From NCBI GenBank assembly GCA_022800215.1, contig JAAWPV010000001.1:1-45394 (forward strand): a DNA stretch of 45,394 nucleotides, read 5' to 3'. This stretch comes from Oscillospiraceae bacterium. Its GTDB lineage: Bacteria; Bacillota; Clostridia; Oscillospirales; Oscillospiraceae. This document shows positions 1 through 45,394 of the stretch, one piece after another. Under the pieces are notes generated by a model. That model ran no database searches, was not told the DNA's origin, and saw only the letters and a list, made by a program, of their open reading frames with translations. The position numbers were made by a program, and so were the translations under genes. Position 1 is the stretch's first letter. Each line of letters starts with the position of its first letter.

Positions 1-282
1 GTTGACCATCTTCAAAATACGCTCCACCTCGCCGCCGAAGTCGGCGTGGCCCGGGGTGTCCACCACGTTGATCTTGGCGTCCTTGTAGTGGACGGCGGTG
101 TTTTTGGCCAGGATGGTGATGCCCCGCTCCCGCTCCAGATCCCCCGAGTCCATGACCCGGTCCACGGTGGCCTGGTTTTCCCGGTAGATGCCGCCCTGCT
201 TGAGCATCTCGTCCACCAGGGTGGTCTTGCCGTGGTCCACGTGGGCGATGATGGCCACGTTACGTAATTTATCATTCTGCAT
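1..282 (-). CDS. typA: Translational GTPase TypA/BipA, N-terminal fragment
   Basis: This is the first 94 residues of a ribosome-associated translational GTPase of the TypA/BipA family; the rest lies beyond the left edge. The G1 loop AHVDHGKT is at residues 13-20, the switch I signature RERGIT at 51-56, and the G3 motif [14 protein letters not shown] begins at residue 75. The short spacing and the sequence around G1 ([16 protein letters not shown]) separate it from EF-Tu and LepA. The start ATG follows an AAGGAG box 12-17 bases upstream on the minus strand. The family binds the ribosome in a GTP-dependent way and matters for growth under cold or stress and for 50S assembly. Identification is firm; only the missing C-terminus is unseen. 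Confidence 0.95.
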
Positions 283-406
283 AATCTGTAATCTCCTTCA
301 CGGCAAGCCCGCGCCCGCCGCTGTGTTTCAAAATGGGCTTTTTACACGAACATCTATTATACCCTTAAAGGGATGGGAAATCAATCTTTTTGATCCAAAA
401 AGAATA

Positions 407-442
407 ACGGACCGTATTTTTAGGCAGAAAAATACAGTCCGT
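407..442 (-). terminator. Hairpin terminator downstream of the blaI-like gene
   Basis: Two 15-base arms around a short loop pair with one G-U/A-C difference, giving a long AT-rich stem. On the minus strand it follows the blaI-like stop by about 36 bases and is followed by a T-rich stretch (TTATTCTTTTT), so it probably ends that transcript before typA. The remaining 340-400 stretch holds no gene that I can see. Confidence 0.6.
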
Positions 443-477
443 CATTGAATTTACCATCGTTCCTTGGGCAAATTTCC

Positions 478-810
478 TCAGAGAAGCTTATGGGCCTTCA
501 GCGCCTCCACCAGTGCGGCGGCCTTGCCATCGTAGAGCCGCTCCACCAGCACTTCGGCCAGGTCCCAGCCATACTCCTCCTTGGTGAAGGAGGGCGCATA
601 GGTGGCCACGTCGGTGTCTTTCAGCACCTGAACGGAGCCCTTCTCCTGGAGGCGGGTCAACAGGGAGCGGACGGTGGTGCGCTCCCACCCCCGGCGCTCC
701 TTCAAAATGATTTGCAGATCCTTTGCGGTCATAGGCGTGCCGGTGTCCCAAAGGGTCTCCATGACGGAGAGTTCGGCCTCAGAGATGCGGCGGCTTGCGT
801 AATCAGACAT
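478..810 (-). CDS. BlaI/MecI/CopY-family transcriptional repressor (orphan)
   Basis: A 110-residue winged-helix repressor of the Penicillinase_R (BlaI/MecI/CopY) family. The sequence opens with the usual ISEAELSVMETLWDTG helix, then KDLQIILKERRGWERTTVRS as the recognition region and LLTRLQEKGSV leading to the wing; the C-terminal third (ATYAPSFTKEEYGWDLAEVLV) is the dimerisation part. The ATG at 810 was preferred over an upstream in-frame start because GAGGGG precedes it. Family members repress beta-lactamase, penicillin-binding protein or copper-export genes and are relieved by proteolysis or metal. The usual partner, a BlaR1/MecR1 sensor protease, is not adjacent on either side, so the inducing signal is unknown. 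It has its own promoter with a possible autoregulatory operator. Confidence 0.88.
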   Translation of the reverse strand: MSDYASRRISEAELSVMETLWDTGTPMTAKDLQIILKERRGWERTTVRSLLTRLQEKGSVQVLKDTDVATYAPSFTKEEYGWDLAEVLVERLYDGKAAALVEALKAHKLL

Positions 811-841
811 AACGGCCCCTCGATTCTTTCTGGTTTGGACA

Positions 842-882
842 TTTATTGATATAAGAATAAACGATTTCCCGGAAAATGTCAA
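842..882 (-). promoter_or_regulatory. Promoter of the blaI-like gene with operator-like inverted repeat
   Basis: On the minus strand TTGACA (877-882) and TATTCT (854-859) are separated by exactly 17 bases, a strong sigma-A type promoter lying just after the upstream acetyltransferase stop. An inverted repeat TTTATT-N8-AATAAA (842-861) covers the -10 element and is a plausible self-binding site for the repressor; this last point is inference. Confidence 0.65.
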
Positions 883-894
883 GAGAAAGGGGCT

Positions 895-1536
895 TTATTG
901 CAGGGCGGAATGGCTGTAAATATAAAATTCCTCCTGGCTGGGCCGCCATCCCTTCTTTTTGGGCGGGAATGCGGCGTCAAAGGCCTCAAAGCCCGCCGGG
1001 TCCGCCTCGTAGGCGGGGCTTTCGCGGTAGACCCACCGGTGTCCCGCCAGCGCCCCGGGCGCCAGCTCCTTCACCAGCATGGCGCAGGGGAATTTCCCCG
1101 TTGGGGTGGAAACGCCGAATTTTTTGCAGCTTTGAACTCCTCGGCCCACATAATTGCCGGGATTGCCGAAAATGACCACGGCCTCATAGCCCATTTCCCG
1201 GGCGATATCGAAGGACCGCTTCAAAAGGGCTTTGCCGATGCCCCGGCGCTGATAGTCCGGGTGAACGGTGGGAGGGCCAAAGGTGAGAATTTCCTTCTCC
1301 CTGCCCTCTTCGTCGGTGAGCCGGGAGACGGTATACATCACATTTCCCGCAAGCCGTCCCTCCAGCTGGGCCACCAGGGCCAGCCCGGGAATGAAGTCCG
1401 GATGGGTGCGGAGGCAGTGGACCAGATAGTGCTCCTCACAGCCGGGGGCGTATACGTTCCAGAAGGCCTCCCGGGTCATCTCCTCCACCGCCCGGTGGTC
1501 TGCCGGGACCTCAGCCCGGATCACAAGGCCCTCCAT
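895..1536 (-). CDS. GNAT-family N-acetyltransferase (YhbS-like)
   Basis: A GCN5-related acetyltransferase of about 213 residues. The N-terminal part (IRAEVPADHRAVEEMTREAF) is the first strand/helix of the fold, and the acetyl-CoA loop is HPDYQRRGIGKALLKRSF (pattern R-R-G-I-G). The long C-terminal tail with VVIFGNPGNYVGRGVQSCKKFG resembles YhbS-type members; the substrate cannot be read from sequence. The gene overlaps the end of the nitroreductase gene as TGATG. The ATG at 1536 is preferred because GGGAGAG lies 6-8 bases upstream; the ATG at 1542 would sit directly against that box. The two genes are therefore probably translated from one message. Confidence 0.85.
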   Translation of the reverse strand: MEGLVIRAEVPADHRAVEEMTREAFWNVYAPGCEEHYLVHCLRTHPDFIPGLALVAQLEGRLAGNVMYTVSRLTDEEGREKEILTFGPPTVHPDYQRRGIGKALLKRSFDIAREMGYEAVVIFGNPGNYVGRGVQSCKKFGVSTPTGKFPCAMLVKELAPGALAGHRWVYRESPAYEADPAGFEAFDAAFPPKKKGWRPSQEEFYIYSHSALQ

Positions 1537-2033
1537 CACCATCTCTCCCAGTGGATCCGCTGGGGATCGTAACGGTCCGCCTGGTCCTTCTCCTCGGCGG
1601 GGTAGCCGCAGGCCACCATGGCAAAGGGTTGAATGCTCTCAGAGATGTTCAGGACCTGGGCCACGGCGCTCATCCAGCCCTCCTCAGGGCAGACGCCCAT
1701 CCACACGGCCCCCAGCCCCAGTTCCGCGGCCTCCAGCAGCAGATTTTCCGTGGCGGCGCCCATGTCCTGGGGAGCAAACTGAGGGGCCCGCACCTCCTTG
1801 CGCATACAAAGGACAAAGCCTGTGCTGGCCCGGCCCATGGGCCCCGCATAGGGCGTACACCGGGACAGGGCTTGCAGAGTTTCCGGCTCGGTCACCACCA
1901 CGAACTCCCAGGGTTGCTGATTGGTGGCTGAGGGGGCCGCCATGGCCGCCCGGAGCAGGGTCTCCGCCTTCTCCTTCTCCACCGGCCGGTCCTCAAACTG
2001 ACGGATGCTCACACGCTGAAAAATGGGGTCCAT
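1536..2033 (-). CDS. Nitroreductase family protein (FMN-dependent oxidoreductase)
   Basis: A compact 165-residue nitroreductase of the NfsB/YdjA type that would bind FMN and use NAD(P)H. Family signatures are the N-terminal RVSIRQFEDRPVEKEKAE, the SATNQQPWEFVVV segment around residues 35-47 that contacts FMN phosphate and ribityl, the dimer-contact helix ATENLLLEAAELGLGAVWMG, and the C-terminal VACGYPAEEK. The physiological substrate is unknown; relatives reduce quinones, flavins or nitroaromatics. The start at 2033 follows AGGAGG at a good distance; longer in-frame starts would run into the repeated GTTTACATAA motif upstream. It is coupled by TGATG to the acetyltransferase gene downstream. 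Confidence 0.9.
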   Translation of the reverse strand: MDPIFQRVSIRQFEDRPVEKEKAETLLRAAMAAPSATNQQPWEFVVVTEPETLQALSRCTPYAGPMGRASTGFVLCMRKEVRAPQFAPQDMGAATENLLLEAAELGLGAVWMGVCPEEGWMSAVAQVLNISESIQPFAMVACGYPAEEKDQADRYDPQRIHWERW

Positions 2034-2050
2034 AAGATATCCTCCTGAAA

Positions 2051-2075
2051 TTATGTAAACCAATATTATGTAAAC
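2051..2075 (-). repeat. Two copies of the dispersed motif GTTTACATAA
   Basis: Exact copies at 2051-2060 and 2066-2075, same orientation, 15 bases apart, lying between cinA and the nitroreductase start and just upstream of its AGGAGG. Five further exact copies are found elsewhere in the window. Confidence 0.85.
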
Positions 2076-2095
2076 TAAGCGTCGAAACTCCGTCC

Positions 2096-3352
2096 CTATT
2101 CCAGCTCCAGGGGCAGGCCCATCAGGTGCCGCCGCACAAGGTCGAAGGCGTGGTTGGCGGCCAGCTGCCGCACCCGGCTCCGGGGTCCGGCGGCGTGGAC
2201 GGTGCGGACAAAGGTCCCGCCATCCCAGCTAAGGGCTACATACACCAGCCCCACCGGGTTGCCCCTCTCGTCGGGGCCGGGCCCGGCCACCCCGGTGGTG
2301 GCCACCGCCAGGTCGGTGTCCATCCGGGCCCGGACTCCCTCTGCCATAGCCTGGGCCACGGGGACGGAGACGGCCCCATATTCGTCCAGCATCTCCTGGG
2401 GCACCCCCAGGGCGCTGTGCTTCACTTCACTCCAGTAGCTCACCACGCCCCCCTTGTAGACGGCGGAGACCCCGCCCATGTCGGTGATGCGCTTGGGGAT
2501 GAGCCCGCCCGTGCAGCTCTCCGCCGAGGAGAGGGTGAGCCCCTTCTCCTTCAGAAGGCCGAAGCACACCGCTTCCAGGGAGGGCACGTCGGCGCCGTAG
2601 ACAAGGGGGCCGAACTGCTCCCGCAGCTCCTTTTCCACCGGGGCGATGAGGTCCAAAGCGGTCTGTGCGTCAGGAGCCTTGGCGGTGATGCGCAGCTCCA
2701 CCTCCCCCTCCTTGGCGTAGGGGGCCAGGGTGGGGTTCTGCATGGCGTTCATCTTATCCCGCAAAAGGGCCTCCACCGCCGACTCTCCCATGCCGAAGAT
2801 CCGCAGGGAGCGGCTGACGATGACCCCGTCGGTCAGGTCCCGGAGATAAGGCACCGCCCGCTCATGGAACATGGGAGTGCACTCGCTGGGGGGGCCAGGC
2901 AGCATGAGGACCCGGACGCCCTCGGCTTCAAAGCCGCAGCCCGGGGCGGTACCCCAGTCGTTCTGGAAGGGGACGCAGCCCTCAGGCAGGTAGGCCTGCT
3001 GATAATTGTTCTCCGTCATGGGCCGGTCCAGCCGTTGGAAGTATTCCTCTATCCGCCGGGCGGCCTCCTCGTTGTAAATGAGCTTTTTGCCGAAGCAGTC
3101 TGCCAGCACGTTCTTGGTCAGGTCGTCACAGGTGGGACCCAGCCCACCGGTGGTGATGATGATATCCGCCCGGCTTTTGGCGGTCTCCACCGCGGCCCGG
3201 AGCCGCTGGGGATTATCCCCCACCACGGTGTGGTAGTATACGTTGATACCCAGGGCGGAAAGCCCCTGGGAGAGCATCTGGGCGTCCGAGTTGACGATGT
3301 TGCCCAACAGCAGCTCGGTGCCCACGGCAATGAGTTCAGCGGTGTGCGTCAT
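2096..3352 (-). CDS. cinA: CinA: competence/damage-inducible protein, nicotinamide-nucleotide amidase
   Basis: A 418-residue two-domain CinA. The N-terminal MoCF/COG1058 domain (about 1-170) begins HTAELIAVGTELLLGNIVNS and has the TTGGLGPTCDDLT loop; in relatives this domain acts as an ADP-ribose pyrophosphatase. The C-terminal CinA/PncC domain (about 255-415) carries SSAESCTGGLI with the catalytic serine region near residue 277, and TTGVAGPGPDERG; it deamidates nicotinamide mononucleotide for NAD recycling. Length matches full-length CinA. The gene is monocistronic in appearance; an extended -10 (TGATAGAAT, 3377-3385 on the minus strand) lies close upstream. In some Firmicutes cinA is linked to recA and competence, but no such neighbour is seen here. 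Confidence 0.95.
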   Translation of the reverse strand: MTHTAELIAVGTELLLGNIVNSDAQMLSQGLSALGINVYYHTVVGDNPQRLRAAVETAKSRADIIITTGGLGPTCDDLTKNVLADCFGKKLIYNEEAARRIEEYFQRLDRPMTENNYQQAYLPEGCVPFQNDWGTAPGCGFEAEGVRVLMLPGPPSECTPMFHERAVPYLRDLTDGVIVSRSLRIFGMGESAVEALLRDKMNAMQNPTLAPYAKEGEVELRITAKAPDAQTALDLIAPVEKELREQFGPLVYGADVPSLEAVCFGLLKEKGLTLSSAESCTGGLIPKRITDMGGVSAVYKGGVVSYWSEVKHSALGVPQEMLDEYGAVSVPVAQAMAEGVRARMDTDLAVATTGVAGPGPDERGNPVGLVYVALSWDGGTFVRTVHAAGPRSRVRQLAANHAFDLVRRHLMGLPLELE

Positions 3353-3388
3353 AGCGGTCCCTTCCTTTCTCCCCCTATTCTATCACGT

Positions 3389-3430
3389 TTTCCCCCTTTT
3401 GGGGAGCCTTTTTCCCCCTTGGGGGAAAAA
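3389..3430. repeat. C5/G5 low-complexity palindromes between cinA and the M20 gene
   Basis: Two tandem units of T-run, C5, T-run, G-run occur, the second being a perfect palindrome of ten-base arms (TTTTTCCCCC / GGGGGAAAAA, 3409-3430) with a two-base centre. It lies between the M20 terminator and the cinA promoter and could be a second, back-up terminator. Confidence 0.5.
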
Positions 3431-3432
3431 GA

Positions 3433-3460
3433 GAGGGGCGCCGCGAAAGCGGCGCCCCTC
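3433..3460 (-). terminator. Terminator of the ABC importer/M20 operon
   Basis: A perfect 12-bp GC-rich stem (GAGGGGCGCCGC with its complement) closed by a tetraloop, followed on the minus strand by TCTTTTT. It begins 22 bases after the M20 stop codon and fits a factor-independent terminator. Confidence 0.85.
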
Positions 3461-3481
3461 GAAGGGAGTCCAAAGGAAAGA

Positions 3482-4933
3482 TCAGGTCAAATCGGGAATC
3501 ACAGGCACCGCGTCGGCGGGGATGGGGCTGGTGAAGCCCTCGGCGGTGTGCTTTTCAAACTCAGCCTTGGCTGCGGCGATGGTGTCGGGCTGGTTGAAAA
3601 GGTCGATGGTGGCGGCTGCCAGCACCTTGCCGGCGTGGATAACGGACTTCCGGCCGATGTCGGTCTTGCCCATGGACACGTTCTGCCAGGAGTGGCCGGG
3701 CGCGCCGTTGGCGAAGGAGACCACGTGGATCTGCCCGGTGGGGCACAGCCAGCTTACGTCGGCCACGTCGGTGGAACCGGCACTGTAAGCGTCGTCCGCC
3801 TGGTAGAGGGGCATCAGGAAGTCGTTGAGGGCGTGGCCGCACTTCTTTTGCAGCTCCCGAACCTCCTCGGCCAGGGACAGGCTGAACTTGGCGGCCATAC
3901 CGGTGGGCTCGTCGGCGCCGGGGTAGGTCTTGGCAAGGGTGTCGGCAAAGGCGTACTCCTCGGCGGTGTGGGTGGGCACGCCCAACTCCTGGAAGTTGTC
4001 GAAAAGAACCTTCTCCAGTACGTGGTTGGGGATGGTGTTGGAGGTGCCGTCAATAAAGACTTTTTCATAGGTGGTGCCCGTCATGAGGGCGGCGCCCTTG
4101 GCTACGTCGTCCACCCGCTTTTGAAGCTCGATGGCCCGGGCCACATGGGGGGAGCGGACCATATAGAGAACGCTGGCCTTGGACTGGACCACATTGGCGC
4201 TGATGCCGCCGCTGTTGGTGATGGCGTAGTGGATGCGGGCCCTGTCCTCCATATGCTCCCGGAGGAACTCTACACCAAAGTTCATCAGCTGCACCGCGTC
4301 CAGCGCGCTGCGGCCCCGCTCCGGGTTGCCGGCGGCGTGGGCGGCAACGCCGTGGAAGATGTACTGGGTCTGAATGCAGGAGTTGGAGGAGCCGGTGACC
4401 ACCTCATTGGCTCCGCCGGGGTGCCAGGTGAGGGCCACGTCAAGGTTTTTCCACAGTCCGTCCCGGGCCATAAAAGCCTTGGCGGCGCCGCCCTCCTCGC
4501 CGGGGCAGCCATAGAGGATGACCGTGCCGGAGATGCCGGCGGTTTCCAGATAGGCCTTGACGCCCAGAGCGGCAGCCAGAGCGCCGGCGCCCAGCATATT
4601 GTGGCCGCAGCCGTGACCGCAGCCGCCGGGGATCAGCTCCTCCTTTTCCAGAGAGCCGCCCTTCTGGGAGAGCCCGGACAGGGCGTCGTACTCAGCCAGC
4701 AAACCGATGTAAGGCCGGCCCGAGCCGAAGGAGGCGGAGAAGGCGGTGGGGATGTTGCAGATGCCCTTCTCCACGGTGAAGCCCTCCTTTTCCAGGACCT
4801 CACAGTACTTTTCGGCGGACTTGAACTCCTGAAGGGACAGCTCGGCGTACTCCCAGATGGAGTCGGAAACGTCGTTGATGACGGCGGCTTTGGCCTCGAT
4901 GGCGCTGATGGCGGCCTGCTTCTTCTGATCCAT
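3482..4933 (-). CDS. M20-family amidohydrolase (AbgB-like)
   Basis: A 483-residue zinc-type M20 peptidase/amidohydrolase close to p-aminobenzoyl-glutamate hydrolase subunit B and related aminoacyl amidases. Landmarks are LLAEYDALSGLSQ near residue 85, GCGHGCGHNMLGAGALAAAL with the metal-binding histidines near 110, the acidic PGEEGG (catalytic Glu region), AAHAAGNPERGRSALDA (dimerisation domain) and C-terminal GAPGHSWQ. The start at 4933 is chosen because AAAGGA sits nine bases upstream; TTG or ATG starts further up would overlap that box. It is the last gene of a binding protein-permease-ATPase-hydrolase order, 27 bases after the ATPase gene, so the importer probably brings in an N-acylated or aminobenzoylated amino acid or a dipeptide that this enzyme cleaves in the cytoplasm. 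The exact substrate is inference. Confidence 0.88.
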   Translation of the reverse strand: MDQKKQAAISAIEAKAAVINDVSDSIWEYAELSLQEFKSAEKYCEVLEKEGFTVEKGICNIPTAFSASFGSGRPYIGLLAEYDALSGLSQKGGSLEKEELIPGGCGHGCGHNMLGAGALAAALGVKAYLETAGISGTVILYGCPGEEGGAAKAFMARDGLWKNLDVALTWHPGGANEVVTGSSNSCIQTQYIFHGVAAHAAGNPERGRSALDAVQLMNFGVEFLREHMEDRARIHYAITNSGGISANVVQSKASVLYMVRSPHVARAIELQKRVDDVAKGAALMTGTTYEKVFIDGTSNTIPNHVLEKVLFDNFQELGVPTHTAEEYAFADTLAKTYPGADEPTGMAAKFSLSLAEEVRELQKKCGHALNDFLMPLYQADDAYSAGSTDVADVSWLCPTGQIHVVSFANGAPGHSWQNVSMGKTDIGRKSVIHAGKVLAAATIDLFNQPDTIAAAKAEFEKHTAEGFTSPIPADAVPVIPDLT

Positions 4934-4960
4934 GATTATCATTCCTTTCAAATCAAATAA

Positions 4961-5737
4961 TTAAAGGACTTTAGACAGGAAATCCTGGAGGCGGGGATGC
5001 TGAGGGTGCTCGAAGATGTCGGTGGGAGAGCCCTCCTCCACCAGCTTGCCCGCGTCCATAAAGAGGACCCGGCTGCCCACTTCCCGGGCAAAGCCCATCT
5101 CGTGGGTGACCACCACCATGGTCATGCCCTCCCGGGCCAGCTCCTTCATTACGTCCAGCACCTCACCCACCATCTCGGGGTCCAAAGCGGAGGTAGGCTC
5201 GTCAAAGAGCATCACATCAGGCTCCATGGCAAGGGCCCGGACAATGGCGACCCGCTGCTTCTGCCCGCCCGAGAGCTGGATGGGATACGCGCCGGCCCGG
5301 TCCTTCAGCCCCACCCGGTCCAGAAGAGCCAGAGCCTTGGTTTCGGCCTCCTCCTTGGAAAGGCCCTTCACCTTCATGGGGGCCAGGGTCATGTTTTCCA
5401 GAATGGTCTTGTGGGGGAAGAGGTTGAAGTGCTGGAACACCATGCCCATCTTCTGACGGTGCTGGTCGATGTTCAGCTTCACCGTCTTGCCCTCTTCGTT
5501 CACGTAGGTTTTTTGGGTGATGTCCACGCCCTCAAAGATGATTTGGCCTGTGGTAGGCTCCTCCAGCAGGTTGAGAGAGCGGAGGAAGGTGGACTTGCCC
5601 GAGCCGGAAGGCCCGATGACCACCATCACGTCCCCCTTGTTGATGTCCACGGTGACCCCGTCCAGGGCGTGGATGGTGCCATTGATGTAGTGTTTTTCCA
5701 GGCCTTTGACCTGAATCAGCTTATCTGATGTCGCCAC
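4961..5737 (-). CDS. Polar amino-acid ABC transporter ATP-binding protein (GlnQ type)
   Basis: A 258-residue ABC ATPase. Walker A is GPSGSGKST, the Q-loop lies in [15 protein letters not shown], the signature is [16 protein letters not shown], Walker B is [14 protein letters not shown], and the switch histidine is in [10 protein letters not shown]. This set is diagnostic of the PAAT/GlnQ/ArtP group. A GTG at 5737 is taken as the start: AAGGAGG is seven bases upstream and the gene then overlaps the permease stop by 17 bases, indicating translational coupling. One unusual detail is a short insertion after the Q-loop-proximal strand ([18 protein letters not shown]), which is seen in several clostridial homologues. 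It works with the permease and binding protein that precede it. Confidence 0.93.
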
Positions 5738-6410
5738 GGCGCATCCTCCTTTCCAGGAAACCAAGCAGCTTGTTGAGGATAGAGGTAACAATAAAGTAGA
5801 TGATGCCCACGATGATCAAAGGTTCAATGTTCAGATAGGTCACACCCTGGACCAGCTTAAACTGCGTCATGATATCGCCAATGAAGAAGGTGGAGGCCAG
5901 GGAGGTATCCTTTACCAGCATGATGAACTCGTTGCCCAGGGCAGGCAGGATGTTCTTCACCGCCTGGGGCAGGACGATCTCGGTCATGGTGAGCCGTTGA
6001 CTAAGACCCAGAGAGCGGGCGGCCTCCGCCTGCCCCGCGTCCACCGCCTGAATGCCGGAACGGATGATCTCGGACACATAGGCCGCCGAGTTACACACCA
6101 AGGCAATGGCGACGCAGGCATATTGCTGGCGGTTGAGAATGGGGATAAGCTGGGGCAGGGCAAAATAAAAAAGGTAAAGCTGAAGCAGCATGGGGGTGCC
6201 CCGGATAATGCCGGTGTAAGCCCCGGTCAGCCAGTGAAGGGGCTTTATTTTGCTCATGCGCATCAGGGCGATAAGGGCGCCAAAGACCGTGCCGAAAATG
6301 ACGGCAATGGCGGCCAGAGACAGGGTATAGCCTAAACCGGTAATGAGGAACTTATCCCAGTAAGCCATCCACACTTTCACAATGTTGCGACCCATATTGG
6401 CAAAATTCAT
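5721..6410 (-). CDS. Amino-acid ABC transporter permease
   Basis: A 229-residue inner-membrane permease of the His/Glu/Gln/Arg/opine family. Predicted membrane segments cover about residues 20-40 ([20 protein letters not shown]), 55-75, 85-105, 150-175 and 195-215. The ATPase-contact EAA loop reads [25 protein letters not shown]. The N-terminal region [19 protein letters not shown] is the classic family motif. GGGAGAG precedes two possible ATG codons; the second (6410) has the better spacing, the first would be 6416. It overlaps the ATPase gene and follows the binding-protein gene across a 78-base gap containing a stable hairpin. Confidence 0.92.
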
Positions 6411-6426
6411 ATTCATCTCTCCCGGA

Positions 6427-6459
6427 CGCAAGCCGGAGCCTTGCTCGCCCCGGCTTGCG
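6427..6459 (-). terminator. Intercistronic hairpin between binding-protein and permease genes
   Basis: Ten-base perfect arms (CGCAAGCCGG / CCGGCTTGCG) around a 13-base loop, with no T-run behind it. Such hairpins after binding-protein genes commonly protect or partly terminate the message so that the binding protein is made in excess over the membrane complex; the role here is inference. Confidence 0.6.
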
Positions 6460-6487
6460 CGAATCATTCAATTTGTGTTGGACTTGC

Positions 6488-7351
6488 TTACTCCTCGTCG
6501 GGGATGGAGACCTCGATGGCGTTGGCACTCTTGGCGTCCTCCATGGCCTGGGCATACCATTCGGGGTACTTGCCGGCCTCCTCGGCTTTTGCCAAAGCCT
6601 CGTTGATGGCTTCAGCCAGCTTGGTTTCTCCTTTGGCCATCAGTACCACCTGGCCGATGCTCTGATAATCAAAGTGCCAGGCGCACAGGGTCAAATCGGG
6701 GTTGTTCTCACAAATCTGAACGCCGTTGCCGTAGGCCACAGCCAAAGCTTCGATATTGCCCGATTGCAGCTCCAGCGCACCCACGCCCAAATCACCAATG
6801 ATGTAGGGCTTGGCGTTGGGGAGCTGCTCGGTGACCAACTGATACTGGAGGGAGGCGTTCTGGCAGCCAATATCCAAACCGTCAAAGTCCTCGGGCTTGG
6901 TGTATTTGTCTACGTCAGACTTCCGAACCAGCAGAGTTTGGTCGATTTCGTTGATAGAGGCCCGGTAGGGGATGGAAAGCTCATAGTTTTCTTTCCGGTC
7001 GTCAGAGGGGGCAAAGCCGGAGATGGCGGCGTCCACGGCGCCCATGCTGACGGCGGTCTGGCAGGCGTCAAAGCTCATGGCCTGAATGTCCAGCTCCACG
7101 CCCAGCTCCTCGGCCAAGTAACGGGCCAATGTCATATCAAAGCCCACATATTGGTCCTGACCGGTTTTGGAGGAGTCTACGAACTCCGAAGGAGCAAAGT
7201 CGGGGGAAGTGGCAATGGTAAAAACGCCTTTTTCCTTGATTTCGTCCAGGCGCTTACCGCCATCCTCCTGATTTCCGCCGCAGGCGGTGAGCAGACTGAG
7301 GGCCAGGGCAGCGGTCAGAGCCAGGCCCGTAATTTTTTTCCAGTTTTTCAT
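6488..7351 (-). CDS. Amino-acid ABC transporter substrate-binding lipoprotein
   Basis: A 287-residue lipoprotein of the family 3 periplasmic-binding-protein fold (SBP_bac_3). Residues 1-23 are a signal peptide with lipobox LTAC and acylated Cys24, so it sits on the outside of the cytoplasmic membrane. Fold markers are KGVFTIATSPDFAPSEF, the QYVGFDMTLARYLAEELG strand-helix, DAAISGFAPSDDRKENYELS (ligand-loop region) and the C-terminal EWYAQAMEDAKSA. The ligand cannot be assigned with certainty; a basic or polar amino acid is usual for this set, and an ArgR-like site over the promoter points to arginine or a related compound. The start at 7351 has AAGGAG nine bases upstream; an ATG at 7357 is also possible. 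Confidence 0.92.
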   Translation of the reverse strand: MKNWKKITGLALTAALALSLLTACGGNQEDGGKRLDEIKEKGVFTIATSPDFAPSEFVDSSKTGQDQYVGFDMTLARYLAEELGVELDIQAMSFDACQTAVSMGAVDAAISGFAPSDDRKENYELSIPYRASINEIDQTLLVRKSDVDKYTKPEDFDGLDIGCQNASLQYQLVTEQLPNAKPYIIGDLGVGALELQSGNIEALAVAYGNGVQICENNPDLTLCAWHFDYQSIGQVVLMAKGETKLAEAINEALAKAEEAGKYPEWYAQAMEDAKSANAIEVSIPDEE

Positions 7352-7386
7352 CTTCATCTTCTCCTTTCGGGTTCCCTCTTGGGATA

Positions 7387-7464
7387 TGCATAATTATACA
7401 CGCCGTATGCACAAAATGCAACCCCCAATTTGCTTGCATTCTGCACAAAAATGGGGTGCGTGCA
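7387..7464 (-). promoter_or_regulatory. Promoter of the ABC importer operon with TGCA-rich, ARG-box-like operator cluster
   Basis: On the minus strand TTGCAT (7416-7421) and a perfect TATAAT (7393-7398) are 17 bases apart. The -10 is buried in TGCATAATTATACA (7387-7400), which fits the ARG-box layout TG-N-AT-N4-AT-N-CA. Six TGCA tetramers occur in 78 bases, and TGCACAAAA is repeated directly at 7408 and 7442. The arrangement looks like a multi-site operator. The promoter is seen directly; ArgR/AhrC as the binder is inference, and argR is not in the window. The rest of the 225-base gap to the kinase gene shows no gene. Confidence 0.6.
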
Positions 7465-7575
7465 TTGTACAGAACTGTCAAAATAGGCATACACAAGAGA
7501 GGAGACACGAAAATATACCGCATATTATGCAAGAATATACAGAATATAATGAATGGCAACAGCTCACAAAAACAT

Positions 7576-9627
7576 TCAGCAGGGCAGGGTAAAGCTGAAC
7601 TCCACGCCTCCTTCGGTGTTCCGGGCAAAGCATTTGCCCCCGTGGAGCTCCACAATGCTTTTGGCGATGGCGAGACCCAGCCCCGTGCCCGGACCGGAGC
7701 GGGATTCATCCGCCCGGTAGAAGCTGTCCCAGACCTTGGTAAGGGTCTCGGCTGACAGGGGCTCGCTCTCATTTTCCACCGAGAAGATGAGGGCCTGGTA
7801 GCCCCTTTGAACCCTCACCGCCATGGCGCCCCCCAGGGGGCTGTACTTGATGGCGTTGGTGGCGAAATTCTCGATGACCTGGGCCAGGCGTGCTTCGTCC
7901 GCCGTCACCGGGAAGGGCTCCGGAAGGTCGTAGCGGATGTGGAGATCTTTGGCCTTGGCCGCCATCTCCAGCCGCTCAAAGACGGACTTGGTGAGTTGGG
8001 TGAGGGAAAATTCCTCCCGGCTCAGCTTCACCTTCCCCGCCTCCAGCCGGGAAAGGTCCAGCAGCTCCAGCACCATGCCGTCGGTGCGCTCCGTCTCGGC
8101 CAGGATGATGTCCAGATACTGGTCTCGCTTGTCCTCGGCAATGTGCTCTTTCAGCCCCTCAGCGTAGCTATGGATGACCGCCAAAGGGGTCTTTAGCTCG
8201 TGGGCGATGTTGGAGGTCATCCGGCGGCGATTTTCCTCGGCGTTTTTGGCGTAGCCGAGGGCCGTTTGGAGCCGGGCCACCTCGTCCTTTTGGGCCCGCA
8301 GGGTCTCCTGAGTCTCCCGGTAGTGCTGAATAAGGCTGTAGGGCTCGGCCCAGATGTGGTCCTCGTCCCACTCTCCGTAGAGGCTCTTCCAGCCGGTGTC
8401 CATCTCACCCCGGAGCCGCCGGAGGGGGGTCACCAGCCGCCGTTTGATACTGCCCCGGACCAGGAGGAAAAGAATGAGGGTCAATAGTCCGGTGACAAGG
8501 TAAAGGTTCCGGAGGGCGCTGACAGCGCAGCGGAGGGGGTGGCTGCGGATAGCGGTGACAAGGTAAAAGTCCGCCTCCGGAAGCTCCCCCGTGCTGTAAT
8601 CAAAGCCCTCGTCGTCGGTATACCGGTAGCCGCCAAAAACCAGCAGCTCATTGGGGGAAAAGACCCCCAGGCCAAACAGGTGGTCCCCCCACTGGGGGAC
8701 GGCGGCTCCCCCTTCCGGGATGTCCAGGATCTCCGCCAGCTGGGCCAGACTTTCATACTCTGTTCCCTGGTAGGTGAGGGGAACGCCCTCATAGTCCCAC
8801 ATCCGGGGCTGGTCTACATAGACCGTCACCAGCTCCTTATCCGCGAACTCCCCGCTGCGGTCAAACTGGAGCTCCCATTCCAGCCGCCCCGCCCGGTCCA
8901 GCTCGGAATAGCTGTCGGCATGGCCCCCGGCCTCCTCCACCGCGTGCCACAGCTGGGGCTCTCCCACATAGTGGAGGACCACCGGCTTCAGCTCACTGCC
9001 CTCAAAATACCCCGTGACCCGCAGAAGGGGGTAGCTGTACAGGTTTCGCACACCGGCATAGGCGCTGCGGAACCGGGGCCAGGGGCCCTCCTGCCAGTCC
9101 CCATCTTTTCCTTCGCTGATGTCCACCCAGCCATAGTGGGACCCGCTATCGGGCTCCTCCCCAGCCTCCCATTCGGCCTGGGTCCAGTAGCTGAAATACA
9201 TGATATCATCGCCGCTGCTGTGGAGCAGGTTGCCCTTTCCGTCGTAGAAGAGCACTGCTGTCTCCATGAGGTAGTCCACATCCCGGATAAGCTTGCTTCT
9301 GCGACCATACCGCTCATAATAGCCATAGCTTGAGACAGTGTAACGGCTGTAGGCGGCGATGGTGTCCAGCATCTGGTATTCCACCAGGTCCGGTCGTTCC
9401 CCCTGCTGGCCGTAGCTGCTGCGGTTTTTATCGTAGAAGCGGGACAGGTCGCTGTAGCTGTCCGCCCGGTCCAGAAAACCGTCACTTGCCTCAAAAAGTT
9501 TGTCGTAGATCTCCTGGGCGGTGACTACTGTCAGGCAGGCCATGGCGGTGAGCCATATAAGCCCCAGGGCCAGCCCCAGTAGGATGCTGACGGCGGTGAG
9601 GGAGGAGCGCTTTTTTCTCCCTTTCAT
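7576..9627 (-). CDS. Sensor histidine kinase with large extracytoplasmic domain
   Basis: A 683-residue membrane histidine kinase. Transmembrane helix 1 is about residues 10-37 and helix 2 about 368-391 (LYLVTGLLTLILFLLV), enclosing an external domain of roughly 330 residues that is unusually rich in Tyr, Trp and acidic residues and resembles no sensor domain I can name. A HAMP-like linker follows, then HisKA with phosphoacceptor His476 in SNIAHELKTPLAVIHSY, and HATPase_c with N box VIENFATNAIKYSP, F box region DSFYRADESRS and G box GTGLGLAIAKSIVELHGG. The start at 9627 lies two bases after the response-regulator stop, and its GGAGG is formed by the regulator's last codons, so the two are coupled. 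The signal and regulon are unknown. Confidence 0.93.
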   Translation of the reverse strand: MKGRKKRSSLTAVSILLGLALGLIWLTAMACLTVVTAQEIYDKLFEASDGFLDRADSYSDLSRFYDKNRSSYGQQGERPDLVEYQMLDTIAAYSRYTVSSYGYYERYGRRSKLIRDVDYLMETAVLFYDGKGNLLHSSGDDIMYFSYWTQAEWEAGEEPDSGSHYGWVDISEGKDGDWQEGPWPRFRSAYAGVRNLYSYPLLRVTGYFEGSELKPVVLHYVGEPQLWHAVEEAGGHADSYSELDRAGRLEWELQFDRSGEFADKELVTVYVDQPRMWDYEGVPLTYQGTEYESLAQLAEILDIPEGGAAVPQWGDHLFGLGVFSPNELLVFGGYRYTDDEGFDYSTGELPEADFYLVTAIRSHPLRCAVSALRNLYLVTGLLTLILFLLVRGSIKRRLVTPLRRLRGEMDTGWKSLYGEWDEDHIWAEPYSLIQHYRETQETLRAQKDEVARLQTALGYAKNAEENRRRMTSNIAHELKTPLAVIHSYAEGLKEHIAEDKRDQYLDIILAETERTDGMVLELLDLSRLEAGKVKLSREEFSLTQLTKSVFERLEMAAKAKDLHIRYDLPEPFPVTADEARLAQVIENFATNAIKYSPLGGAMAVRVQRGYQALIFSVENESEPLSAETLTKVWDSFYRADESRSGPGTGLGLAIAKSIVELHGGKCFARNTEGGVEFSFTLPC

Positions 9628-9629
9628 CG

Positions 9630-10301
9630 TCACCCCTCCAGTCGGTAGCCGGCCTTGATGACCGTTTGGATGCACCCGGCGCAGCCGCCCAGCTTCTCCC
9701 GGAGCCGCTTGATGTGGGTATCCACCGCCCGGGCTTCGCCCTCATAGTCATAGCCCCAACACTTTACCAAAAGCTGCTCCCGGCTCATGACTAGGCTCTT
9801 GTTTTGCATGAGGCAGCAGAGAAGGGCGTACTCCTTGGGGGTCAGGGTGAGCTCCTTCCCCTCCGCGTATACCCGCCCCGCCCCCAGATCAACCGTGATC
9901 CCGCCCGCCTCCATCCGGCTGCCGCTGAGGACATTCCGCCGGTTCCGCTTGATGAGGGCTATGGTCTTGGCGTAGAGCACCGACATGGTGAAGGGCTTGG
10001 TCACATAGTCGTCCGCCCCCAGCTCATAGCCCAGCAGCTTGTCTTCCTCGTCGGATAACGCAGTGAGGAAGATGATGGGCACGTCGTTATCCTTCCGCAC
10101 CGCCCGGCAGACGGAAAGGCCGTTGAGCCCGGGCATCATAATATCCAGCAGCACCGCGTCAAAGTCCTGCTCTTCCAAAAGAGCCAAAGCCTCCACGCCG
10201 TCGGCGGCTTCCACGGGCGTTTCCCCCTTGCTGCGGAAGTAGTCACTCAGCACTTCCCGCAGCTTTGCCTCATCCTCTACGATCAGGATCCTGTTGTTCA
10301 T
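9630..10301 (-). CDS. OmpR/PhoB-family response regulator
   Basis: A 223-residue two-domain regulator. The receiver (about 1-120) has the acidic pair Glu9/Asp10, phosphoacceptor Asp53 in AVLLDIMMPGLNG, the conserved Thr in IIFLTALSD and Lys in DDYVTKPF. The C-terminal winged helix (about 130-223) includes LTPKEYALLCCLMQN, the recognition helix RAVDTHIKRLREKLG and the closing hairpin IQTVIKAGYRLEG. It directly precedes and is coupled to the histidine kinase gene, so the pair is a complete two-component system. GAAAGGAGGGG stands before the start. Targets are not evident; the secreted M13 peptidase and XRE regulator next door lie on other transcripts. Confidence 0.95.
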   Translation of the reverse strand: MNNRILIVEDEAKLREVLSDYFRSKGETPVEAADGVEALALLEEQDFDAVLLDIMMPGLNGLSVCRAVRKDNDVPIIFLTALSDEEDKLLGYELGADDYVTKPFTMSVLYAKTIALIKRNRRNVLSGSRMEAGGITVDLGAGRVYAEGKELTLTPKEYALLCCLMQNKSLVMSREQLLVKCWGYDYEGEARAVDTHIKRLREKLGGCAGCIQTVIKAGYRLEG

Positions 10302-10403
10302 CCGAACCCCTCCTTTCTGCCCCTATCCTACCGGGTCCGTTTGTATTTTCTGTGTCATTTTCAAAAGCCCATGAAAAAAGGGCAAAAGCAGGGCGGCAAA
10401 AAT

Positions 10404-10423
10404 GCCCGGGCTTGCGCCCGGGC
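10404..10423 (-). terminator. Terminator of the small XRE gene
   Basis: A perfect eight-base stem GCCCGGGC with tetraloop, five bases after the XRE stop on the minus strand and followed by ATTTTTG. Confidence 0.8.
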
Positions 10424-10427
10424 TCTC

Positions 10428-10664
10428 CTATGGCTTCTCTGCCAGCCGGTCCATCCCCACCTCCAGGACCTGGGAGATCTTATAAAAGGTATCCACCGAG
10501 AAATTGTACCGGGTCTTTTCGCTTTCGATCTGCCGGATGAAATCGTGGCTCAACCCCACCGCCTCGGCCAACTGGGCCGAGGTCATGCCCCGTTCCTTCC
10601 GGTACTTTTTGATGTTCCGGCGGATCACGTCGTAGACGGTGTCCTCGCTGTTTGTATGTTTCAT
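10428..10664 (-). CDS. Small XRE-family helix-turn-helix regulator
   Basis: A 78-residue single-domain HTH_3/XRE protein: VIRRNIKKYRKERGMTSAQLAEAVGLSHDFIRQIES is a typical five-helix lambda-Cro-like fold with the recognition helix around SHDFIRQIE, ending with FYKISQVLEVGMDRL. There is no extra sensor or multimerisation domain, so it either binds as a simple dimer or is an adapter. It has AGGTGAT before the ATG and a TATAAT at 10683-10688 on the minus strand. It diverges from the M13 peptidase gene across a 228-base gap with a palindrome, which suggests that it may control itself and that gene. Confidence 0.88.
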   Translation of the reverse strand: MKHTNSEDTVYDVIRRNIKKYRKERGMTSAQLAEAVGLSHDFIRQIESEKTRYNFSVDTFYKISQVLEVGMDRLAEKP

Positions 10665-10713
10665 GAGCCATCACCTAACAAAATTATACCCAAATCCCCC
10701 TTCTTTGTATGTT

Positions 10714-10763
10714 AGGCATTGCCTCACAATTTCTCTTGACATTTGTATAGGACGTGGTAAAAT
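10714..10763 (+). promoter_or_regulatory. M13 peptidase promoter with adjacent palindrome
   Basis: TTGACA (10736-10741) and TAAAAT (10758-10763) are 16 bases apart on the plus strand. Twelve bases upstream is the palindrome AGGCATTGCCT (10714-10724), which also falls at the -35 position of the divergent XRE promoter. It is a candidate operator for the XRE protein; this is inference. The leader from there to 10893 is AT-rich with no gene. Confidence 0.5.
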
Positions 10764-10892
10764 AATCTGGACCCTGGGAGGCATCCTATCTGAAATTAAG
10801 AGATTTTTAAAAAGCGATCCCTTTCTTTTCGCGGCCCGGGGGAGTATCATAGATTCGGCACGTTTGAAAAATGAAAAAGGAGCGATGTACAC

Positions 10893-13247
10893 ATGAAAGA
10901 CTGGAAAAAGCGCCTGGCGGCGGGCTTCAGCGCCGCCGCCCTGGCCCTCTCGCTGGCGCCCTCCGCCCTGGCGGCGGACCTCCTGACCCGTGGGGAGGCC
11001 CGGGATATCCTGATGACCGCCGCCGACGATTACGCCGGCCTCACCGGGGAGGAACTTCTCAAGGGAGACGAGGCCGGGGACCTTCACCTGGACCGGCTTC
11101 TGACCCGGGCGGAGGCTCTGGTAATGCTGGAGCGGGCCTTCGGCGGCTTCGAGGCCCCTGTGGGGGCCAACGCCCGCATGGCCTTTGCCGGCCAGGAATT
11201 CACCGATGTGCCCTCCTGGGCGGAGAGCGAGCTATCCGGCCTTTTGGCCTCGGGCATCGTGGACGAAGTGGGGGAGGGAGGCCTTTCCCATGACGCGCTG
11301 GTGGAAAAAGAGGACCTGGAGACCCTCATCCGCCGGGCCTACGCCCTGAAGGGGACCAACCTGAAGGACGACTTCTATGCCGCCGTCAACAAGGAGTGGC
11401 TGACCCAGTCCACTATCCCCGCGGGCCAGAGGATGAACGGCGCTCTCTACGGCCTCTCCTTTAAGGTCGACGACCAGATCGCGGAGCTGATCGCCGACAT
11501 TGCCGCAAAGCCCCAGGCTTCCGGTACTGCCGAGGCCAAGATCTCTGCCCTCTACCGTACGGTGATGGACATGGAGGGCCGGAATGCGGCCGGGGCGGAA
11601 CCCATCCGGACCTATCTGGACGCCATTGACAACGCCCAGACCGTGGCCGACCTGGTGAAAAACGAGATAGCCCTCCGCACCGACCTGGGCCTTTCCACCC
11701 TTACCAGCTTCCTTTACACCACCGACCTGATGGACTCTGAAAAGACCATCTTGTTTTTCGGGGCCTTCGGCGCCGCCCAGAACAAGGACTTTTACCTCAA
11801 CGGCACCCAGGAGCAGACAGAAGCCTACCTTCAGTACATGACCACCCTCTTCACCCTCGCGGGGGAGGAGGAGACCGCTGCCCGGGCCACAGCCCAGCGG
11901 GTCTATGACACGGAGAAGTCCGTGGCCGCTGCCTCCCTGGACCCACAGGACCAGGGGAATGTGAGCAAGATCTACAACCTCTACACCATGGAGGAGCTGA
12001 AGGACCTCTTCCCGGAGATGGACTTGGACGCTCTTTTTGCCGCCACGAAGCTGAAAGCGGGCGGGGATATCCTGGTCACCGATGTGGGGGCCCTGGAGGC
12101 CGCCGCTGCCTTCTGCACCCAGGAGCATCTTCCTGAGCTGAAGGCCATGTCCAAGCAGGGCCTGATCCTCAGCGTGGCGGACTGCCTCAGCCAGGACTTC
12201 CAGGAGGCGGGCTTTGCCTTCAATGAGGCCTACTATGGCGTTGAGGGCCGCCAGACCACCGAGCAGATCGCCGCCCAGCAGGTCCAGTCCCTTCTGAGGG
12301 ACTATCTCTCCCGGGCCTATGCTGAGACCTATTTCAGCCCCGAGGCCAAGGCCGACGTGGAGGAGATGGTGGGCGAGTTCATCGCCATCTACAAAGAGCG
12401 CATCCAGGCTCAGGACTGGATGAGCGAAGAGACCAAGCAAATGGCCCTCAAAAAGCTGGACGCCATGGGGGTGAAGGTGGGCTACCCCGATAGCTGGGAC
12501 ACCTACCTGGACGACGCTGAGATCAAGGCCCCCGAGGAGGGCGGCACCTTCTTCTCCAACACCTTCGCCATCCAGAGGGCGGCTATGGAAGATATGCTGG
12601 CCCGGCAGGACCAGACTGTGGACAAGAGCGTCTGGATCACCCCGGCCTACACCGTCAACGCCTTCTATCTTGCCACCAACAACGACATCACCTTCCCCGC
12701 CGCCATCCTCCAGGCCCCCATGTACGACGTGAACGCCAGCCGGGAGGAGAACTTGGGCGCCATCGGCTACGTCATCGCCCACGAGATCACCCATGCCTTC
12801 GACAATAACGGAGCCAAGTTTGACGAGAAGGGCAACGCCGCCGACTGGTGGACCGAGGCCGACTACGCCGCCTTCCAGGAGAAGTGTCAGGCGGTGGCAG
12901 AGTGGTACGACGGCCAGGAGTCCGCCCCCGGCATCACCTGCTCCGGAGAGCTGACCCTCAGCGAGAACGTGGCCGATCTGGGGGCTGCCGCCTGCGTGGT
13001 GGAGGCGGCCAAGCGGATGCTGGAAGAGCCTGACTATAAGGCCCTCTTCCGCTCCATGGCCAACGCCTGGGCTTCCACCTCCTACCGCTCCATCCAGGAG
13101 TACCTGGCCGTGGCTGACCTCCACGCCCCCGACAAACTCCGGGTGAACCGGGTCCTCCAGACCATCCCCGAATTTTATGAGACCTTTGATATCAAAGAGG
13201 GCGACGGCATGTGGGTAGACCCCGCTGACCGGGTCTCCATCTGGTAA
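10893..13247 (+). CDS. Secreted M13 (neprilysin/PepO-like) metallopeptidase with SLH-like N-terminus
   Basis: A 784-residue exported zinc endopeptidase. A signal peptide covers residues 1-27 (cleavage after SALA). Residues about 30-145 contain S-layer-homology-like stretches (LTRAEALVMLERAFGG; FTDVPSWAESELSGLLASGI), which in other proteins anchor to cell-wall polymers. The M13 domain begins near 150 (LKDDFYAAVNKEWL). The zinc site is HEITH at 630-634, with the third ligand in ENVADLGA near 691; the C-terminus LRVNRVLQTIPEFYETF ... VSIW is canonical. It should cleave short peptides at the cell surface. AAGGAG lies ten bases before the ATG. The SLH-like part appears shorter than the usual three repeats, so anchoring may be weak. 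A strong bidirectional terminator follows. Confidence 0.92.
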   Translation: MKDWKKRLAAGFSAAALALSLAPSALAADLLTRGEARDILMTAADDYAGLTGEELLKGDEAGDLHLDRLLTRAEALVMLERAFGGFEAPVGANARMAFAGQEFTDVPSWAESELSGLLASGIVDEVGEGGLSHDALVEKEDLETLIRRAYALKGTNLKDDFYAAVNKEWLTQSTIPAGQRMNGALYGLSFKVDDQIAELIADIAAKPQASGTAEAKISALYRTVMDMEGRNAAGAEPIRTYLDAIDNAQTVADLVKNEIALRTDLGLSTLTSFLYTTDLMDSEKTILFFGAFGAAQNKDFYLNGTQEQTEAYLQYMTTLFTLAGEEETAARATAQRVYDTEKSVAAASLDPQDQGNVSKIYNLYTMEELKDLFPEMDLDALFAATKLKAGGDILVTDVGALEAAAAFCTQEHLPELKAMSKQGLILSVADCLSQDFQEAGFAFNEAYYGVEGRQTTEQIAAQQVQSLLRDYLSRAYAETYFSPEAKADVEEMVGEFIAIYKERIQAQDWMSEETKQMALKKLDAMGVKVGYPDSWDTYLDDAEIKAPEEGGTFFSNTFAIQRAAMEDMLARQDQTVDKSVWITPAYTVNAFYLATNNDITFPAAILQAPMYDVNASREENLGAIGYVIAHEITHAFDNNGAKFDEKGNAADWWTEADYAAFQEKCQAVAEWYDGQESAPGITCSGELTLSENVADLGAAACVVEAAKRMLEEPDYKALFRSMANAWASTSYRSIQEYLAVADLHAPDKLRVNRVLQTIPEFYETFDIKEGDGMWVDPADRVSIW

Positions 13248-13270
13248 GAAAAGCAAGGGAAAAACCGAAA

Positions 13271-13304
13271 AAGAAGGAGAGACGCGAAAGCGTCTCTCCT
13301 TCTT
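13271..13304. terminator. Bidirectional terminator between the M13 and DUF4179 genes
   Basis: A perfect 15-bp stem with tetraloop (arms AAGAAGGAGAGACGC and complement). It serves the M13 gene on plus (TTCTT in the descending arm) and the anti-sigma-like gene on minus, where TTCTTTTT follows. Confidence 0.85.
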
Positions 13305-13311
13305 CCCATAT

Positions 13312-14346
13312 TCATCCCTCCAGAGCGAAGCTCTGCCCGAAGAGGCTGACGGACACCACCTCGGCCGGGTCGATGATCTCGGAAAGCCGGAAGCAGTACC
13401 GCCCCTGGTCCGCTTCCTGACAGTCGGTTTTGTAGGTGGTCAGCAGGAAATGGAACTCCCCCACCGGGACGGTCCTGCCATCCTCCAAGGTAAGGAAGGC
13501 TCTTTCCGGCCAATCCTCCCGTGTGCCGTGAAGGGCTGTGCTGTCCATGGATTCCAGATCGTCCTCTCCCTCGCCCAGTTCCCAAGCGAAGGAGAGGGGG
13601 GAGACGTAGAGGGAGGCGAGGGTCACCCGGTTGCCCCCTACCTCAATGGGCGTGTTGGGGGTCACATACCGGCCCGGGTCCTCCGTGGGCAGTGTTACGG
13701 TGCATTTCCAGCGGCCCTCTGCCAGGAGCTTCCCGTCTACATTGCTGTCGTACAGCCCCTCAAAGTCCAATGTCAGCTTGGCCCCCAGGAAGTTGAAATC
13801 CCCGTCGATGGTGTTGACATTCAGCAGGAGGGAAATGTGGTTGTCTGTGGGGTCCTCGTCCTCCAGCAGCTCCCAGCCTGTGCCCCAGCCATCCATCTTG
13901 CTCCCGTCGGGGGCGGTGGCCTTCACCGATTTGCCCAGGGAATAGTAATCCCCGTCCAGCACCGTCCCCTCCGGGGCGGTGAGGTCCATGAGGACCAGGG
14001 CGGAGTAACGGTCAGCCACCACCTGCCGCACATGGAGGGTGGTGCCCTGGTCGGTCAGCTCCTTGTCCACCACCATGGCGGCGGAGGACAAAAGCTCCTC
14101 CTGCTCCGGCCCTGCCCCGAAGTAGCTCAAAAGCCGCCGGTCCAGCCCGCTCACCACCGCGAAGGCGCAGGTGGTGAGCACCATGGCGGCCGCCAGTCCC
14201 GCCGCGGCCACTTTGGGCGCTCTGCGTCCTGTTTTCATATTGTTTGCCGTCCTTTCTTCCTGGAGGAGGCGCCTTAGCATGGCCTCCTCCCGGTCCCGGG
14301 AGGGTGTTACCTGGTCCAGGATTCGGTGCAGCTCCTTATACTCCAT
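13312..14346 (-). CDS. DUF4179-type membrane protein, probable anti-sigma factor
   Basis: A 344-residue protein with a cytoplasmic N-terminus of about 45 residues (ELHRILDQVTPSRDREEAML), one membrane helix at about 46-66 (VAAAGLAAAMVLTTCAFAVV), and a large beta-rich outer domain resembling DUF4179 proteins that are found after ECF sigma genes (RsiV/YhdL-like arrangement). The N-terminal part would hold the sigma factor. Sigma and partner overlap by 11 bases with the GGAGG inside the sigma gene, so they are translated together. A start at 14352 is possible, but the box is better spaced for 14346. The outer domain would sense an envelope signal; which one is not visible. Confidence 0.75.
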   Translation of the reverse strand: MEYKELHRILDQVTPSRDREEAMLRRLLQEERTANNMKTGRRAPKVAAAGLAAAMVLTTCAFAVVSGLDRRLLSYFGAGPEQEELLSSAAMVVDKELTDQGTTLHVRQVVADRYSALVLMDLTAPEGTVLDGDYYSLGKSVKATAPDGSKMDGWGTGWELLEDEDPTDNHISLLLNVNTIDGDFNFLGAKLTLDFEGLYDSNVDGKLLAEGRWKCTVTLPTEDPGRYVTPNTPIEVGGNRVTLASLYVSPLSFAWELGEGEDDLESMDSTALHGTREDWPERAFLTLEDGRTVPVGEFHFLLTTYKTDCQEADQGRYCFRLSEIIDPAEVVSVSLFGQSFALEG

Positions 14347-14827
14347 ACTCATTCGCCTCCAAAATCGTTTTTAGATGTGCCCGCCCCCGGAAAAGCCAGG
14401 AGCGGAGGGTGGCAGGCTTGGCGCCCATCATGCGGGCGGTCTCCTCGGTGGAGTAGCCCTGGTAATAGTGGAGGTAAATGGCCATCCGCTCCTTCTCGGG
14501 AAGGGAGAGAAGCAGCTCCCAGAGCTCGCCGTCCGACGGCTGTTCCCAGCTCAGGCTTTCCAGCTCGGTTTCCTCCGCCCGGGCTGTCCGCCACCAGTGC
14601 CTTAGCTGATTTTTGCATTCGTTCCGGGTGGTGACGATGAGCCAGGCCTTCTCATGCTCCGGATCACGAAAGGGCTCCTCCCGCTCCATCACCCTGCGAA
14701 AGACGGTGTGGCAGGCGTCCTCCGCGTCGGGCGCGTTTTTCAGCAGCATGAGGGCGATCTGATAGACCATACCCACCCGCCGCCGGTAGAGGCCGGCCAG
14801 TTCCTCTCCCGTATACGCACGTTTCAC
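14336..14827 (-). CDS. ECF-type RNA polymerase sigma factor
   Basis: A 163-residue sigma-70 group 4 factor. Region 2 includes LAGLYRRRVGMVYQIALMLL and DAEDACHTVFRRVME (core binding and -10 reading), and region 4 includes LLSLPEKERMAIYLHYYQGY and STEETARMMGAKPATLRSWL as the helix-turn-helix for -35 recognition. The start is a GTG at 14827 with AAAGGAGG eight bases upstream; an ATG further up lacks such a box. It is followed in overlap by its membrane partner gene. Such pairs usually regulate their own promoter and envelope functions; no autoregulated promoter could be assigned by eye. Confidence 0.93.
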   Translation of the reverse strand: MKRAYTGEELAGLYRRRVGMVYQIALMLLKNAPDAEDACHTVFRRVMEREEPFRDPEHEKAWLIVTTRNECKNQLRHWWRTARAEETELESLSWEQPSDGELWELLLSLPEKERMAIYLHYYQGYSTEETARMMGAKPATLRSWLFRGRAHLKTILEANEYGV

Positions 14828-14901
14828 GAAGGTCACCTCCTTTTTGCCTTTCTGATTATGACACAATTGAACCGGGGCAAATGTTGCGCAAAAAATGAAA
14901 A

Positions 14902-14932
14902 ATTTGGAGCGCCCCTGAGGGACGCCCCAAAT
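14902..14932 (-). terminator. Terminator downstream of the cytidylate-kinase-like gene
   Basis: Near-perfect 14-base arms (ATTTGGGGCGTCCC on the minus strand, two mismatches) followed by TTTTTCATTTTTT. It separates the kinase-like gene from the sigma factor gene. Confidence 0.7.
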
Positions 14933-14934
14933 TG

Positions 14935-14944
14935 GTTTACATAA
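14935..14944 (+). repeat. Dispersed motif GTTTACATAA
   Basis: An exact copy in the 9-base space between the kinase-like stop codon and its terminator. A 17-base context (ATTGG + motif + TT) is identical to the copy at 2051-2060. Confidence 0.85.
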
Positions 14945-14953
14945 TTTTGGAAC

Positions 14954-15556
14954 TTATGCCTTGATGAACTGAAGGATTTGTTCCACGGCGGTATCGATGC
15001 CCTTTCGGGAGGAATTGATGCACAGATCGTAATTGCTGGCGTCGTTCCACTTCCGGTCGGTGTGGAAGCTGTAGTAGGAAGCCCGGGCCTTATCCATCTT
15101 GCGCATATTCTCCTCTGCTTCCTTCTCTGTGACCCCATCCCGGTGACAGATACGCTGAATACGGTTTTCGTAGTCGGCGGAAATAAAGACCCGGATGAGG
15201 CCCGGCTTATCCCGGAGGATATAGTCGGCGCAGCGGCCCACAATGACGCAGCTACCCTTCTCCGCCACGCTGAGCACCGCATCCCGCTGGGCCTTCACGG
15301 CCATCTGGTCCACTGTCATGCTCTGGGAGCCGCCCAGCAGAGCATTTTGGCCCATGACCAGGGAGTAGAGGAAACTGTTGGTGGGCTTCTCGTCATAATC
15401 CTGGAGAAACTGGTGACTGAGACCGCTCTCCTTGGCGGCGATGGCCAAGAGCTCTTTATCATAATAGGGGATACCAAGGGCCTGGGCCACTTTCTTGCCG
15501 GTCTCCCGGCCTCCGCTGCCAAATTGACGCCCAATCGTAATGTAAATTTCTGCCAT
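14954..15556 (-). CDS. Cytidylate kinase-like family protein
   Basis: A 200-residue P-loop protein of the Cytidylate_kin2 (AAA_26) family. The N-terminus EIYITIGRQFGSGGRETGKK contains the nucleotide-binding loop GRQFGSGGRE, close to the G-x-x-G-S-G-K/R pattern of CMP kinases; SCVIVGRCADYILRDKPGLI and the Arg-rich lid NRIQRICHRDGVTEKEAEE follow, then KMDKARASYYSFHT and the C-terminal NYDLCINSSRKGIDTAVEQI. The family is widespread in clostridia and is distinct from essential Cmk; its true substrate is not established. AAGGAGG is nine bases before the ATG. It has its own extended -10 promoter and diverges from the FMN-binding lipoprotein gene. A very long open frame that continues upstream of this start is antisense to the lipoprotein gene and not real. 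Confidence 0.88.
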   Translation of the reverse strand: MAEIYITIGRQFGSGGRETGKKVAQALGIPYYDKELLAIAAKESGLSHQFLQDYDEKPTNSFLYSLVMGQNALLGGSQSMTVDQMAVKAQRDAVLSVAEKGSCVIVGRCADYILRDKPGLIRVFISADYENRIQRICHRDGVTEKEAEENMRKMDKARASYYSFHTDRKWNDASNYDLCINSSRKGIDTAVEQILQFIKA

Positions 15557-15620
15557 TTTGCAGGACCTCCTTTTGGTTAATACGCACAAACAGGGCGAAA
15601 GAAGCTCCCTGCCTATTTGT

Positions 15621-15649
15621 ATTATATCACATAGTTTGACCTTTGTGAA
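15621..15649 (-). promoter_or_regulatory. Promoter of the cytidylate-kinase-like gene
   Basis: TTCACA (15644-15649), 17 bases, then TGATATAAT with a perfect -10 at 15621-15626 and an extended TG, on the minus strand. Confidence 0.7.
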
Positions 15650-15689
15650 GAAAAAAATGAAAAAGAATGGGGAATAAAATGTCCTGGCC

Positions 15690-15718
15690 TTGTCTTTTGC
15701 CCAGCGATAAGATATAAT
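15690..15718 (+). promoter_or_regulatory. Promoter of the FMN-binding lipoprotein gene
   Basis: TTGTCT (15690-15695) and TATAAT (15713-15718) with exact 17-base spacing. The expected start of transcription is only about 15 bases before the ATG, and that leader is nearly all A with no clear ribosome binding site. Confidence 0.7.
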
Positions 15719-15739
15719 AAAAGAAAGAAAAACAAAAAA

Positions 15740-17248
15740 ATGAACGGAAGAAAACTTGCCTGCGCATTGCTTTCCCTCGGCCTCATCCTGAGCCTGGTTG
15801 CCTGCGGTGGTAAGCCGGAGCCCACCCCCGAGGCTCCTCAGACCGTCACCGGTACCGGCGAAGGCACCGGCTATGCTGGAGCCATCAAGGTGGAGATCAC
15901 CCTCTCTGCCGACAAGAGCACCATCGAGGACGTGAAGGTCATCGAGCAGAGTGAGACCGAGGCCATCGGCGGAAAGGCCATTGAGCAATTGACCGCCGCT
16001 GTGAAAGAGAATCAAAGTGTTAATCTGGATGCCGTTTCGGGCGCTACTTTGGCCAGTGAAGGTTTTCTGACTGCCGTGAAGGCCGCCATTGAGAATGCTG
16101 GCGGCGACCCGGCTTCCTTCGGCACCGCTGTTGAAAATCCCGCTTCCACCCCCGAGACGCCTGAGGCGGCTGCCTTCGCCGCCCCCTATATCCGAGTGGC
16201 GGGCTACGCCATGGAGGGGGACTTCCCCCTGGCCGTGTGGGTGGACTTTGACCCGGAGACCGACAAGGTGCTGGGTGTGACACTCACCGGCTACGGCAAC
16301 CCTGCCATTGTGAATGCCTTCGGCGATACGCTGGAGGCCATGATGGCGGCGAAGGCCGACTTTGTGGGCAAGGCCGCCGAGGATCTGACCGGCGGCGACA
16401 CGTTGGCTTCCGCTGTGGCCCAGGCTGCCCAGAGCTACCTGGATACCAAGGACCGGTTTATCATCCGCCCCTATCAGAGCATGATGACCGAGCGGTACAT
16501 GGCCAACAATCCCTACCTGACGGATAGCTCTCTGAAGGGTGAAGTCACTGTGGAGACTGAGATCGTGGCCCAGTATCCCGCCGACGCCATCACCCTGGTG
16601 ACGGAGGATGTTCTCTACAAAGAGAAGGTCACTTACCCTGCCGGTATGTCTGTGGCCGCTGTCAACGAGAGTCTTACCATCAACTCCGGCGTCATCTACG
16701 CCAACAAGCCCGGCGTGGCCGTTATCGCCTACCGTTTCGGCGATATGGTCCTCTATGACGCTTTGGATATTTACGAAAACTTTACCACTGACCTCTCCGG
16801 CGCCGACGCCTACGGCAAGCTCATCGGCGTCATCGACGAGAGCGAGGACGCCGTCACCTACCGGGTGCTGGGCGACAAGGCCATGAACTTCCCCGGCGGT
16901 ACCTGCGGCTCCACTGTGGTGGATGTGACCATCGACAAGAAGACTGATACGCTGAGCAAAGTCTATGTGGCTGAGCACTCCGACTCCACCTATCTGGCCA
17001 ATGCTTGGGAGTACGGCGGCGGCTTTGCCAACGTGGGCGAGCTTATTTATCACATCGACACGTTTACCGCTAAGTTTGAGGGGCTGGATGCCAAGACCTC
17101 CGTTACGCCCTATGAGCTGACCACCAAGGAGTCTACCGGCGGCACTGTGGTGGATGGAGGAATCGACATGGTGGTCTCGGGCGCCACCCGGACACCCAAC
17201 GCCATCGTTCGGGCAGTGAACGCCGCCATCGAGGCTTACGCCGGCTAA
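15740..17248 (+). CDS. FMN-binding-domain lipoprotein with two SGAT flavinylation-type sites
   Basis: A 502-residue lipoprotein (signal peptide 1-21, lipobox LVAC, Cys22). Residues about 40-115 form an FMN_bind domain ending LDAVSGATLASEGF, with Thr103 as the expected site for covalent FMN attachment by an ApbE-type transferase. The central region (about 140-400) repeats the theme YIRVAGYAMEGDFPLAVWVDF without an SGAT, and the C-terminus has DMVVSGATRTPNAIVRAVNAAI with Thr483. Such proteins carry electrons outside the membrane, for example in flavin-based extracellular electron transfer or Rnf/Nqr-related chains. The gene stands alone between strong terminators. No ApbE or membrane partner is in the window. 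Translation starts in an A-rich leader without a clear Shine-Dalgarno sequence. Confidence 0.88.
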   Translation: MNGRKLACALLSLGLILSLVACGGKPEPTPEAPQTVTGTGEGTGYAGAIKVEITLSADKSTIEDVKVIEQSETEAIGGKAIEQLTAAVKENQSVNLDAVSGATLASEGFLTAVKAAIENAGGDPASFGTAVENPASTPETPEAAAFAAPYIRVAGYAMEGDFPLAVWVDFDPETDKVLGVTLTGYGNPAIVNAFGDTLEAMMAAKADFVGKAAEDLTGGDTLASAVAQAAQSYLDTKDRFIIRPYQSMMTERYMANNPYLTDSSLKGEVTVETEIVAQYPADAITLVTEDVLYKEKVTYPAGMSVAAVNESLTINSGVIYANKPGVAVIAYRFGDMVLYDALDIYENFTTDLSGADAYGKLIGVIDESEDAVTYRVLGDKAMNFPGGTCGSTVVDVTIDKKTDTLSKVYVAEHSDSTYLANAWEYGGGFANVGELIYHIDTFTAKFEGLDAKTSVTPYELTTKESTGGTVVDGGIDMVVSGATRTPNAIVRAVNAAIEAYAG

Positions 17249-17274
17249 AAAACGGTTTTTCTCCGCAGATCTAA

Positions 17275-17308
17275 AAAACACGGCAGGTCATCTGACCTGC
17301 CGTGTTTT
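17275..17308. terminator. Bidirectional terminator between the FMN lipoprotein and helicase genes
   Basis: Perfect 16-base arms (AAAACACGGCAGGTCA and complement) with a two-base centre, T-runs on both strands; serves both convergent genes. Confidence 0.9.
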
Positions 17309-17317
17309 ATAATGTTT

Positions 17318-18484
17318 TTACAGCTCGCTAAGGGTATCCTTTTCATACTTCAGCTTCTTCACCGTGTTCCGGGTGCCCTTTACGATGTTGTCCATCCTGA
17401 GTTCCTCGGTGACCCCGGAGATGAAGGTGTAGGCCACTCCGTGGCGCTTGGCCCGCCCGGTCCGGCCAATGCGGTGGACGTAGTACTCGTTCTCGTCGGG
17501 CACGTCGTAGTTGAAGACGGCGTCCACGTCGTCGATGTCCAGCCCACGGGCGGCCACGTCGGTGGCTACCAGCACCTGGAGCTTGCCGTCCTTAAAGCGC
17601 TGAAGGGTCTTTTCCCGGGCAGACTGCTGGATGTCCCCGTGGATGGCCTCGCATTTCACCCCGCTCATCCGAAGGAGGCCGGAGAGCCGGTCGGTCATAT
17701 TTTTGGTGTTGCAGAAGGCGATGGCCCGCTCATAGCCCCCGTGGGTCAAAAGCTGGACCATCAGCTCCGCCTTGGCCGAGCGGTCCACCTCGATGCGGTA
17801 CTGGTCGATGTCGGGCTTGTTCTGCTGGTCGGCCTGGACGGTGATCTCCACCGGGTCCCGCTGGTAGACCCAGGAAATGTCCATCACTTCCCGGGAGATG
17901 GTGGCGGAGAACATACCGATGTTTTTTCTTGACTTAATCTGGTCCAGAATGCGGGTCACATCCCGGATAAAGCCCATGTCCAGCATCCGGTCCGCCTCGT
18001 CCAGCACGATGGTCTCCACCTGGTCCAGCCGGATGGTCCGCCGCTTCATGTGGTCCATGAGCCGGCCCGGGGTGGCCACCACGATCTGGGGAGCGTCCTT
18101 TAACTGCTTGATCTGCTTTTCGATGGGGGCGCCGCCGTAGAGCACCACGGTTTTGACCCCTTCCTTGAATTCGCACAAGTCCCGCAGCTCCTCCTGGATC
18201 TGGATGGCAAGCTCCCGGGTGGGGGCCAGCACCAGGCCCTGGACCGCCTTTTTCTCCGCATCCACGTGCTCCACCATGGGGATGCCGAAGGCGAAGGTCT
18301 TGCCCGTGCCCGTGGGGGCCTTGGCGATGACGTCCTTCCCCTCCATAAAATAGGGGATGGCCCCGGACTGGACCGGGGTGGCCTGGACGTAGCCCTTCTT
18401 TTCAATGGCCTTCATAATGGCGGGGGAGAGCCCCAGCTCGTCATAGCGCTTGATTTCCGTGATCGTTTGTCCGTTGATCTCCAT
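17318..18484 (-). CDS. DEAD-box ATP-dependent RNA helicase (short form)
   Basis: A 388-residue DEAD-box helicase consisting of the two RecA-like domains only. Motif I is APTGTGKT (56-63), with the Q motif around ATPVQ upstream; Ia is APTREL, Ib TPGR, II DEAD (162-165), III SAT (193-195), IV FCNT, V ATDVAARGLDI and VI HRIGRTGR. The C-terminal basic/RGG or DbpA-type RNA-binding extension of CsdA/CshA/DbpA is missing, so the protein ends soon after motif VI (KLKYEKDTLSEL). It should unwind or remodel RNA, for ribosome assembly or mRNA decay, but the particular role cannot be read. AAAGG is 11 bases before the ATG, and an extended -10 (TGGTATCAT) lies upstream on the minus strand. Confidence 0.93.
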   Translation of the reverse strand: MEINGQTITEIKRYDELGLSPAIMKAIEKKGYVQATPVQSGAIPYFMEGKDVIAKAPTGTGKTFAFGIPMVEHVDAEKKAVQGLVLAPTRELAIQIQEELRDLCEFKEGVKTVVLYGGAPIEKQIKQLKDAPQIVVATPGRLMDHMKRRTIRLDQVETIVLDEADRMLDMGFIRDVTRILDQIKSRKNIGMFSATISREVMDISWVYQRDPVEITVQADQQNKPDIDQYRIEVDRSAKAELMVQLLTHGGYERAIAFCNTKNMTDRLSGLLRMSGVKCEAIHGDIQQSAREKTLQRFKDGKLQVLVATDVAARGLDIDDVDAVFNYDVPDENEYYVHRIGRTGRAKRHGVAYTFISGVTEELRMDNIVKGTRNTVKKLKYEKDTLSEL

Positions 18485-18603
18485 AGGATTTCGAACCTTT
18501 CCTTTGTATATGTAGTCATCCTATATATGATACCATACTCTTGCCCCCGGCGCAAGTAGAGGCGGGCAAGCCCGCTCCTTCGCTGCGGGCGGATGGTTTC
18601 GCC

Positions 18604-19530
18604 TTATCCCGCCAGGGTCTCGGCCAGCACCGCCATCACGGGAAGGGTGAGGGCGGAGAGAAGGTGGGAGAAGCTGACTAGCTGGGCCGCCCGGGCGGTG
18701 TCCCGGTCATACTGCTCGGCGAACATACTGGTGAGCCCGGCGGCGGGGGTGCCCGCCAGGATCACCAGGGTGAGGTAGCAGGTCCGGTCCAACCCAAGGG
18801 GCAGCAGGACGGCGGCGGTGAGAAGGGGCATTGCCAGCAGCTTCACGGCGGCGGCCAGGTAGAGTTTGCTCTCCCGGAAGGTCCGCAGCAAGTCGGCCCG
18901 GGACATTTGGGCCCCGATCACCATCATGGCAAGAGGCGTATTGAGGTTGGCGATGTGGTTCACGGTGCTCTGCACCGGGCCGGGCAGCTCCACACGGAGG
19001 AGGAAGAGGGCAAAGCCGATGAAGGAGCCCACGATGGCCGGATTCAAAAGGATCTTCTTCACCGACACCGCCTCCCGTCCGCCCATGAGCATGGCCCCGT
19101 GGGTGAAGGCGAAGACGTTGCACACGATGATGGTGATGGACACGAAGACCAGGGCCTCCTGCCCCACTACCGCCGCCACCAGGGGAAGGCCCATGAAGCC
19201 CACGTTGCCGTACATGCTGCCAAAGCGCAGAGGCGCCCGGAGGGACGATCCCTCCTTCCGGAAGAGGGGCAGGGTCACCAGGACCCCCAACAGGTAGCTT
19301 ACCGCCACGGCCACCGCCGCCATGCCCAGCATCCCCAGGGTCCCGAGATCCCACTCCTTGGGGAAACCGTTGATGATAGCGCAGGGGATGGCTACCGCCA
19401 TGAGGAGCCCGCTCATTTCCCGGGTCCCCGCCGGGGAGATCTTACTCACCTTTGCCAGGGCGTAGCCCACCCCCATCAGCATGAAGAGGGTAGCCACCTG
19501 ACTCAAAACCACCCAAAACCGTTCCGCCAT
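18604..19530 (-). CDS. AEC-family transporter (auxin efflux carrier/malate permease type)
   Basis: A 308-residue membrane protein with about ten hydrophobic helices in two halves, typical of the Mem_trans/AEC family. Family features include the N-terminal LFMLMGVGYALAKVSKISP, the central FGSMYGNVGFMGLPLVAAVV with the conserved N-x-G-F-(M)-G-x-P motif, LNPAIVGSFIGFALF opening the second half, and GTPAAGLTSMFAEQYDRD near the end. Bacterial members carry malate, malonate or other carboxylates or amino acids; the substrate is unknown. The start codon has only a weak upstream GAAAGG, so expression may be low. It is probably monocistronic, with the GIY-YIG gene upstream across 151 bases. Confidence 0.88.
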   Translation of the reverse strand: MAERFWVVLSQVATLFMLMGVGYALAKVSKISPAGTREMSGLLMAVAIPCAIINGFPKEWDLGTLGMLGMAAVAVAVSYLLGVLVTLPLFRKEGSSLRAPLRFGSMYGNVGFMGLPLVAAVVGQEALVFVSITIIVCNVFAFTHGAMLMGGREAVSVKKILLNPAIVGSFIGFALFLLRVELPGPVQSTVNHIANLNTPLAMMVIGAQMSRADLLRTFRESKLYLAAAVKLLAMPLLTAAVLLPLGLDRTCYLTLVILAGTPAAGLTSMFAEQYDRDTARAAQLVSFSHLLSALTLPVMAVLAETLAG

Positions 19531-19568
19531 ACTCGAGTCACGGCCTTTCTGTTATTTTCGTGTGGGGT

Positions 19569-19587
19569 CTGCCGTGCTGTGCGGCAG
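19569..19587 (-). terminator. Hairpin between the GIY-YIG and AEC genes
   Basis: Perfect six-base arms (CTGCCG / CGGCAG) with a seven-base loop in the 151-base gap; there is no T-run on the minus side, so a role as terminator is uncertain. Confidence 0.35.
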
Positions 19588-19681
19588 TGTACCGTTCAGT
19601 CGCCTTCCCGACGACTCAAACTGCCACTTGGGCCGCTTTGTGATATATGCTGGCCCTGTCTTTGGTTCCGTGCTGTCCGAA

Positions 19682-20554
19682 TTACTCTTCCGCACTTTCG
19701 AATTGCCCGAATTGGATCCCGTTTTTTGTTTTCCATTCGATGTTGCCGCTGGCAGACCGACCGAGAACAAATGCGGCCGCGCCAGAGGGAGAGCTGAGAG
19801 GAACATCTTTTAAGAGGTGCATATTTTCATCTATGGCATCTTTATATAGTTCTCTCTTTTTGAGTGCGCTTTTAGGGCAGCTCTGTGTATGCCCTTTCCG
19901 AATGAGACTTCCTTGCAAAACGACGAAGCCATCTGCTGTTTGTACTGCACACGCGTCTGCGGGAGGGTTATCCTGCTTAATAAAAAATTTGACTGTTGAT
20001 GCCTTCTTTTGATTGATTGGGACAAAAGGTTCAAAAACCTTGTGCCCGAGCACCCCCATAATGATCTTTGCGTATTCAATAAATTCTTCTAGTTCGCTTT
20101 CTTTTTCCTCTGTAACATTCCCCTGCGTGGGCTCGTTAGCGTTTTTTACAATATACCGGTGGGCATCAGAGGCCATGGAGCAGAAACGATTTTCGAGATA
20201 ACTGATCTCGGTGGGGCCAAAGGAATTGTTGGATGTAGTAAATACGATTGCCTCAGACCAATAATCTTTGTTCGGATTTTTCCGGTGCTCCTGTAGTCGG
20301 TACAGGATTCCCTCGCCATTCTTTCGGGCCCCGGCTTGTCCAATATAAATAACCGGTTCCGATGTCTCATCGGACACACCAAACAGAAAGTATATTCCGC
20401 TTTGCCTCAGATCATTTCTTTCCCGGCATAGATCCAAATCGACCCTGGGGATCCGGTATGCAACACCGGTCCAATTTGCCAAGGTACACTTTATGCGCCC
20501 ATTGGCGGTTCCGTCCATCAAAAATACGTTAATACTTTTTCCGTGATTTGCCAT
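19682..20554 (-). CDS. GIY-YIG nuclease-like protein with C-terminal DUF4357
   Basis: A 290-residue protein. The GIY-YIG fold starts at SGIYFLFG (GIY at 53-55) and IYIGQAG (YIG at 70-72); an Arg/His-rich helix EGILYRLQEHRKN follows and the metal-binding Glu is probably Glu121 in ISYLENRF. The C-terminal 60 residues (SSPSGAAAFVLGRSASGNIEW) match DUF4357, which is often joined to GIY-YIG domains. Members are annotated as putative nucleases of unknown target. The gene has clearly lower GC than its neighbours and ends 48 bases before yifB in the same direction, suggesting recent acquisition. AGGAGG precedes the ATG at 20554. No transposase, integrase or repeats flank it. It could equally be a lone defence-type effector. 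Confidence 0.8.
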   Translation of the reverse strand: MANHGKSINVFLMDGTANGRIKCTLANWTGVAYRIPRVDLDLCRERNDLRQSGIYFLFGVSDETSEPVIYIGQAGARKNGEGILYRLQEHRKNPNKDYWSEAIVFTTSNNSFGPTEISYLENRFCSMASDAHRYIVKNANEPTQGNVTEEKESELEEFIEYAKIIMGVLGHKVFEPFVPINQKKASTVKFFIKQDNPPADACAVQTADGFVVLQGSLIRKGHTQSCPKSALKKRELYKDAIDENMHLLKDVPLSSPSGAAAFVLGRSASGNIEWKTKNGIQFGQFESAEE

Positions 20555-20601
20555 CTCTTCCCTCCTGTATTCCCACTCTATTTGTATTGTTCTCCGCGCT
20601 T

Positions 20602-22119
20602 CTATTTCGCCATCCATCCCGTTGCCCGGTATTGCAGTGCCTCCGCAATGTGGGGTACTTGGATATTTTCACACCCGTCCAGATCGGCGATGGTCCGGGC
20701 CACCCGCAAAATGCGGTCATAGCCCCTCGCCGTCAGCCCCAGACGCTCAAAGGCCCCCTTCATAAGGTCCTGGCACCCCTCGTCCAGCGGGCAGAACTCC
20801 TCCAGCTCCGTGCGGCCCATCTGGGCGTTGCAGGGGATGCCCTCGGCCCCAAACCGCTTGGCCTGGACCGAGCGGGCGGCGTCTACCCGCTTCTTGATAC
20901 ACGCCGACGGCTCCCCGTCGGGTTTGTCCGACAGAGTGTCAAAGTCCGGGGGCGGCACGTCCACAATGAGGTCGATCCGGTCCAGCAGAGGCCCGGAAAT
21001 TTTATACTGGTACTTCTCCACGTCCTTCTGGCTGCACCTGCACCGGTCTGAATAGCCGTACCAGCCGCACTTGCAGGGGTTCATGGCGCACACCAGCATG
21101 AAGCGGGCGGGGAAGGTTTCGCTCCCCGCCGCCCGGGTGATCTGGACCTTGCCTTCCTCCATGGGCTGGCGCATGACCTCCAGCACGTCCTTGTGGAACT
21201 CGGGCAGCTCGTCCAGAAAGAGGACCCCATGGTGGGCCAGGGAAATTTCTCCGGGCCGAATCAGGGGGTTGCCCCCTCCTGCCATGCCCATGGCGGACAC
21301 GGTGTGGTGGGGGGAGCGGAAGGGCCGCTGGGTCAGCAAGGGCTGCTCCTTGGTGGTAAGCCCCAGCACCGAGTGGACCGCCGTGGCCTCCAGTGCCTCC
21401 CGCTCCGAAAGGCCGGGGAGAATGGAGGGCAGCCGCTTGGCCAGCATGGATTTGCCCGACCCCGGCGGGCCGATCATCAGGACGTTGTGGCCACCGGCGG
21501 CGGCAATTTCCAGCGCCCGTTTCACGTTCTCCTGGCCCTTCACCTCGGAAAAATCGGGGACGGGAGCCTGGTTTCCACCGGGAGCCCAGGGCTGGGCGGG
21601 GTCGATGAGAGCCTCTCCCTTCAGGTGGGCAACCAACTGTCCCACAGTCTCCACCGGGTAGACCGTCATGCCCTTGGCCAGGGTGGCTTCGGGGGCGGCG
21701 TCGGCGGGGACAAAGAGCCGCCGGATCCCCGCTTTTTGTGCCGCCAGGGCCATAGGCAGCATCCCGGGCACGCTCCGCAATGCCCCCGAGAGGGACAGCT
21801 CCCCCAGAAAGGCGCAGTCCCCCTCGGGCCTGGGGAGCTGCCCCCCGGCGGCCAGGATACCCACCAAAATGGGCAGGTCGTAGACCGTGCCGCCCTTTTT
21901 CCGGTCGGCGGGGGCCAGATTCACTGTGATCCGGGACACGGGGAACTGAAAGCCGCAGTTCTTCACCGCTGAGCGGACCCGGTCCCGGGCCTCCTTGACG
22001 GCGGTGTCGGGAAGGCCCACGATCTCAAAATTGGGCAGGCCCCCGGAAAGGTCGCACTCGCACAGTACCTCATAGCCCTCCACCCCGTGGAGGCCCAGCG
22101 AACGCACCTGGGTCATCAT
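20602..22119 (-). CDS. YifB/ComM Mg-chelatase-like AAA ATPase
   Basis: A 505-residue protein of the YifB/ComM family. The N-terminal ChlI domain (about 1-125) contains VEVEC-like VLCECDLSGGLPNFEIVGLPD and ITVNLAPADRKKGG. The AAA core has Walker A GPPGSGKSMLAKRLP, the Mg-chelatase-type segment RPFRSPHHTVS, Walker B GVLFLDELPEF and a zinc-like Cys cluster CAMNPCKCGWYG. The C-terminal domain (LGLTARGYDRILRVARTIADL) is also diagnostic. In Gram-negatives ComM is a hexameric helicase that extends branch migration in natural transformation; in clostridia it is usually uncharacterised. GGAGG is ten bases before the ATG, and a GTTTACATAA motif lies about 26 bases upstream. Confidence 0.95.
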   Translation of the reverse strand: MMTQVRSLGLHGVEGYEVLCECDLSGGLPNFEIVGLPDTAVKEARDRVRSAVKNCGFQFPVSRITVNLAPADRKKGGTVYDLPILVGILAAGGQLPRPEGDCAFLGELSLSGALRSVPGMLPMALAAQKAGIRRLFVPADAAPEATLAKGMTVYPVETVGQLVAHLKGEALIDPAQPWAPGGNQAPVPDFSEVKGQENVKRALEIAAAGGHNVLMIGPPGSGKSMLAKRLPSILPGLSEREALEATAVHSVLGLTTKEQPLLTQRPFRSPHHTVSAMGMAGGGNPLIRPGEISLAHHGVLFLDELPEFHKDVLEVMRQPMEEGKVQITRAAGSETFPARFMLVCAMNPCKCGWYGYSDRCRCSQKDVEKYQYKISGPLLDRIDLIVDVPPPDFDTLSDKPDGEPSACIKKRVDAARSVQAKRFGAEGIPCNAQMGRTELEEFCPLDEGCQDLMKGAFERLGLTARGYDRILRVARTIADLDGCENIQVPHIAEALQYRATGWMAK

Positions 22120-22144
22120 AGGCTTGTCCCCTCCCTGAAAAGGA

Positions 22145-22154
22145 TTATGTAAAC
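22145..22154 (-). repeat. Dispersed motif GTTTACATAA
   Basis: An exact copy about 26 bases upstream of the yifB start, same orientation as the gene, just ahead of its ribosome binding region. Confidence 0.85.
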
Positions 22155-22303
22155 TGGATGTTCGGTTACTGTCATGGATAAAATCAGTATATCACGTCCA
22201 AAAGGCCAAATCAATCACTCTTTCCTTGTCATGATAGGCGAAAAGTCCCCATTCCCTCTTTTCAAATGTGGAAAAACGTGTTATACTTAACTGTTCTAAA
22301 ATT

Positions 22304-22312
22304 TGGTATAAT
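22304..22312 (+). promoter_or_regulatory. Extended -10 promoter for the membrane protein-metG operon
   Basis: TGGTATAAT gives a perfect -10 with extended TG; no good -35 is seen at normal distance. The start of the first gene is about 35 bases downstream. Confidence 0.55.
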
Positions 22313-22346
22313 AGGATTTACCTCGTTTAAGAGAGGATTTGACGCT

Positions 22347-23237
22347 ATGGAAAAACGGTATCTGCCCCCCGTTCTTGCCCTTGCGGGCGGCGGAGTGGGC
22401 TTTGCGCTACGGAAATGGCAGCTTGCCACCGCCTTTGAACCGGAAACCGGCCTGGCCGTCTCCGGGATGCCCGCCACCTGGGCCTTGCTGGGCTGGTCGG
22501 CGCTGGTGGCCTTGCTGGTGATCTGTTTCAACTGGAAGAACAAGGAACGGATGGCCTGGGACCGGGCCTTCGCCGGGGCCCGGGGGAACGCGGTGTTTAT
22601 GACGGCGGTGATTCTGGGAGCCTTCCTCCTGCTGGCCAGCGCCGGCGCCGAGGCGGTGAGCTTCTCGGTGACTTACCAGATGGACGCAGGCAACGAGCTT
22701 TTTGGGGCCCAGGTGGCTTCCGCAGTCCTGCCGCCCTTGCGGATCGGCCTGTGTCTTGCCGGCCTGCCTTGCATCATTTTGTGGGTGAAGCACCTGAACC
22801 AGGGCAGCGAAAAATGCAAGGAGAGCCTGGCCCTTCTGGAACTGTGCTTCCTCTTCTGCGTGTGGCTCATCTCCGACTATCAGGTCCGGGCTGCCGACCC
22901 GGTGGTCCAGGACTATATGTACGAGGTCTTCGCCATCGTATGCGGCCTCATGGGCATCTACTTTGTGACCAGCTACTCCTTTCAGGAGGGCAAGCCCCGC
23001 AGGACCCTGTTCTTTTGCCTGATGGGGGCCTACTTCTCTCTGGTGACCCTGGCCGACCAGCATTCTCTGACAGATATTTTCCGTTACGGCTTCGTGGTGC
23101 TGTTCCTCATCGCCCACGCCGTCCTGCTCCTTCAGGAGCATCCCCCCGCCCCAGAGCCGGAAGCGGCGGAAGAGACAGAAACGAAAGACCCGGCTGCGCC
23201 GGAAACAAAGGAAAGAGAGGCTGAAGAAAATGCCTGA
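22347..23237 (+). CDS. Polytopic membrane protein of unknown function, coupled to metG
   Basis: A 296-residue integral membrane protein with about eight hydrophobic segments (for instance TWALLGWSALVALLVICF, AVFMTAVILGAFLLLASAG, IGLCLAGLPCIILWV, FGFVVLFLIAHAVLLL-like last helix) and a charged, Pro/Glu-rich cytoplasmic tail of about 35 residues (PPAPEPEAAEETETKDPAAP). I do not recognise the family. AGAGGA stands nine bases before the ATG at 22347. Its stop overlaps the first codons of metG by eight bases, so the two are translationally coupled; a similar gene before metG suggests either chance operon membership or a housekeeping envelope role. Nothing in the sequence gives an enzymatic motif. 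Confidence 0.8.
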   Translation: MEKRYLPPVLALAGGGVGFALRKWQLATAFEPETGLAVSGMPATWALLGWSALVALLVICFNWKNKERMAWDRAFAGARGNAVFMTAVILGAFLLLASAGAEAVSFSVTYQMDAGNELFGAQVASAVLPPLRIGLCLAGLPCIILWVKHLNQGSEKCKESLALLELCFLFCVWLISDYQVRAADPVVQDYMYEVFAIVCGLMGIYFVTSYSFQEGKPRRTLFFCLMGAYFSLVTLADQHSLTDIFRYGFVVLFLIAHAVLLLQEHPPAPEPEAAEETETKDPAAPETKEREAEENA

Positions 23238-25203
23238 GAAATTCTATATCACCACCCCCATCTACTACCCCTCGGACAAACTTCATATCGGCCACACCTA
23301 CTGCACCGTGGCTACCGACGCCATCGCCCGTTATAAGCGGCTCCAGGGCTACGACGTCATGTTCCTCACCGGCACCGACGAACACGGTCAAAAGATCGAG
23401 GACAAGGCCAAAGAGGCGGGCGTTACCCCCAAAGAGTTCGTGGACAATATCGTAGAGGGGTCCCGGGGCGTGAAGGACCTGTGGAAGCTGATGAACATCT
23501 CCAACGACCGCTTCATCCGCACCACCGACGACTACCATGTCTCCGCCGTCCAGAAGATCTTCCGGGCCATGTACGAAAAGGGGGACATTTACAAGGGCTC
23601 CTACAAGGGAAAATACTGCAAGCCCTGTGAGTCCTTCTGGACCGAGTCCCAGCTGGTGGACGGCAAGTGTCCCGACTGCGGCCGGGAGGTCGTCGATGCC
23701 GAGGAGGAGGCTTACTTCTTCCGGGCCTCCAAGTACGCCGACCGGGTCCGGGACCTGCTGGTGAACACCGATTTCCTGGAGCCCCGAAGCCGGGTCAATG
23801 AGATGGTGAACAACTTCATCGACTGCGAGGGAGGGCTTCAGGACCTGTGCGTGTCCCGGACCAGCTTCACCTGGGGGGTCCCTGTGGACTTTGACCCGGG
23901 CCACGTGGTCTATGTGTGGCTGGACGCCCTCTTCAACTACATGACCGCCCTGGGCTATCAAAACGACAAGTATGGCGATGTGGAGAAGTTCTGGCCTGCC
24001 GACGTCCACTTTGTGGGCAAGGAGATCGTCCGGTTCCACGCCATCTACTGGCCTGCCTTCCTCATGAGCATGGACCTGCCCCTTCCCAAGAAGGTCTACG
24101 GCCATGGCTGGCTTTTGCTGGACGGGGGCAAAATGAGCAAGAGCAAGGGCAACGTGGTGGATCCCTACATCCTGGCGGAGAAGTTCGGGGTGGACGCCCT
24201 GCGGTTTTTCCTGCTGCGGACCTTCCCCTTCGGCTCCGACGGCAACTTCTCCAACGAGGCCCTCATTCAGACCATCAACGTGGACCTGGCCAACGACCTG
24301 GGCAACCTGGTGAGCCGGACCACTGCCATGGTGGAGAAGTACTTTGGCGGCACCCTGCCCCTGGAGCAGGCCGGGGACGAGGCCATGGACGGGGAGCTGC
24401 TGGCGATGGCGTCCTCCCTCCGGGACCGGTATGAGGAGCAGATGGAGGCCTACCAGTTCCAGAACGCGCTGGAGGCCGTCTTTAAGGTCATCCAGCGGGC
24501 CAACAAGTATATCGACGAGAACGCCCCCTGGGCCCTGGCAAAGGACATGGAGCAGAACGGCTCCCGGCTGGGGCGGGTCCTCTACAACCTGCTGGAGACC
24601 ACCCGGATCTGCGGCGTCCTCCTGACCCCCTTTATGCCCGAGAGTATGGAGAGGCTCTTTGCCCAAGTGGGCGCCGGTAAGGCCGCCCAGACCTGGGACA
24701 GTGCCGCTGTCTGGGGTGTTCTGCCGGAGAATGTCACTGTCACCAAGGGGGACAACCTCTTCCCCCGCATCGACACGGAGAAGGCCATCGCCGAGCTGGA
24801 GGAAGCCGCCGAGGTTGCCAGAAAGGCCGCCCTGCCCGACATTGAGATCGAGCCTCAAACCGAGGAGAAGGTAGACTTTGAGACCTTCTGCAAGAGTGAT
24901 TTCCGGGCGGTGAAGGTGAAGGCCTGTGAGGCGGTGAAGAAGAGCGATAAGCTCCTCCGCTTCACCCTGGACGACGGCACGGGAGTGGACCGGCAGATCC
25001 TCTCGGGCATCCATAAATGGTATGAGCCACAGGACCTGGTGGGCAAGACCCTCATTGCCATTGTCAACCTGCCCCCCCGGAAAATGATGGGCCTGGAGAG
25101 CTGCGGGATGCTCATTTCCGCCACCCACACGGAGAAGGGGGAGGAGCAGCTCCACCTTCTTATGGTGGACGACGCCATCCCCGCTGGGGCCAAGCTGTGC
25201 TAA
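23230..25203 (+). CDS. metG: Methionyl-tRNA synthetase
   Basis: A 657-residue class I synthetase that charges tRNA-Met. HIGH is residues 19-22 (DKLHIGHTY), KMSKS 301-305 (GGKMSKSKGN). The knuckle in the connective peptide has Cys130, Cys133, Cys147 and Cys150 (CKPC...CPDC), expected to bind one zinc. The anticodon-binding domain is about 390-520. The C-terminal Trbp111-like tRNA-binding domain (about 550-657: DFRAVKVKACEAV, LSGIHKWYEPQDLVGKT, PPRKMMGLESCGMLISA) supports dimerisation. The length is usual for the clostridial form. It starts inside the stop region of the membrane protein gene and ends just before a GTTTACATAA motif and a strong terminator. No T-box leader is visible upstream, so regulation of that type is unlikely here. 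Confidence 0.97.
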   Translation: MPEKFYITTPIYYPSDKLHIGHTYCTVATDAIARYKRLQGYDVMFLTGTDEHGQKIEDKAKEAGVTPKEFVDNIVEGSRGVKDLWKLMNISNDRFIRTTDDYHVSAVQKIFRAMYEKGDIYKGSYKGKYCKPCESFWTESQLVDGKCPDCGREVVDAEEEAYFFRASKYADRVRDLLVNTDFLEPRSRVNEMVNNFIDCEGGLQDLCVSRTSFTWGVPVDFDPGHVVYVWLDALFNYMTALGYQNDKYGDVEKFWPADVHFVGKEIVRFHAIYWPAFLMSMDLPLPKKVYGHGWLLLDGGKMSKSKGNVVDPYILAEKFGVDALRFFLLRTFPFGSDGNFSNEALIQTINVDLANDLGNLVSRTTAMVEKYFGGTLPLEQAGDEAMDGELLAMASSLRDRYEEQMEAYQFQNALEAVFKVIQRANKYIDENAPWALAKDMEQNGSRLGRVLYNLLETTRICGVLLTPFMPESMERLFAQVGAGKAAQTWDSAAVWGVLPENVTVTKGDNLFPRIDTEKAIAELEEAAEVARKAALPDIEIEPQTEEKVDFETFCKSDFRAVKVKACEAVKKSDKLLRFTLDDGTGVDRQILSGIHKWYEPQDLVGKTLIAIVNLPPRKMMGLESCGMLISATHTEKGEEQLHLLMVDDAIPAGAKLC

Positions 25204-25213
25204 TTATGTAAAC
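25204..25213 (-). repeat. Dispersed motif GTTTACATAA
   Basis: An exact copy that begins at the base following the metG stop codon, in opposite orientation, directly before the metG terminator. Confidence 0.85.
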
Positions 25214-25217
25214 TTAG

Positions 25218-25247
25218 AAATACAGAGGGCGAAAGCCCTCTGTATTT
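25218..25247 (+). terminator. metG terminator
   Basis: Perfect 13-base arms (AAATACAGAGGGC and complement) with a GAAA tetraloop and a T-run. Confidence 0.9.
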
Positions 25248-25258
25248 TCCTATTTACA

Positions 25259-25313
25259 GTCCCATTTATGGGACACTCCTTCTGATAGAATGGCATCATC
25301 AGAAAGGAGTTGA
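25259..25313 (+). promoter_or_regulatory. Leader hairpins, the second masking the ribosome binding site of the small ORF
   Basis: First a perfect hairpin GTCCCAT-TT-ATGGGAC (25259-25274). Then ACTCCTTCTGAT (25275-25286) is complementary, apart from one bulged base, to ATCAGAAAGGAGT (25298-25310), which contains the AAGGAG of the next gene. The loop starts a seven-codon frame (ATG at 25290, TGA at 25311-25313) that crosses the masked site. The pairing is seen directly; translational control is inference. Confidence 0.55.
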
Positions 25314-25319
25314 CCCCAA

Positions 25320-25448
25320 ATGGCAGAACAGTTTGAAGTGAGATATGTGCAGGGGCACGTGGAGGTCTATGACGGCGCGGGGCGGTTCTGTTTCTCTGCC
25401 GATACCTACGGCGAAGCCCAGAGCGAGCTTCGGGACATGGCGGCCTGA
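25320..25448 (+). CDS. Small protein of 42 residues, unknown function
   Basis: The frame begins MAEQFEVRYVQGHVEVYDGA and ends with AQSELRDMAA; AAAGGAG lies ten bases upstream. The protein is acidic and looks like a short beta hairpin (FEVRYVQGHVEVYDG, RFCFSADTY) followed by a helix. No family is recognised. It has its own leader with two hairpins and is closed by a hairpin terminator, so it is a free-standing transcription unit. Good ribosome binding site, codon use like its neighbours and a terminator support it as a real gene; it could also be a fragment of a mobile-element cargo set. Confidence 0.65.
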   Translation: MAEQFEVRYVQGHVEVYDGAGRFCFSADTYGEAQSELRDMAA

Positions 25449-25463
25449 GCCTCCACCCAAGAA

Positions 25464-25496
25464 AAAGGGACGGAAGTGTACAACTTCCGCCCCTTT
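25464..25496 (+). terminator. Terminator after the small ORF
   Basis: Fourteen-base arms with one mismatch (AAAGGGACGGAAGT / ACTTCCGCCCCTTT) and a five-base loop, 15 bases after the stop codon. Confidence 0.7.
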
Positions 25497-25581
25497 CTTA
25501 CATTTACATTACATTTTTGAGATAGATGTACGGAAACGTGCCACGGAGCGGAGTGCCGCCGGTATCAATGGAGGGACTTTT

Positions 25582-26844
25582 TCACCCCTCCACGTCCACT
25601 ATCCGCACATACCGCCGCAAGGGATACTCGCCGTCGTGTCCCTCCCCGGGGAAGGTGTCGGACATGGACCCCGCCCGGGTGATCCGGGTGAGGCCTGCCC
25701 GGGCCAGCAGCCCGGTAAGTTCCTCCCGGTCCTCCGGCGCACAGAGGAGCCCGGCGGTCTGGAGCCGGCCTTTCTGGCGGCGGAGAGCGCCCATCAGGTC
25801 CCTCCGGGGCAGCAGCTTCACCAGCACGTTTCCCTCCATGGGGGACAGCTCCAGCTCCCCATGGGGCCGGAAGGTCACCGAGCAGCCCCGGCCGGGAAAG
25901 TGGACCTCCCCCTCCGTCCTGCCCTCCACGATCCGCTCCAGAAGGGCGGTGTGGCCCGAGAGGGAGGCTCCTGCCCCGGCCCAGGGACCGGGCCGCTCTT
26001 CGGCGGCCTTTTCCAAATAGGGAAGGAATATGCGGCAGAAGGAAAGGGCCTCCTCCCGGTTATCGCTGTCCAGAAAAATGACCTGGCAGGAGGAGCAAAG
26101 CCGCTGATTGGTCCCGATGATGTGCCGGGCCAGGGCGGAGAGCTCCCCCTCCACATCTTCATAGCCCGCCACATAGGCAAAGCCCAGCCGGTGGCCCCAC
26201 TCCATAAGCTTGCACCCCGCCGGGGCCATGGCCCGGAGGCTTTGGATGGCACTGTCGCCGCCCCAGGTGACGATACCGTCCGCCAGGGAAGCCAAAAGTT
26301 TTATGTCAACCACTTCTTTGGAGGGCAGGTCGAAGGCACAGAGGTAGGGGGCCAGCCGGGGTTCCTGTTCCACCAGCAGGGAGAAAGCGGCCAGGGAAAG
26401 GCCCTTGTCCCCGTGGGGCAGCTTCACCAGGTTCACATTGCCGGTGAGAAGCCCCTCCAGGGCGCTGTAAACGGGCAGGCCGGGCATGTTGCCTGCCGCC
26501 ACATGGAGGAGGGTGCCCAGAGGCAGCACCCGGGCGGCAGTGCGGCCGTGGGTTTGGGCAGCGAAGGGCGCTCCTCCCAGCTCGGTGCGGAGCTTTTGTT
26601 CCAAGGTCTCCCGGCGGAGCATGGGCAGCAGCTCCGCCAGCGTTGCCCCGGCGGGGAGGTACCGGGCCAGCAGGGCGTCAAATTCTCCGCCCGCCAGCCG
26701 CCGGCCCAGGGCATCTACCGCGGCGATGACCGTTTCGGACTCCAAAGGCGGGCCCATGCGGGTGGCGTTGATGGCCTTTTCCAACCCGGTGAGGACCTTT
26801 TTCCGCTCCGAATCGGGAAGCAGCTTGCCGTTTGCGAAGATCAT
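25582..26844 (-). CDS. LuxC-type acyl-CoA/acyl-protein reductase
   Basis: A 420-residue enzyme of the LuxC family (fatty acyl reductase, aldehyde dehydrogenase-like fold). Landmarks are THGRTAARVLPLGTLLHVAA, GNMPGLPVYSALEGLL (cofactor-binding region, GNVPG-like), TWGGDSAIQSLRAM, and the catalytic Cys in NQRLCSSCQVIF (Cys250, matching the CSS of LuxC). It would reduce an acyl group held by its partner to a fatty or other aldehyde with NADPH. The start overlaps the LuxE-like stop as ATGA, showing tight coupling. No luciferase (luxAB) or thioesterase (luxD) genes are present, so light production is not implied. The aldehyde may feed a lipid, a natural product or an electrophilic signal; the product is unknown. 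Confidence 0.88.
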   Translation of the reverse strand: MIFANGKLLPDSERKKVLTGLEKAINATRMGPPLESETVIAAVDALGRRLAGGEFDALLARYLPAGATLAELLPMLRRETLEQKLRTELGGAPFAAQTHGRTAARVLPLGTLLHVAAGNMPGLPVYSALEGLLTGNVNLVKLPHGDKGLSLAAFSLLVEQEPRLAPYLCAFDLPSKEVVDIKLLASLADGIVTWGGDSAIQSLRAMAPAGCKLMEWGHRLGFAYVAGYEDVEGELSALARHIIGTNQRLCSSCQVIFLDSDNREEALSFCRIFLPYLEKAAEERPGPWAGAGASLSGHTALLERIVEGRTEGEVHFPGRGCSVTFRPHGELELSPMEGNVLVKLLPRRDLMGALRRQKGRLQTAGLLCAPEDREELTGLLARAGLTRITRAGSMSDTFPGEGHDGEYPLRRYVRIVDVEG

Positions 26845-27989
26845 TGCGTCTTCCCTCCTTCTATGCCGAAACCCTCATCGCCGCCCAAAAGCTCAGCGGC
26901 CCCGGCGGCGCAGGTCTGGATGTCCGTCATGCCCACCCGGCCCAGAATGGTGAGGTAGGGGCTTTGGATGCCGCAGCCGCAGTCGGCGCCGGGGGTGAGA
27001 TAGCCCAGGTCGTCGGTCATGACGCTTAGGGTGGGGGTGGCGGTCATAAGGGGGGAAATGAGGTTGATAAGGCCCACCTGCCCCATGGGCAAGGGGTCCA
27101 GGGTGTCCGGGTCCCGGATGATGACCCGCCCGTAGATGGGGATGTGGAAGTGGTGCTTTTGGCAGACATTGTAGAAAACCGGGTGCTCCACCGCCCCGAA
27201 AAGCTCGTTGATATTTTCCCGGGGAATGCCCAGCACCTTTTCCACCAGGGCGTAGAGGGTCCCTTTGTCCACCTCCTGGGCGTAGTGCTGCTTCCAGCCC
27301 CCCGCCAAAATAATGCGGGAGCCTTTGGGAAGAGAGACTTTGAGGCCCAATTCCTCCATCCGCTGAAGGCCGAACCAGAGGTAGGAGGGAAAACCGATGA
27401 CTCTTGTGGGGAACCGGGAGCTTTCCAGCCGTTTCAGGGCCTTGGCGATGGAGTCCAGATCGGGGACGTAGGCCCCGTCCACCATGTTGAGGGCGTAGGT
27501 CCGGCTGAGAGGCGGGGAGAAGTGGGTGAGGCCGAACATGGTCCGGGTGACCCCGGTGTGGTTTGCTTTGTTGGGCTTGTAGCCCAGGATGACGCAGTGG
27601 GCGGGCACCGGGGAGGCCAGGCGGTGGTAAAGTCCCAGCCGCACCACCATGGGGGCCTCCGCCAGGATGGAGCCCCAGTCAAACCCGATTTGGCTGAATT
27701 TTCCGCTGGTGCCTGAGGAGGTGACCTTCATGGCCATGCGCCACTGGGGCATGGAGAAAAGGGCCTTGCGCTTGAAAAAGAGGGTGGGGATGACGGGAAT
27801 TTTGGCAAGGTCCTCCATGGTGCGAAGCTGGTCAGGGGAAAAGTTCAGATGCCGGCAGATGGCGGCATAGCCGGGGCAGTGCCTGATGTGGTAGGCGGCA
27901 TTGTCCCGGCAAGCACGGAGAAAGGCTTCGTCAGACCGGGGCAGGTCGTAGGGCTTACCCTTCCAGAACAGCCGTTGGCGGGAGAGCAT
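26841..27989 (-). CDS. LuxE/PaaK-family acyl-protein synthetase
   Basis: A 382-residue adenylating enzyme of the LuxE/PaaK branch of the ANL superfamily. The phosphate-binding loop is SSGTSGKFSQ (91-96); RIILAGGWKQHYAQ and NELFGAVEHPVFYNVC are the mid-domain motifs, and IYGRVIIRDPDTLDPLPMGQVGLINL precedes a Cys-rich C-terminus (GADCGCGIQSPYLTILGRVG, later DIQTCAAG) where LuxE proteins carry the acyl-accepting Cys. It activates a carboxylic acid with ATP and passes it, as a thioester, to the reductase encoded next. AAGGAGG is eight bases before the ATG at 27989. The pair forms an acid reductase module; substrate chain length is not readable. Confidence 0.88.
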   Translation of the reverse strand: MLSRQRLFWKGKPYDLPRSDEAFLRACRDNAAYHIRHCPGYAAICRHLNFSPDQLRTMEDLAKIPVIPTLFFKRKALFSMPQWRMAMKVTSSGTSGKFSQIGFDWGSILAEAPMVVRLGLYHRLASPVPAHCVILGYKPNKANHTGVTRTMFGLTHFSPPLSRTYALNMVDGAYVPDLDSIAKALKRLESSRFPTRVIGFPSYLWFGLQRMEELGLKVSLPKGSRIILAGGWKQHYAQEVDKGTLYALVEKVLGIPRENINELFGAVEHPVFYNVCQKHHFHIPIYGRVIIRDPDTLDPLPMGQVGLINLISPLMTATPTLSVMTDDLGYLTPGADCGCGIQSPYLTILGRVGMTDIQTCAAGAAELLGGDEGFGIEGGKTQ

Positions 27990-28051
27990 GGCAGCCACCT
28001 CCTTGTGCCCCTGCAAAAACGGCGCCCATCGCAGAGACATCATACTTGATG

Positions 28052-28061
28052 GTTTACATAA
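28052..28061 (+). repeat. Dispersed motif GTTTACATAA
   Basis: An exact copy in the gap between the aminopeptidase stop (28068) and the LuxE-like gene, in opposite orientation to both. Confidence 0.85.
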
Positions 28062-28067
28062 AAAAGA

Positions 28068-29309
28068 TCAGGCGAACTCCTCCGCCCAGTCGCCGTTCAC
28101 GAAGATGGGCACCTCGGTGCCGTCCTTCATGATGCCGGTGACGTTCATGTCAGCAGTGCCGATCATGAAGTCGCAGTGGGTGGCGGATACGTTCAGCTTA
28201 TGGGCGAGAAGCTCCTCCTCCTTCATGTCGCTGGCCCCCGCCACGCAGAAGGGGTAGCACCGGCCCAGGGCCAGATGGCAGGCGGCGTTCTCGTCAAAGA
28301 GGACGGAGTAGAAGAGAAGGCCCATCTGGGAGATAGGGGAGCTCTTGGGCACCAGGGCGGCTTCGCCCAGGTAGCAGGAGTTTTCGTCGGTTTCGATGAT
28401 GTGGCTGAGCTGTTCCTTGCCGGACTTTGCGTCCCACTCCACCGCCCTGCCGTTTTCAAACCGGATCCAGAAGTCCTCAATAAGGCTGCCCCGGTGACTC
28501 AGGGGCAGGGAGGAGTGAACGACGCCCTCCGTCCGGGTCCGGTCGGGGGAGGTGAAAATTTCCTCGGTGGGGATGTTGGGGTAATAGTAGACCCCCTCCT
28601 CGTTCTCAATGCCGCCGCCCCACCAGCAGTGTCCGGGCAGCAGGCCCACGGTCAGGTCGGTGCCGTTGGAAGCGGTGTAGCGGACTGCGTCAAACTGCTT
28701 CTCGGTGAGCCGGGTCGTCCGGCGGCGGAAGTTTTCGGTGTGGTCCGCCCAGGCCTGGGCGGGGTCGGGACCGTCGGCCCGGGCCACCTTCAAAATGGCC
28801 TCCCACAGCTTGTCCACCGCCTCCTCCTCGGGTAGGTCGGGAAACACCTTCTTGGCCCAGGCGGGGGTGGCGATGCCGCAGCCGCAGCGGGTGGATTTTC
28901 CCTTGCCAAGTCCGGCGCTGTACTTGGGGCACTCCCGTCGGGTGGCCTTCTGCTTGGCGGTGAGGCGCTTGGGGTCCACCCCCTCCATGCCGCCGAACAT
29001 ACCGCCGCCCAGCCGCAGGACGGCGGCGCCCTTCTCGGCGGCGGTTTCCAGCATGGTCTTTTCCCAGGCGGGAATGGTCTCGAAAAGCTCGTCCGCACCA
29101 TGGATGAGCCGCTGACGGTCGATCTCCGGGTCACTCCACTGCACCGTCACATCCTTGGCTCCCAGCTCCCAGGCGGCCTCCACCGCCAGACGAACAAAGG
29201 GGGCGCAGTCCACCTGGGCGGAAATCAGGATCTCCTGGCCGGGCTGAAAGGAACAGCCGGTCCCCACCAACAGTTTGGCGTACTTGTAAAGGCGTTCTTT
29301 TTCTATCAT
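28068..29309 (-). CDS. M29-family aminopeptidase (AmpS/PepS type)
   Basis: A 413-residue cytoplasmic metallo-aminopeptidase of family M29. The N-terminus (LYKYAKLLVGTGCSFQPGQEILI) is the family opening. Metal and catalytic ligands of the family fit NIPTEEIFTSPDR (Glu), the Glu in ENSCYLGEAALVP, CHLALGRCYPF (His, Tyr region) and SATHCDFMIGTADM (His, Asp). The length is typical. It removes N-terminal residues from short peptides, two metals per subunit, as a dimer. It lies 78 bases upstream of the LuxE-like gene in the same direction; they may share a message, but functions are probably unrelated. AAAGGAAG precedes the ATG. Confidence 0.92.
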   Translation of the reverse strand: MIEKERLYKYAKLLVGTGCSFQPGQEILISAQVDCAPFVRLAVEAAWELGAKDVTVQWSDPEIDRQRLIHGADELFETIPAWEKTMLETAAEKGAAVLRLGGGMFGGMEGVDPKRLTAKQKATRRECPKYSAGLGKGKSTRCGCGIATPAWAKKVFPDLPEEEAVDKLWEAILKVARADGPDPAQAWADHTENFRRRTTRLTEKQFDAVRYTASNGTDLTVGLLPGHCWWGGGIENEEGVYYYPNIPTEEIFTSPDRTRTEGVVHSSLPLSHRGSLIEDFWIRFENGRAVEWDAKSGKEQLSHIIETDENSCYLGEAALVPKSSPISQMGLLFYSVLFDENAACHLALGRCYPFCVAGASDMKEEELLAHKLNVSATHCDFMIGTADMNVTGIMKDGTEVPIFVNGDWAEEFA

Positions 29310-29337
29310 CGGTTATCTTCCTTTCACTTGTAAATAA

Positions 29338-29405
29338 TCCCACTTGTGGGAACTTGACCCTTTGTGATATACTATATTTTGAAATGATATGCACGGCTGT
29401 GCATA
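29338..29405 (+). promoter_or_regulatory. Divergent intergenic region with two palindromes
   Basis: TCCCAC-TT-GTGGGA (29338-29351) and TATGCAC-GGCT-GTGCATA (29388-29405) are both perfect inverted repeats between the divergent aminopeptidase and topoisomerase B genes. The half-site TATGCAC also occurs in the ABC importer promoter region (7407-7413). A TTGACC is present at 29355, but no -10 at proper distance could be fixed. Operators are inferred. Confidence 0.4.
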
Positions 29406-29433
29406 ACACTATTATAACAGTGAGGGAACAGAA

Positions 29434-31422
29434 ATGGCAAGTCAAAAAACACAATATGATAATACCTCTATCTCCTCTCTGAAAGGCGCCGACCGGGTCC
29501 GGAAACGCCCCGGCGTCATTTTTGGCTCCGATGGGCTGGACGGATGTCAGCACGCTGTCTTTGAGATCCTCTCCAACGCCATTGACGAGGCCAAGGAGGG
29601 CCACGGCAGCCTCATCACTGTAAAACGGTTCCTGGACAAGTCCATCGAGGTGGCCGACCAGGGCCGGGGCTGTCCGGTGGACTGGAACGAGAAGGAGCAG
29701 AAGTACAACTGGGAGCTGGTTTTCTGCGAGCTCTACGCCGGCGGCAAGTACGACGCGGGGGGGGACAACTATGAATACTCCCTGGGTCTCAACGGCCTTG
29801 GCTCCTGCGCCACCCAGTACGCCAGCGAGTATTTTGACGCCACCGTCTGGCGGGACGGCTTCAAATACACCCTCCACTTTGAGAAGGGCGAGAACGTGGG
29901 CGGACTTCAGAAGGAGCCCACCGACAAGGGCAAAAAGACAGGCTCCACCTTCCGCTGGCGGCCCGACCTGGAGGTTTTTACCGACATCGACATCCCCGCC
30001 GAATACTACCTGGACGTGATGAAACGTCAGGCGGTGGTCAACGCCGGGGTCACGTTCCGCTTTTTGAATGAGACGGAGCCCGGCAAGTTCGAGACCACCG
30101 ATTTCCTCTACGAAAACGGCATTCAGGACTACGTGAAGGAGCTGGCGGGGGAAAATTCCCTGACCCAGCCTGTATTCTGGCAGACCGAGCGGCGTGGCCG
30201 GGACCGGGAGGACAAGCCCGAGTATAAGGTGAAGCTCTCCGTCTCCCTCTGCTTTTCCAACACGGTACAGATCATTGAGCACTACCACAATTCCTCCTGG
30301 CTGGAGCACGGCGGCGCGCCGGAAAAGGCCACCCGCTCGGCCCTGGTGGCCGCCATCGACGGCTATTTGAAGGGTCAGGGCAAGTATCAGAAGAGCGAGA
30401 GCAAGGTGACCTGGCAGGACGTGGAGGACTGCCTTGTGATGGTGAGCAACAACTTCTCCACCCAGACTTCCTATGAGAACCAGACCAAGAAGGCAGTCAC
30501 CAACAAGTTCGTCCAGGACGCCATGACGGAGTTTTTGAAGGCCCAGATGGAGGTCTACTTCATCGAAAATCCCTTCGACGCCCAGAAGATCGCCGAGCAG
30601 GTCCTCATCAACAAGCGGAGCCGGGAATCCGCCGAGAAGGCCCGGCTCAACATCAAGAAAAAGCTCACCGGCACATTGGACCTTGCCAACCGGGTCCAGA
30701 AGTTCGTGGACTGCCGGAGCAAGGACCCGGAGAAGCGGGAGCTCTACATCGTGGAGGGCGACTCGGCCATGGGCGCCGTCAAGCTCTCCCGGGACGGGGA
30801 CTTCCAGGGCATCATGCCCGTCCGGGGCAAGATTTTGAACTGCCTCAAGGCCGACTATGCCCGCATCTTCAAGTCGGAGATCATCACCGACCTCATGAAG
30901 GTCCTGGGCTGCGGGGTGGAGGTCAATGACAAGCGGGCCAAGGACCTGCCCGCCTTCGACCTGATGAACCTTCGTTGGAACAAGGTGGTCATCTGCACCG
31001 ACGCCGACGTGGACGGCTACCAGATCCGCACCCTCATTTTGACCATGCTCTACCGCCTGACCCCCACCCTCATCCAGCGGGGCTACGTGTATATCGCCGA
31101 ATCTCCCCTTTATGAGATCACCTACAAGGAAAAGACTTGGTTCGCGTACTCCAACAAGGAGAAGGACGATATCGTCAAGGAGATTGGCACAGACAAGAAG
31201 GTCAACATCCAGCGCTCCAAGGGCTTGGGTGAGAACGAGCCCGAGATGATGTGGCTCACCACCATGAACCCGGAGACCCGGCGGCTCATCAAGGTCATGC
31301 CCGAGGACGCGGAGCGCACCGCCGCCATGTTCGACCTTCTGGAGGGAGACAATCTCCAGGGCCGGAAGGACCACATCGCGGAGAACGGCTATAAGTTCCT
31401 GGAGCTTGCGGATATTTCCTAA
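29434..31422 (+). CDS. Type IIA DNA topoisomerase subunit B (ParE-like)
   Basis: A 662-residue GHKL ATPase subunit. Markers: ATPase KRPGVIFGSDGLDGCQHAVF, NAIDEAKEG (Asn/Glu box), GLNGLGSCATQYAS (ATP lid), the transducer SLCFSNTVQIIEHYHNSSWLE, and the TOPRIM with EGDSAMGAVKLSRD and CTDADVDGYQIRTL (metal-binding Asp). The usual EGDSAGGSAK reads EGDSAMGAVK here, and the body is divergent from housekeeping GyrB, so it is likely a second (topoisomerase IV-like or clostridial paralogous) enzyme. The matching A subunit starts at 37161; three secreted-protein genes lie between them. It should cooperate with that subunit to pass DNA strands with ATP. A perfect palindrome follows the stop. Confidence 0.92.
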   Translation: MASQKTQYDNTSISSLKGADRVRKRPGVIFGSDGLDGCQHAVFEILSNAIDEAKEGHGSLITVKRFLDKSIEVADQGRGCPVDWNEKEQKYNWELVFCELYAGGKYDAGGDNYEYSLGLNGLGSCATQYASEYFDATVWRDGFKYTLHFEKGENVGGLQKEPTDKGKKTGSTFRWRPDLEVFTDIDIPAEYYLDVMKRQAVVNAGVTFRFLNETEPGKFETTDFLYENGIQDYVKELAGENSLTQPVFWQTERRGRDREDKPEYKVKLSVSLCFSNTVQIIEHYHNSSWLEHGGAPEKATRSALVAAIDGYLKGQGKYQKSESKVTWQDVEDCLVMVSNNFSTQTSYENQTKKAVTNKFVQDAMTEFLKAQMEVYFIENPFDAQKIAEQVLINKRSRESAEKARLNIKKKLTGTLDLANRVQKFVDCRSKDPEKRELYIVEGDSAMGAVKLSRDGDFQGIMPVRGKILNCLKADYARIFKSEIITDLMKVLGCGVEVNDKRAKDLPAFDLMNLRWNKVVICTDADVDGYQIRTLILTMLYRLTPTLIQRGYVYIAESPLYEITYKEKTWFAYSNKEKDDIVKEIGTDKKVNIQRSKGLGENEPEMMWLTTMNPETRRLIKVMPEDAERTAAMFDLLEGDNLQGRKDHIAENGYKFLELADIS

Positions 31423-31430
31423 GGACCAAC

Positions 31431-31450
31431 TCCCGGCATATATGCCGGGA
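31431..31450. repeat. Perfect 20-bp palindrome after the topoisomerase B gene
   Basis: TCCCGGCATA and its exact complement form a 20-bp palindrome eight bases after the stop codon; no T-run follows. It may process, stabilise or partly terminate the message before the first stalk-protein gene. Confidence 0.6.
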
Positions 31451-31494
31451 TGAAGGATATGAAGTTTGTATCAATAAAAAAGGAGGGCATTTTC

Positions 31495-33645
31495 ATGAAA
31501 ACAAAACGGTTCCTTTCTCTGGTATTGTCTTTGGTTTTGACCCTGTCCCTCGCCGCCCCGGCTCTGGCCGCCGAACCCGGGGAGGAGTCCGGCCTTCTGG
31601 ACCGGTACAGCTTTCAGGAGCAGTACCTGGCCGGCCACCCCCAGCTGAAAGCCGACTTTGACGCCGGCGCCTGGTTTGCCGACAACTACTCTTACTGGAC
31701 CAAGGAGGAGTACATGGAGGCCCTGGAGGTGGACGAGGCGGAATTTGAGGAGCGTATGTGGAACGAGTACTGCTGGAGCGCGGAGAATGGCCTCTACATC
31801 GTCATCACCAACGCCTACGAGGCCTATCAGGTGGACTACTATGATGAGACCCACCCTGGGGAGCTGGACAAATTGGACACCCGGGCCTTGCTGGAGAAGG
31901 CAGGCTACTACGATATGACCGCCGAGACCTGGTATATGCAGAATAACGGCCTTACCACCCTGGAGGAGGTTCGCACCAGCCTTTTGAGCGACTACGTCAC
32001 CGCCCGGCTGACGGTGGAGGCCACCCACGCCCGGTTCCTGGAGTATCAGAGCGCCTATCCCGAAAAATGGGCGGAGTTTGACGCCGGCGCCTACTTTGAA
32101 GAGCAGTACGGCTCCTTCATGACCAAAGAGGGCTACATGGACGGCTACTACCTCTTCACGGAGGAGGAGCTGGCGGAGAAGATGTTCTCCGAGTACATCC
32201 TGTGGAACCGGTGGACATGGGACACAGGCTATGACTGGCCCCAGAAGGACCAGCCCATCACCCTTGTAGTCAACGGCGAGACCCTTTATGACGCCGTCAT
32301 CACCGCCGGGGATGGGGTCACCTACGCCGACGCCGCCACCCTCAACGCCGTTCTGGGCACCTCCCTGGAGGGGGAGGCGGTGCTCATCCGCTCCGCTGCC
32401 GAAGCCGCCGGCTGGGATGTGACCTGGAACGAGATGAACAACGAGGTGGTCCTTCTGGACCGGGAAAGCCTTCTGAAAGGCGTTCTGGCCCCCTCCGACT
32501 TCCGGGAGGAGTGGGACAGCGCCACCGATCCCGAGGCCCAGTTTGTCAAGAACATTCTGGGTGAGCCCGACGAAAAGGGCCTTTTTACCCAGGACTTCTC
32601 CCGCTATGACGAGATGATGAACCGGACCCTGGAAGCCAACAAGGGCAAGGAGGGCGAGGTCCAGCGGACCACCAGCACCTTTGACTTTACCCTTACCGCC
32701 TTCAACTCCCTGGACGGGGACGAGACCTACACCGTCACCGTGAAGGCGGACCTTCTGGTGAAGGACCAGGTGGCCGACCTGACTCTCACCGCCGACCTTG
32801 CCCAGCTTTGGGTTTTGCTGCCCCAGAGCGTGAAGGACAAGGTGGCGGCTAACCTTCCCAAGGTCACCTTCCAGGACCTTCCCGCCCTGCTGGGAGGCTG
32901 TAAGCTCCGGCTCATTTACAACATGGAGGAGGGGGTCCTCTACTGGAACTGCCCCATCCTGGCCCTCTTTGACGACAGCATTGAAGAGAACACCTGGGGC
33001 AAGGTGGACTTTTCCTCCCGGGTGACGGTGGTGACGGCAGAGCAGGAGACCTCCGACGGTTGGAACACCGCCGAGAAACTCTACAACGACCTGCTGGCGG
33101 ACAGCGCCGCCAACTGGTGGGGGGCGGAGGATGCCTACTCCGACTTCGCTATCAGCCGGGTGTTCACGAACCTGCTGGTGGGCAACGACCGGATCACCCG
33201 CCGGGGGGATACCCTCACCTGGAGCCTGGACGCCGACGCCCTGACCTCTTGCATGGCTTTGGAGGACGGGTATGTGGATCTTGAGGACCTGACCGCCGCA
33301 GGCCTGTTCAAGGAATTCAACGTGACCTTCTCGGTGGAGAAGGACGGCCGGTATTCCCTCTCCGCCGCCATCCGTCCCGACATGGACGCCATCGCCGCCC
33401 AATATACCGCCGATCCCTGGTATGACACCAGCGAGGCCGCCCTCATGACCTGGGTCATGAACCTGCTGGATTTCCGGATGTCCGCCGATGTGTCCGGCAT
33501 GGCTGACCGTACCTCCGGCAATGCCCAGTTCCATTGGAAAAACCAGTTCAAGCTGGAGCTGAAGACATCCAGCCAGCGCCGGACCAACGCCGGCGATCCC
33601 CTCTCCGCGCCCCCCGCCGGGGCCGAGGTAGTGGAACTTTACTGA
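31495..33645 (+). CDS. Secreted protein with duplicated N-terminal motif and stalk-type domain
   Basis: A 716-residue exported protein. A signal peptide ends near residue 25 (APALA/A). Two internal repeats occur, about 38-95 (LAGHPQLKADFDAGAWF) and 176-237 (AYPEKWAEFDAGAYFEEQYG), sharing F-D-A-G-A-x-F and an acidic, Tyr/Trp-rich helix. A copper-amine-oxidase-like/stalk beta domain covers about 253-322 (LVVNGETLYDAVITAGDG; AAGWDVTWNEMNNEVVLLD). The C-terminal 390 residues are beta-rich and unlike any family I know. AAGGAGG is eight bases before the ATG at 31495. It is the first of three tandem genes of this kind, 14 bases before the next. Stalk domains act as wall-facing or self-assembly modules in clostridia; the function is unknown. 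Confidence 0.8.
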   Translation: MKTKRFLSLVLSLVLTLSLAAPALAAEPGEESGLLDRYSFQEQYLAGHPQLKADFDAGAWFADNYSYWTKEEYMEALEVDEAEFEERMWNEYCWSAENGLYIVITNAYEAYQVDYYDETHPGELDKLDTRALLEKAGYYDMTAETWYMQNNGLTTLEEVRTSLLSDYVTARLTVEATHARFLEYQSAYPEKWAEFDAGAYFEEQYGSFMTKEGYMDGYYLFTEEELAEKMFSEYILWNRWTWDTGYDWPQKDQPITLVVNGETLYDAVITAGDGVTYADAATLNAVLGTSLEGEAVLIRSAAEAAGWDVTWNEMNNEVVLLDRESLLKGVLAPSDFREEWDSATDPEAQFVKNILGEPDEKGLFTQDFSRYDEMMNRTLEANKGKEGEVQRTTSTFDFTLTAFNSLDGDETYTVTVKADLLVKDQVADLTLTADLAQLWVLLPQSVKDKVAANLPKVTFQDLPALLGGCKLRLIYNMEEGVLYWNCPILALFDDSIEENTWGKVDFSSRVTVVTAEQETSDGWNTAEKLYNDLLADSAANWWGAEDAYSDFAISRVFTNLLVGNDRITRRGDTLTWSLDADALTSCMALEDGYVDLEDLTAAGLFKEFNVTFSVEKDGRYSLSAAIRPDMDAIAAQYTADPWYDTSEAALMTWVMNLLDFRMSADVSGMADRTSGNAQFHWKNQFKLELKTSSQRRTNAGDPLSAPPAGAEVVELY

Positions 33646-33659
33646 AAGGACTTTCCCCT

Positions 33660-35363
33660 ATGAAACGACCCCTCTCTCTGCTTTTGACCCTTGCCCTGAC
33701 CCTCTCTCTGCTCCCTGCCGCATGGGGGGCAGAGCCTGTGACCCCCACGCCTCCCTCCTGGGTGGCGACGGAGGACTATCTTGTTTTCCCGGGTGACCCG
33801 GCCTATGAACGGTCCAACTGGGCCCAGATCGAAGCCCTCCGTGCCGACGCCGAAAAGGGGGCCCAGCTTCCCGCCGATGGCCGGGACTGGGCCGACGGCT
33901 CGGTGGGCCAGTGCTACGAGACCGCCCTTCTCCGGCTGAAATACGCGGAGAACGCCCAGACCCCGGAGGAGGAGGGCGAAGCCCTCCGCTCCGCCGGACA
34001 GGCCTTCAACGCCGCCTGGACCGCCCGCCGGGACCAGCTTCTGGGGGAGGACCCCCTGGCCGCCCGGCTGGAGATCGAGAAGTACCGGGCCTTTCTGGCC
34101 TACCGTTACGACTACGCCGAGATGGACTGGGGCCGGGCCCTGGTGGCCGATTTGGATACCCTGGGCATGACGCTGGCCGATTTCTTCGATACCCCCTTCA
34201 TGGACCGGGTCAGCGCAGAGGACCGGGCCAAGGTGGAAACTTCGGTGGAAGCTTACTGGGAAGCCTACCGGGCGGAAAAGGAGCGCATCACCGTGTCGGT
34301 GGACGGGACCCTTCTCATTCTGGACACCGAGGTCCAGGTCCAGAATGAGCGCACTTTGATTCCCATTCGTGCCGTGGCCGAGGCCCTGGGGGCCGACGTG
34401 GAATGGGTCCAGGAGACCAATGAGATCGTCATCACCCGAGCCGGCTCCACCGTCACCATGACTTTGGATGACCCCACTGCCGATGTGGACGGCGAGACGG
34501 TGGAGATGGACGTGGCCCCCTTTGCCGAAAACGAGCGCACCTACATCCCCGTCCGGTACGTGGCGGAATTTTTCGGCCAGCAGGTGGAGTGGAACGAGAC
34601 GGCCTACCGGGTAGAAATCACCGAGGACAAGGGCATTTTGGACGGCTCCGATCTGGAGGACTGGCTTGTTTCCATGGGAGCCCTTCTCACTCTGGTGTAT
34701 GAGGGCGACCCCGCCGCCTTCGGCGGCCGTGGCCGGGCCCCCTATGTGGTGGTGACCCGGAACGAGCTGGGGGAGTTTGAAAACCATACCGCGGCCCCCC
34801 GGGACGACTTTCGCCGCCTTTTGGCGGAGGAATGGGACATCGGGGACCGGACGGCTCTGCTGGAAGCGGTAGAGGAGCTTTTGACCGAAAGCGGCAACGA
34901 GGCATTCCAGGATGCCGCCGACGAGGTGAAGCACCTCTCCGACGCCGAGATCGCCCGCCGGGCGGATAAGCTCAGCGCCGTGGACAAGTATATGTGGCCC
35001 CGGACCAAGGCCCTCTGGACCCGTTGGGGCAAGCAGGGCATCCGGGCCTGGGAGCTCTGCGAGGCCGCCGCTTTGGCCCAGTGGGGCTACACGGCGGGCT
35101 ATCTCACCTACAATGAGGTGATAGAGCTGTTGGAGCCCGCCGCCCGGGCCGTCAGCCAGACCTTCACCTCCTGGGACGAGGTCTATGAAAACTTCCTGGA
35201 CGGCTACTACTGGTGCGCCCGGGTGGACCTGGGGGACAAGACGGTGTGGGACACCGAATTGGGCATGGCCTATCTTTATCTGCGCAATGCCCCCGACACC
35301 GCCCACCTCTTTGACAGCGGGATGTTTGAGACAGGTGTGATGAAAGCAGAAAACAACAAGTAA
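33660..35363 (+). CDS. Secreted stalk-domain protein with C-terminal DUF1266
   Basis: A 567-residue exported protein. A signal peptide of about 24 residues is followed by EPVTPTPPSWVATEDYLVF, shared with the next gene. The stalk/copper-amine-oxidase N-like domain (about 210-322) has ERTLIPIRAVAEALGADVEW and ERTYIPVRYVAEFFGQQVEW as its two repeats. The C-terminal part (about 335-555) matches DUF1266 in IRAWELCEAAALAQWGYTAG, LTYNEVIELL and TSWDEVYENFLDGYYW. DUF1266 is usually an intracellular or phage/plasmid-linked domain; on an exported stalk it is unusual. Its function is unknown. AAAGGA is nine bases before the ATG, and the gene is 14 bases behind the previous one, so co-expression is likely. 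Confidence 0.82.
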   Translation: MKRPLSLLLTLALTLSLLPAAWGAEPVTPTPPSWVATEDYLVFPGDPAYERSNWAQIEALRADAEKGAQLPADGRDWADGSVGQCYETALLRLKYAENAQTPEEEGEALRSAGQAFNAAWTARRDQLLGEDPLAARLEIEKYRAFLAYRYDYAEMDWGRALVADLDTLGMTLADFFDTPFMDRVSAEDRAKVETSVEAYWEAYRAEKERITVSVDGTLLILDTEVQVQNERTLIPIRAVAEALGADVEWVQETNEIVITRAGSTVTMTLDDPTADVDGETVEMDVAPFAENERTYIPVRYVAEFFGQQVEWNETAYRVEITEDKGILDGSDLEDWLVSMGALLTLVYEGDPAAFGGRGRAPYVVVTRNELGEFENHTAAPRDDFRRLLAEEWDIGDRTALLEAVEELLTESGNEAFQDAADEVKHLSDAEIARRADKLSAVDKYMWPRTKALWTRWGKQGIRAWELCEAAALAQWGYTAGYLTYNEVIELLEPAARAVSQTFTSWDEVYENFLDGYYWCARVDLGDKTVWDTELGMAYLYLRNAPDTAHLFDSGMFETGVMKAENNK

Positions 35364-35399
35364 TCTAAAAGGGAAATATAACATTTAGGAGTGGATTTC

Positions 35400-37100
35400 A
35401 TGAAACGGAAGGCCCTTTCTCTGTTATTGGCGTTGACTCTTGTGGTATCATTGGTGCCCGCCGTCTTCGCGGCGGAGCCCGTCACCCCCACCCCGCCCGA
35501 GTGGATAAACGAGGAAGAATATGTGATTTTTGAAGATGGGAAGGTCTATGAGCCCGAATATTGGGAGTGTGTACTACACCTTCGAGAGCATGCTTTGTCT
35601 GGCGGGCAGCAGTCAAAAGACAATCCCTATTGGAATGAATATTTGAAACTGAGTAGACTGGTTCAGAAGCCTTATATGGACGCCGCTGCAATATATGAAA
35701 AAGCATTGATTGACATGATGTATCATAAAAATAATGACTATGCCCGATGGAATTTAGGCAATGGAATTTTATATGATATATTATTGAAACAAGGCGGAAC
35801 ATTGGATACAGCCAGCGGGCAAATGCTGCAATTATGGAGTGCCCGATGGACATTTCAGATGGATTACTATGGCCGGACAGAGGAAGAAGCAACCATACGG
35901 GAACTGCCTGACTTAATTCCTGATTTTGTGAAAGAAATCAACGAGACCATGACCCGGAACGGCATGACATCCATAGAGCAATTTTTGGATTGCGGCACTA
36001 TGGAAGTAGCTGAAGGAATGGAAACTTATCAGTGGATGGCAGAAGCTGGCGTTGCAATACCAGCAGGAAAAGAGATCGCAATTGTGCTGGATGGCCGCAG
36101 CTTGAAAATGGATGTATCCCCTGAAGTAAAGAATGAGCGTACCATGGTCCCCATCCGGGCGGTGGCCGAAGCTCTGGGGGCTGATGTGGAGTGGGTGCAG
36201 GACACCCAGCAAATCGTCATGACCCGGGCCGGGGTCACCGTCACCATGACCCTGGACAGCACCACCGCCACCATTGACGATGAAACTGTGGAAATGGACG
36301 TGGCCCCCTACGCCACCGAGGGCCGAACCCTTATTCCCGCCCGCTATGTGGCCGAATTTTTCGGTCAGAAGGTGGATTGGGACGGAGACAAGCGGCAAGT
36401 CCTCATCACCGAGGATAAATCGGTGGTGGGAGATTCCAACCTGGAGGCCTGGGCATTACCCATGGGGGCAATGTTGGCGAAGCTCAATGCGGGAGACCCG
36501 GCTGTTTTTGGCCTGTATGCCCGCAGCGCTTCGGCGGCGAAACAGTGCCATGGAGTGTTGGACGGCGGCTCCTGGAATATCCCTGACCGGGAGGATTTGG
36601 TTTATACCGTCCTCTCCATGACCCTCTATGGTCATGACGCCAATTTCCGTGAGATGGTGGCGGATGTCAAGCTACGCTCCCAGGCCGAGCGGGACGCCAT
36701 CTCCGCTACCTCCGATGCTTGGCCCTCCTACATGTGGGAATACACCGAGTATGTGGATGAAAAGTGGGGCGACCGGGGCATTATGGCCTGGGACCTGTTC
36801 CGCATGTCCAATTTGGTCCAGTGGGGCTATACGGCAGGCTATGTGACCTATGAGGAGGCTTTGGCCCTGCTGGAGCCTGCCGCCATCCTTCTCTGCGCGA
36901 ATTTCTCTTCCTGGGATGAGGCCTACGAAAACTACCTGGACGGTTACAACTGGTGGGCTCGGAATGACGTTTTGGGTCAGGACATTTGGGAGACTGCGCG
37001 GGGCAAACAATACCAGGCCATGAAAGAGACCTTTGCCACCGCCTCCATTTTCGATGATACCCTCTTCCAAACCGGTGTCATTGGCCTGCCGGAGGAATAA
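35400..37100 (+). CDS. Second secreted stalk-DUF1266 protein, paralogue of the preceding gene
   Basis: A 566-residue exported protein with the same order as its neighbour: signal peptide (cleavage after AVFA), AEPVTPTPPEWINEEEYVIF, stalk domain at about 227-340 (ERTMVPIRAVAEALGADVEW; ARYVAEFFGQKVDW), and DUF1266 (GIMAWDLFRMSNLVQWGYTA; FSSWDEAYENYLDGYNWW). The stretch 35520-36110 (residues about 40-235) is much richer in A and T than the rest, while the signal peptide and stalk parts keep the local high GC and near identity with the neighbour. This looks like a mosaic made by recombination or gene conversion. The start at 35400 has AGGAG eight bases before it; an upstream GTG at 35391 would overlap that box. 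Confidence 0.82.
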   Translation: MKRKALSLLLALTLVVSLVPAVFAAEPVTPTPPEWINEEEYVIFEDGKVYEPEYWECVLHLREHALSGGQQSKDNPYWNEYLKLSRLVQKPYMDAAAIYEKALIDMMYHKNNDYARWNLGNGILYDILLKQGGTLDTASGQMLQLWSARWTFQMDYYGRTEEEATIRELPDLIPDFVKEINETMTRNGMTSIEQFLDCGTMEVAEGMETYQWMAEAGVAIPAGKEIAIVLDGRSLKMDVSPEVKNERTMVPIRAVAEALGADVEWVQDTQQIVMTRAGVTVTMTLDSTTATIDDETVEMDVAPYATEGRTLIPARYVAEFFGQKVDWDGDKRQVLITEDKSVVGDSNLEAWALPMGAMLAKLNAGDPAVFGLYARSASAAKQCHGVLDGGSWNIPDREDLVYTVLSMTLYGHDANFREMVADVKLRSQAERDAISATSDAWPSYMWEYTEYVDEKWGDRGIMAWDLFRMSNLVQWGYTAGYVTYEEALALLEPAAILLCANFSSWDEAYENYLDGYNWWARNDVLGQDIWETARGKQYQAMKETFATASIFDDTLFQTGVIGLPEE

Positions 37101-37160
37101 AACGATAACAAAACGGAATAAAAGATAAAGATATAACCCAAAGGATAAGGACTGATACCG

Positions 37161-39410
37161 ATGGCTAAAAAGAAAAATCCCGATGAGGTGAAGCACCGCC
37201 CCGCAGACCCCAACGTCATGGGCCTGCGGAAGGAGGTGGTGGAGCAGCCCATCACCCAGACCCTGGAGATCAACTTCATGCCCTACGCCATGAGCGTCAT
37301 TATGTCCCGGGCCATCCCCGAGATCGACGGCTTCAAGCCCTCCCACCGGAAGCTTCTCTACACCATGTACCAGATGAAGCTGCTGAATGGCAACCGGACC
37401 AAGTCGGCCAACATCGTGGGCCAGACCATGCGCCTGAACCCCCACGGCGACGCCGCTATCTACGACACCATGGTCCGCCTTTCCCGGGGCTATGGCGCCC
37501 TTCTCCACCCCTTCGTGGACTCCAAGGGCAACTTCGGCAAGGTCTACTCCCGGGACATGGCCTGGGCCGCCTCCCGGTATACCGAGGCCAAGCTGGACGG
37601 GATCTGCCAGGAGCTGTTCCGGGACATCGACCAGGACACGGTGGACTTTGTGGACAACTACGACGGCAGCATGAAGGAGCCCACCCTTCTGCCCACCACC
37701 TTCCCCAACGTGCTGGTGAGCGCCAACCAGGGCATCGCCGTGGGCATGGCCTCCAACCTCTGCGGCTTCAACCTTCAGGAGGTCTGCGAGGCCACCATCG
37801 CCTTCATGAAGGACCCGGAATGTGATCTTCTCTCCATCCTGAAAGCGCCCGACTTCCCCACGGGGGGCCAGCTCCTCTACGACGGGGCGCAGATGGCGGA
37901 AATTTACCGCACAGGCCGGGGCTCCTTCCAGGTCCGGGCTAAATGGCGCTATATCAAGGAAGAGAACATCATCGAGGTCTACGAGATCCCCTACACCGCC
38001 ACCGCCGAGGCCATCATGGACAAGGTCACCGAGATGGTAAAGGCGGGCAAACTGAAAGAAATTGCCGACATGCGGGACGAGACCGACCTTTCCGGTCTGA
38101 AGCTCACCATCGACCTCAAGCGGGGTACCGACCCGGAAAAGCTGATGGCAAAGCTCTTCAAGTCCACCCCCATGCAGGATTCCTTCCCCTGCAACTTCAA
38201 CATCCTCATTGCCGGGATGCCCAAGGTGCTGGGGGTCCGGCAGATTTTGGAGGAGTGGGTGGCCTGGCGCATCGAGGGGGTCCGCCGCCGGACTTGGTTC
38301 GTCCAGAAGAAGCAGAAGGACAAGCTGCATTTGCTCAAGGGCCTGAAAAAGATCCTGCTGGACATTGACAAGGCCATTCAAATTATCCGGGACACGGAGC
38401 TGGACGCCGAGGTCATTCCCAACCTGATGATCGGCTTCGGCATCGACCAGATCCAGGCCGAGTATGTGGCGGACATCCGTCTCCGGAACATCAACAAAGA
38501 GTACATCCTCAAGCGGGTGGCCGAGACCGAGGACCTGGAGAAGGAGATCGCCGACCTCCAGGATATCCTGGACCACCCCAATCGGGTCAAGACCATCATC
38601 GCCGGGGAACTGAAGGACGTGATGAAGAAATATCCTTCCCCCCGCCGCACCGAGATCATCTACGAATTCCAGACAGCGGTGGAGGAGGAGACCGAGGACG
38701 ATACCCCCGACTATCCGGTGCATGTATTCCTCTCCAAAGAGGGATACTTAAAGAAGATCACACCCCAGTCCCTCCGCATGGCTTCCGACCAGAAGTACAA
38801 GGAGGGGGACGGCCCCAGTCAGTACTGGGAGTCCACCAACCGGGCGGAGCTGCTGGTCTTCACCAATCAGCAGCAGTGCTATAAGACAAGACTTGCCGAC
38901 TTCGACGACGCCAAGGCCAGCGTCCTGGGTGACTACCTGCCCACCAAGCTGGCCATGGACCCCGGGGAGACGGCGGTGTGGGCCTTGGTTACCACCGACT
39001 ACTCGGGCCATCTGCTCTTCTTCTTTGCAAACGGCAAGGCAGCCCGGGTGGAGCTTGCCGCCTACCAGACCCAGACCCGGCGGAAGAAGCTGGCAAACGC
39101 CTACTCTGACAAGTCCCCTCTTGTGGCCGCATATCATTTGAAGGAGGACATGGAGCTGGCTCTTACCTCCACCGAAGGCCGGTGCCTTGTGTTCCACACC
39201 GCCGTGCTGGCCCCCAAGACCACCCGGAACACCCAGGGAGTGGGTGTCATGACCATCAAGAAGGAGAAGCACCATCTGGAGTCTGTCCGGCCCCTCGGGG
39301 AGACTGCCATTCAGGATGCAGCCCGTTACCGGGCCAGAAGCCTCCCCGTGGCCGGGTCCATCCTGAAGCCGGAGGACCGGGGGGAGAAGCAGCTTTCCCT
39401 TTTGGAGTAA
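37161..39410 (+). CDS. Type IIA DNA topoisomerase subunit A (ParC-like)
   Basis: A 749-residue breakage-reunion subunit. The winged-helix core has KPSHRKLLYTMYQMKLL and NIVGQTMRLNPHGDAAIYDT; the DNA-linking tyrosine is Tyr140 in AASRYTEAKLDG. The coiled-coil tower follows (about 350-470), and the C-terminal beta-pinwheel (about 490-749) lacks the GyrA box QRRGGKG, which points to decatenating/relaxing topoisomerase IV-like activity rather than gyrase supercoiling. It pairs with the B subunit at 29434; the two are normally adjacent but here are split by 5.7 kb. AAGGA is nine bases before the ATG. It is the last gene of the same-strand series that began with the B subunit, though independent promoters cannot be excluded. 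Confidence 0.93.
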   Translation: MAKKKNPDEVKHRPADPNVMGLRKEVVEQPITQTLEINFMPYAMSVIMSRAIPEIDGFKPSHRKLLYTMYQMKLLNGNRTKSANIVGQTMRLNPHGDAAIYDTMVRLSRGYGALLHPFVDSKGNFGKVYSRDMAWAASRYTEAKLDGICQELFRDIDQDTVDFVDNYDGSMKEPTLLPTTFPNVLVSANQGIAVGMASNLCGFNLQEVCEATIAFMKDPECDLLSILKAPDFPTGGQLLYDGAQMAEIYRTGRGSFQVRAKWRYIKEENIIEVYEIPYTATAEAIMDKVTEMVKAGKLKEIADMRDETDLSGLKLTIDLKRGTDPEKLMAKLFKSTPMQDSFPCNFNILIAGMPKVLGVRQILEEWVAWRIEGVRRRTWFVQKKQKDKLHLLKGLKKILLDIDKAIQIIRDTELDAEVIPNLMIGFGIDQIQAEYVADIRLRNINKEYILKRVAETEDLEKEIADLQDILDHPNRVKTIIAGELKDVMKKYPSPRRTEIIYEFQTAVEEETEDDTPDYPVHVFLSKEGYLKKITPQSLRMASDQKYKEGDGPSQYWESTNRAELLVFTNQQQCYKTRLADFDDAKASVLGDYLPTKLAMDPGETAVWALVTTDYSGHLLFFFANGKAARVELAAYQTQTRRKKLANAYSDKSPLVAAYHLKEDMELALTSTEGRCLVFHTAVLAPKTTRNTQGVGVMTIKKEKHHLESVRPLGETAIQDAARYRARSLPVAGSILKPEDRGEKQLSLLE

Positions 39411-39443
39411 AGAGCTTTTGAAAGCTTTGGGAAGGAGAACAGT

Positions 39444-40313
39444 ATGAAGCGTACGCCCCGGCAGCTTGCGAAAAACTATCTGATGATTGCTCTGGGAGCC
39501 GGTATTTACGCCCTGGCCTTTGACGGCTGTTTTGTGCCCAACGGCATTGCCTTTGGCGGGGTCACCGGCCTTGCCCAGATCGTCCACTTTTTCCTACCGG
39601 GCCTTCCTGTGGGTACGCTGGTGTTTCTACTCAACATCCCCCTTTTCCTGCTGGGATGGAAGCTCTTTGGAAAACATATGCTCCTCTCCTCTCTCTTTGC
39701 CATGACAATGTCCTCCCTGCTGATCGACGGTTTGGCGTCCCTCTACACCTTCCCGCCCATGGAGGATAAACTGCTGGCCTGCCTGGTGGGGGGCGTGCTG
39801 CTGGGGGTGAGTTTGGGCATCATCTTCCTCCAGGGGACCACCACCGGGGGCACCGAGATCGTGGCCCGGCTTTTAAAGCTGAAATTTGCCTGGCTTCCCA
39901 TGGGCAAGCTGCTCCTTGCCGCCGACCTCGTGGTTGTGAGCGTGGTGGCGGTGGTGTTTCGCAGCGTGGGCACCGCCCTCTACGGCGTGGTGGCCCTCTA
40001 CCTCTCCACCTTTGTCATGGACCAGGTCCTCTACGGCATGAAAAACGCCAAGGTGGCCTATATCATCTCCGACCGCCCCGAGGATATCGTCAAAGTCATT
40101 TTGAACGATTTGGACCGGAGCGTCACCTACCTTCAGGGGGAGGGCGGCTACACCGGCCAGAGCAAAAAGGTCATCCTCTGCGCCTTCAAGCAGCGGGAGA
40201 TCGTGGCCATTAAGGAGACGGTGCGGCAGGTGGACCCCAACGCCTTTATGATCGTCACTTCCGCCCATGAGGTTCTGGGAGAGGGGTTTGGGAGCTATCA
40301 TGGAGAACTGTGA
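39444..40313 (+). CDS. YitT-family membrane protein (DUF161/DUF2179)
   Basis: A 289-residue protein with about five membrane helices (LMIALGAGIYALAFDGCFVP, VGTLVFLLNIPLFLLGWKL, LLACLVGGVLLGVSLGIIF and others), the conserved loop GTTTGGTEIVARLL and the soluble C-terminal DUF2179 (AYIISDRPEDIVKVILNDL; REIVAIKETVRQVDPNAFM). It matches YitT/YpjC/YqfU of Bacillus. The substrate is unknown; relatives have been suggested to act as transporters. It starts 33 bases after the topoisomerase A gene with GGAAGGAGA before the ATG. Confidence 0.92.
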   Translation: MKRTPRQLAKNYLMIALGAGIYALAFDGCFVPNGIAFGGVTGLAQIVHFFLPGLPVGTLVFLLNIPLFLLGWKLFGKHMLLSSLFAMTMSSLLIDGLASLYTFPPMEDKLLACLVGGVLLGVSLGIIFLQGTTTGGTEIVARLLKLKFAWLPMGKLLLAADLVVVSVVAVVFRSVGTALYGVVALYLSTFVMDQVLYGMKNAKVAYIISDRPEDIVKVILNDLDRSVTYLQGEGGYTGQSKKVILCAFKQREIVAIKETVRQVDPNAFMIVTSAHEVLGEGFGSYHGEL

Positions 40314-40340
40314 GAAAAGACAGGACGTTCGCGCCGGTAA

Positions 40341-40364
40341 GTTGACATAATGAAGTAGACATAA
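40341..40364 (+). repeat. Two diverged copies of the GTTTACATAA-like motif
   Basis: GTTGACATAA (40341-40350) and GTAGACATAA (40355-40364), 14 bases apart and in tandem just upstream of the AAGGAGGAG of the LUD gene; one and two mismatches to the exact motif. Confidence 0.55.
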
Positions 40365-40382
40365 TTAGAAGGAGGAGCCCAA

Positions 40383-40985
40383 ATGCCGGACTATGAGAAG
40401 CTGACAAAGGCACTGGAAGAACACGGTTTTGCGGTGTCCCGGTTCGCCACTGCCCAGGAGGCGGCAATTTACATAAATAATAAATTGGATGGCGTGACCG
40501 TGGGTATCGGCGGCTCGGTGACGGTGCAGGAGATGGGGCTTTACGACCTTCTTTTCCCACACAATGAGGTTTTTTGGCACTGGGCGGAGGGGGCGGCCCC
40601 CGATACCCAGGCCAAGGCCGCACAGGCGGAAGTTTACATAACGTCGGCAAACGGCCTTGCCGAGACAGGGGAGATCATCAACATCGACGGGGGCGGCAAC
40701 CGGGTCTCTTCTACCCTCTACGGCCACAAAGCGGTCTACTTTGTGGTGGGGGCAAACAAAATTGCCCCCGACTTTGATTCTGCCCTCTGGCGGGCCCGAA
40801 ACATCGCCGCCCCCAAAAACGCCCAGCGGCTGGGCCGGAAGACCCCCTGCGCGGTGAAAGGGGACAGGTGCTACGACTGCAAAAGCCCGGAACGGATCTG
40901 CGGGGCCTGCGTGACATTGTGGAAGAAGCCCAAGACCATCCCTCATGCTGAGGTGATCTTGATCGACGAGGAATTAGGGTATTGA
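40383..40985 (+). CDS. LUD-domain protein (lactate utilisation LutC/YkgG-like)
   Basis: A 200-residue protein of the LUD_dom family. The fold is indicated by LDGVTVGIGGSVTVQEMGL, AEVYITSANGLAETGEIINI with the conserved G-x-x-x-E-T-G-x-I/T motif, and GGNRVSSTLYGHKAVYFVVG. Near the C-terminus is a Cys set CYDCKSPERICGACVTLW that may bind metal. LUD proteins form part of L-lactate oxidation complexes, but single proteins like this are common in clostridia with unknown substrate; partners LutA/LutB are not near. GAAGGAGGAG precedes the ATG. Inside the gene are one exact (40632) and one near copy (40467) of the motif GTTTACATAA. Confidence 0.88.
   Translation: MPDYEKLTKALEEHGFAVSRFATAQEAAIYINNKLDGVTVGIGGSVTVQEMGLYDLLFPHNEVFWHWAEGAAPDTQAKAAQAEVYITSANGLAETGEIINIDGGGNRVSSTLYGHKAVYFVVGANKIAPDFDSALWRARNIAAPKNAQRLGRKTPCAVKGDRCYDCKSPERICGACVTLWKKPKTIPHAEVILIDEELGY
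40632..40641 (+). repeat. Dispersed motif GTTTACATAA inside the LUD gene
   Basis: The only exact copy within a coding sequence (codons for Val-Tyr-Ile-Thr). A one-mismatch copy ATTTACATAA lies 165 bases upstream at 40467-40476, also in frame as Tyr-Ile. Confidence 0.8.
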
Positions 40986-41003
40986 CAAAAAGGAGGGCTT
41001 GCC

Positions 41004-42158
41004 ATGAAAAAGCGAATCATTTTACTGGCCCTGGCCCTCTCGGTGGCCCTTACGGGCTGTGAAGTCATGTTGGAGCGGTCCTACTCCGCCTCCAGCCCCC
41101 ATGTGGACAAGCTCACCACCGCTGGGGACCCCTCGGTGGTCCGGGTGGAGACCTACCGGGAGCTGGTGTCCGCCCTTCTCTATCTGGTTTCCCGTGGGGA
41201 GGAGGAAGGAGCCATCCAGTTTTATAGCTATACCAGTGATGTGGAAGCCGATTTGACGGCGGCCTGCCTGGAGGTGACGACCCAAGACCCGCTGGGGGCC
41301 TATGCCGTAGACTACATTCGTCATGAGCTGAGCCAAGTGGTGGCTTACGACCAGGCCAACCTGTCCATCCATTACCGCCGGACGCTGGAGCAGATTCGCT
41401 CCCTGGTGAACGTGACGGGCACCAGTGCCATCCGTACTGAGATCCAGACCGCCCTCTCCAATTTTGAGGAGGAACTGGTGCTTCGGGTGGCCTATTTTTC
41501 TGAGGACGAGGCCTTTCTTCGGGAGCTCATTCGTCAGGCCTACTACGACACCCCCGTCACCGCCATGGGGATGCCCAAGGTGGAGATCGCCCTCTATCCT
41601 GACAGCGGGCGGCAGCGGGTGGTGGAGATCCTGCTTACCTACCCTGGGGACCGGTATGAGCTCCGGTCCAACGCGGGAGACCTCTCCCAACTGGTGGAGG
41701 GCATCGCCGAAACATACTGGGACCTGCCTCCTGAACAGATCCCGGAAAAGGCCGCCCAGGCTCTTCTGGACCGGGTACGCTATGACCCGGAGGGTCCGGT
41801 GAGCGCCTATGGCGCCCTGACGGAGGGCCGGGCCAACAGCGAGGGCATGGCCCTCTGTTACGACCTTCTTTGTGGGCGGGCCTTCGTCACCCGGGACTGG
41901 GATTGCGATGTGGTGGAGGGGACATATCAGGGGGAGGGGCGGTTTTTCAACGCCATCCGCTCCCCCAATGCCGGCGAGCCCGTCCTTTACGCCGACGCCA
42001 CCCGGTTTGGAGCCGAGGGGCTCCAGCTCTATACCGGGCAGGAAATGCTGGGCATGGGCTATCTATGGCCCGGGGCCCCGGTAAATGAGGAAGAGCCCCA
42101 GGCGGAAGGGGAGCAGGAGTCTGAGGAGACAGCGGCGGCGGAAATACAGCCGGAATAA
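41004..42158 (+). CDS. Lipoprotein with degenerate transglutaminase-like domain
   Basis: A 384-residue lipoprotein (signal peptide 1-18, lipobox LTGC, Cys19). The middle is helical with no known family. The C-terminal 120 residues resemble the transglutaminase-like fold: AYGALTEGRANSEGMALCYD aligns with the usual AYGAL-x-G-x-A-x-C-x-G-Y-A helix, but the catalytic Cys is Ser279; the following His motif reads RFFN (Arg313); the Asp is retained in YADATRF. It is therefore probably not a working peptidase and may instead bind peptide or wall. A Glu-rich tail of about 25 residues ends the protein. AAAAGGAGG is seven bases before the ATG; the gene follows the LUD gene by 18 bases. Confidence 0.75.
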   Translation: MKKRIILLALALSVALTGCEVMLERSYSASSPHVDKLTTAGDPSVVRVETYRELVSALLYLVSRGEEEGAIQFYSYTSDVEADLTAACLEVTTQDPLGAYAVDYIRHELSQVVAYDQANLSIHYRRTLEQIRSLVNVTGTSAIRTEIQTALSNFEEELVLRVAYFSEDEAFLRELIRQAYYDTPVTAMGMPKVEIALYPDSGRQRVVEILLTYPGDRYELRSNAGDLSQLVEGIAETYWDLPPEQIPEKAAQALLDRVRYDPEGPVSAYGALTEGRANSEGMALCYDLLCGRAFVTRDWDCDVVEGTYQGEGRFFNAIRSPNAGEPVLYADATRFGAEGLQLYTGQEMLGMGYLWPGAPVNEEEPQAEGEQESEETAAAEIQPE

Positions 42159-42171
42159 GGGGGAAGCAAAA

Positions 42172-42597
42172 ATGGAAAAACGGACAGTGGAAGTGGAACA
42201 AATTTTGCGGGAGCGGTTCAGCGGGAACCAGATCATCGCTCTGGCTACGGTGGAGGACGGGAAGCCCTACAACCGTGGGGTCAACGCCTACTATGAGGAG
42301 GGCTCCTTCTACATCCTCACCGACGCCAATTCCACCAAGATGCGCCAAATCCGGGAAAATCCCGCCGTTGCCATCTCCGGGGACTGGTTTACTGCCCTGG
42401 GGGATGGCTTCGACCTGGGCTACTGGGCCAGCGAGGAAAACGCCGGGAAGGCGGAGAAGCTGCGCATGGCCTTCAAGGACTGGCTCACCAACGGGCACAT
42501 GGACCTGGAGGATGAAGACACCCGCCTTTTGCAGGTGAAGCTGCGGGAGGGGACCCTCTTCGACCACGGAAGACGGTTTGACATTGATTTTACGTGA
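42172..42597 (+). CDS. Pyridoxamine 5'-phosphate oxidase-like flavoprotein
   Basis: A 141-residue split-barrel flavin-binding protein of the PNPOx-like superfamily: QIIALATVEDGKPYNRGVNA (first strands), SFYILTDANSTKMRQIRENP with the Lys/Arg that usually contacts FMN phosphate, and AVAISGDWFTALGDG. Typical members are small FMN- or F420-dependent reductases or haem-degrading enzymes; the substrate is not readable. It starts 13 bases after the lipoprotein stop with AAGGGGGA before it, and is followed by a bidirectional terminator. Confidence 0.85.
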   Translation: MEKRTVEVEQILRERFSGNQIIALATVEDGKPYNRGVNAYYEEGSFYILTDANSTKMRQIRENPAVAISGDWFTALGDGFDLGYWASEENAGKAEKLRMAFKDWLTNGHMDLEDEDTRLLQVKLREGTLFDHGRRFDIDFT

Positions 42598-42603
42598 AGG
42601 GAT

Positions 42604-42644
42604 AAAAAGAACGCCTGCAGGAGTTGACCGCAGGCGTTCTTTTT
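42604..42644. terminator. Bidirectional terminator
   Basis: Perfect 15-base arms (AAAAAGAACGCCTGC and complement), 11-base loop, T5 on both strands; between the convergent PNPOx-like and XRE genes. Confidence 0.92.
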
Positions 42645-42652
42645 GTGCGCTC

Positions 42653-43003
42653 TCAGGAAGGTTCCCCATCCACCCGGCGCAGGGTCTCCTTCAGGGTGCG
42701 CAGGGTGGCCGTGATGATCTTCAGCTCCCGGGGAGAACAGTCGGACAAAAGGGCGGAGAGCTCCCCCTCGAAAAGGGTCCTTGACTGCTCCAGACTGTCG
42801 CAGAGCAGAGCGTCCACGGTCACATCCAGGGCGTTGGCGATGTTTACGATGGTGGGGAGGCTCAGCTTGGTGGCCCCCCGCTCGATATGGGAGATGTTGG
42901 AGGGCTCCTGTCTGGACCACTCCGCCAGGGTCTGCTGGGTGATCCCCTTCTCTTTCCGGAACCGGCGGACCCGAACCCCGATGGCCGTATAATCAAGCTC
43001 CAT
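42653..43003 (-). CDS. XRE-family transcriptional regulator
   Basis: A 116-residue regulator with an HTH_3 domain in the first 65 residues (GVRVRRFRKEKGITQQTLAEW; SNISHIERGATKLSLPTIVN as recognition and supporting helices) and a C-terminal helical tail of about 50 residues (DSLEQSRTLFEGELSALLSD; LKIITATLRTLKETL), probably for dimerisation. AGGTGGG is a few bases before the ATG. It is divergent from the Cys-rich lipoprotein gene; the shared intergenic region contains two near-identical palindromes that are its likely binding sites, so it probably represses both genes. Confidence 0.9.
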   Translation of the reverse strand: MELDYTAIGVRVRRFRKEKGITQQTLAEWSRQEPSNISHIERGATKLSLPTIVNIANALDVTVDALLCDSLEQSRTLFEGELSALLSDCSPRELKIITATLRTLKETLRRVDGEPS

Positions 43004-43037
43004 ATTCCCACCTCGTTTCTATGGTAAAATGTATTGT

Positions 43038-43091
43038 ATATCCGAATCGGATATGTTAAAATAAGTTATATGTCCGAATCGGATATATAAT
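43038..43091. promoter_or_regulatory. Divergent promoter region with twin palindromic operators
   Basis: ATATCCGAATCGGATAT (43038-43054) is a perfect palindrome about a central base. A second copy (TCCGAATCGGA core 43073-43083, arms to 43068/43088, one mismatch) lies 32 bases away centre to centre, about three helical turns. The second overlaps a TATAAT (43086-43091) for the plus-strand lipoprotein; the first overlaps the likely minus-strand -10 region of the XRE gene. Confidence 0.75.
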
Positions 43092-43115
43092 ACATTTTTG
43101 AAGGGGAGAAATATG

Positions 43116-43937
43116 ATGAAAAAGGAATTCGCCTTTCTTGCCGGGACCATCATGCTGTTGATGCTTGCCGCCTGCGGCCATACCCACCAGTGGAAAGAGG
43201 CCGACTGCCTCCAACCCAAGACCTGCGAGACCTGCGGTCAGACGGAGGGCTCAGCCTTGGGCCACGATTGGAGCGAGGCCACCTGCACCGAAGCCAGGAC
43301 CTGCTCTGTCTGCGGCGATACGGAGGGGGAACCCCTGGGACACGTGGTGCCGGAGTGGACCACGGTAAAAGAGCCCAACTGCATGGAGGAGGGAGTGCGG
43401 ACCGGCACCTGCGCTGTCTGTGAAAGGGTCCTGCGGGAACCTATTGAGATGACGGACCACATCCCCGGCGAGTGGGAGATCGTGCTCAAGCCCACAAAAA
43501 ACACTGACGGCGCCAGGAACCGGCACTGCATGGTCTGCGGCAAGGAGCTGGAGGCCGAGGCTTACTCCATAACGCCGGAGGAACTCAAAGCGGATTACAT
43601 CGCGCAATGCGTTCCCTACACCTTCAAAGAGATCGCCAGGGATCCGGATACCTATGAGGGGACCTACGGAAGTTATAAGGGAGAGATCATTCAGGTATTG
43701 GAAAGCGGCAATTACTATAATCTGCGGGTCAATATCACGGAGCAGGGATATTACAGTACCTACTATACGGACACGATTTTTGTGGAATATACAGCGACGG
43801 AGGGAGAATCCCGGCTTTTGGAGGGGGATATCGTCGTGATCTATGGAATGAACGGAGGGCTGTACACCTATAAATCGGCCATGGGGGTGGATATTACACT
43901 CCCGTGTGTCTATGCAGAGTATATAGATTTGTGGTAA
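43116..43937 (+). CDS. Cys-rich lipoprotein with zinc-ribbon-like repeats
   Basis: A 273-residue lipoprotein (signal peptide, lipobox LAAC, Cys20). Residues about 22-75 hold two tandem repeats of about 26 residues, each with C-x-x-C-G and ending L-G-H (CETCGQTEGSALGHDW; CSVCGDTEGEPLGHVV), followed by a third pair CAVCERVLREP and a fourth CMVCGKELE. Such repeats are frequent in clostridial surface proteins and may bind metal. The C-terminal 125 residues (YTFKEIARDPDTYEGTYGSY; GDIVVIYGMNGGLYTYKS) look like an OB-type beta barrel. GGGGAG is seven bases before the ATG at 43116; an ATG at 43113 is possible. It lies opposite the XRE gene and its promoter is covered by the operator. Confidence 0.8.
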   Translation: MKKEFAFLAGTIMLLMLAACGHTHQWKEADCLQPKTCETCGQTEGSALGHDWSEATCTEARTCSVCGDTEGEPLGHVVPEWTTVKEPNCMEEGVRTGTCAVCERVLREPIEMTDHIPGEWEIVLKPTKNTDGARNRHCMVCGKELEAEAYSITPEELKADYIAQCVPYTFKEIARDPDTYEGTYGSYKGEIIQVLESGNYYNLRVNITEQGYYSTYYTDTIFVEYTATEGESRLLEGDIVVIYGMNGGLYTYKSAMGVDITLPCVYAEYIDLW

Positions 43938-43994
43938 ATTTTCCGCCGGGAAAAATAAAAATTCTGAAAAAAGGAGAAATCAGAGGGATTTCCC

Positions 43995-44023
43995 TTTACA
44001 CGGGGAAAATTTTGTGATATAGT
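43995..44023 (+). promoter_or_regulatory. rpsO promoter
   Basis: TTTACA (43995-44000), 17 bases, TATAGT (44018-44023) with TG one base ahead of the -10. It precedes the structured rpsO leader; the upstream 43938-43990 stretch holds only weak hairpins. Confidence 0.75.
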
Positions 44024-44041
44024 ATCGAAGCACGACCATCC

Positions 44042-44105
44042 AAAGGCTTAGAGATGGGAGACGGCCTCTGTGTCAGAGGCATTCACCGGCCCATCCCTCA
44101 GCTTT
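44042..44105 (+). promoter_or_regulatory. rpsO (S15) leader, folded RNA element
   Basis: A long interrupted stem pairs AAAGGCTTAGAGATGGG (44042-44058) with CCCATCCCTCAGCTTT (44090-44105); inside it is the perfect hairpin GCCTCTG-TGT-CAGAGGC (44064-44080). Position and shape fit the autoregulatory S15-binding leader known from several bacterial groups, with S15 repressing its own translation. The fold is seen by eye; S15 binding is inference. Confidence 0.55.
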
Positions 44106-44138
44106 CCGGATAGGAAAATTTGAAAGGTGGTTATACCC

Positions 44139-44405
44139 ATGATCCGTAAGGACGAAAAGACGGCCGTTATCGAGGCCAACCGCACTCACGAGACGGACAC
44201 CGGTTCTCCCGAGGTCCAGATCGCCATTCTCACTGCCCGCATCAACGAGCTCACCGAGCATCTGCGGGTGCACATCCACGATAACCACAGCCGCCGCGGC
44301 CTTTACAAGATGATCGGCCAGCGCCGGAAGCTGCTGGACTATCTGATGAAGAAGGACATCGAGCGCTACCGTGCCATCATCGCGAAGCTCGGAATTAGAA
44401 AGTAA
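44139..44405 (+). CDS. rpsO: 30S ribosomal protein S15
   Basis: An 88-residue S15 with the complete family sequence: [40 protein letters not shown] with the rRNA-contacting His/Asp/Ser/Arg, and the C-terminal [14 protein letters not shown]. It binds 16S rRNA early in assembly of the small subunit. AAAGGTGG is eight bases before the ATG at 44139; a GTG at 44127 would destroy that box. It lies ahead of pnp as in most bacteria. Confidence 0.98.
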
Positions 44406-44417
44406 GAGCAAACATTG

Positions 44418-44443
44418 GGGTGGCGGGGTTGACCCCGCCACCC
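44418..44443 (+). terminator. Terminator or attenuator after rpsO
   Basis: Perfect 11-base GC-rich arms (GGGTGGCGGGG and complement) with a tetraloop and a weak T-run (TTTGCCCTATTT), so termination may be partial and let some transcription reach pnp. Confidence 0.7.
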
Positions 44444-44490
44444 TTTGCCCTATTTCTCAGCCCATCCACCGCCTCCCGGCAAGCCGCTTA

Positions 44491-44675
44491 TTTAGCAGTT
44501 GAATTTGTGCCGAAGCGTGAGCATAGGCCCATAGGGAAGCCTGGACCGAAGCGAGGACGAGCGATGGGACCATCGGCCCCAGAGACCAGTCCGAGTCGGA
44601 GGGAAGGCGACCCGGCCATGGGTCCAATGCGAGCGTGACATGGTTCTGTAATTCGGCCCAAATTCAAGTGCTAAA
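44491..44675. repeat. 185-bp element with 24-bp terminal inverted repeats between rpsO and pnp
   Basis: The arms 44491-44514 and 44652-44675 are complementary at 22 of 24 positions (TTTAGCA...TTGAATTTG...GCCGAA). The interior has further self-pairing: CGATGG-GA-CCATCG (44562-44575), GACCC-N6-GGGTC (44609-44624) and TGGACC with GGTCCA (44542/44621). A direct repeat GCGTGA(G)CAT lies near both ends. No coding frame fits. It is either a miniature inverted-repeat element or a folded pnp leader RNA; the pnp ribosome binding site starts about 28 bases after it. Confidence 0.65.
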
Positions 44676-44716
44676 GGGAGAGCTTGCGGGGGAGAAAATA
44701 CAAAGGAGGACACACA

Positions 44717-45394
44717 ATGTCAACCGTTATCACCCACAAGCAGTTCCCCAACGAAAAGACCTGGTCCATGGATCTCTGCGGCCGGCCCCTGAAGATTCAG
44801 ATGGGCAAGGTGGCTGAGCTGGCCACCGCCTCCGCCATGGTCACCTACGGCGAGACCACCGTCATGGTGGCCGTCACCGCCGCCCCCCGTCCCCGGGACG
44901 GGGTGGACTTCTTCCCCCTCAGCGTGGACTTTGAGGAGAAGCTCTACGCCGTGGGCCGCATCCCCGGCTCCTTCATGCGCCGAGAGGGTCAGCCCTCTCT
45001 GCCTGCCGTCCTGGCGGCCCGGGTCATTGACCGGTCCATCCGGCCCCTGTTCCCCTACGATTTCCGCAACGACGTGGTGTGTACCTGCACCGTTATGAGC
45101 GTGGACCGGGACTGCTCTCCCGAGGTCACCGCCATGATCGGCGTTTCCGCCTGCCTGGCCGTGTCCAACATTCCCTGGGCCGGCCCCATCGGCTGTTTGG
45201 AGATGGGCTATGTGGACGGCCAGATCGTCTACAACCCCACCCAGGAGCAGAAGCACGCTTCCGCCTTGGATCTGACCGTGGCCGCCACCGCTCAGAAGGT
45301 CATCATGATCGAGGCCGGCGCCAAGGAGCTTCCCGACGACATCATGTATGACGCCATCGTCAAGGCCCATGAGGAGATCCAGAAGCAGGTGGCT
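44717..45394 (+). CDS. pnp: Polyribonucleotide nucleotidyltransferase (PNPase), N-terminal part
   Basis: The first 226 residues of PNPase, cut by the right edge. The first RNase PH-like domain is evident: GKVAELATASAMVTYGETTV, PRDGVDFFPLSVDFEEKLYA, GRIPGSFMRREGQPS, ARVIDRSIRPLFPYDF and NDVVCTCTVMSVDRD are all family motifs. The enzyme degrades RNA from the 3' end with phosphate and is part of the degradosome. AAAGGAGG is seven bases before the ATG. In E. coli PNPase controls its own leader after RNase III cutting; the inverted-repeat element directly upstream could serve a similar purpose here, which is inference. Confidence 0.97.
   Translation, partial: MSTVITHKQFPNEKTWSMDLCGRPLKIQMGKVAELATASAMVTYGETTVMVAVTAAPRPRDGVDFFPLSVDFEEKLYAVGRIPGSFMRREGQPSLPAVLAARVIDRSIRPLFPYDFRNDVVCTCTVMSVDRDCSPEVTAMIGVSACLAVSNIPWAGPIGCLEMGYVDGQIVYNPTQEQKHASALDLTVAATAQKVIMIEAGAKELPDDIMYDAIVKAHEEIQKQVA

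Follow-up and report, generated by a model that had tools for sequence, protein, structure and literature searches.

A dispersed decanucleotide in Oscillospiraceae matches the XerD arm of dif and is a probable XerD half-site

The decanucleotide GTTTACATAA, scattered over the genome of an Oscillospiraceae bacterium, coincides with the XerD arm of dif: the complement of the word, (A)TTATGTAAAC(T), agrees in every letter with the Bacillus subtilis arm. XerD is a tyrosine recombinase that separates joined bacterial chromosomes and is known mainly for chromosome dimer resolution. We propose that the word is an XerD half-site, dispersed singly, in direct pairs and, in some genomes of the genus, once as an inverted pair, and that it probably provides docking sites for chromosome organisation. 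Within the window, i.e. the whole 45,394-nucleotide stretch analysed here, GTTTACATAA occurs seven times exactly, compared with a mean of 0.02 (maximum 1) in shuffled sequences, and ten matches carry at most one mismatch where 0.49 are expected. The copies and variants are as follows.

2051..2060, minus strand: half-site GTTTACATAA, the nearer to the gene of two direct copies with a 15-bp period; it closely precedes the ribosome-binding site of a nitroreductase-family gene (1536-2033, minus strand).
2066..2075, minus strand: half-site GTTTACATAA, the farther copy of this 15-bp pair.
14935..14944, plus strand: half-site GTTTACATAA, intergenic, flanked by a cytidylate-kinase-like gene on the minus strand, whose stop is at 14954, and by a sigma-70-family gene (14336-14866, minus strand).
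22145..22154, minus strand: half-site GTTTACATAA, before a YifB-family Mg chelatase-like ATPase gene (20602-22119, minus strand) whose start is 26 bp away.
25204..25213, minus strand: half-site GTTTACATAA, adjoining the stop codon of metG (23230-25203, plus strand) on its 3' side.
26301..26310, minus strand: variant half-site GTTGACATAA, within a LuxC-family gene and absent from the orthologous position in G011, a closed genome of the same genus.
28052..28061, plus strand: half-site GTTTACATAA, intergenic, between the stop of 28068-29309 and the start of 26841-28043, both on the minus strand.
40341..40350, plus strand: variant half-site GTTGACATAA, first of a direct pair with an exact 14-bp period, lying before a LUD-domain gene (40383-40985, plus strand).
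40355..40364, plus strand: degenerate half-site GTAGACATAA, two mismatches, second of the 14-bp pair.
40467..40476, plus strand: variant half-site ATTTACATAA, within the LUD gene.
40632..40641, plus strand: half-site GTTTACATAA, within the LUD gene.

A re-scan returned the seven exact copies at the coordinates and strands given in the preliminary description, and inspection by eye bears out what it said of the extension of five copies to ...AAT, of the 17 bases shared by the 2051 and 14935 copies, and of diverged copies at 40341, 40355 and 40467. The one-mismatch copy GTTGACATAA at 26301 (minus strand) was absent from its list. Genes were called with our own crude codon-usage script, which misplaced at least one; at 14978-15580 the script's gene is wrong, and Pfam supports a gene on the minus strand.

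The agreement with the B. subtilis arm, whose cognate recombinases are RipX and CodV (XerD and XerC, respectively), extends over 12 of 12 bases, since B. subtilis dif terminates in ATTATGTAAACT, the exact complement of AGTTTACATAAT. The variation of the word follows that of the arm as well. For the B. subtilis XerD arm, TTATGTAAACT, published variation falls at arm positions 7 and 10, and the published arms TTATGTTAAAT, TTATGTCAAGT, TTATGTTAACT and TTATGTAAAGT vary at the same two positions as the enriched one-letter variants of the word (at least four occurrences), namely T>G and T>A at position 4 and G>A at position 1; the exact change corresponding to G>A is absent among the published arms compared. 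The variant ATTTACATAA occurs nine times in the genus sequence tested, with 0.41 expected, and it also makes up the xerD pair of G053, an XerD-bearing genome with few copies of the word. Binding of XerD to the word is thus well supported at the level of sequence, and the forms of DNA predicted to be bound are GTTTACATAAT, GTTGACATAAT and the 14-bp direct pair.

The period of the 40341/40355 pair is the commonest geometry upstream of xerD itself in relatives. The encoded protein was identified as XerD by NCBIfam TIGR02225, with a score above the cut-off. Among relatives taken from the best 80 of at least 584 confirmed stretches, 11 of the 80 xerD loci were dropped for short upstream sequence; in the 69 left, a half-site lies within 2 kb before xerD in 62 and a direct pair of 13-15 bp in 41, and 38 of 44 pair spacings are exactly 14 bp. 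The reversed-sequence control gave a half-site in 7 of 69 loci and the sequence downstream of xerD in 3 of 60, with no pair in either. In another genome set, half-sites precede xerD in all 12 genomes with enough upstream sequence, and a 14-bp pair does so in 11 of these when degenerate partners are counted. Likewise, an exact copy stands 0.8 or 1.6 kb before xerD in eight of ten closed or nearly closed XerD-bearing genomes, the other two (G222 and G341) having none before the gene. In several genomes the pair lies, by eye, upstream of a promoter-like -35/-10, and a regulatory role of the half-sites at xerD is possible. We found no description of a direct half-site pair before xerD in the literature titles and abstracts searched.

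The preliminary description had called for a genome-wide count against composition controls. In the window's genome (1.96 Mb, 77.5% complete) the word is clearly enriched, with 35 copies compared with one of the reversed word; the window's own 132-kb contig carries 20 of them (p about 5e-15 for equal density). In the sequence tested from three species (G000 contig C25 and sampled parts of G002 and G018), no other 10-mer with five or more occurrences has so large an excess. A match to XerD is present in 248 of 287 family genomes and missing from the incomplete genome of the window. Among the 109 of these 287 genomes that reach 98% completeness (counts transcribed by hand), 42 of 94 XerD-bearing genomes have ten or more copies (1265 copies in total vs 265 of the reversed word), as against 0 of 15 without XerD (30 copies vs 47). 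Fewer than ten copies are found in 52 of these 94 XerD bearers, and the same-genus genome G010 bears XerD yet has one copy. Nine of the 39 genomes lacking a XerD match have at least ten copies; all nine, the window's own included, are no more than 97% complete, and 19 of the 39 were assigned by subtracting one genome list from another.

We searched for dif geometry, defined as two inverted 11-bp arms around a 6-bp centre, one per chromosome, a search that finds near-palindromic sites only. Such an inverted half-site pair was found in G049 and, within the window's genus, in six genomes. Among the 16 genomes G000-G015, the site is orthologous in the six, G014 has two weaker matches, and the remaining nine, including the window's incomplete genome, have none; no copy in the window stands in inverted form. 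In the six, the gene around the pair encodes an acyltransferase (identified by Pfam as MBOAT in G002); both arms of the pair are of the XerD type. A classical Firmicutes dif (ACTTCCTATAA-N6-TTATGTAAACT, at most three mismatches) was also considered and matched once in 60 genomes, at one of the palindromic sites, and scans of sampled sequence yielded nothing convincing as an XerC-type arm beside a copy. The dif-like site was not seen in the MBOAT gene read in the window's genome, which is probably a different MBOAT paralogue, or in the G011 stretch read. Unlike in B. subtilis dif, most copies here are lone half-sites or direct pairs, and the dif-like pair has two XerD-type arms, the classical XerC arm not having been found.

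We propose that the word is present as isolated half-sites, as direct pairs mostly 14 bp apart and, in some genomes of the window's genus, as the inverted pair around a 6-bp centre, and that XerD would occupy a lone half-site with no recombination taking place and use it as a docking point for chromosome organisation. By analogy with B. subtilis, the docked XerD would most likely act on SMC complexes loaded at parS, and the pair before the SpoIIM-like/xerD genes could give XerD a means of sensing or controlling how strongly it is expressed. Binding itself, SMC unloading and autoregulation are here functions that we infer and predict. Karaboja et al. reportedly found in 2021 that XerD-binding sites (XDS) in the terminus of B. 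subtilis direct the unloading of SMC. Several papers describe the same activity (PMC12322038, PMC8242196, PMC9564211, PMC13220808, PMC8669397, PMC13342612, PMC10945525), and one of them indicates that several sites in a zone are thought necessary (PMC10945525).

Do the sites then unload SMC near the terminus just as they do in B. subtilis, throughout these bacteria and in the window's species? The need for several sites per zone would suit this idea, as would the parS-like sites near dnaA in the closed genomes. In G011 such sites are within 60 kb of the origin, and each of the 13 genomes searched has parS-like sites when up to one mismatch is allowed. Copies before xerD were removed before testing position, and the closed-genome lists omit GTTGACATAA without a following T. 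A shift towards the terminus is seen in G214 (11 sites, p 0.003) and in G340 (21 sites, p 0.002); the bias is not significant in G304 (p 0.09), G334 (p 0.26) and G191 (p 0.73, four sites), for which the terminus is the antipode of dnaA only and genome lengths are rounded. The closed G011, from the window's own genus, behaves in the opposite way: the xerD copy apart, its 18 sites fall in the half around the origin (p 8e-5), and of the copies found only the one before xerD is near the terminus. The copy-rich contigs of the window's genome (C25, C77, C8, C43, C70 and C48) mostly match the site-bearing origin-half regions of G011; they had been expected to represent the terminus, an assignment that G011 contradicts for the genus. 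Thus, the identity of the word with the XerD arm supports XerD binding at the sequence level, and the G011 layout leaves terminus unloading unsupported for the window's genus; unloading at the terminus throughout these bacteria appears rather unlikely.

In arrangement, the half-sites resemble XDS as described, in that several to many XerD-type sites occur per chromosome, terminus-ward in G214 and G340; they differ in the origin-half sites of G011, in the conservation of several in-gene copies and in the 14-bp direct pair before xerD. They are also like matS/MatP of the Escherichia coli terminus, dispersed short sites for a protein acting on a condensin (PMC8669397, PMC10945525). The protein and the word are different there.

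The gene context of the copies bears on a second alternative, in which the word is the operator of a global transcription factor with a regulon that includes SpoIIM-like/xerD, its likeness to a dif arm being coincidental. The copies had been described as lying almost always between genes, which holds in the window (six of seven); genome-wide the bias is weaker, at 18 of 35 in the window's genome, 6 of 23 in the G002 parts and 14 of 34 in the G018 parts, where crude gene calls put the intergenic share of the DNA at 9-12%. This enrichment, the promoter-like elements beyond the xerD pair and the placement of both window pairs before genes would all agree with an operator. On the other hand, half or more of the copies lie within genes, on both strands (17/35, 17/23 and 20/34, respectively), the neighbouring genes in the window have no common function, and near-complete genomes lacking XerD show no enrichment. 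The full match to the B. subtilis arm, with variation at arm-variable positions, also argues against coincidence, and we regard such an operator as improbable. A single-pathway regulon was discarded in view of the mixed neighbours in the window.

Conservation at orthologous positions, another check called for in the preliminary description, holds in part. Between G000 and G011, GTTKACATAA is kept at 8 of 13 aligned in-gene sites, with flank identity of 0.69-0.81 and a T/G swap at three of the eight, and is not kept in G011 at the other five; the G011, G340 and G214 stretches were picked partly for holding copies, which biases towards finding conserved sites. Several in-gene copies are, to judge by these alignments, conserved as DNA words. 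That the word is the footprint of a small mobile repeat or an insertion-element target is very improbable, short and dispersed as it is and with several degenerate copies close together at a few distant loci (such as L037), because little is shared beyond the 12-bp word (by eye) and orthologous in-gene sites align through it with point substitutions only; no transposase was seen by eye beside clustered copies at eight loci read. Insertion-sequence ends (IS21-like) were considered for the clustered copies of distant genomes, and the eight loci held ordinary genes by eye. Chance or composition bias, for which nothing speaks in the data examined, is practically negligible, given the excess over shuffles in the window, the top rank among 10-mers and the lower reversed-word totals. 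Among the three readings offered at the outset, a chromosome-organisation site is thus the one best supported by the sequence, in the form of XerD half-sites; a mobile footprint is disfavoured, and a regulator site is possible at xerD.

A more speculative extension of the half-site reading, which we consider unlikely as a whole, would make XerD a self-monitoring chromosome organiser throughout this order of gut bacteria: the conserved 14-bp direct pair would control SpoIIM-like/xerD, and the zone of SMC control would be movable, at the terminus or flanking the origin according to genus. With a zone flanking the origin, as proposed for the window's genus, SMC tethers would come off early on the chromosome arms and not at the terminus.

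If the half-site reading is true, a protein of dimer resolution has many docking sites, some within coding genes, in a large and mostly uncultivated family of gut bacteria. From the pair before xerD one would expect a control loop that we did not find described in the literature searched, and the different placement of sites in the window's genus would turn the location of condensin unloading into a comparison between related species. Half-sites dispersed by the dozen around the chromosome, together with a pair before xerD, seem to be common among gut bacteria of this family and hint at the way in which their chromosomes are organised.

The preliminary description counted seven exact copies of the 10-mer GTTTACATAA in the window; all are present as stated, against a shuffling expectation of 0.02. 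Scored against a third-order Markov model, this word has the top excess among 10-mers occurring at least five times on the window's own 132-kb contig and in the examined parts of G002 (same genus) and G018 (another genus). The assembly of the window's genome (G000; 77.5% complete, 1.96 Mb, 84 contigs) holds 35 copies, 20 of them on the window's contig, versus one copy of a control word with the letters in reverse order. At least one copy occurs in 96 of the 99 genomes searched across the order, the window's own included. Many family genomes carry 20-44, with the reversed word usually far rarer; the word is nearly absent from other genomes in that family and genus. Two direct pairs lie in the window:

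2051/2066: direct pair, 15-bp spacing
40341/40355: direct pair with the 14-bp geometry, before the LUD gene; the window's single case

The copies at 25204 and 28052 flank, in inverted order, a LuxC-family acyl-CoA reductase gene and an adjoining gene that matches the LuxE ligase model weakly, below its cut-off (25582-28043). At 13312-14866, a small sigma-70-family gene adjoins a gene that by eye is membrane-protein-like and is possibly its partner. In a distant relative (L031:1480-1530), a copy lies, by eye, in the loop of a terminator-like hairpin.

We read the word as the XerD arm of dif. Its reverse complement with one base on either side, ATTATGTAAACT, is the right (XerD) arm of the experimentally confirmed B. 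subtilis dif plus one base, as that site is given in an excerpt of PMC3025954; an excerpt of PMC2731167 gives TTATGTTAACT, TTATGTAAACC, TTATGTAAAGT and TTATGTAAACT as ends of predicted dif sites in other phyla. In the genus sequence tested (G000, G002 and the closed genome G011), there are 67 exact copies versus 0.36 expected. Among one-letter variants, assessed only if seen at least four times, those in excess are T>G at position 4 (32 versus 0.83 expected), T>A at position 4 (6 versus 0.08) and G>A at position 1 (9 versus 0.41). These are arm positions 7 and 10, which also vary in the excerpted published arms; the letter behind G>A is absent among the excerpted arms compared.

Half-sites also stand upstream of xerD itself. 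The family XerD scores 348 bits against the 329.6 cut-off of the NCBIfam equivalog TIGR02225, and its closest solved structure is XerD 1a0p (E 1.7e-60). Eight of ten closed or nearly closed XerD-bearing genomes have an exact copy 0.8 or 1.6 kb before xerD and two (G222, G341) have none there; Pfam assigns the separating gene to SpoIIM in three of the six cases examined. Of 584 confirmed stretches in a scan across titled genomes, the best 80 were retained, and 69 of these had enough upstream sequence. Among those 69, a half-site lies at most 2 kb before xerD in 62 and a direct pair at 13-15 bp in 41, versus 7/69 half-sites in reversed sequence and 3/60 in downstream sequence, both with zero pairs; exactly 14 bp accounts for 38 of the 44 spacings of 13-15 bp. 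The seven stretches lacking a half-site are from Aneurinibacillus, one Thermoanaerobacteraceae, one Fermentithermobacillaceae, one unplaced Bacillota and three titled Oscillospiraceae/Ruminococcaceae. In a second genome set, half-sites precede xerD in all 12 with enough upstream sequence (the G002 locus, too short, was left out) and a 14-bp pair in 11, degenerate partners counted; the spacing in G049 is 25 bp.

XerD was matched (E 1e-40) in 248 of 287 family genomes, a set that includes the window's genome and otherwise required completeness of 95% or more. As a guard against false absences, the copy counts were compared within the 109 genomes whose completeness reaches 98%. The 15 without XerD, 13 of which belong to three genera (g44, g46, g90), hold 30 copies in total versus 47 of the reversed word, with fewer than 10 copies in every genome; in the 94 with XerD the totals are 1265 versus 265, and 42 have at least 10 (Mann-Whitney p 6e-6, the genomes not being independent). 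As counter-evidence, 9 of all 39 genomes without a XerD match hold at least 10 copies, the window's own included; all nine are at most 97% complete. Over half of the genomes with XerD carry fewer than 10 copies, so XerD is at most necessary for the enrichment, not sufficient. The match is missing in 7/7 genomes of g44, 11/22 of g46 and three of g90, and at least one XerD-less genome (G060) retains a second Xer recombinase.

A dif-like 28-bp site with two XerD-type arms and a 6-bp centre (at most three mismatches) occurs once each in six genomes belonging to the window's genus: G001, G002, G003, G005, G007 and G008. In six species such a palindrome lies within an acyltransferase coding sequence (L121:1501-1528; orthologues L119, L122, L123, L125, L126), MBOAT by Pfam in G002, and the six genomes' sites look to be in the same gene. 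The same search gave zero sites in the window's own 77.5% complete assembly and two weaker matches in G014; a match in G029 was rejected as really a direct pair. In G049 (L127/L139), the palindrome is directly 3' of a second Xer-type recombinase gene. In single-recombinase Xer systems the dif-like site adjoins the recombinase gene, an arrangement that G049 resembles.

By our own gene calls, half or more of the copies are inside genes. With T or G allowed at position 4 (GTTKACATAA), 18 of 23 in-gene copies are antisense in G000, 15 of 21 in G002 and 9 of 24 in G018. Between G000 and G011 this word is kept at 8 of 13 alignable in-gene positions and lost at five, an upper estimate because the G011 stretches were partly picked for containing copies; three of the eight carry a T/G swap, and flanking identity is 0.69-0.81.

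Chromosomal position was assessed with copies before xerD excluded. The terminus, estimated from GC skew and gene strand, is at ~0.40 Mb in G214, 2.0-2.1 Mb in G340 (20 stretches each) and 1.7 Mb in G011 (40 stretches); the origin was marked by dnaA and parS-like sites. G214 (11 sites, p 0.003) and G340 (21, p 0.002) have their sites biased toward the terminus, G304 (20, p 0.09) weakly so, and G334 (8, p 0.26) and G191 (4, p 0.73) show no such bias. G011, which alone represents the window's genus among the closed genomes compared, shows a strong bias to the origin half (18 sites, p 8e-5). Contigs C25, C77, C8, C43, C70 and C48 of the window's genome mostly match site-bearing origin-half regions of G011; C7 and C67 have no match within its sampled part. 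In G014 a parS variant (TGTTCCACGTGGAACA) occurs eleven times, once with a mismatch, over seven contigs (C3, C4, C7, C20, C31, C48, C67), which is more than in six other genomes of the genus, where parS-like sites number 2-6.

The original study of B. subtilis XerD is said to have described unloading of SMC at the terminus. A B. subtilis model with SMC removed by XerD at the terminus is presented in excerpts of PMC12322038, PMC8242196, PMC9564211, PMC13220808 and PMC10945525. Given the terminus-ward sites in G214 and G340 and the origin-half sites in G011, simple transfer of this model fits some genera and not the window's genus. Among the titles and abstracts listed for open-licence PubMed Central papers, none describes the dispersed half-sites or the pair before xerD for this bacterial group, and no open-licence paper was found on a xerD and spoIIM operon.

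We propose that XerD would bind lone half-sites without recombination and so mark zones of the chromosome, a binding well supported by the sequence comparisons. By analogy, the most likely targets of XerD at these half-sites would be SMC complexes that come from parS. The position of the pair before xerD suggests autoregulation, through which the supply of XerD may be tuned to the number of sites.
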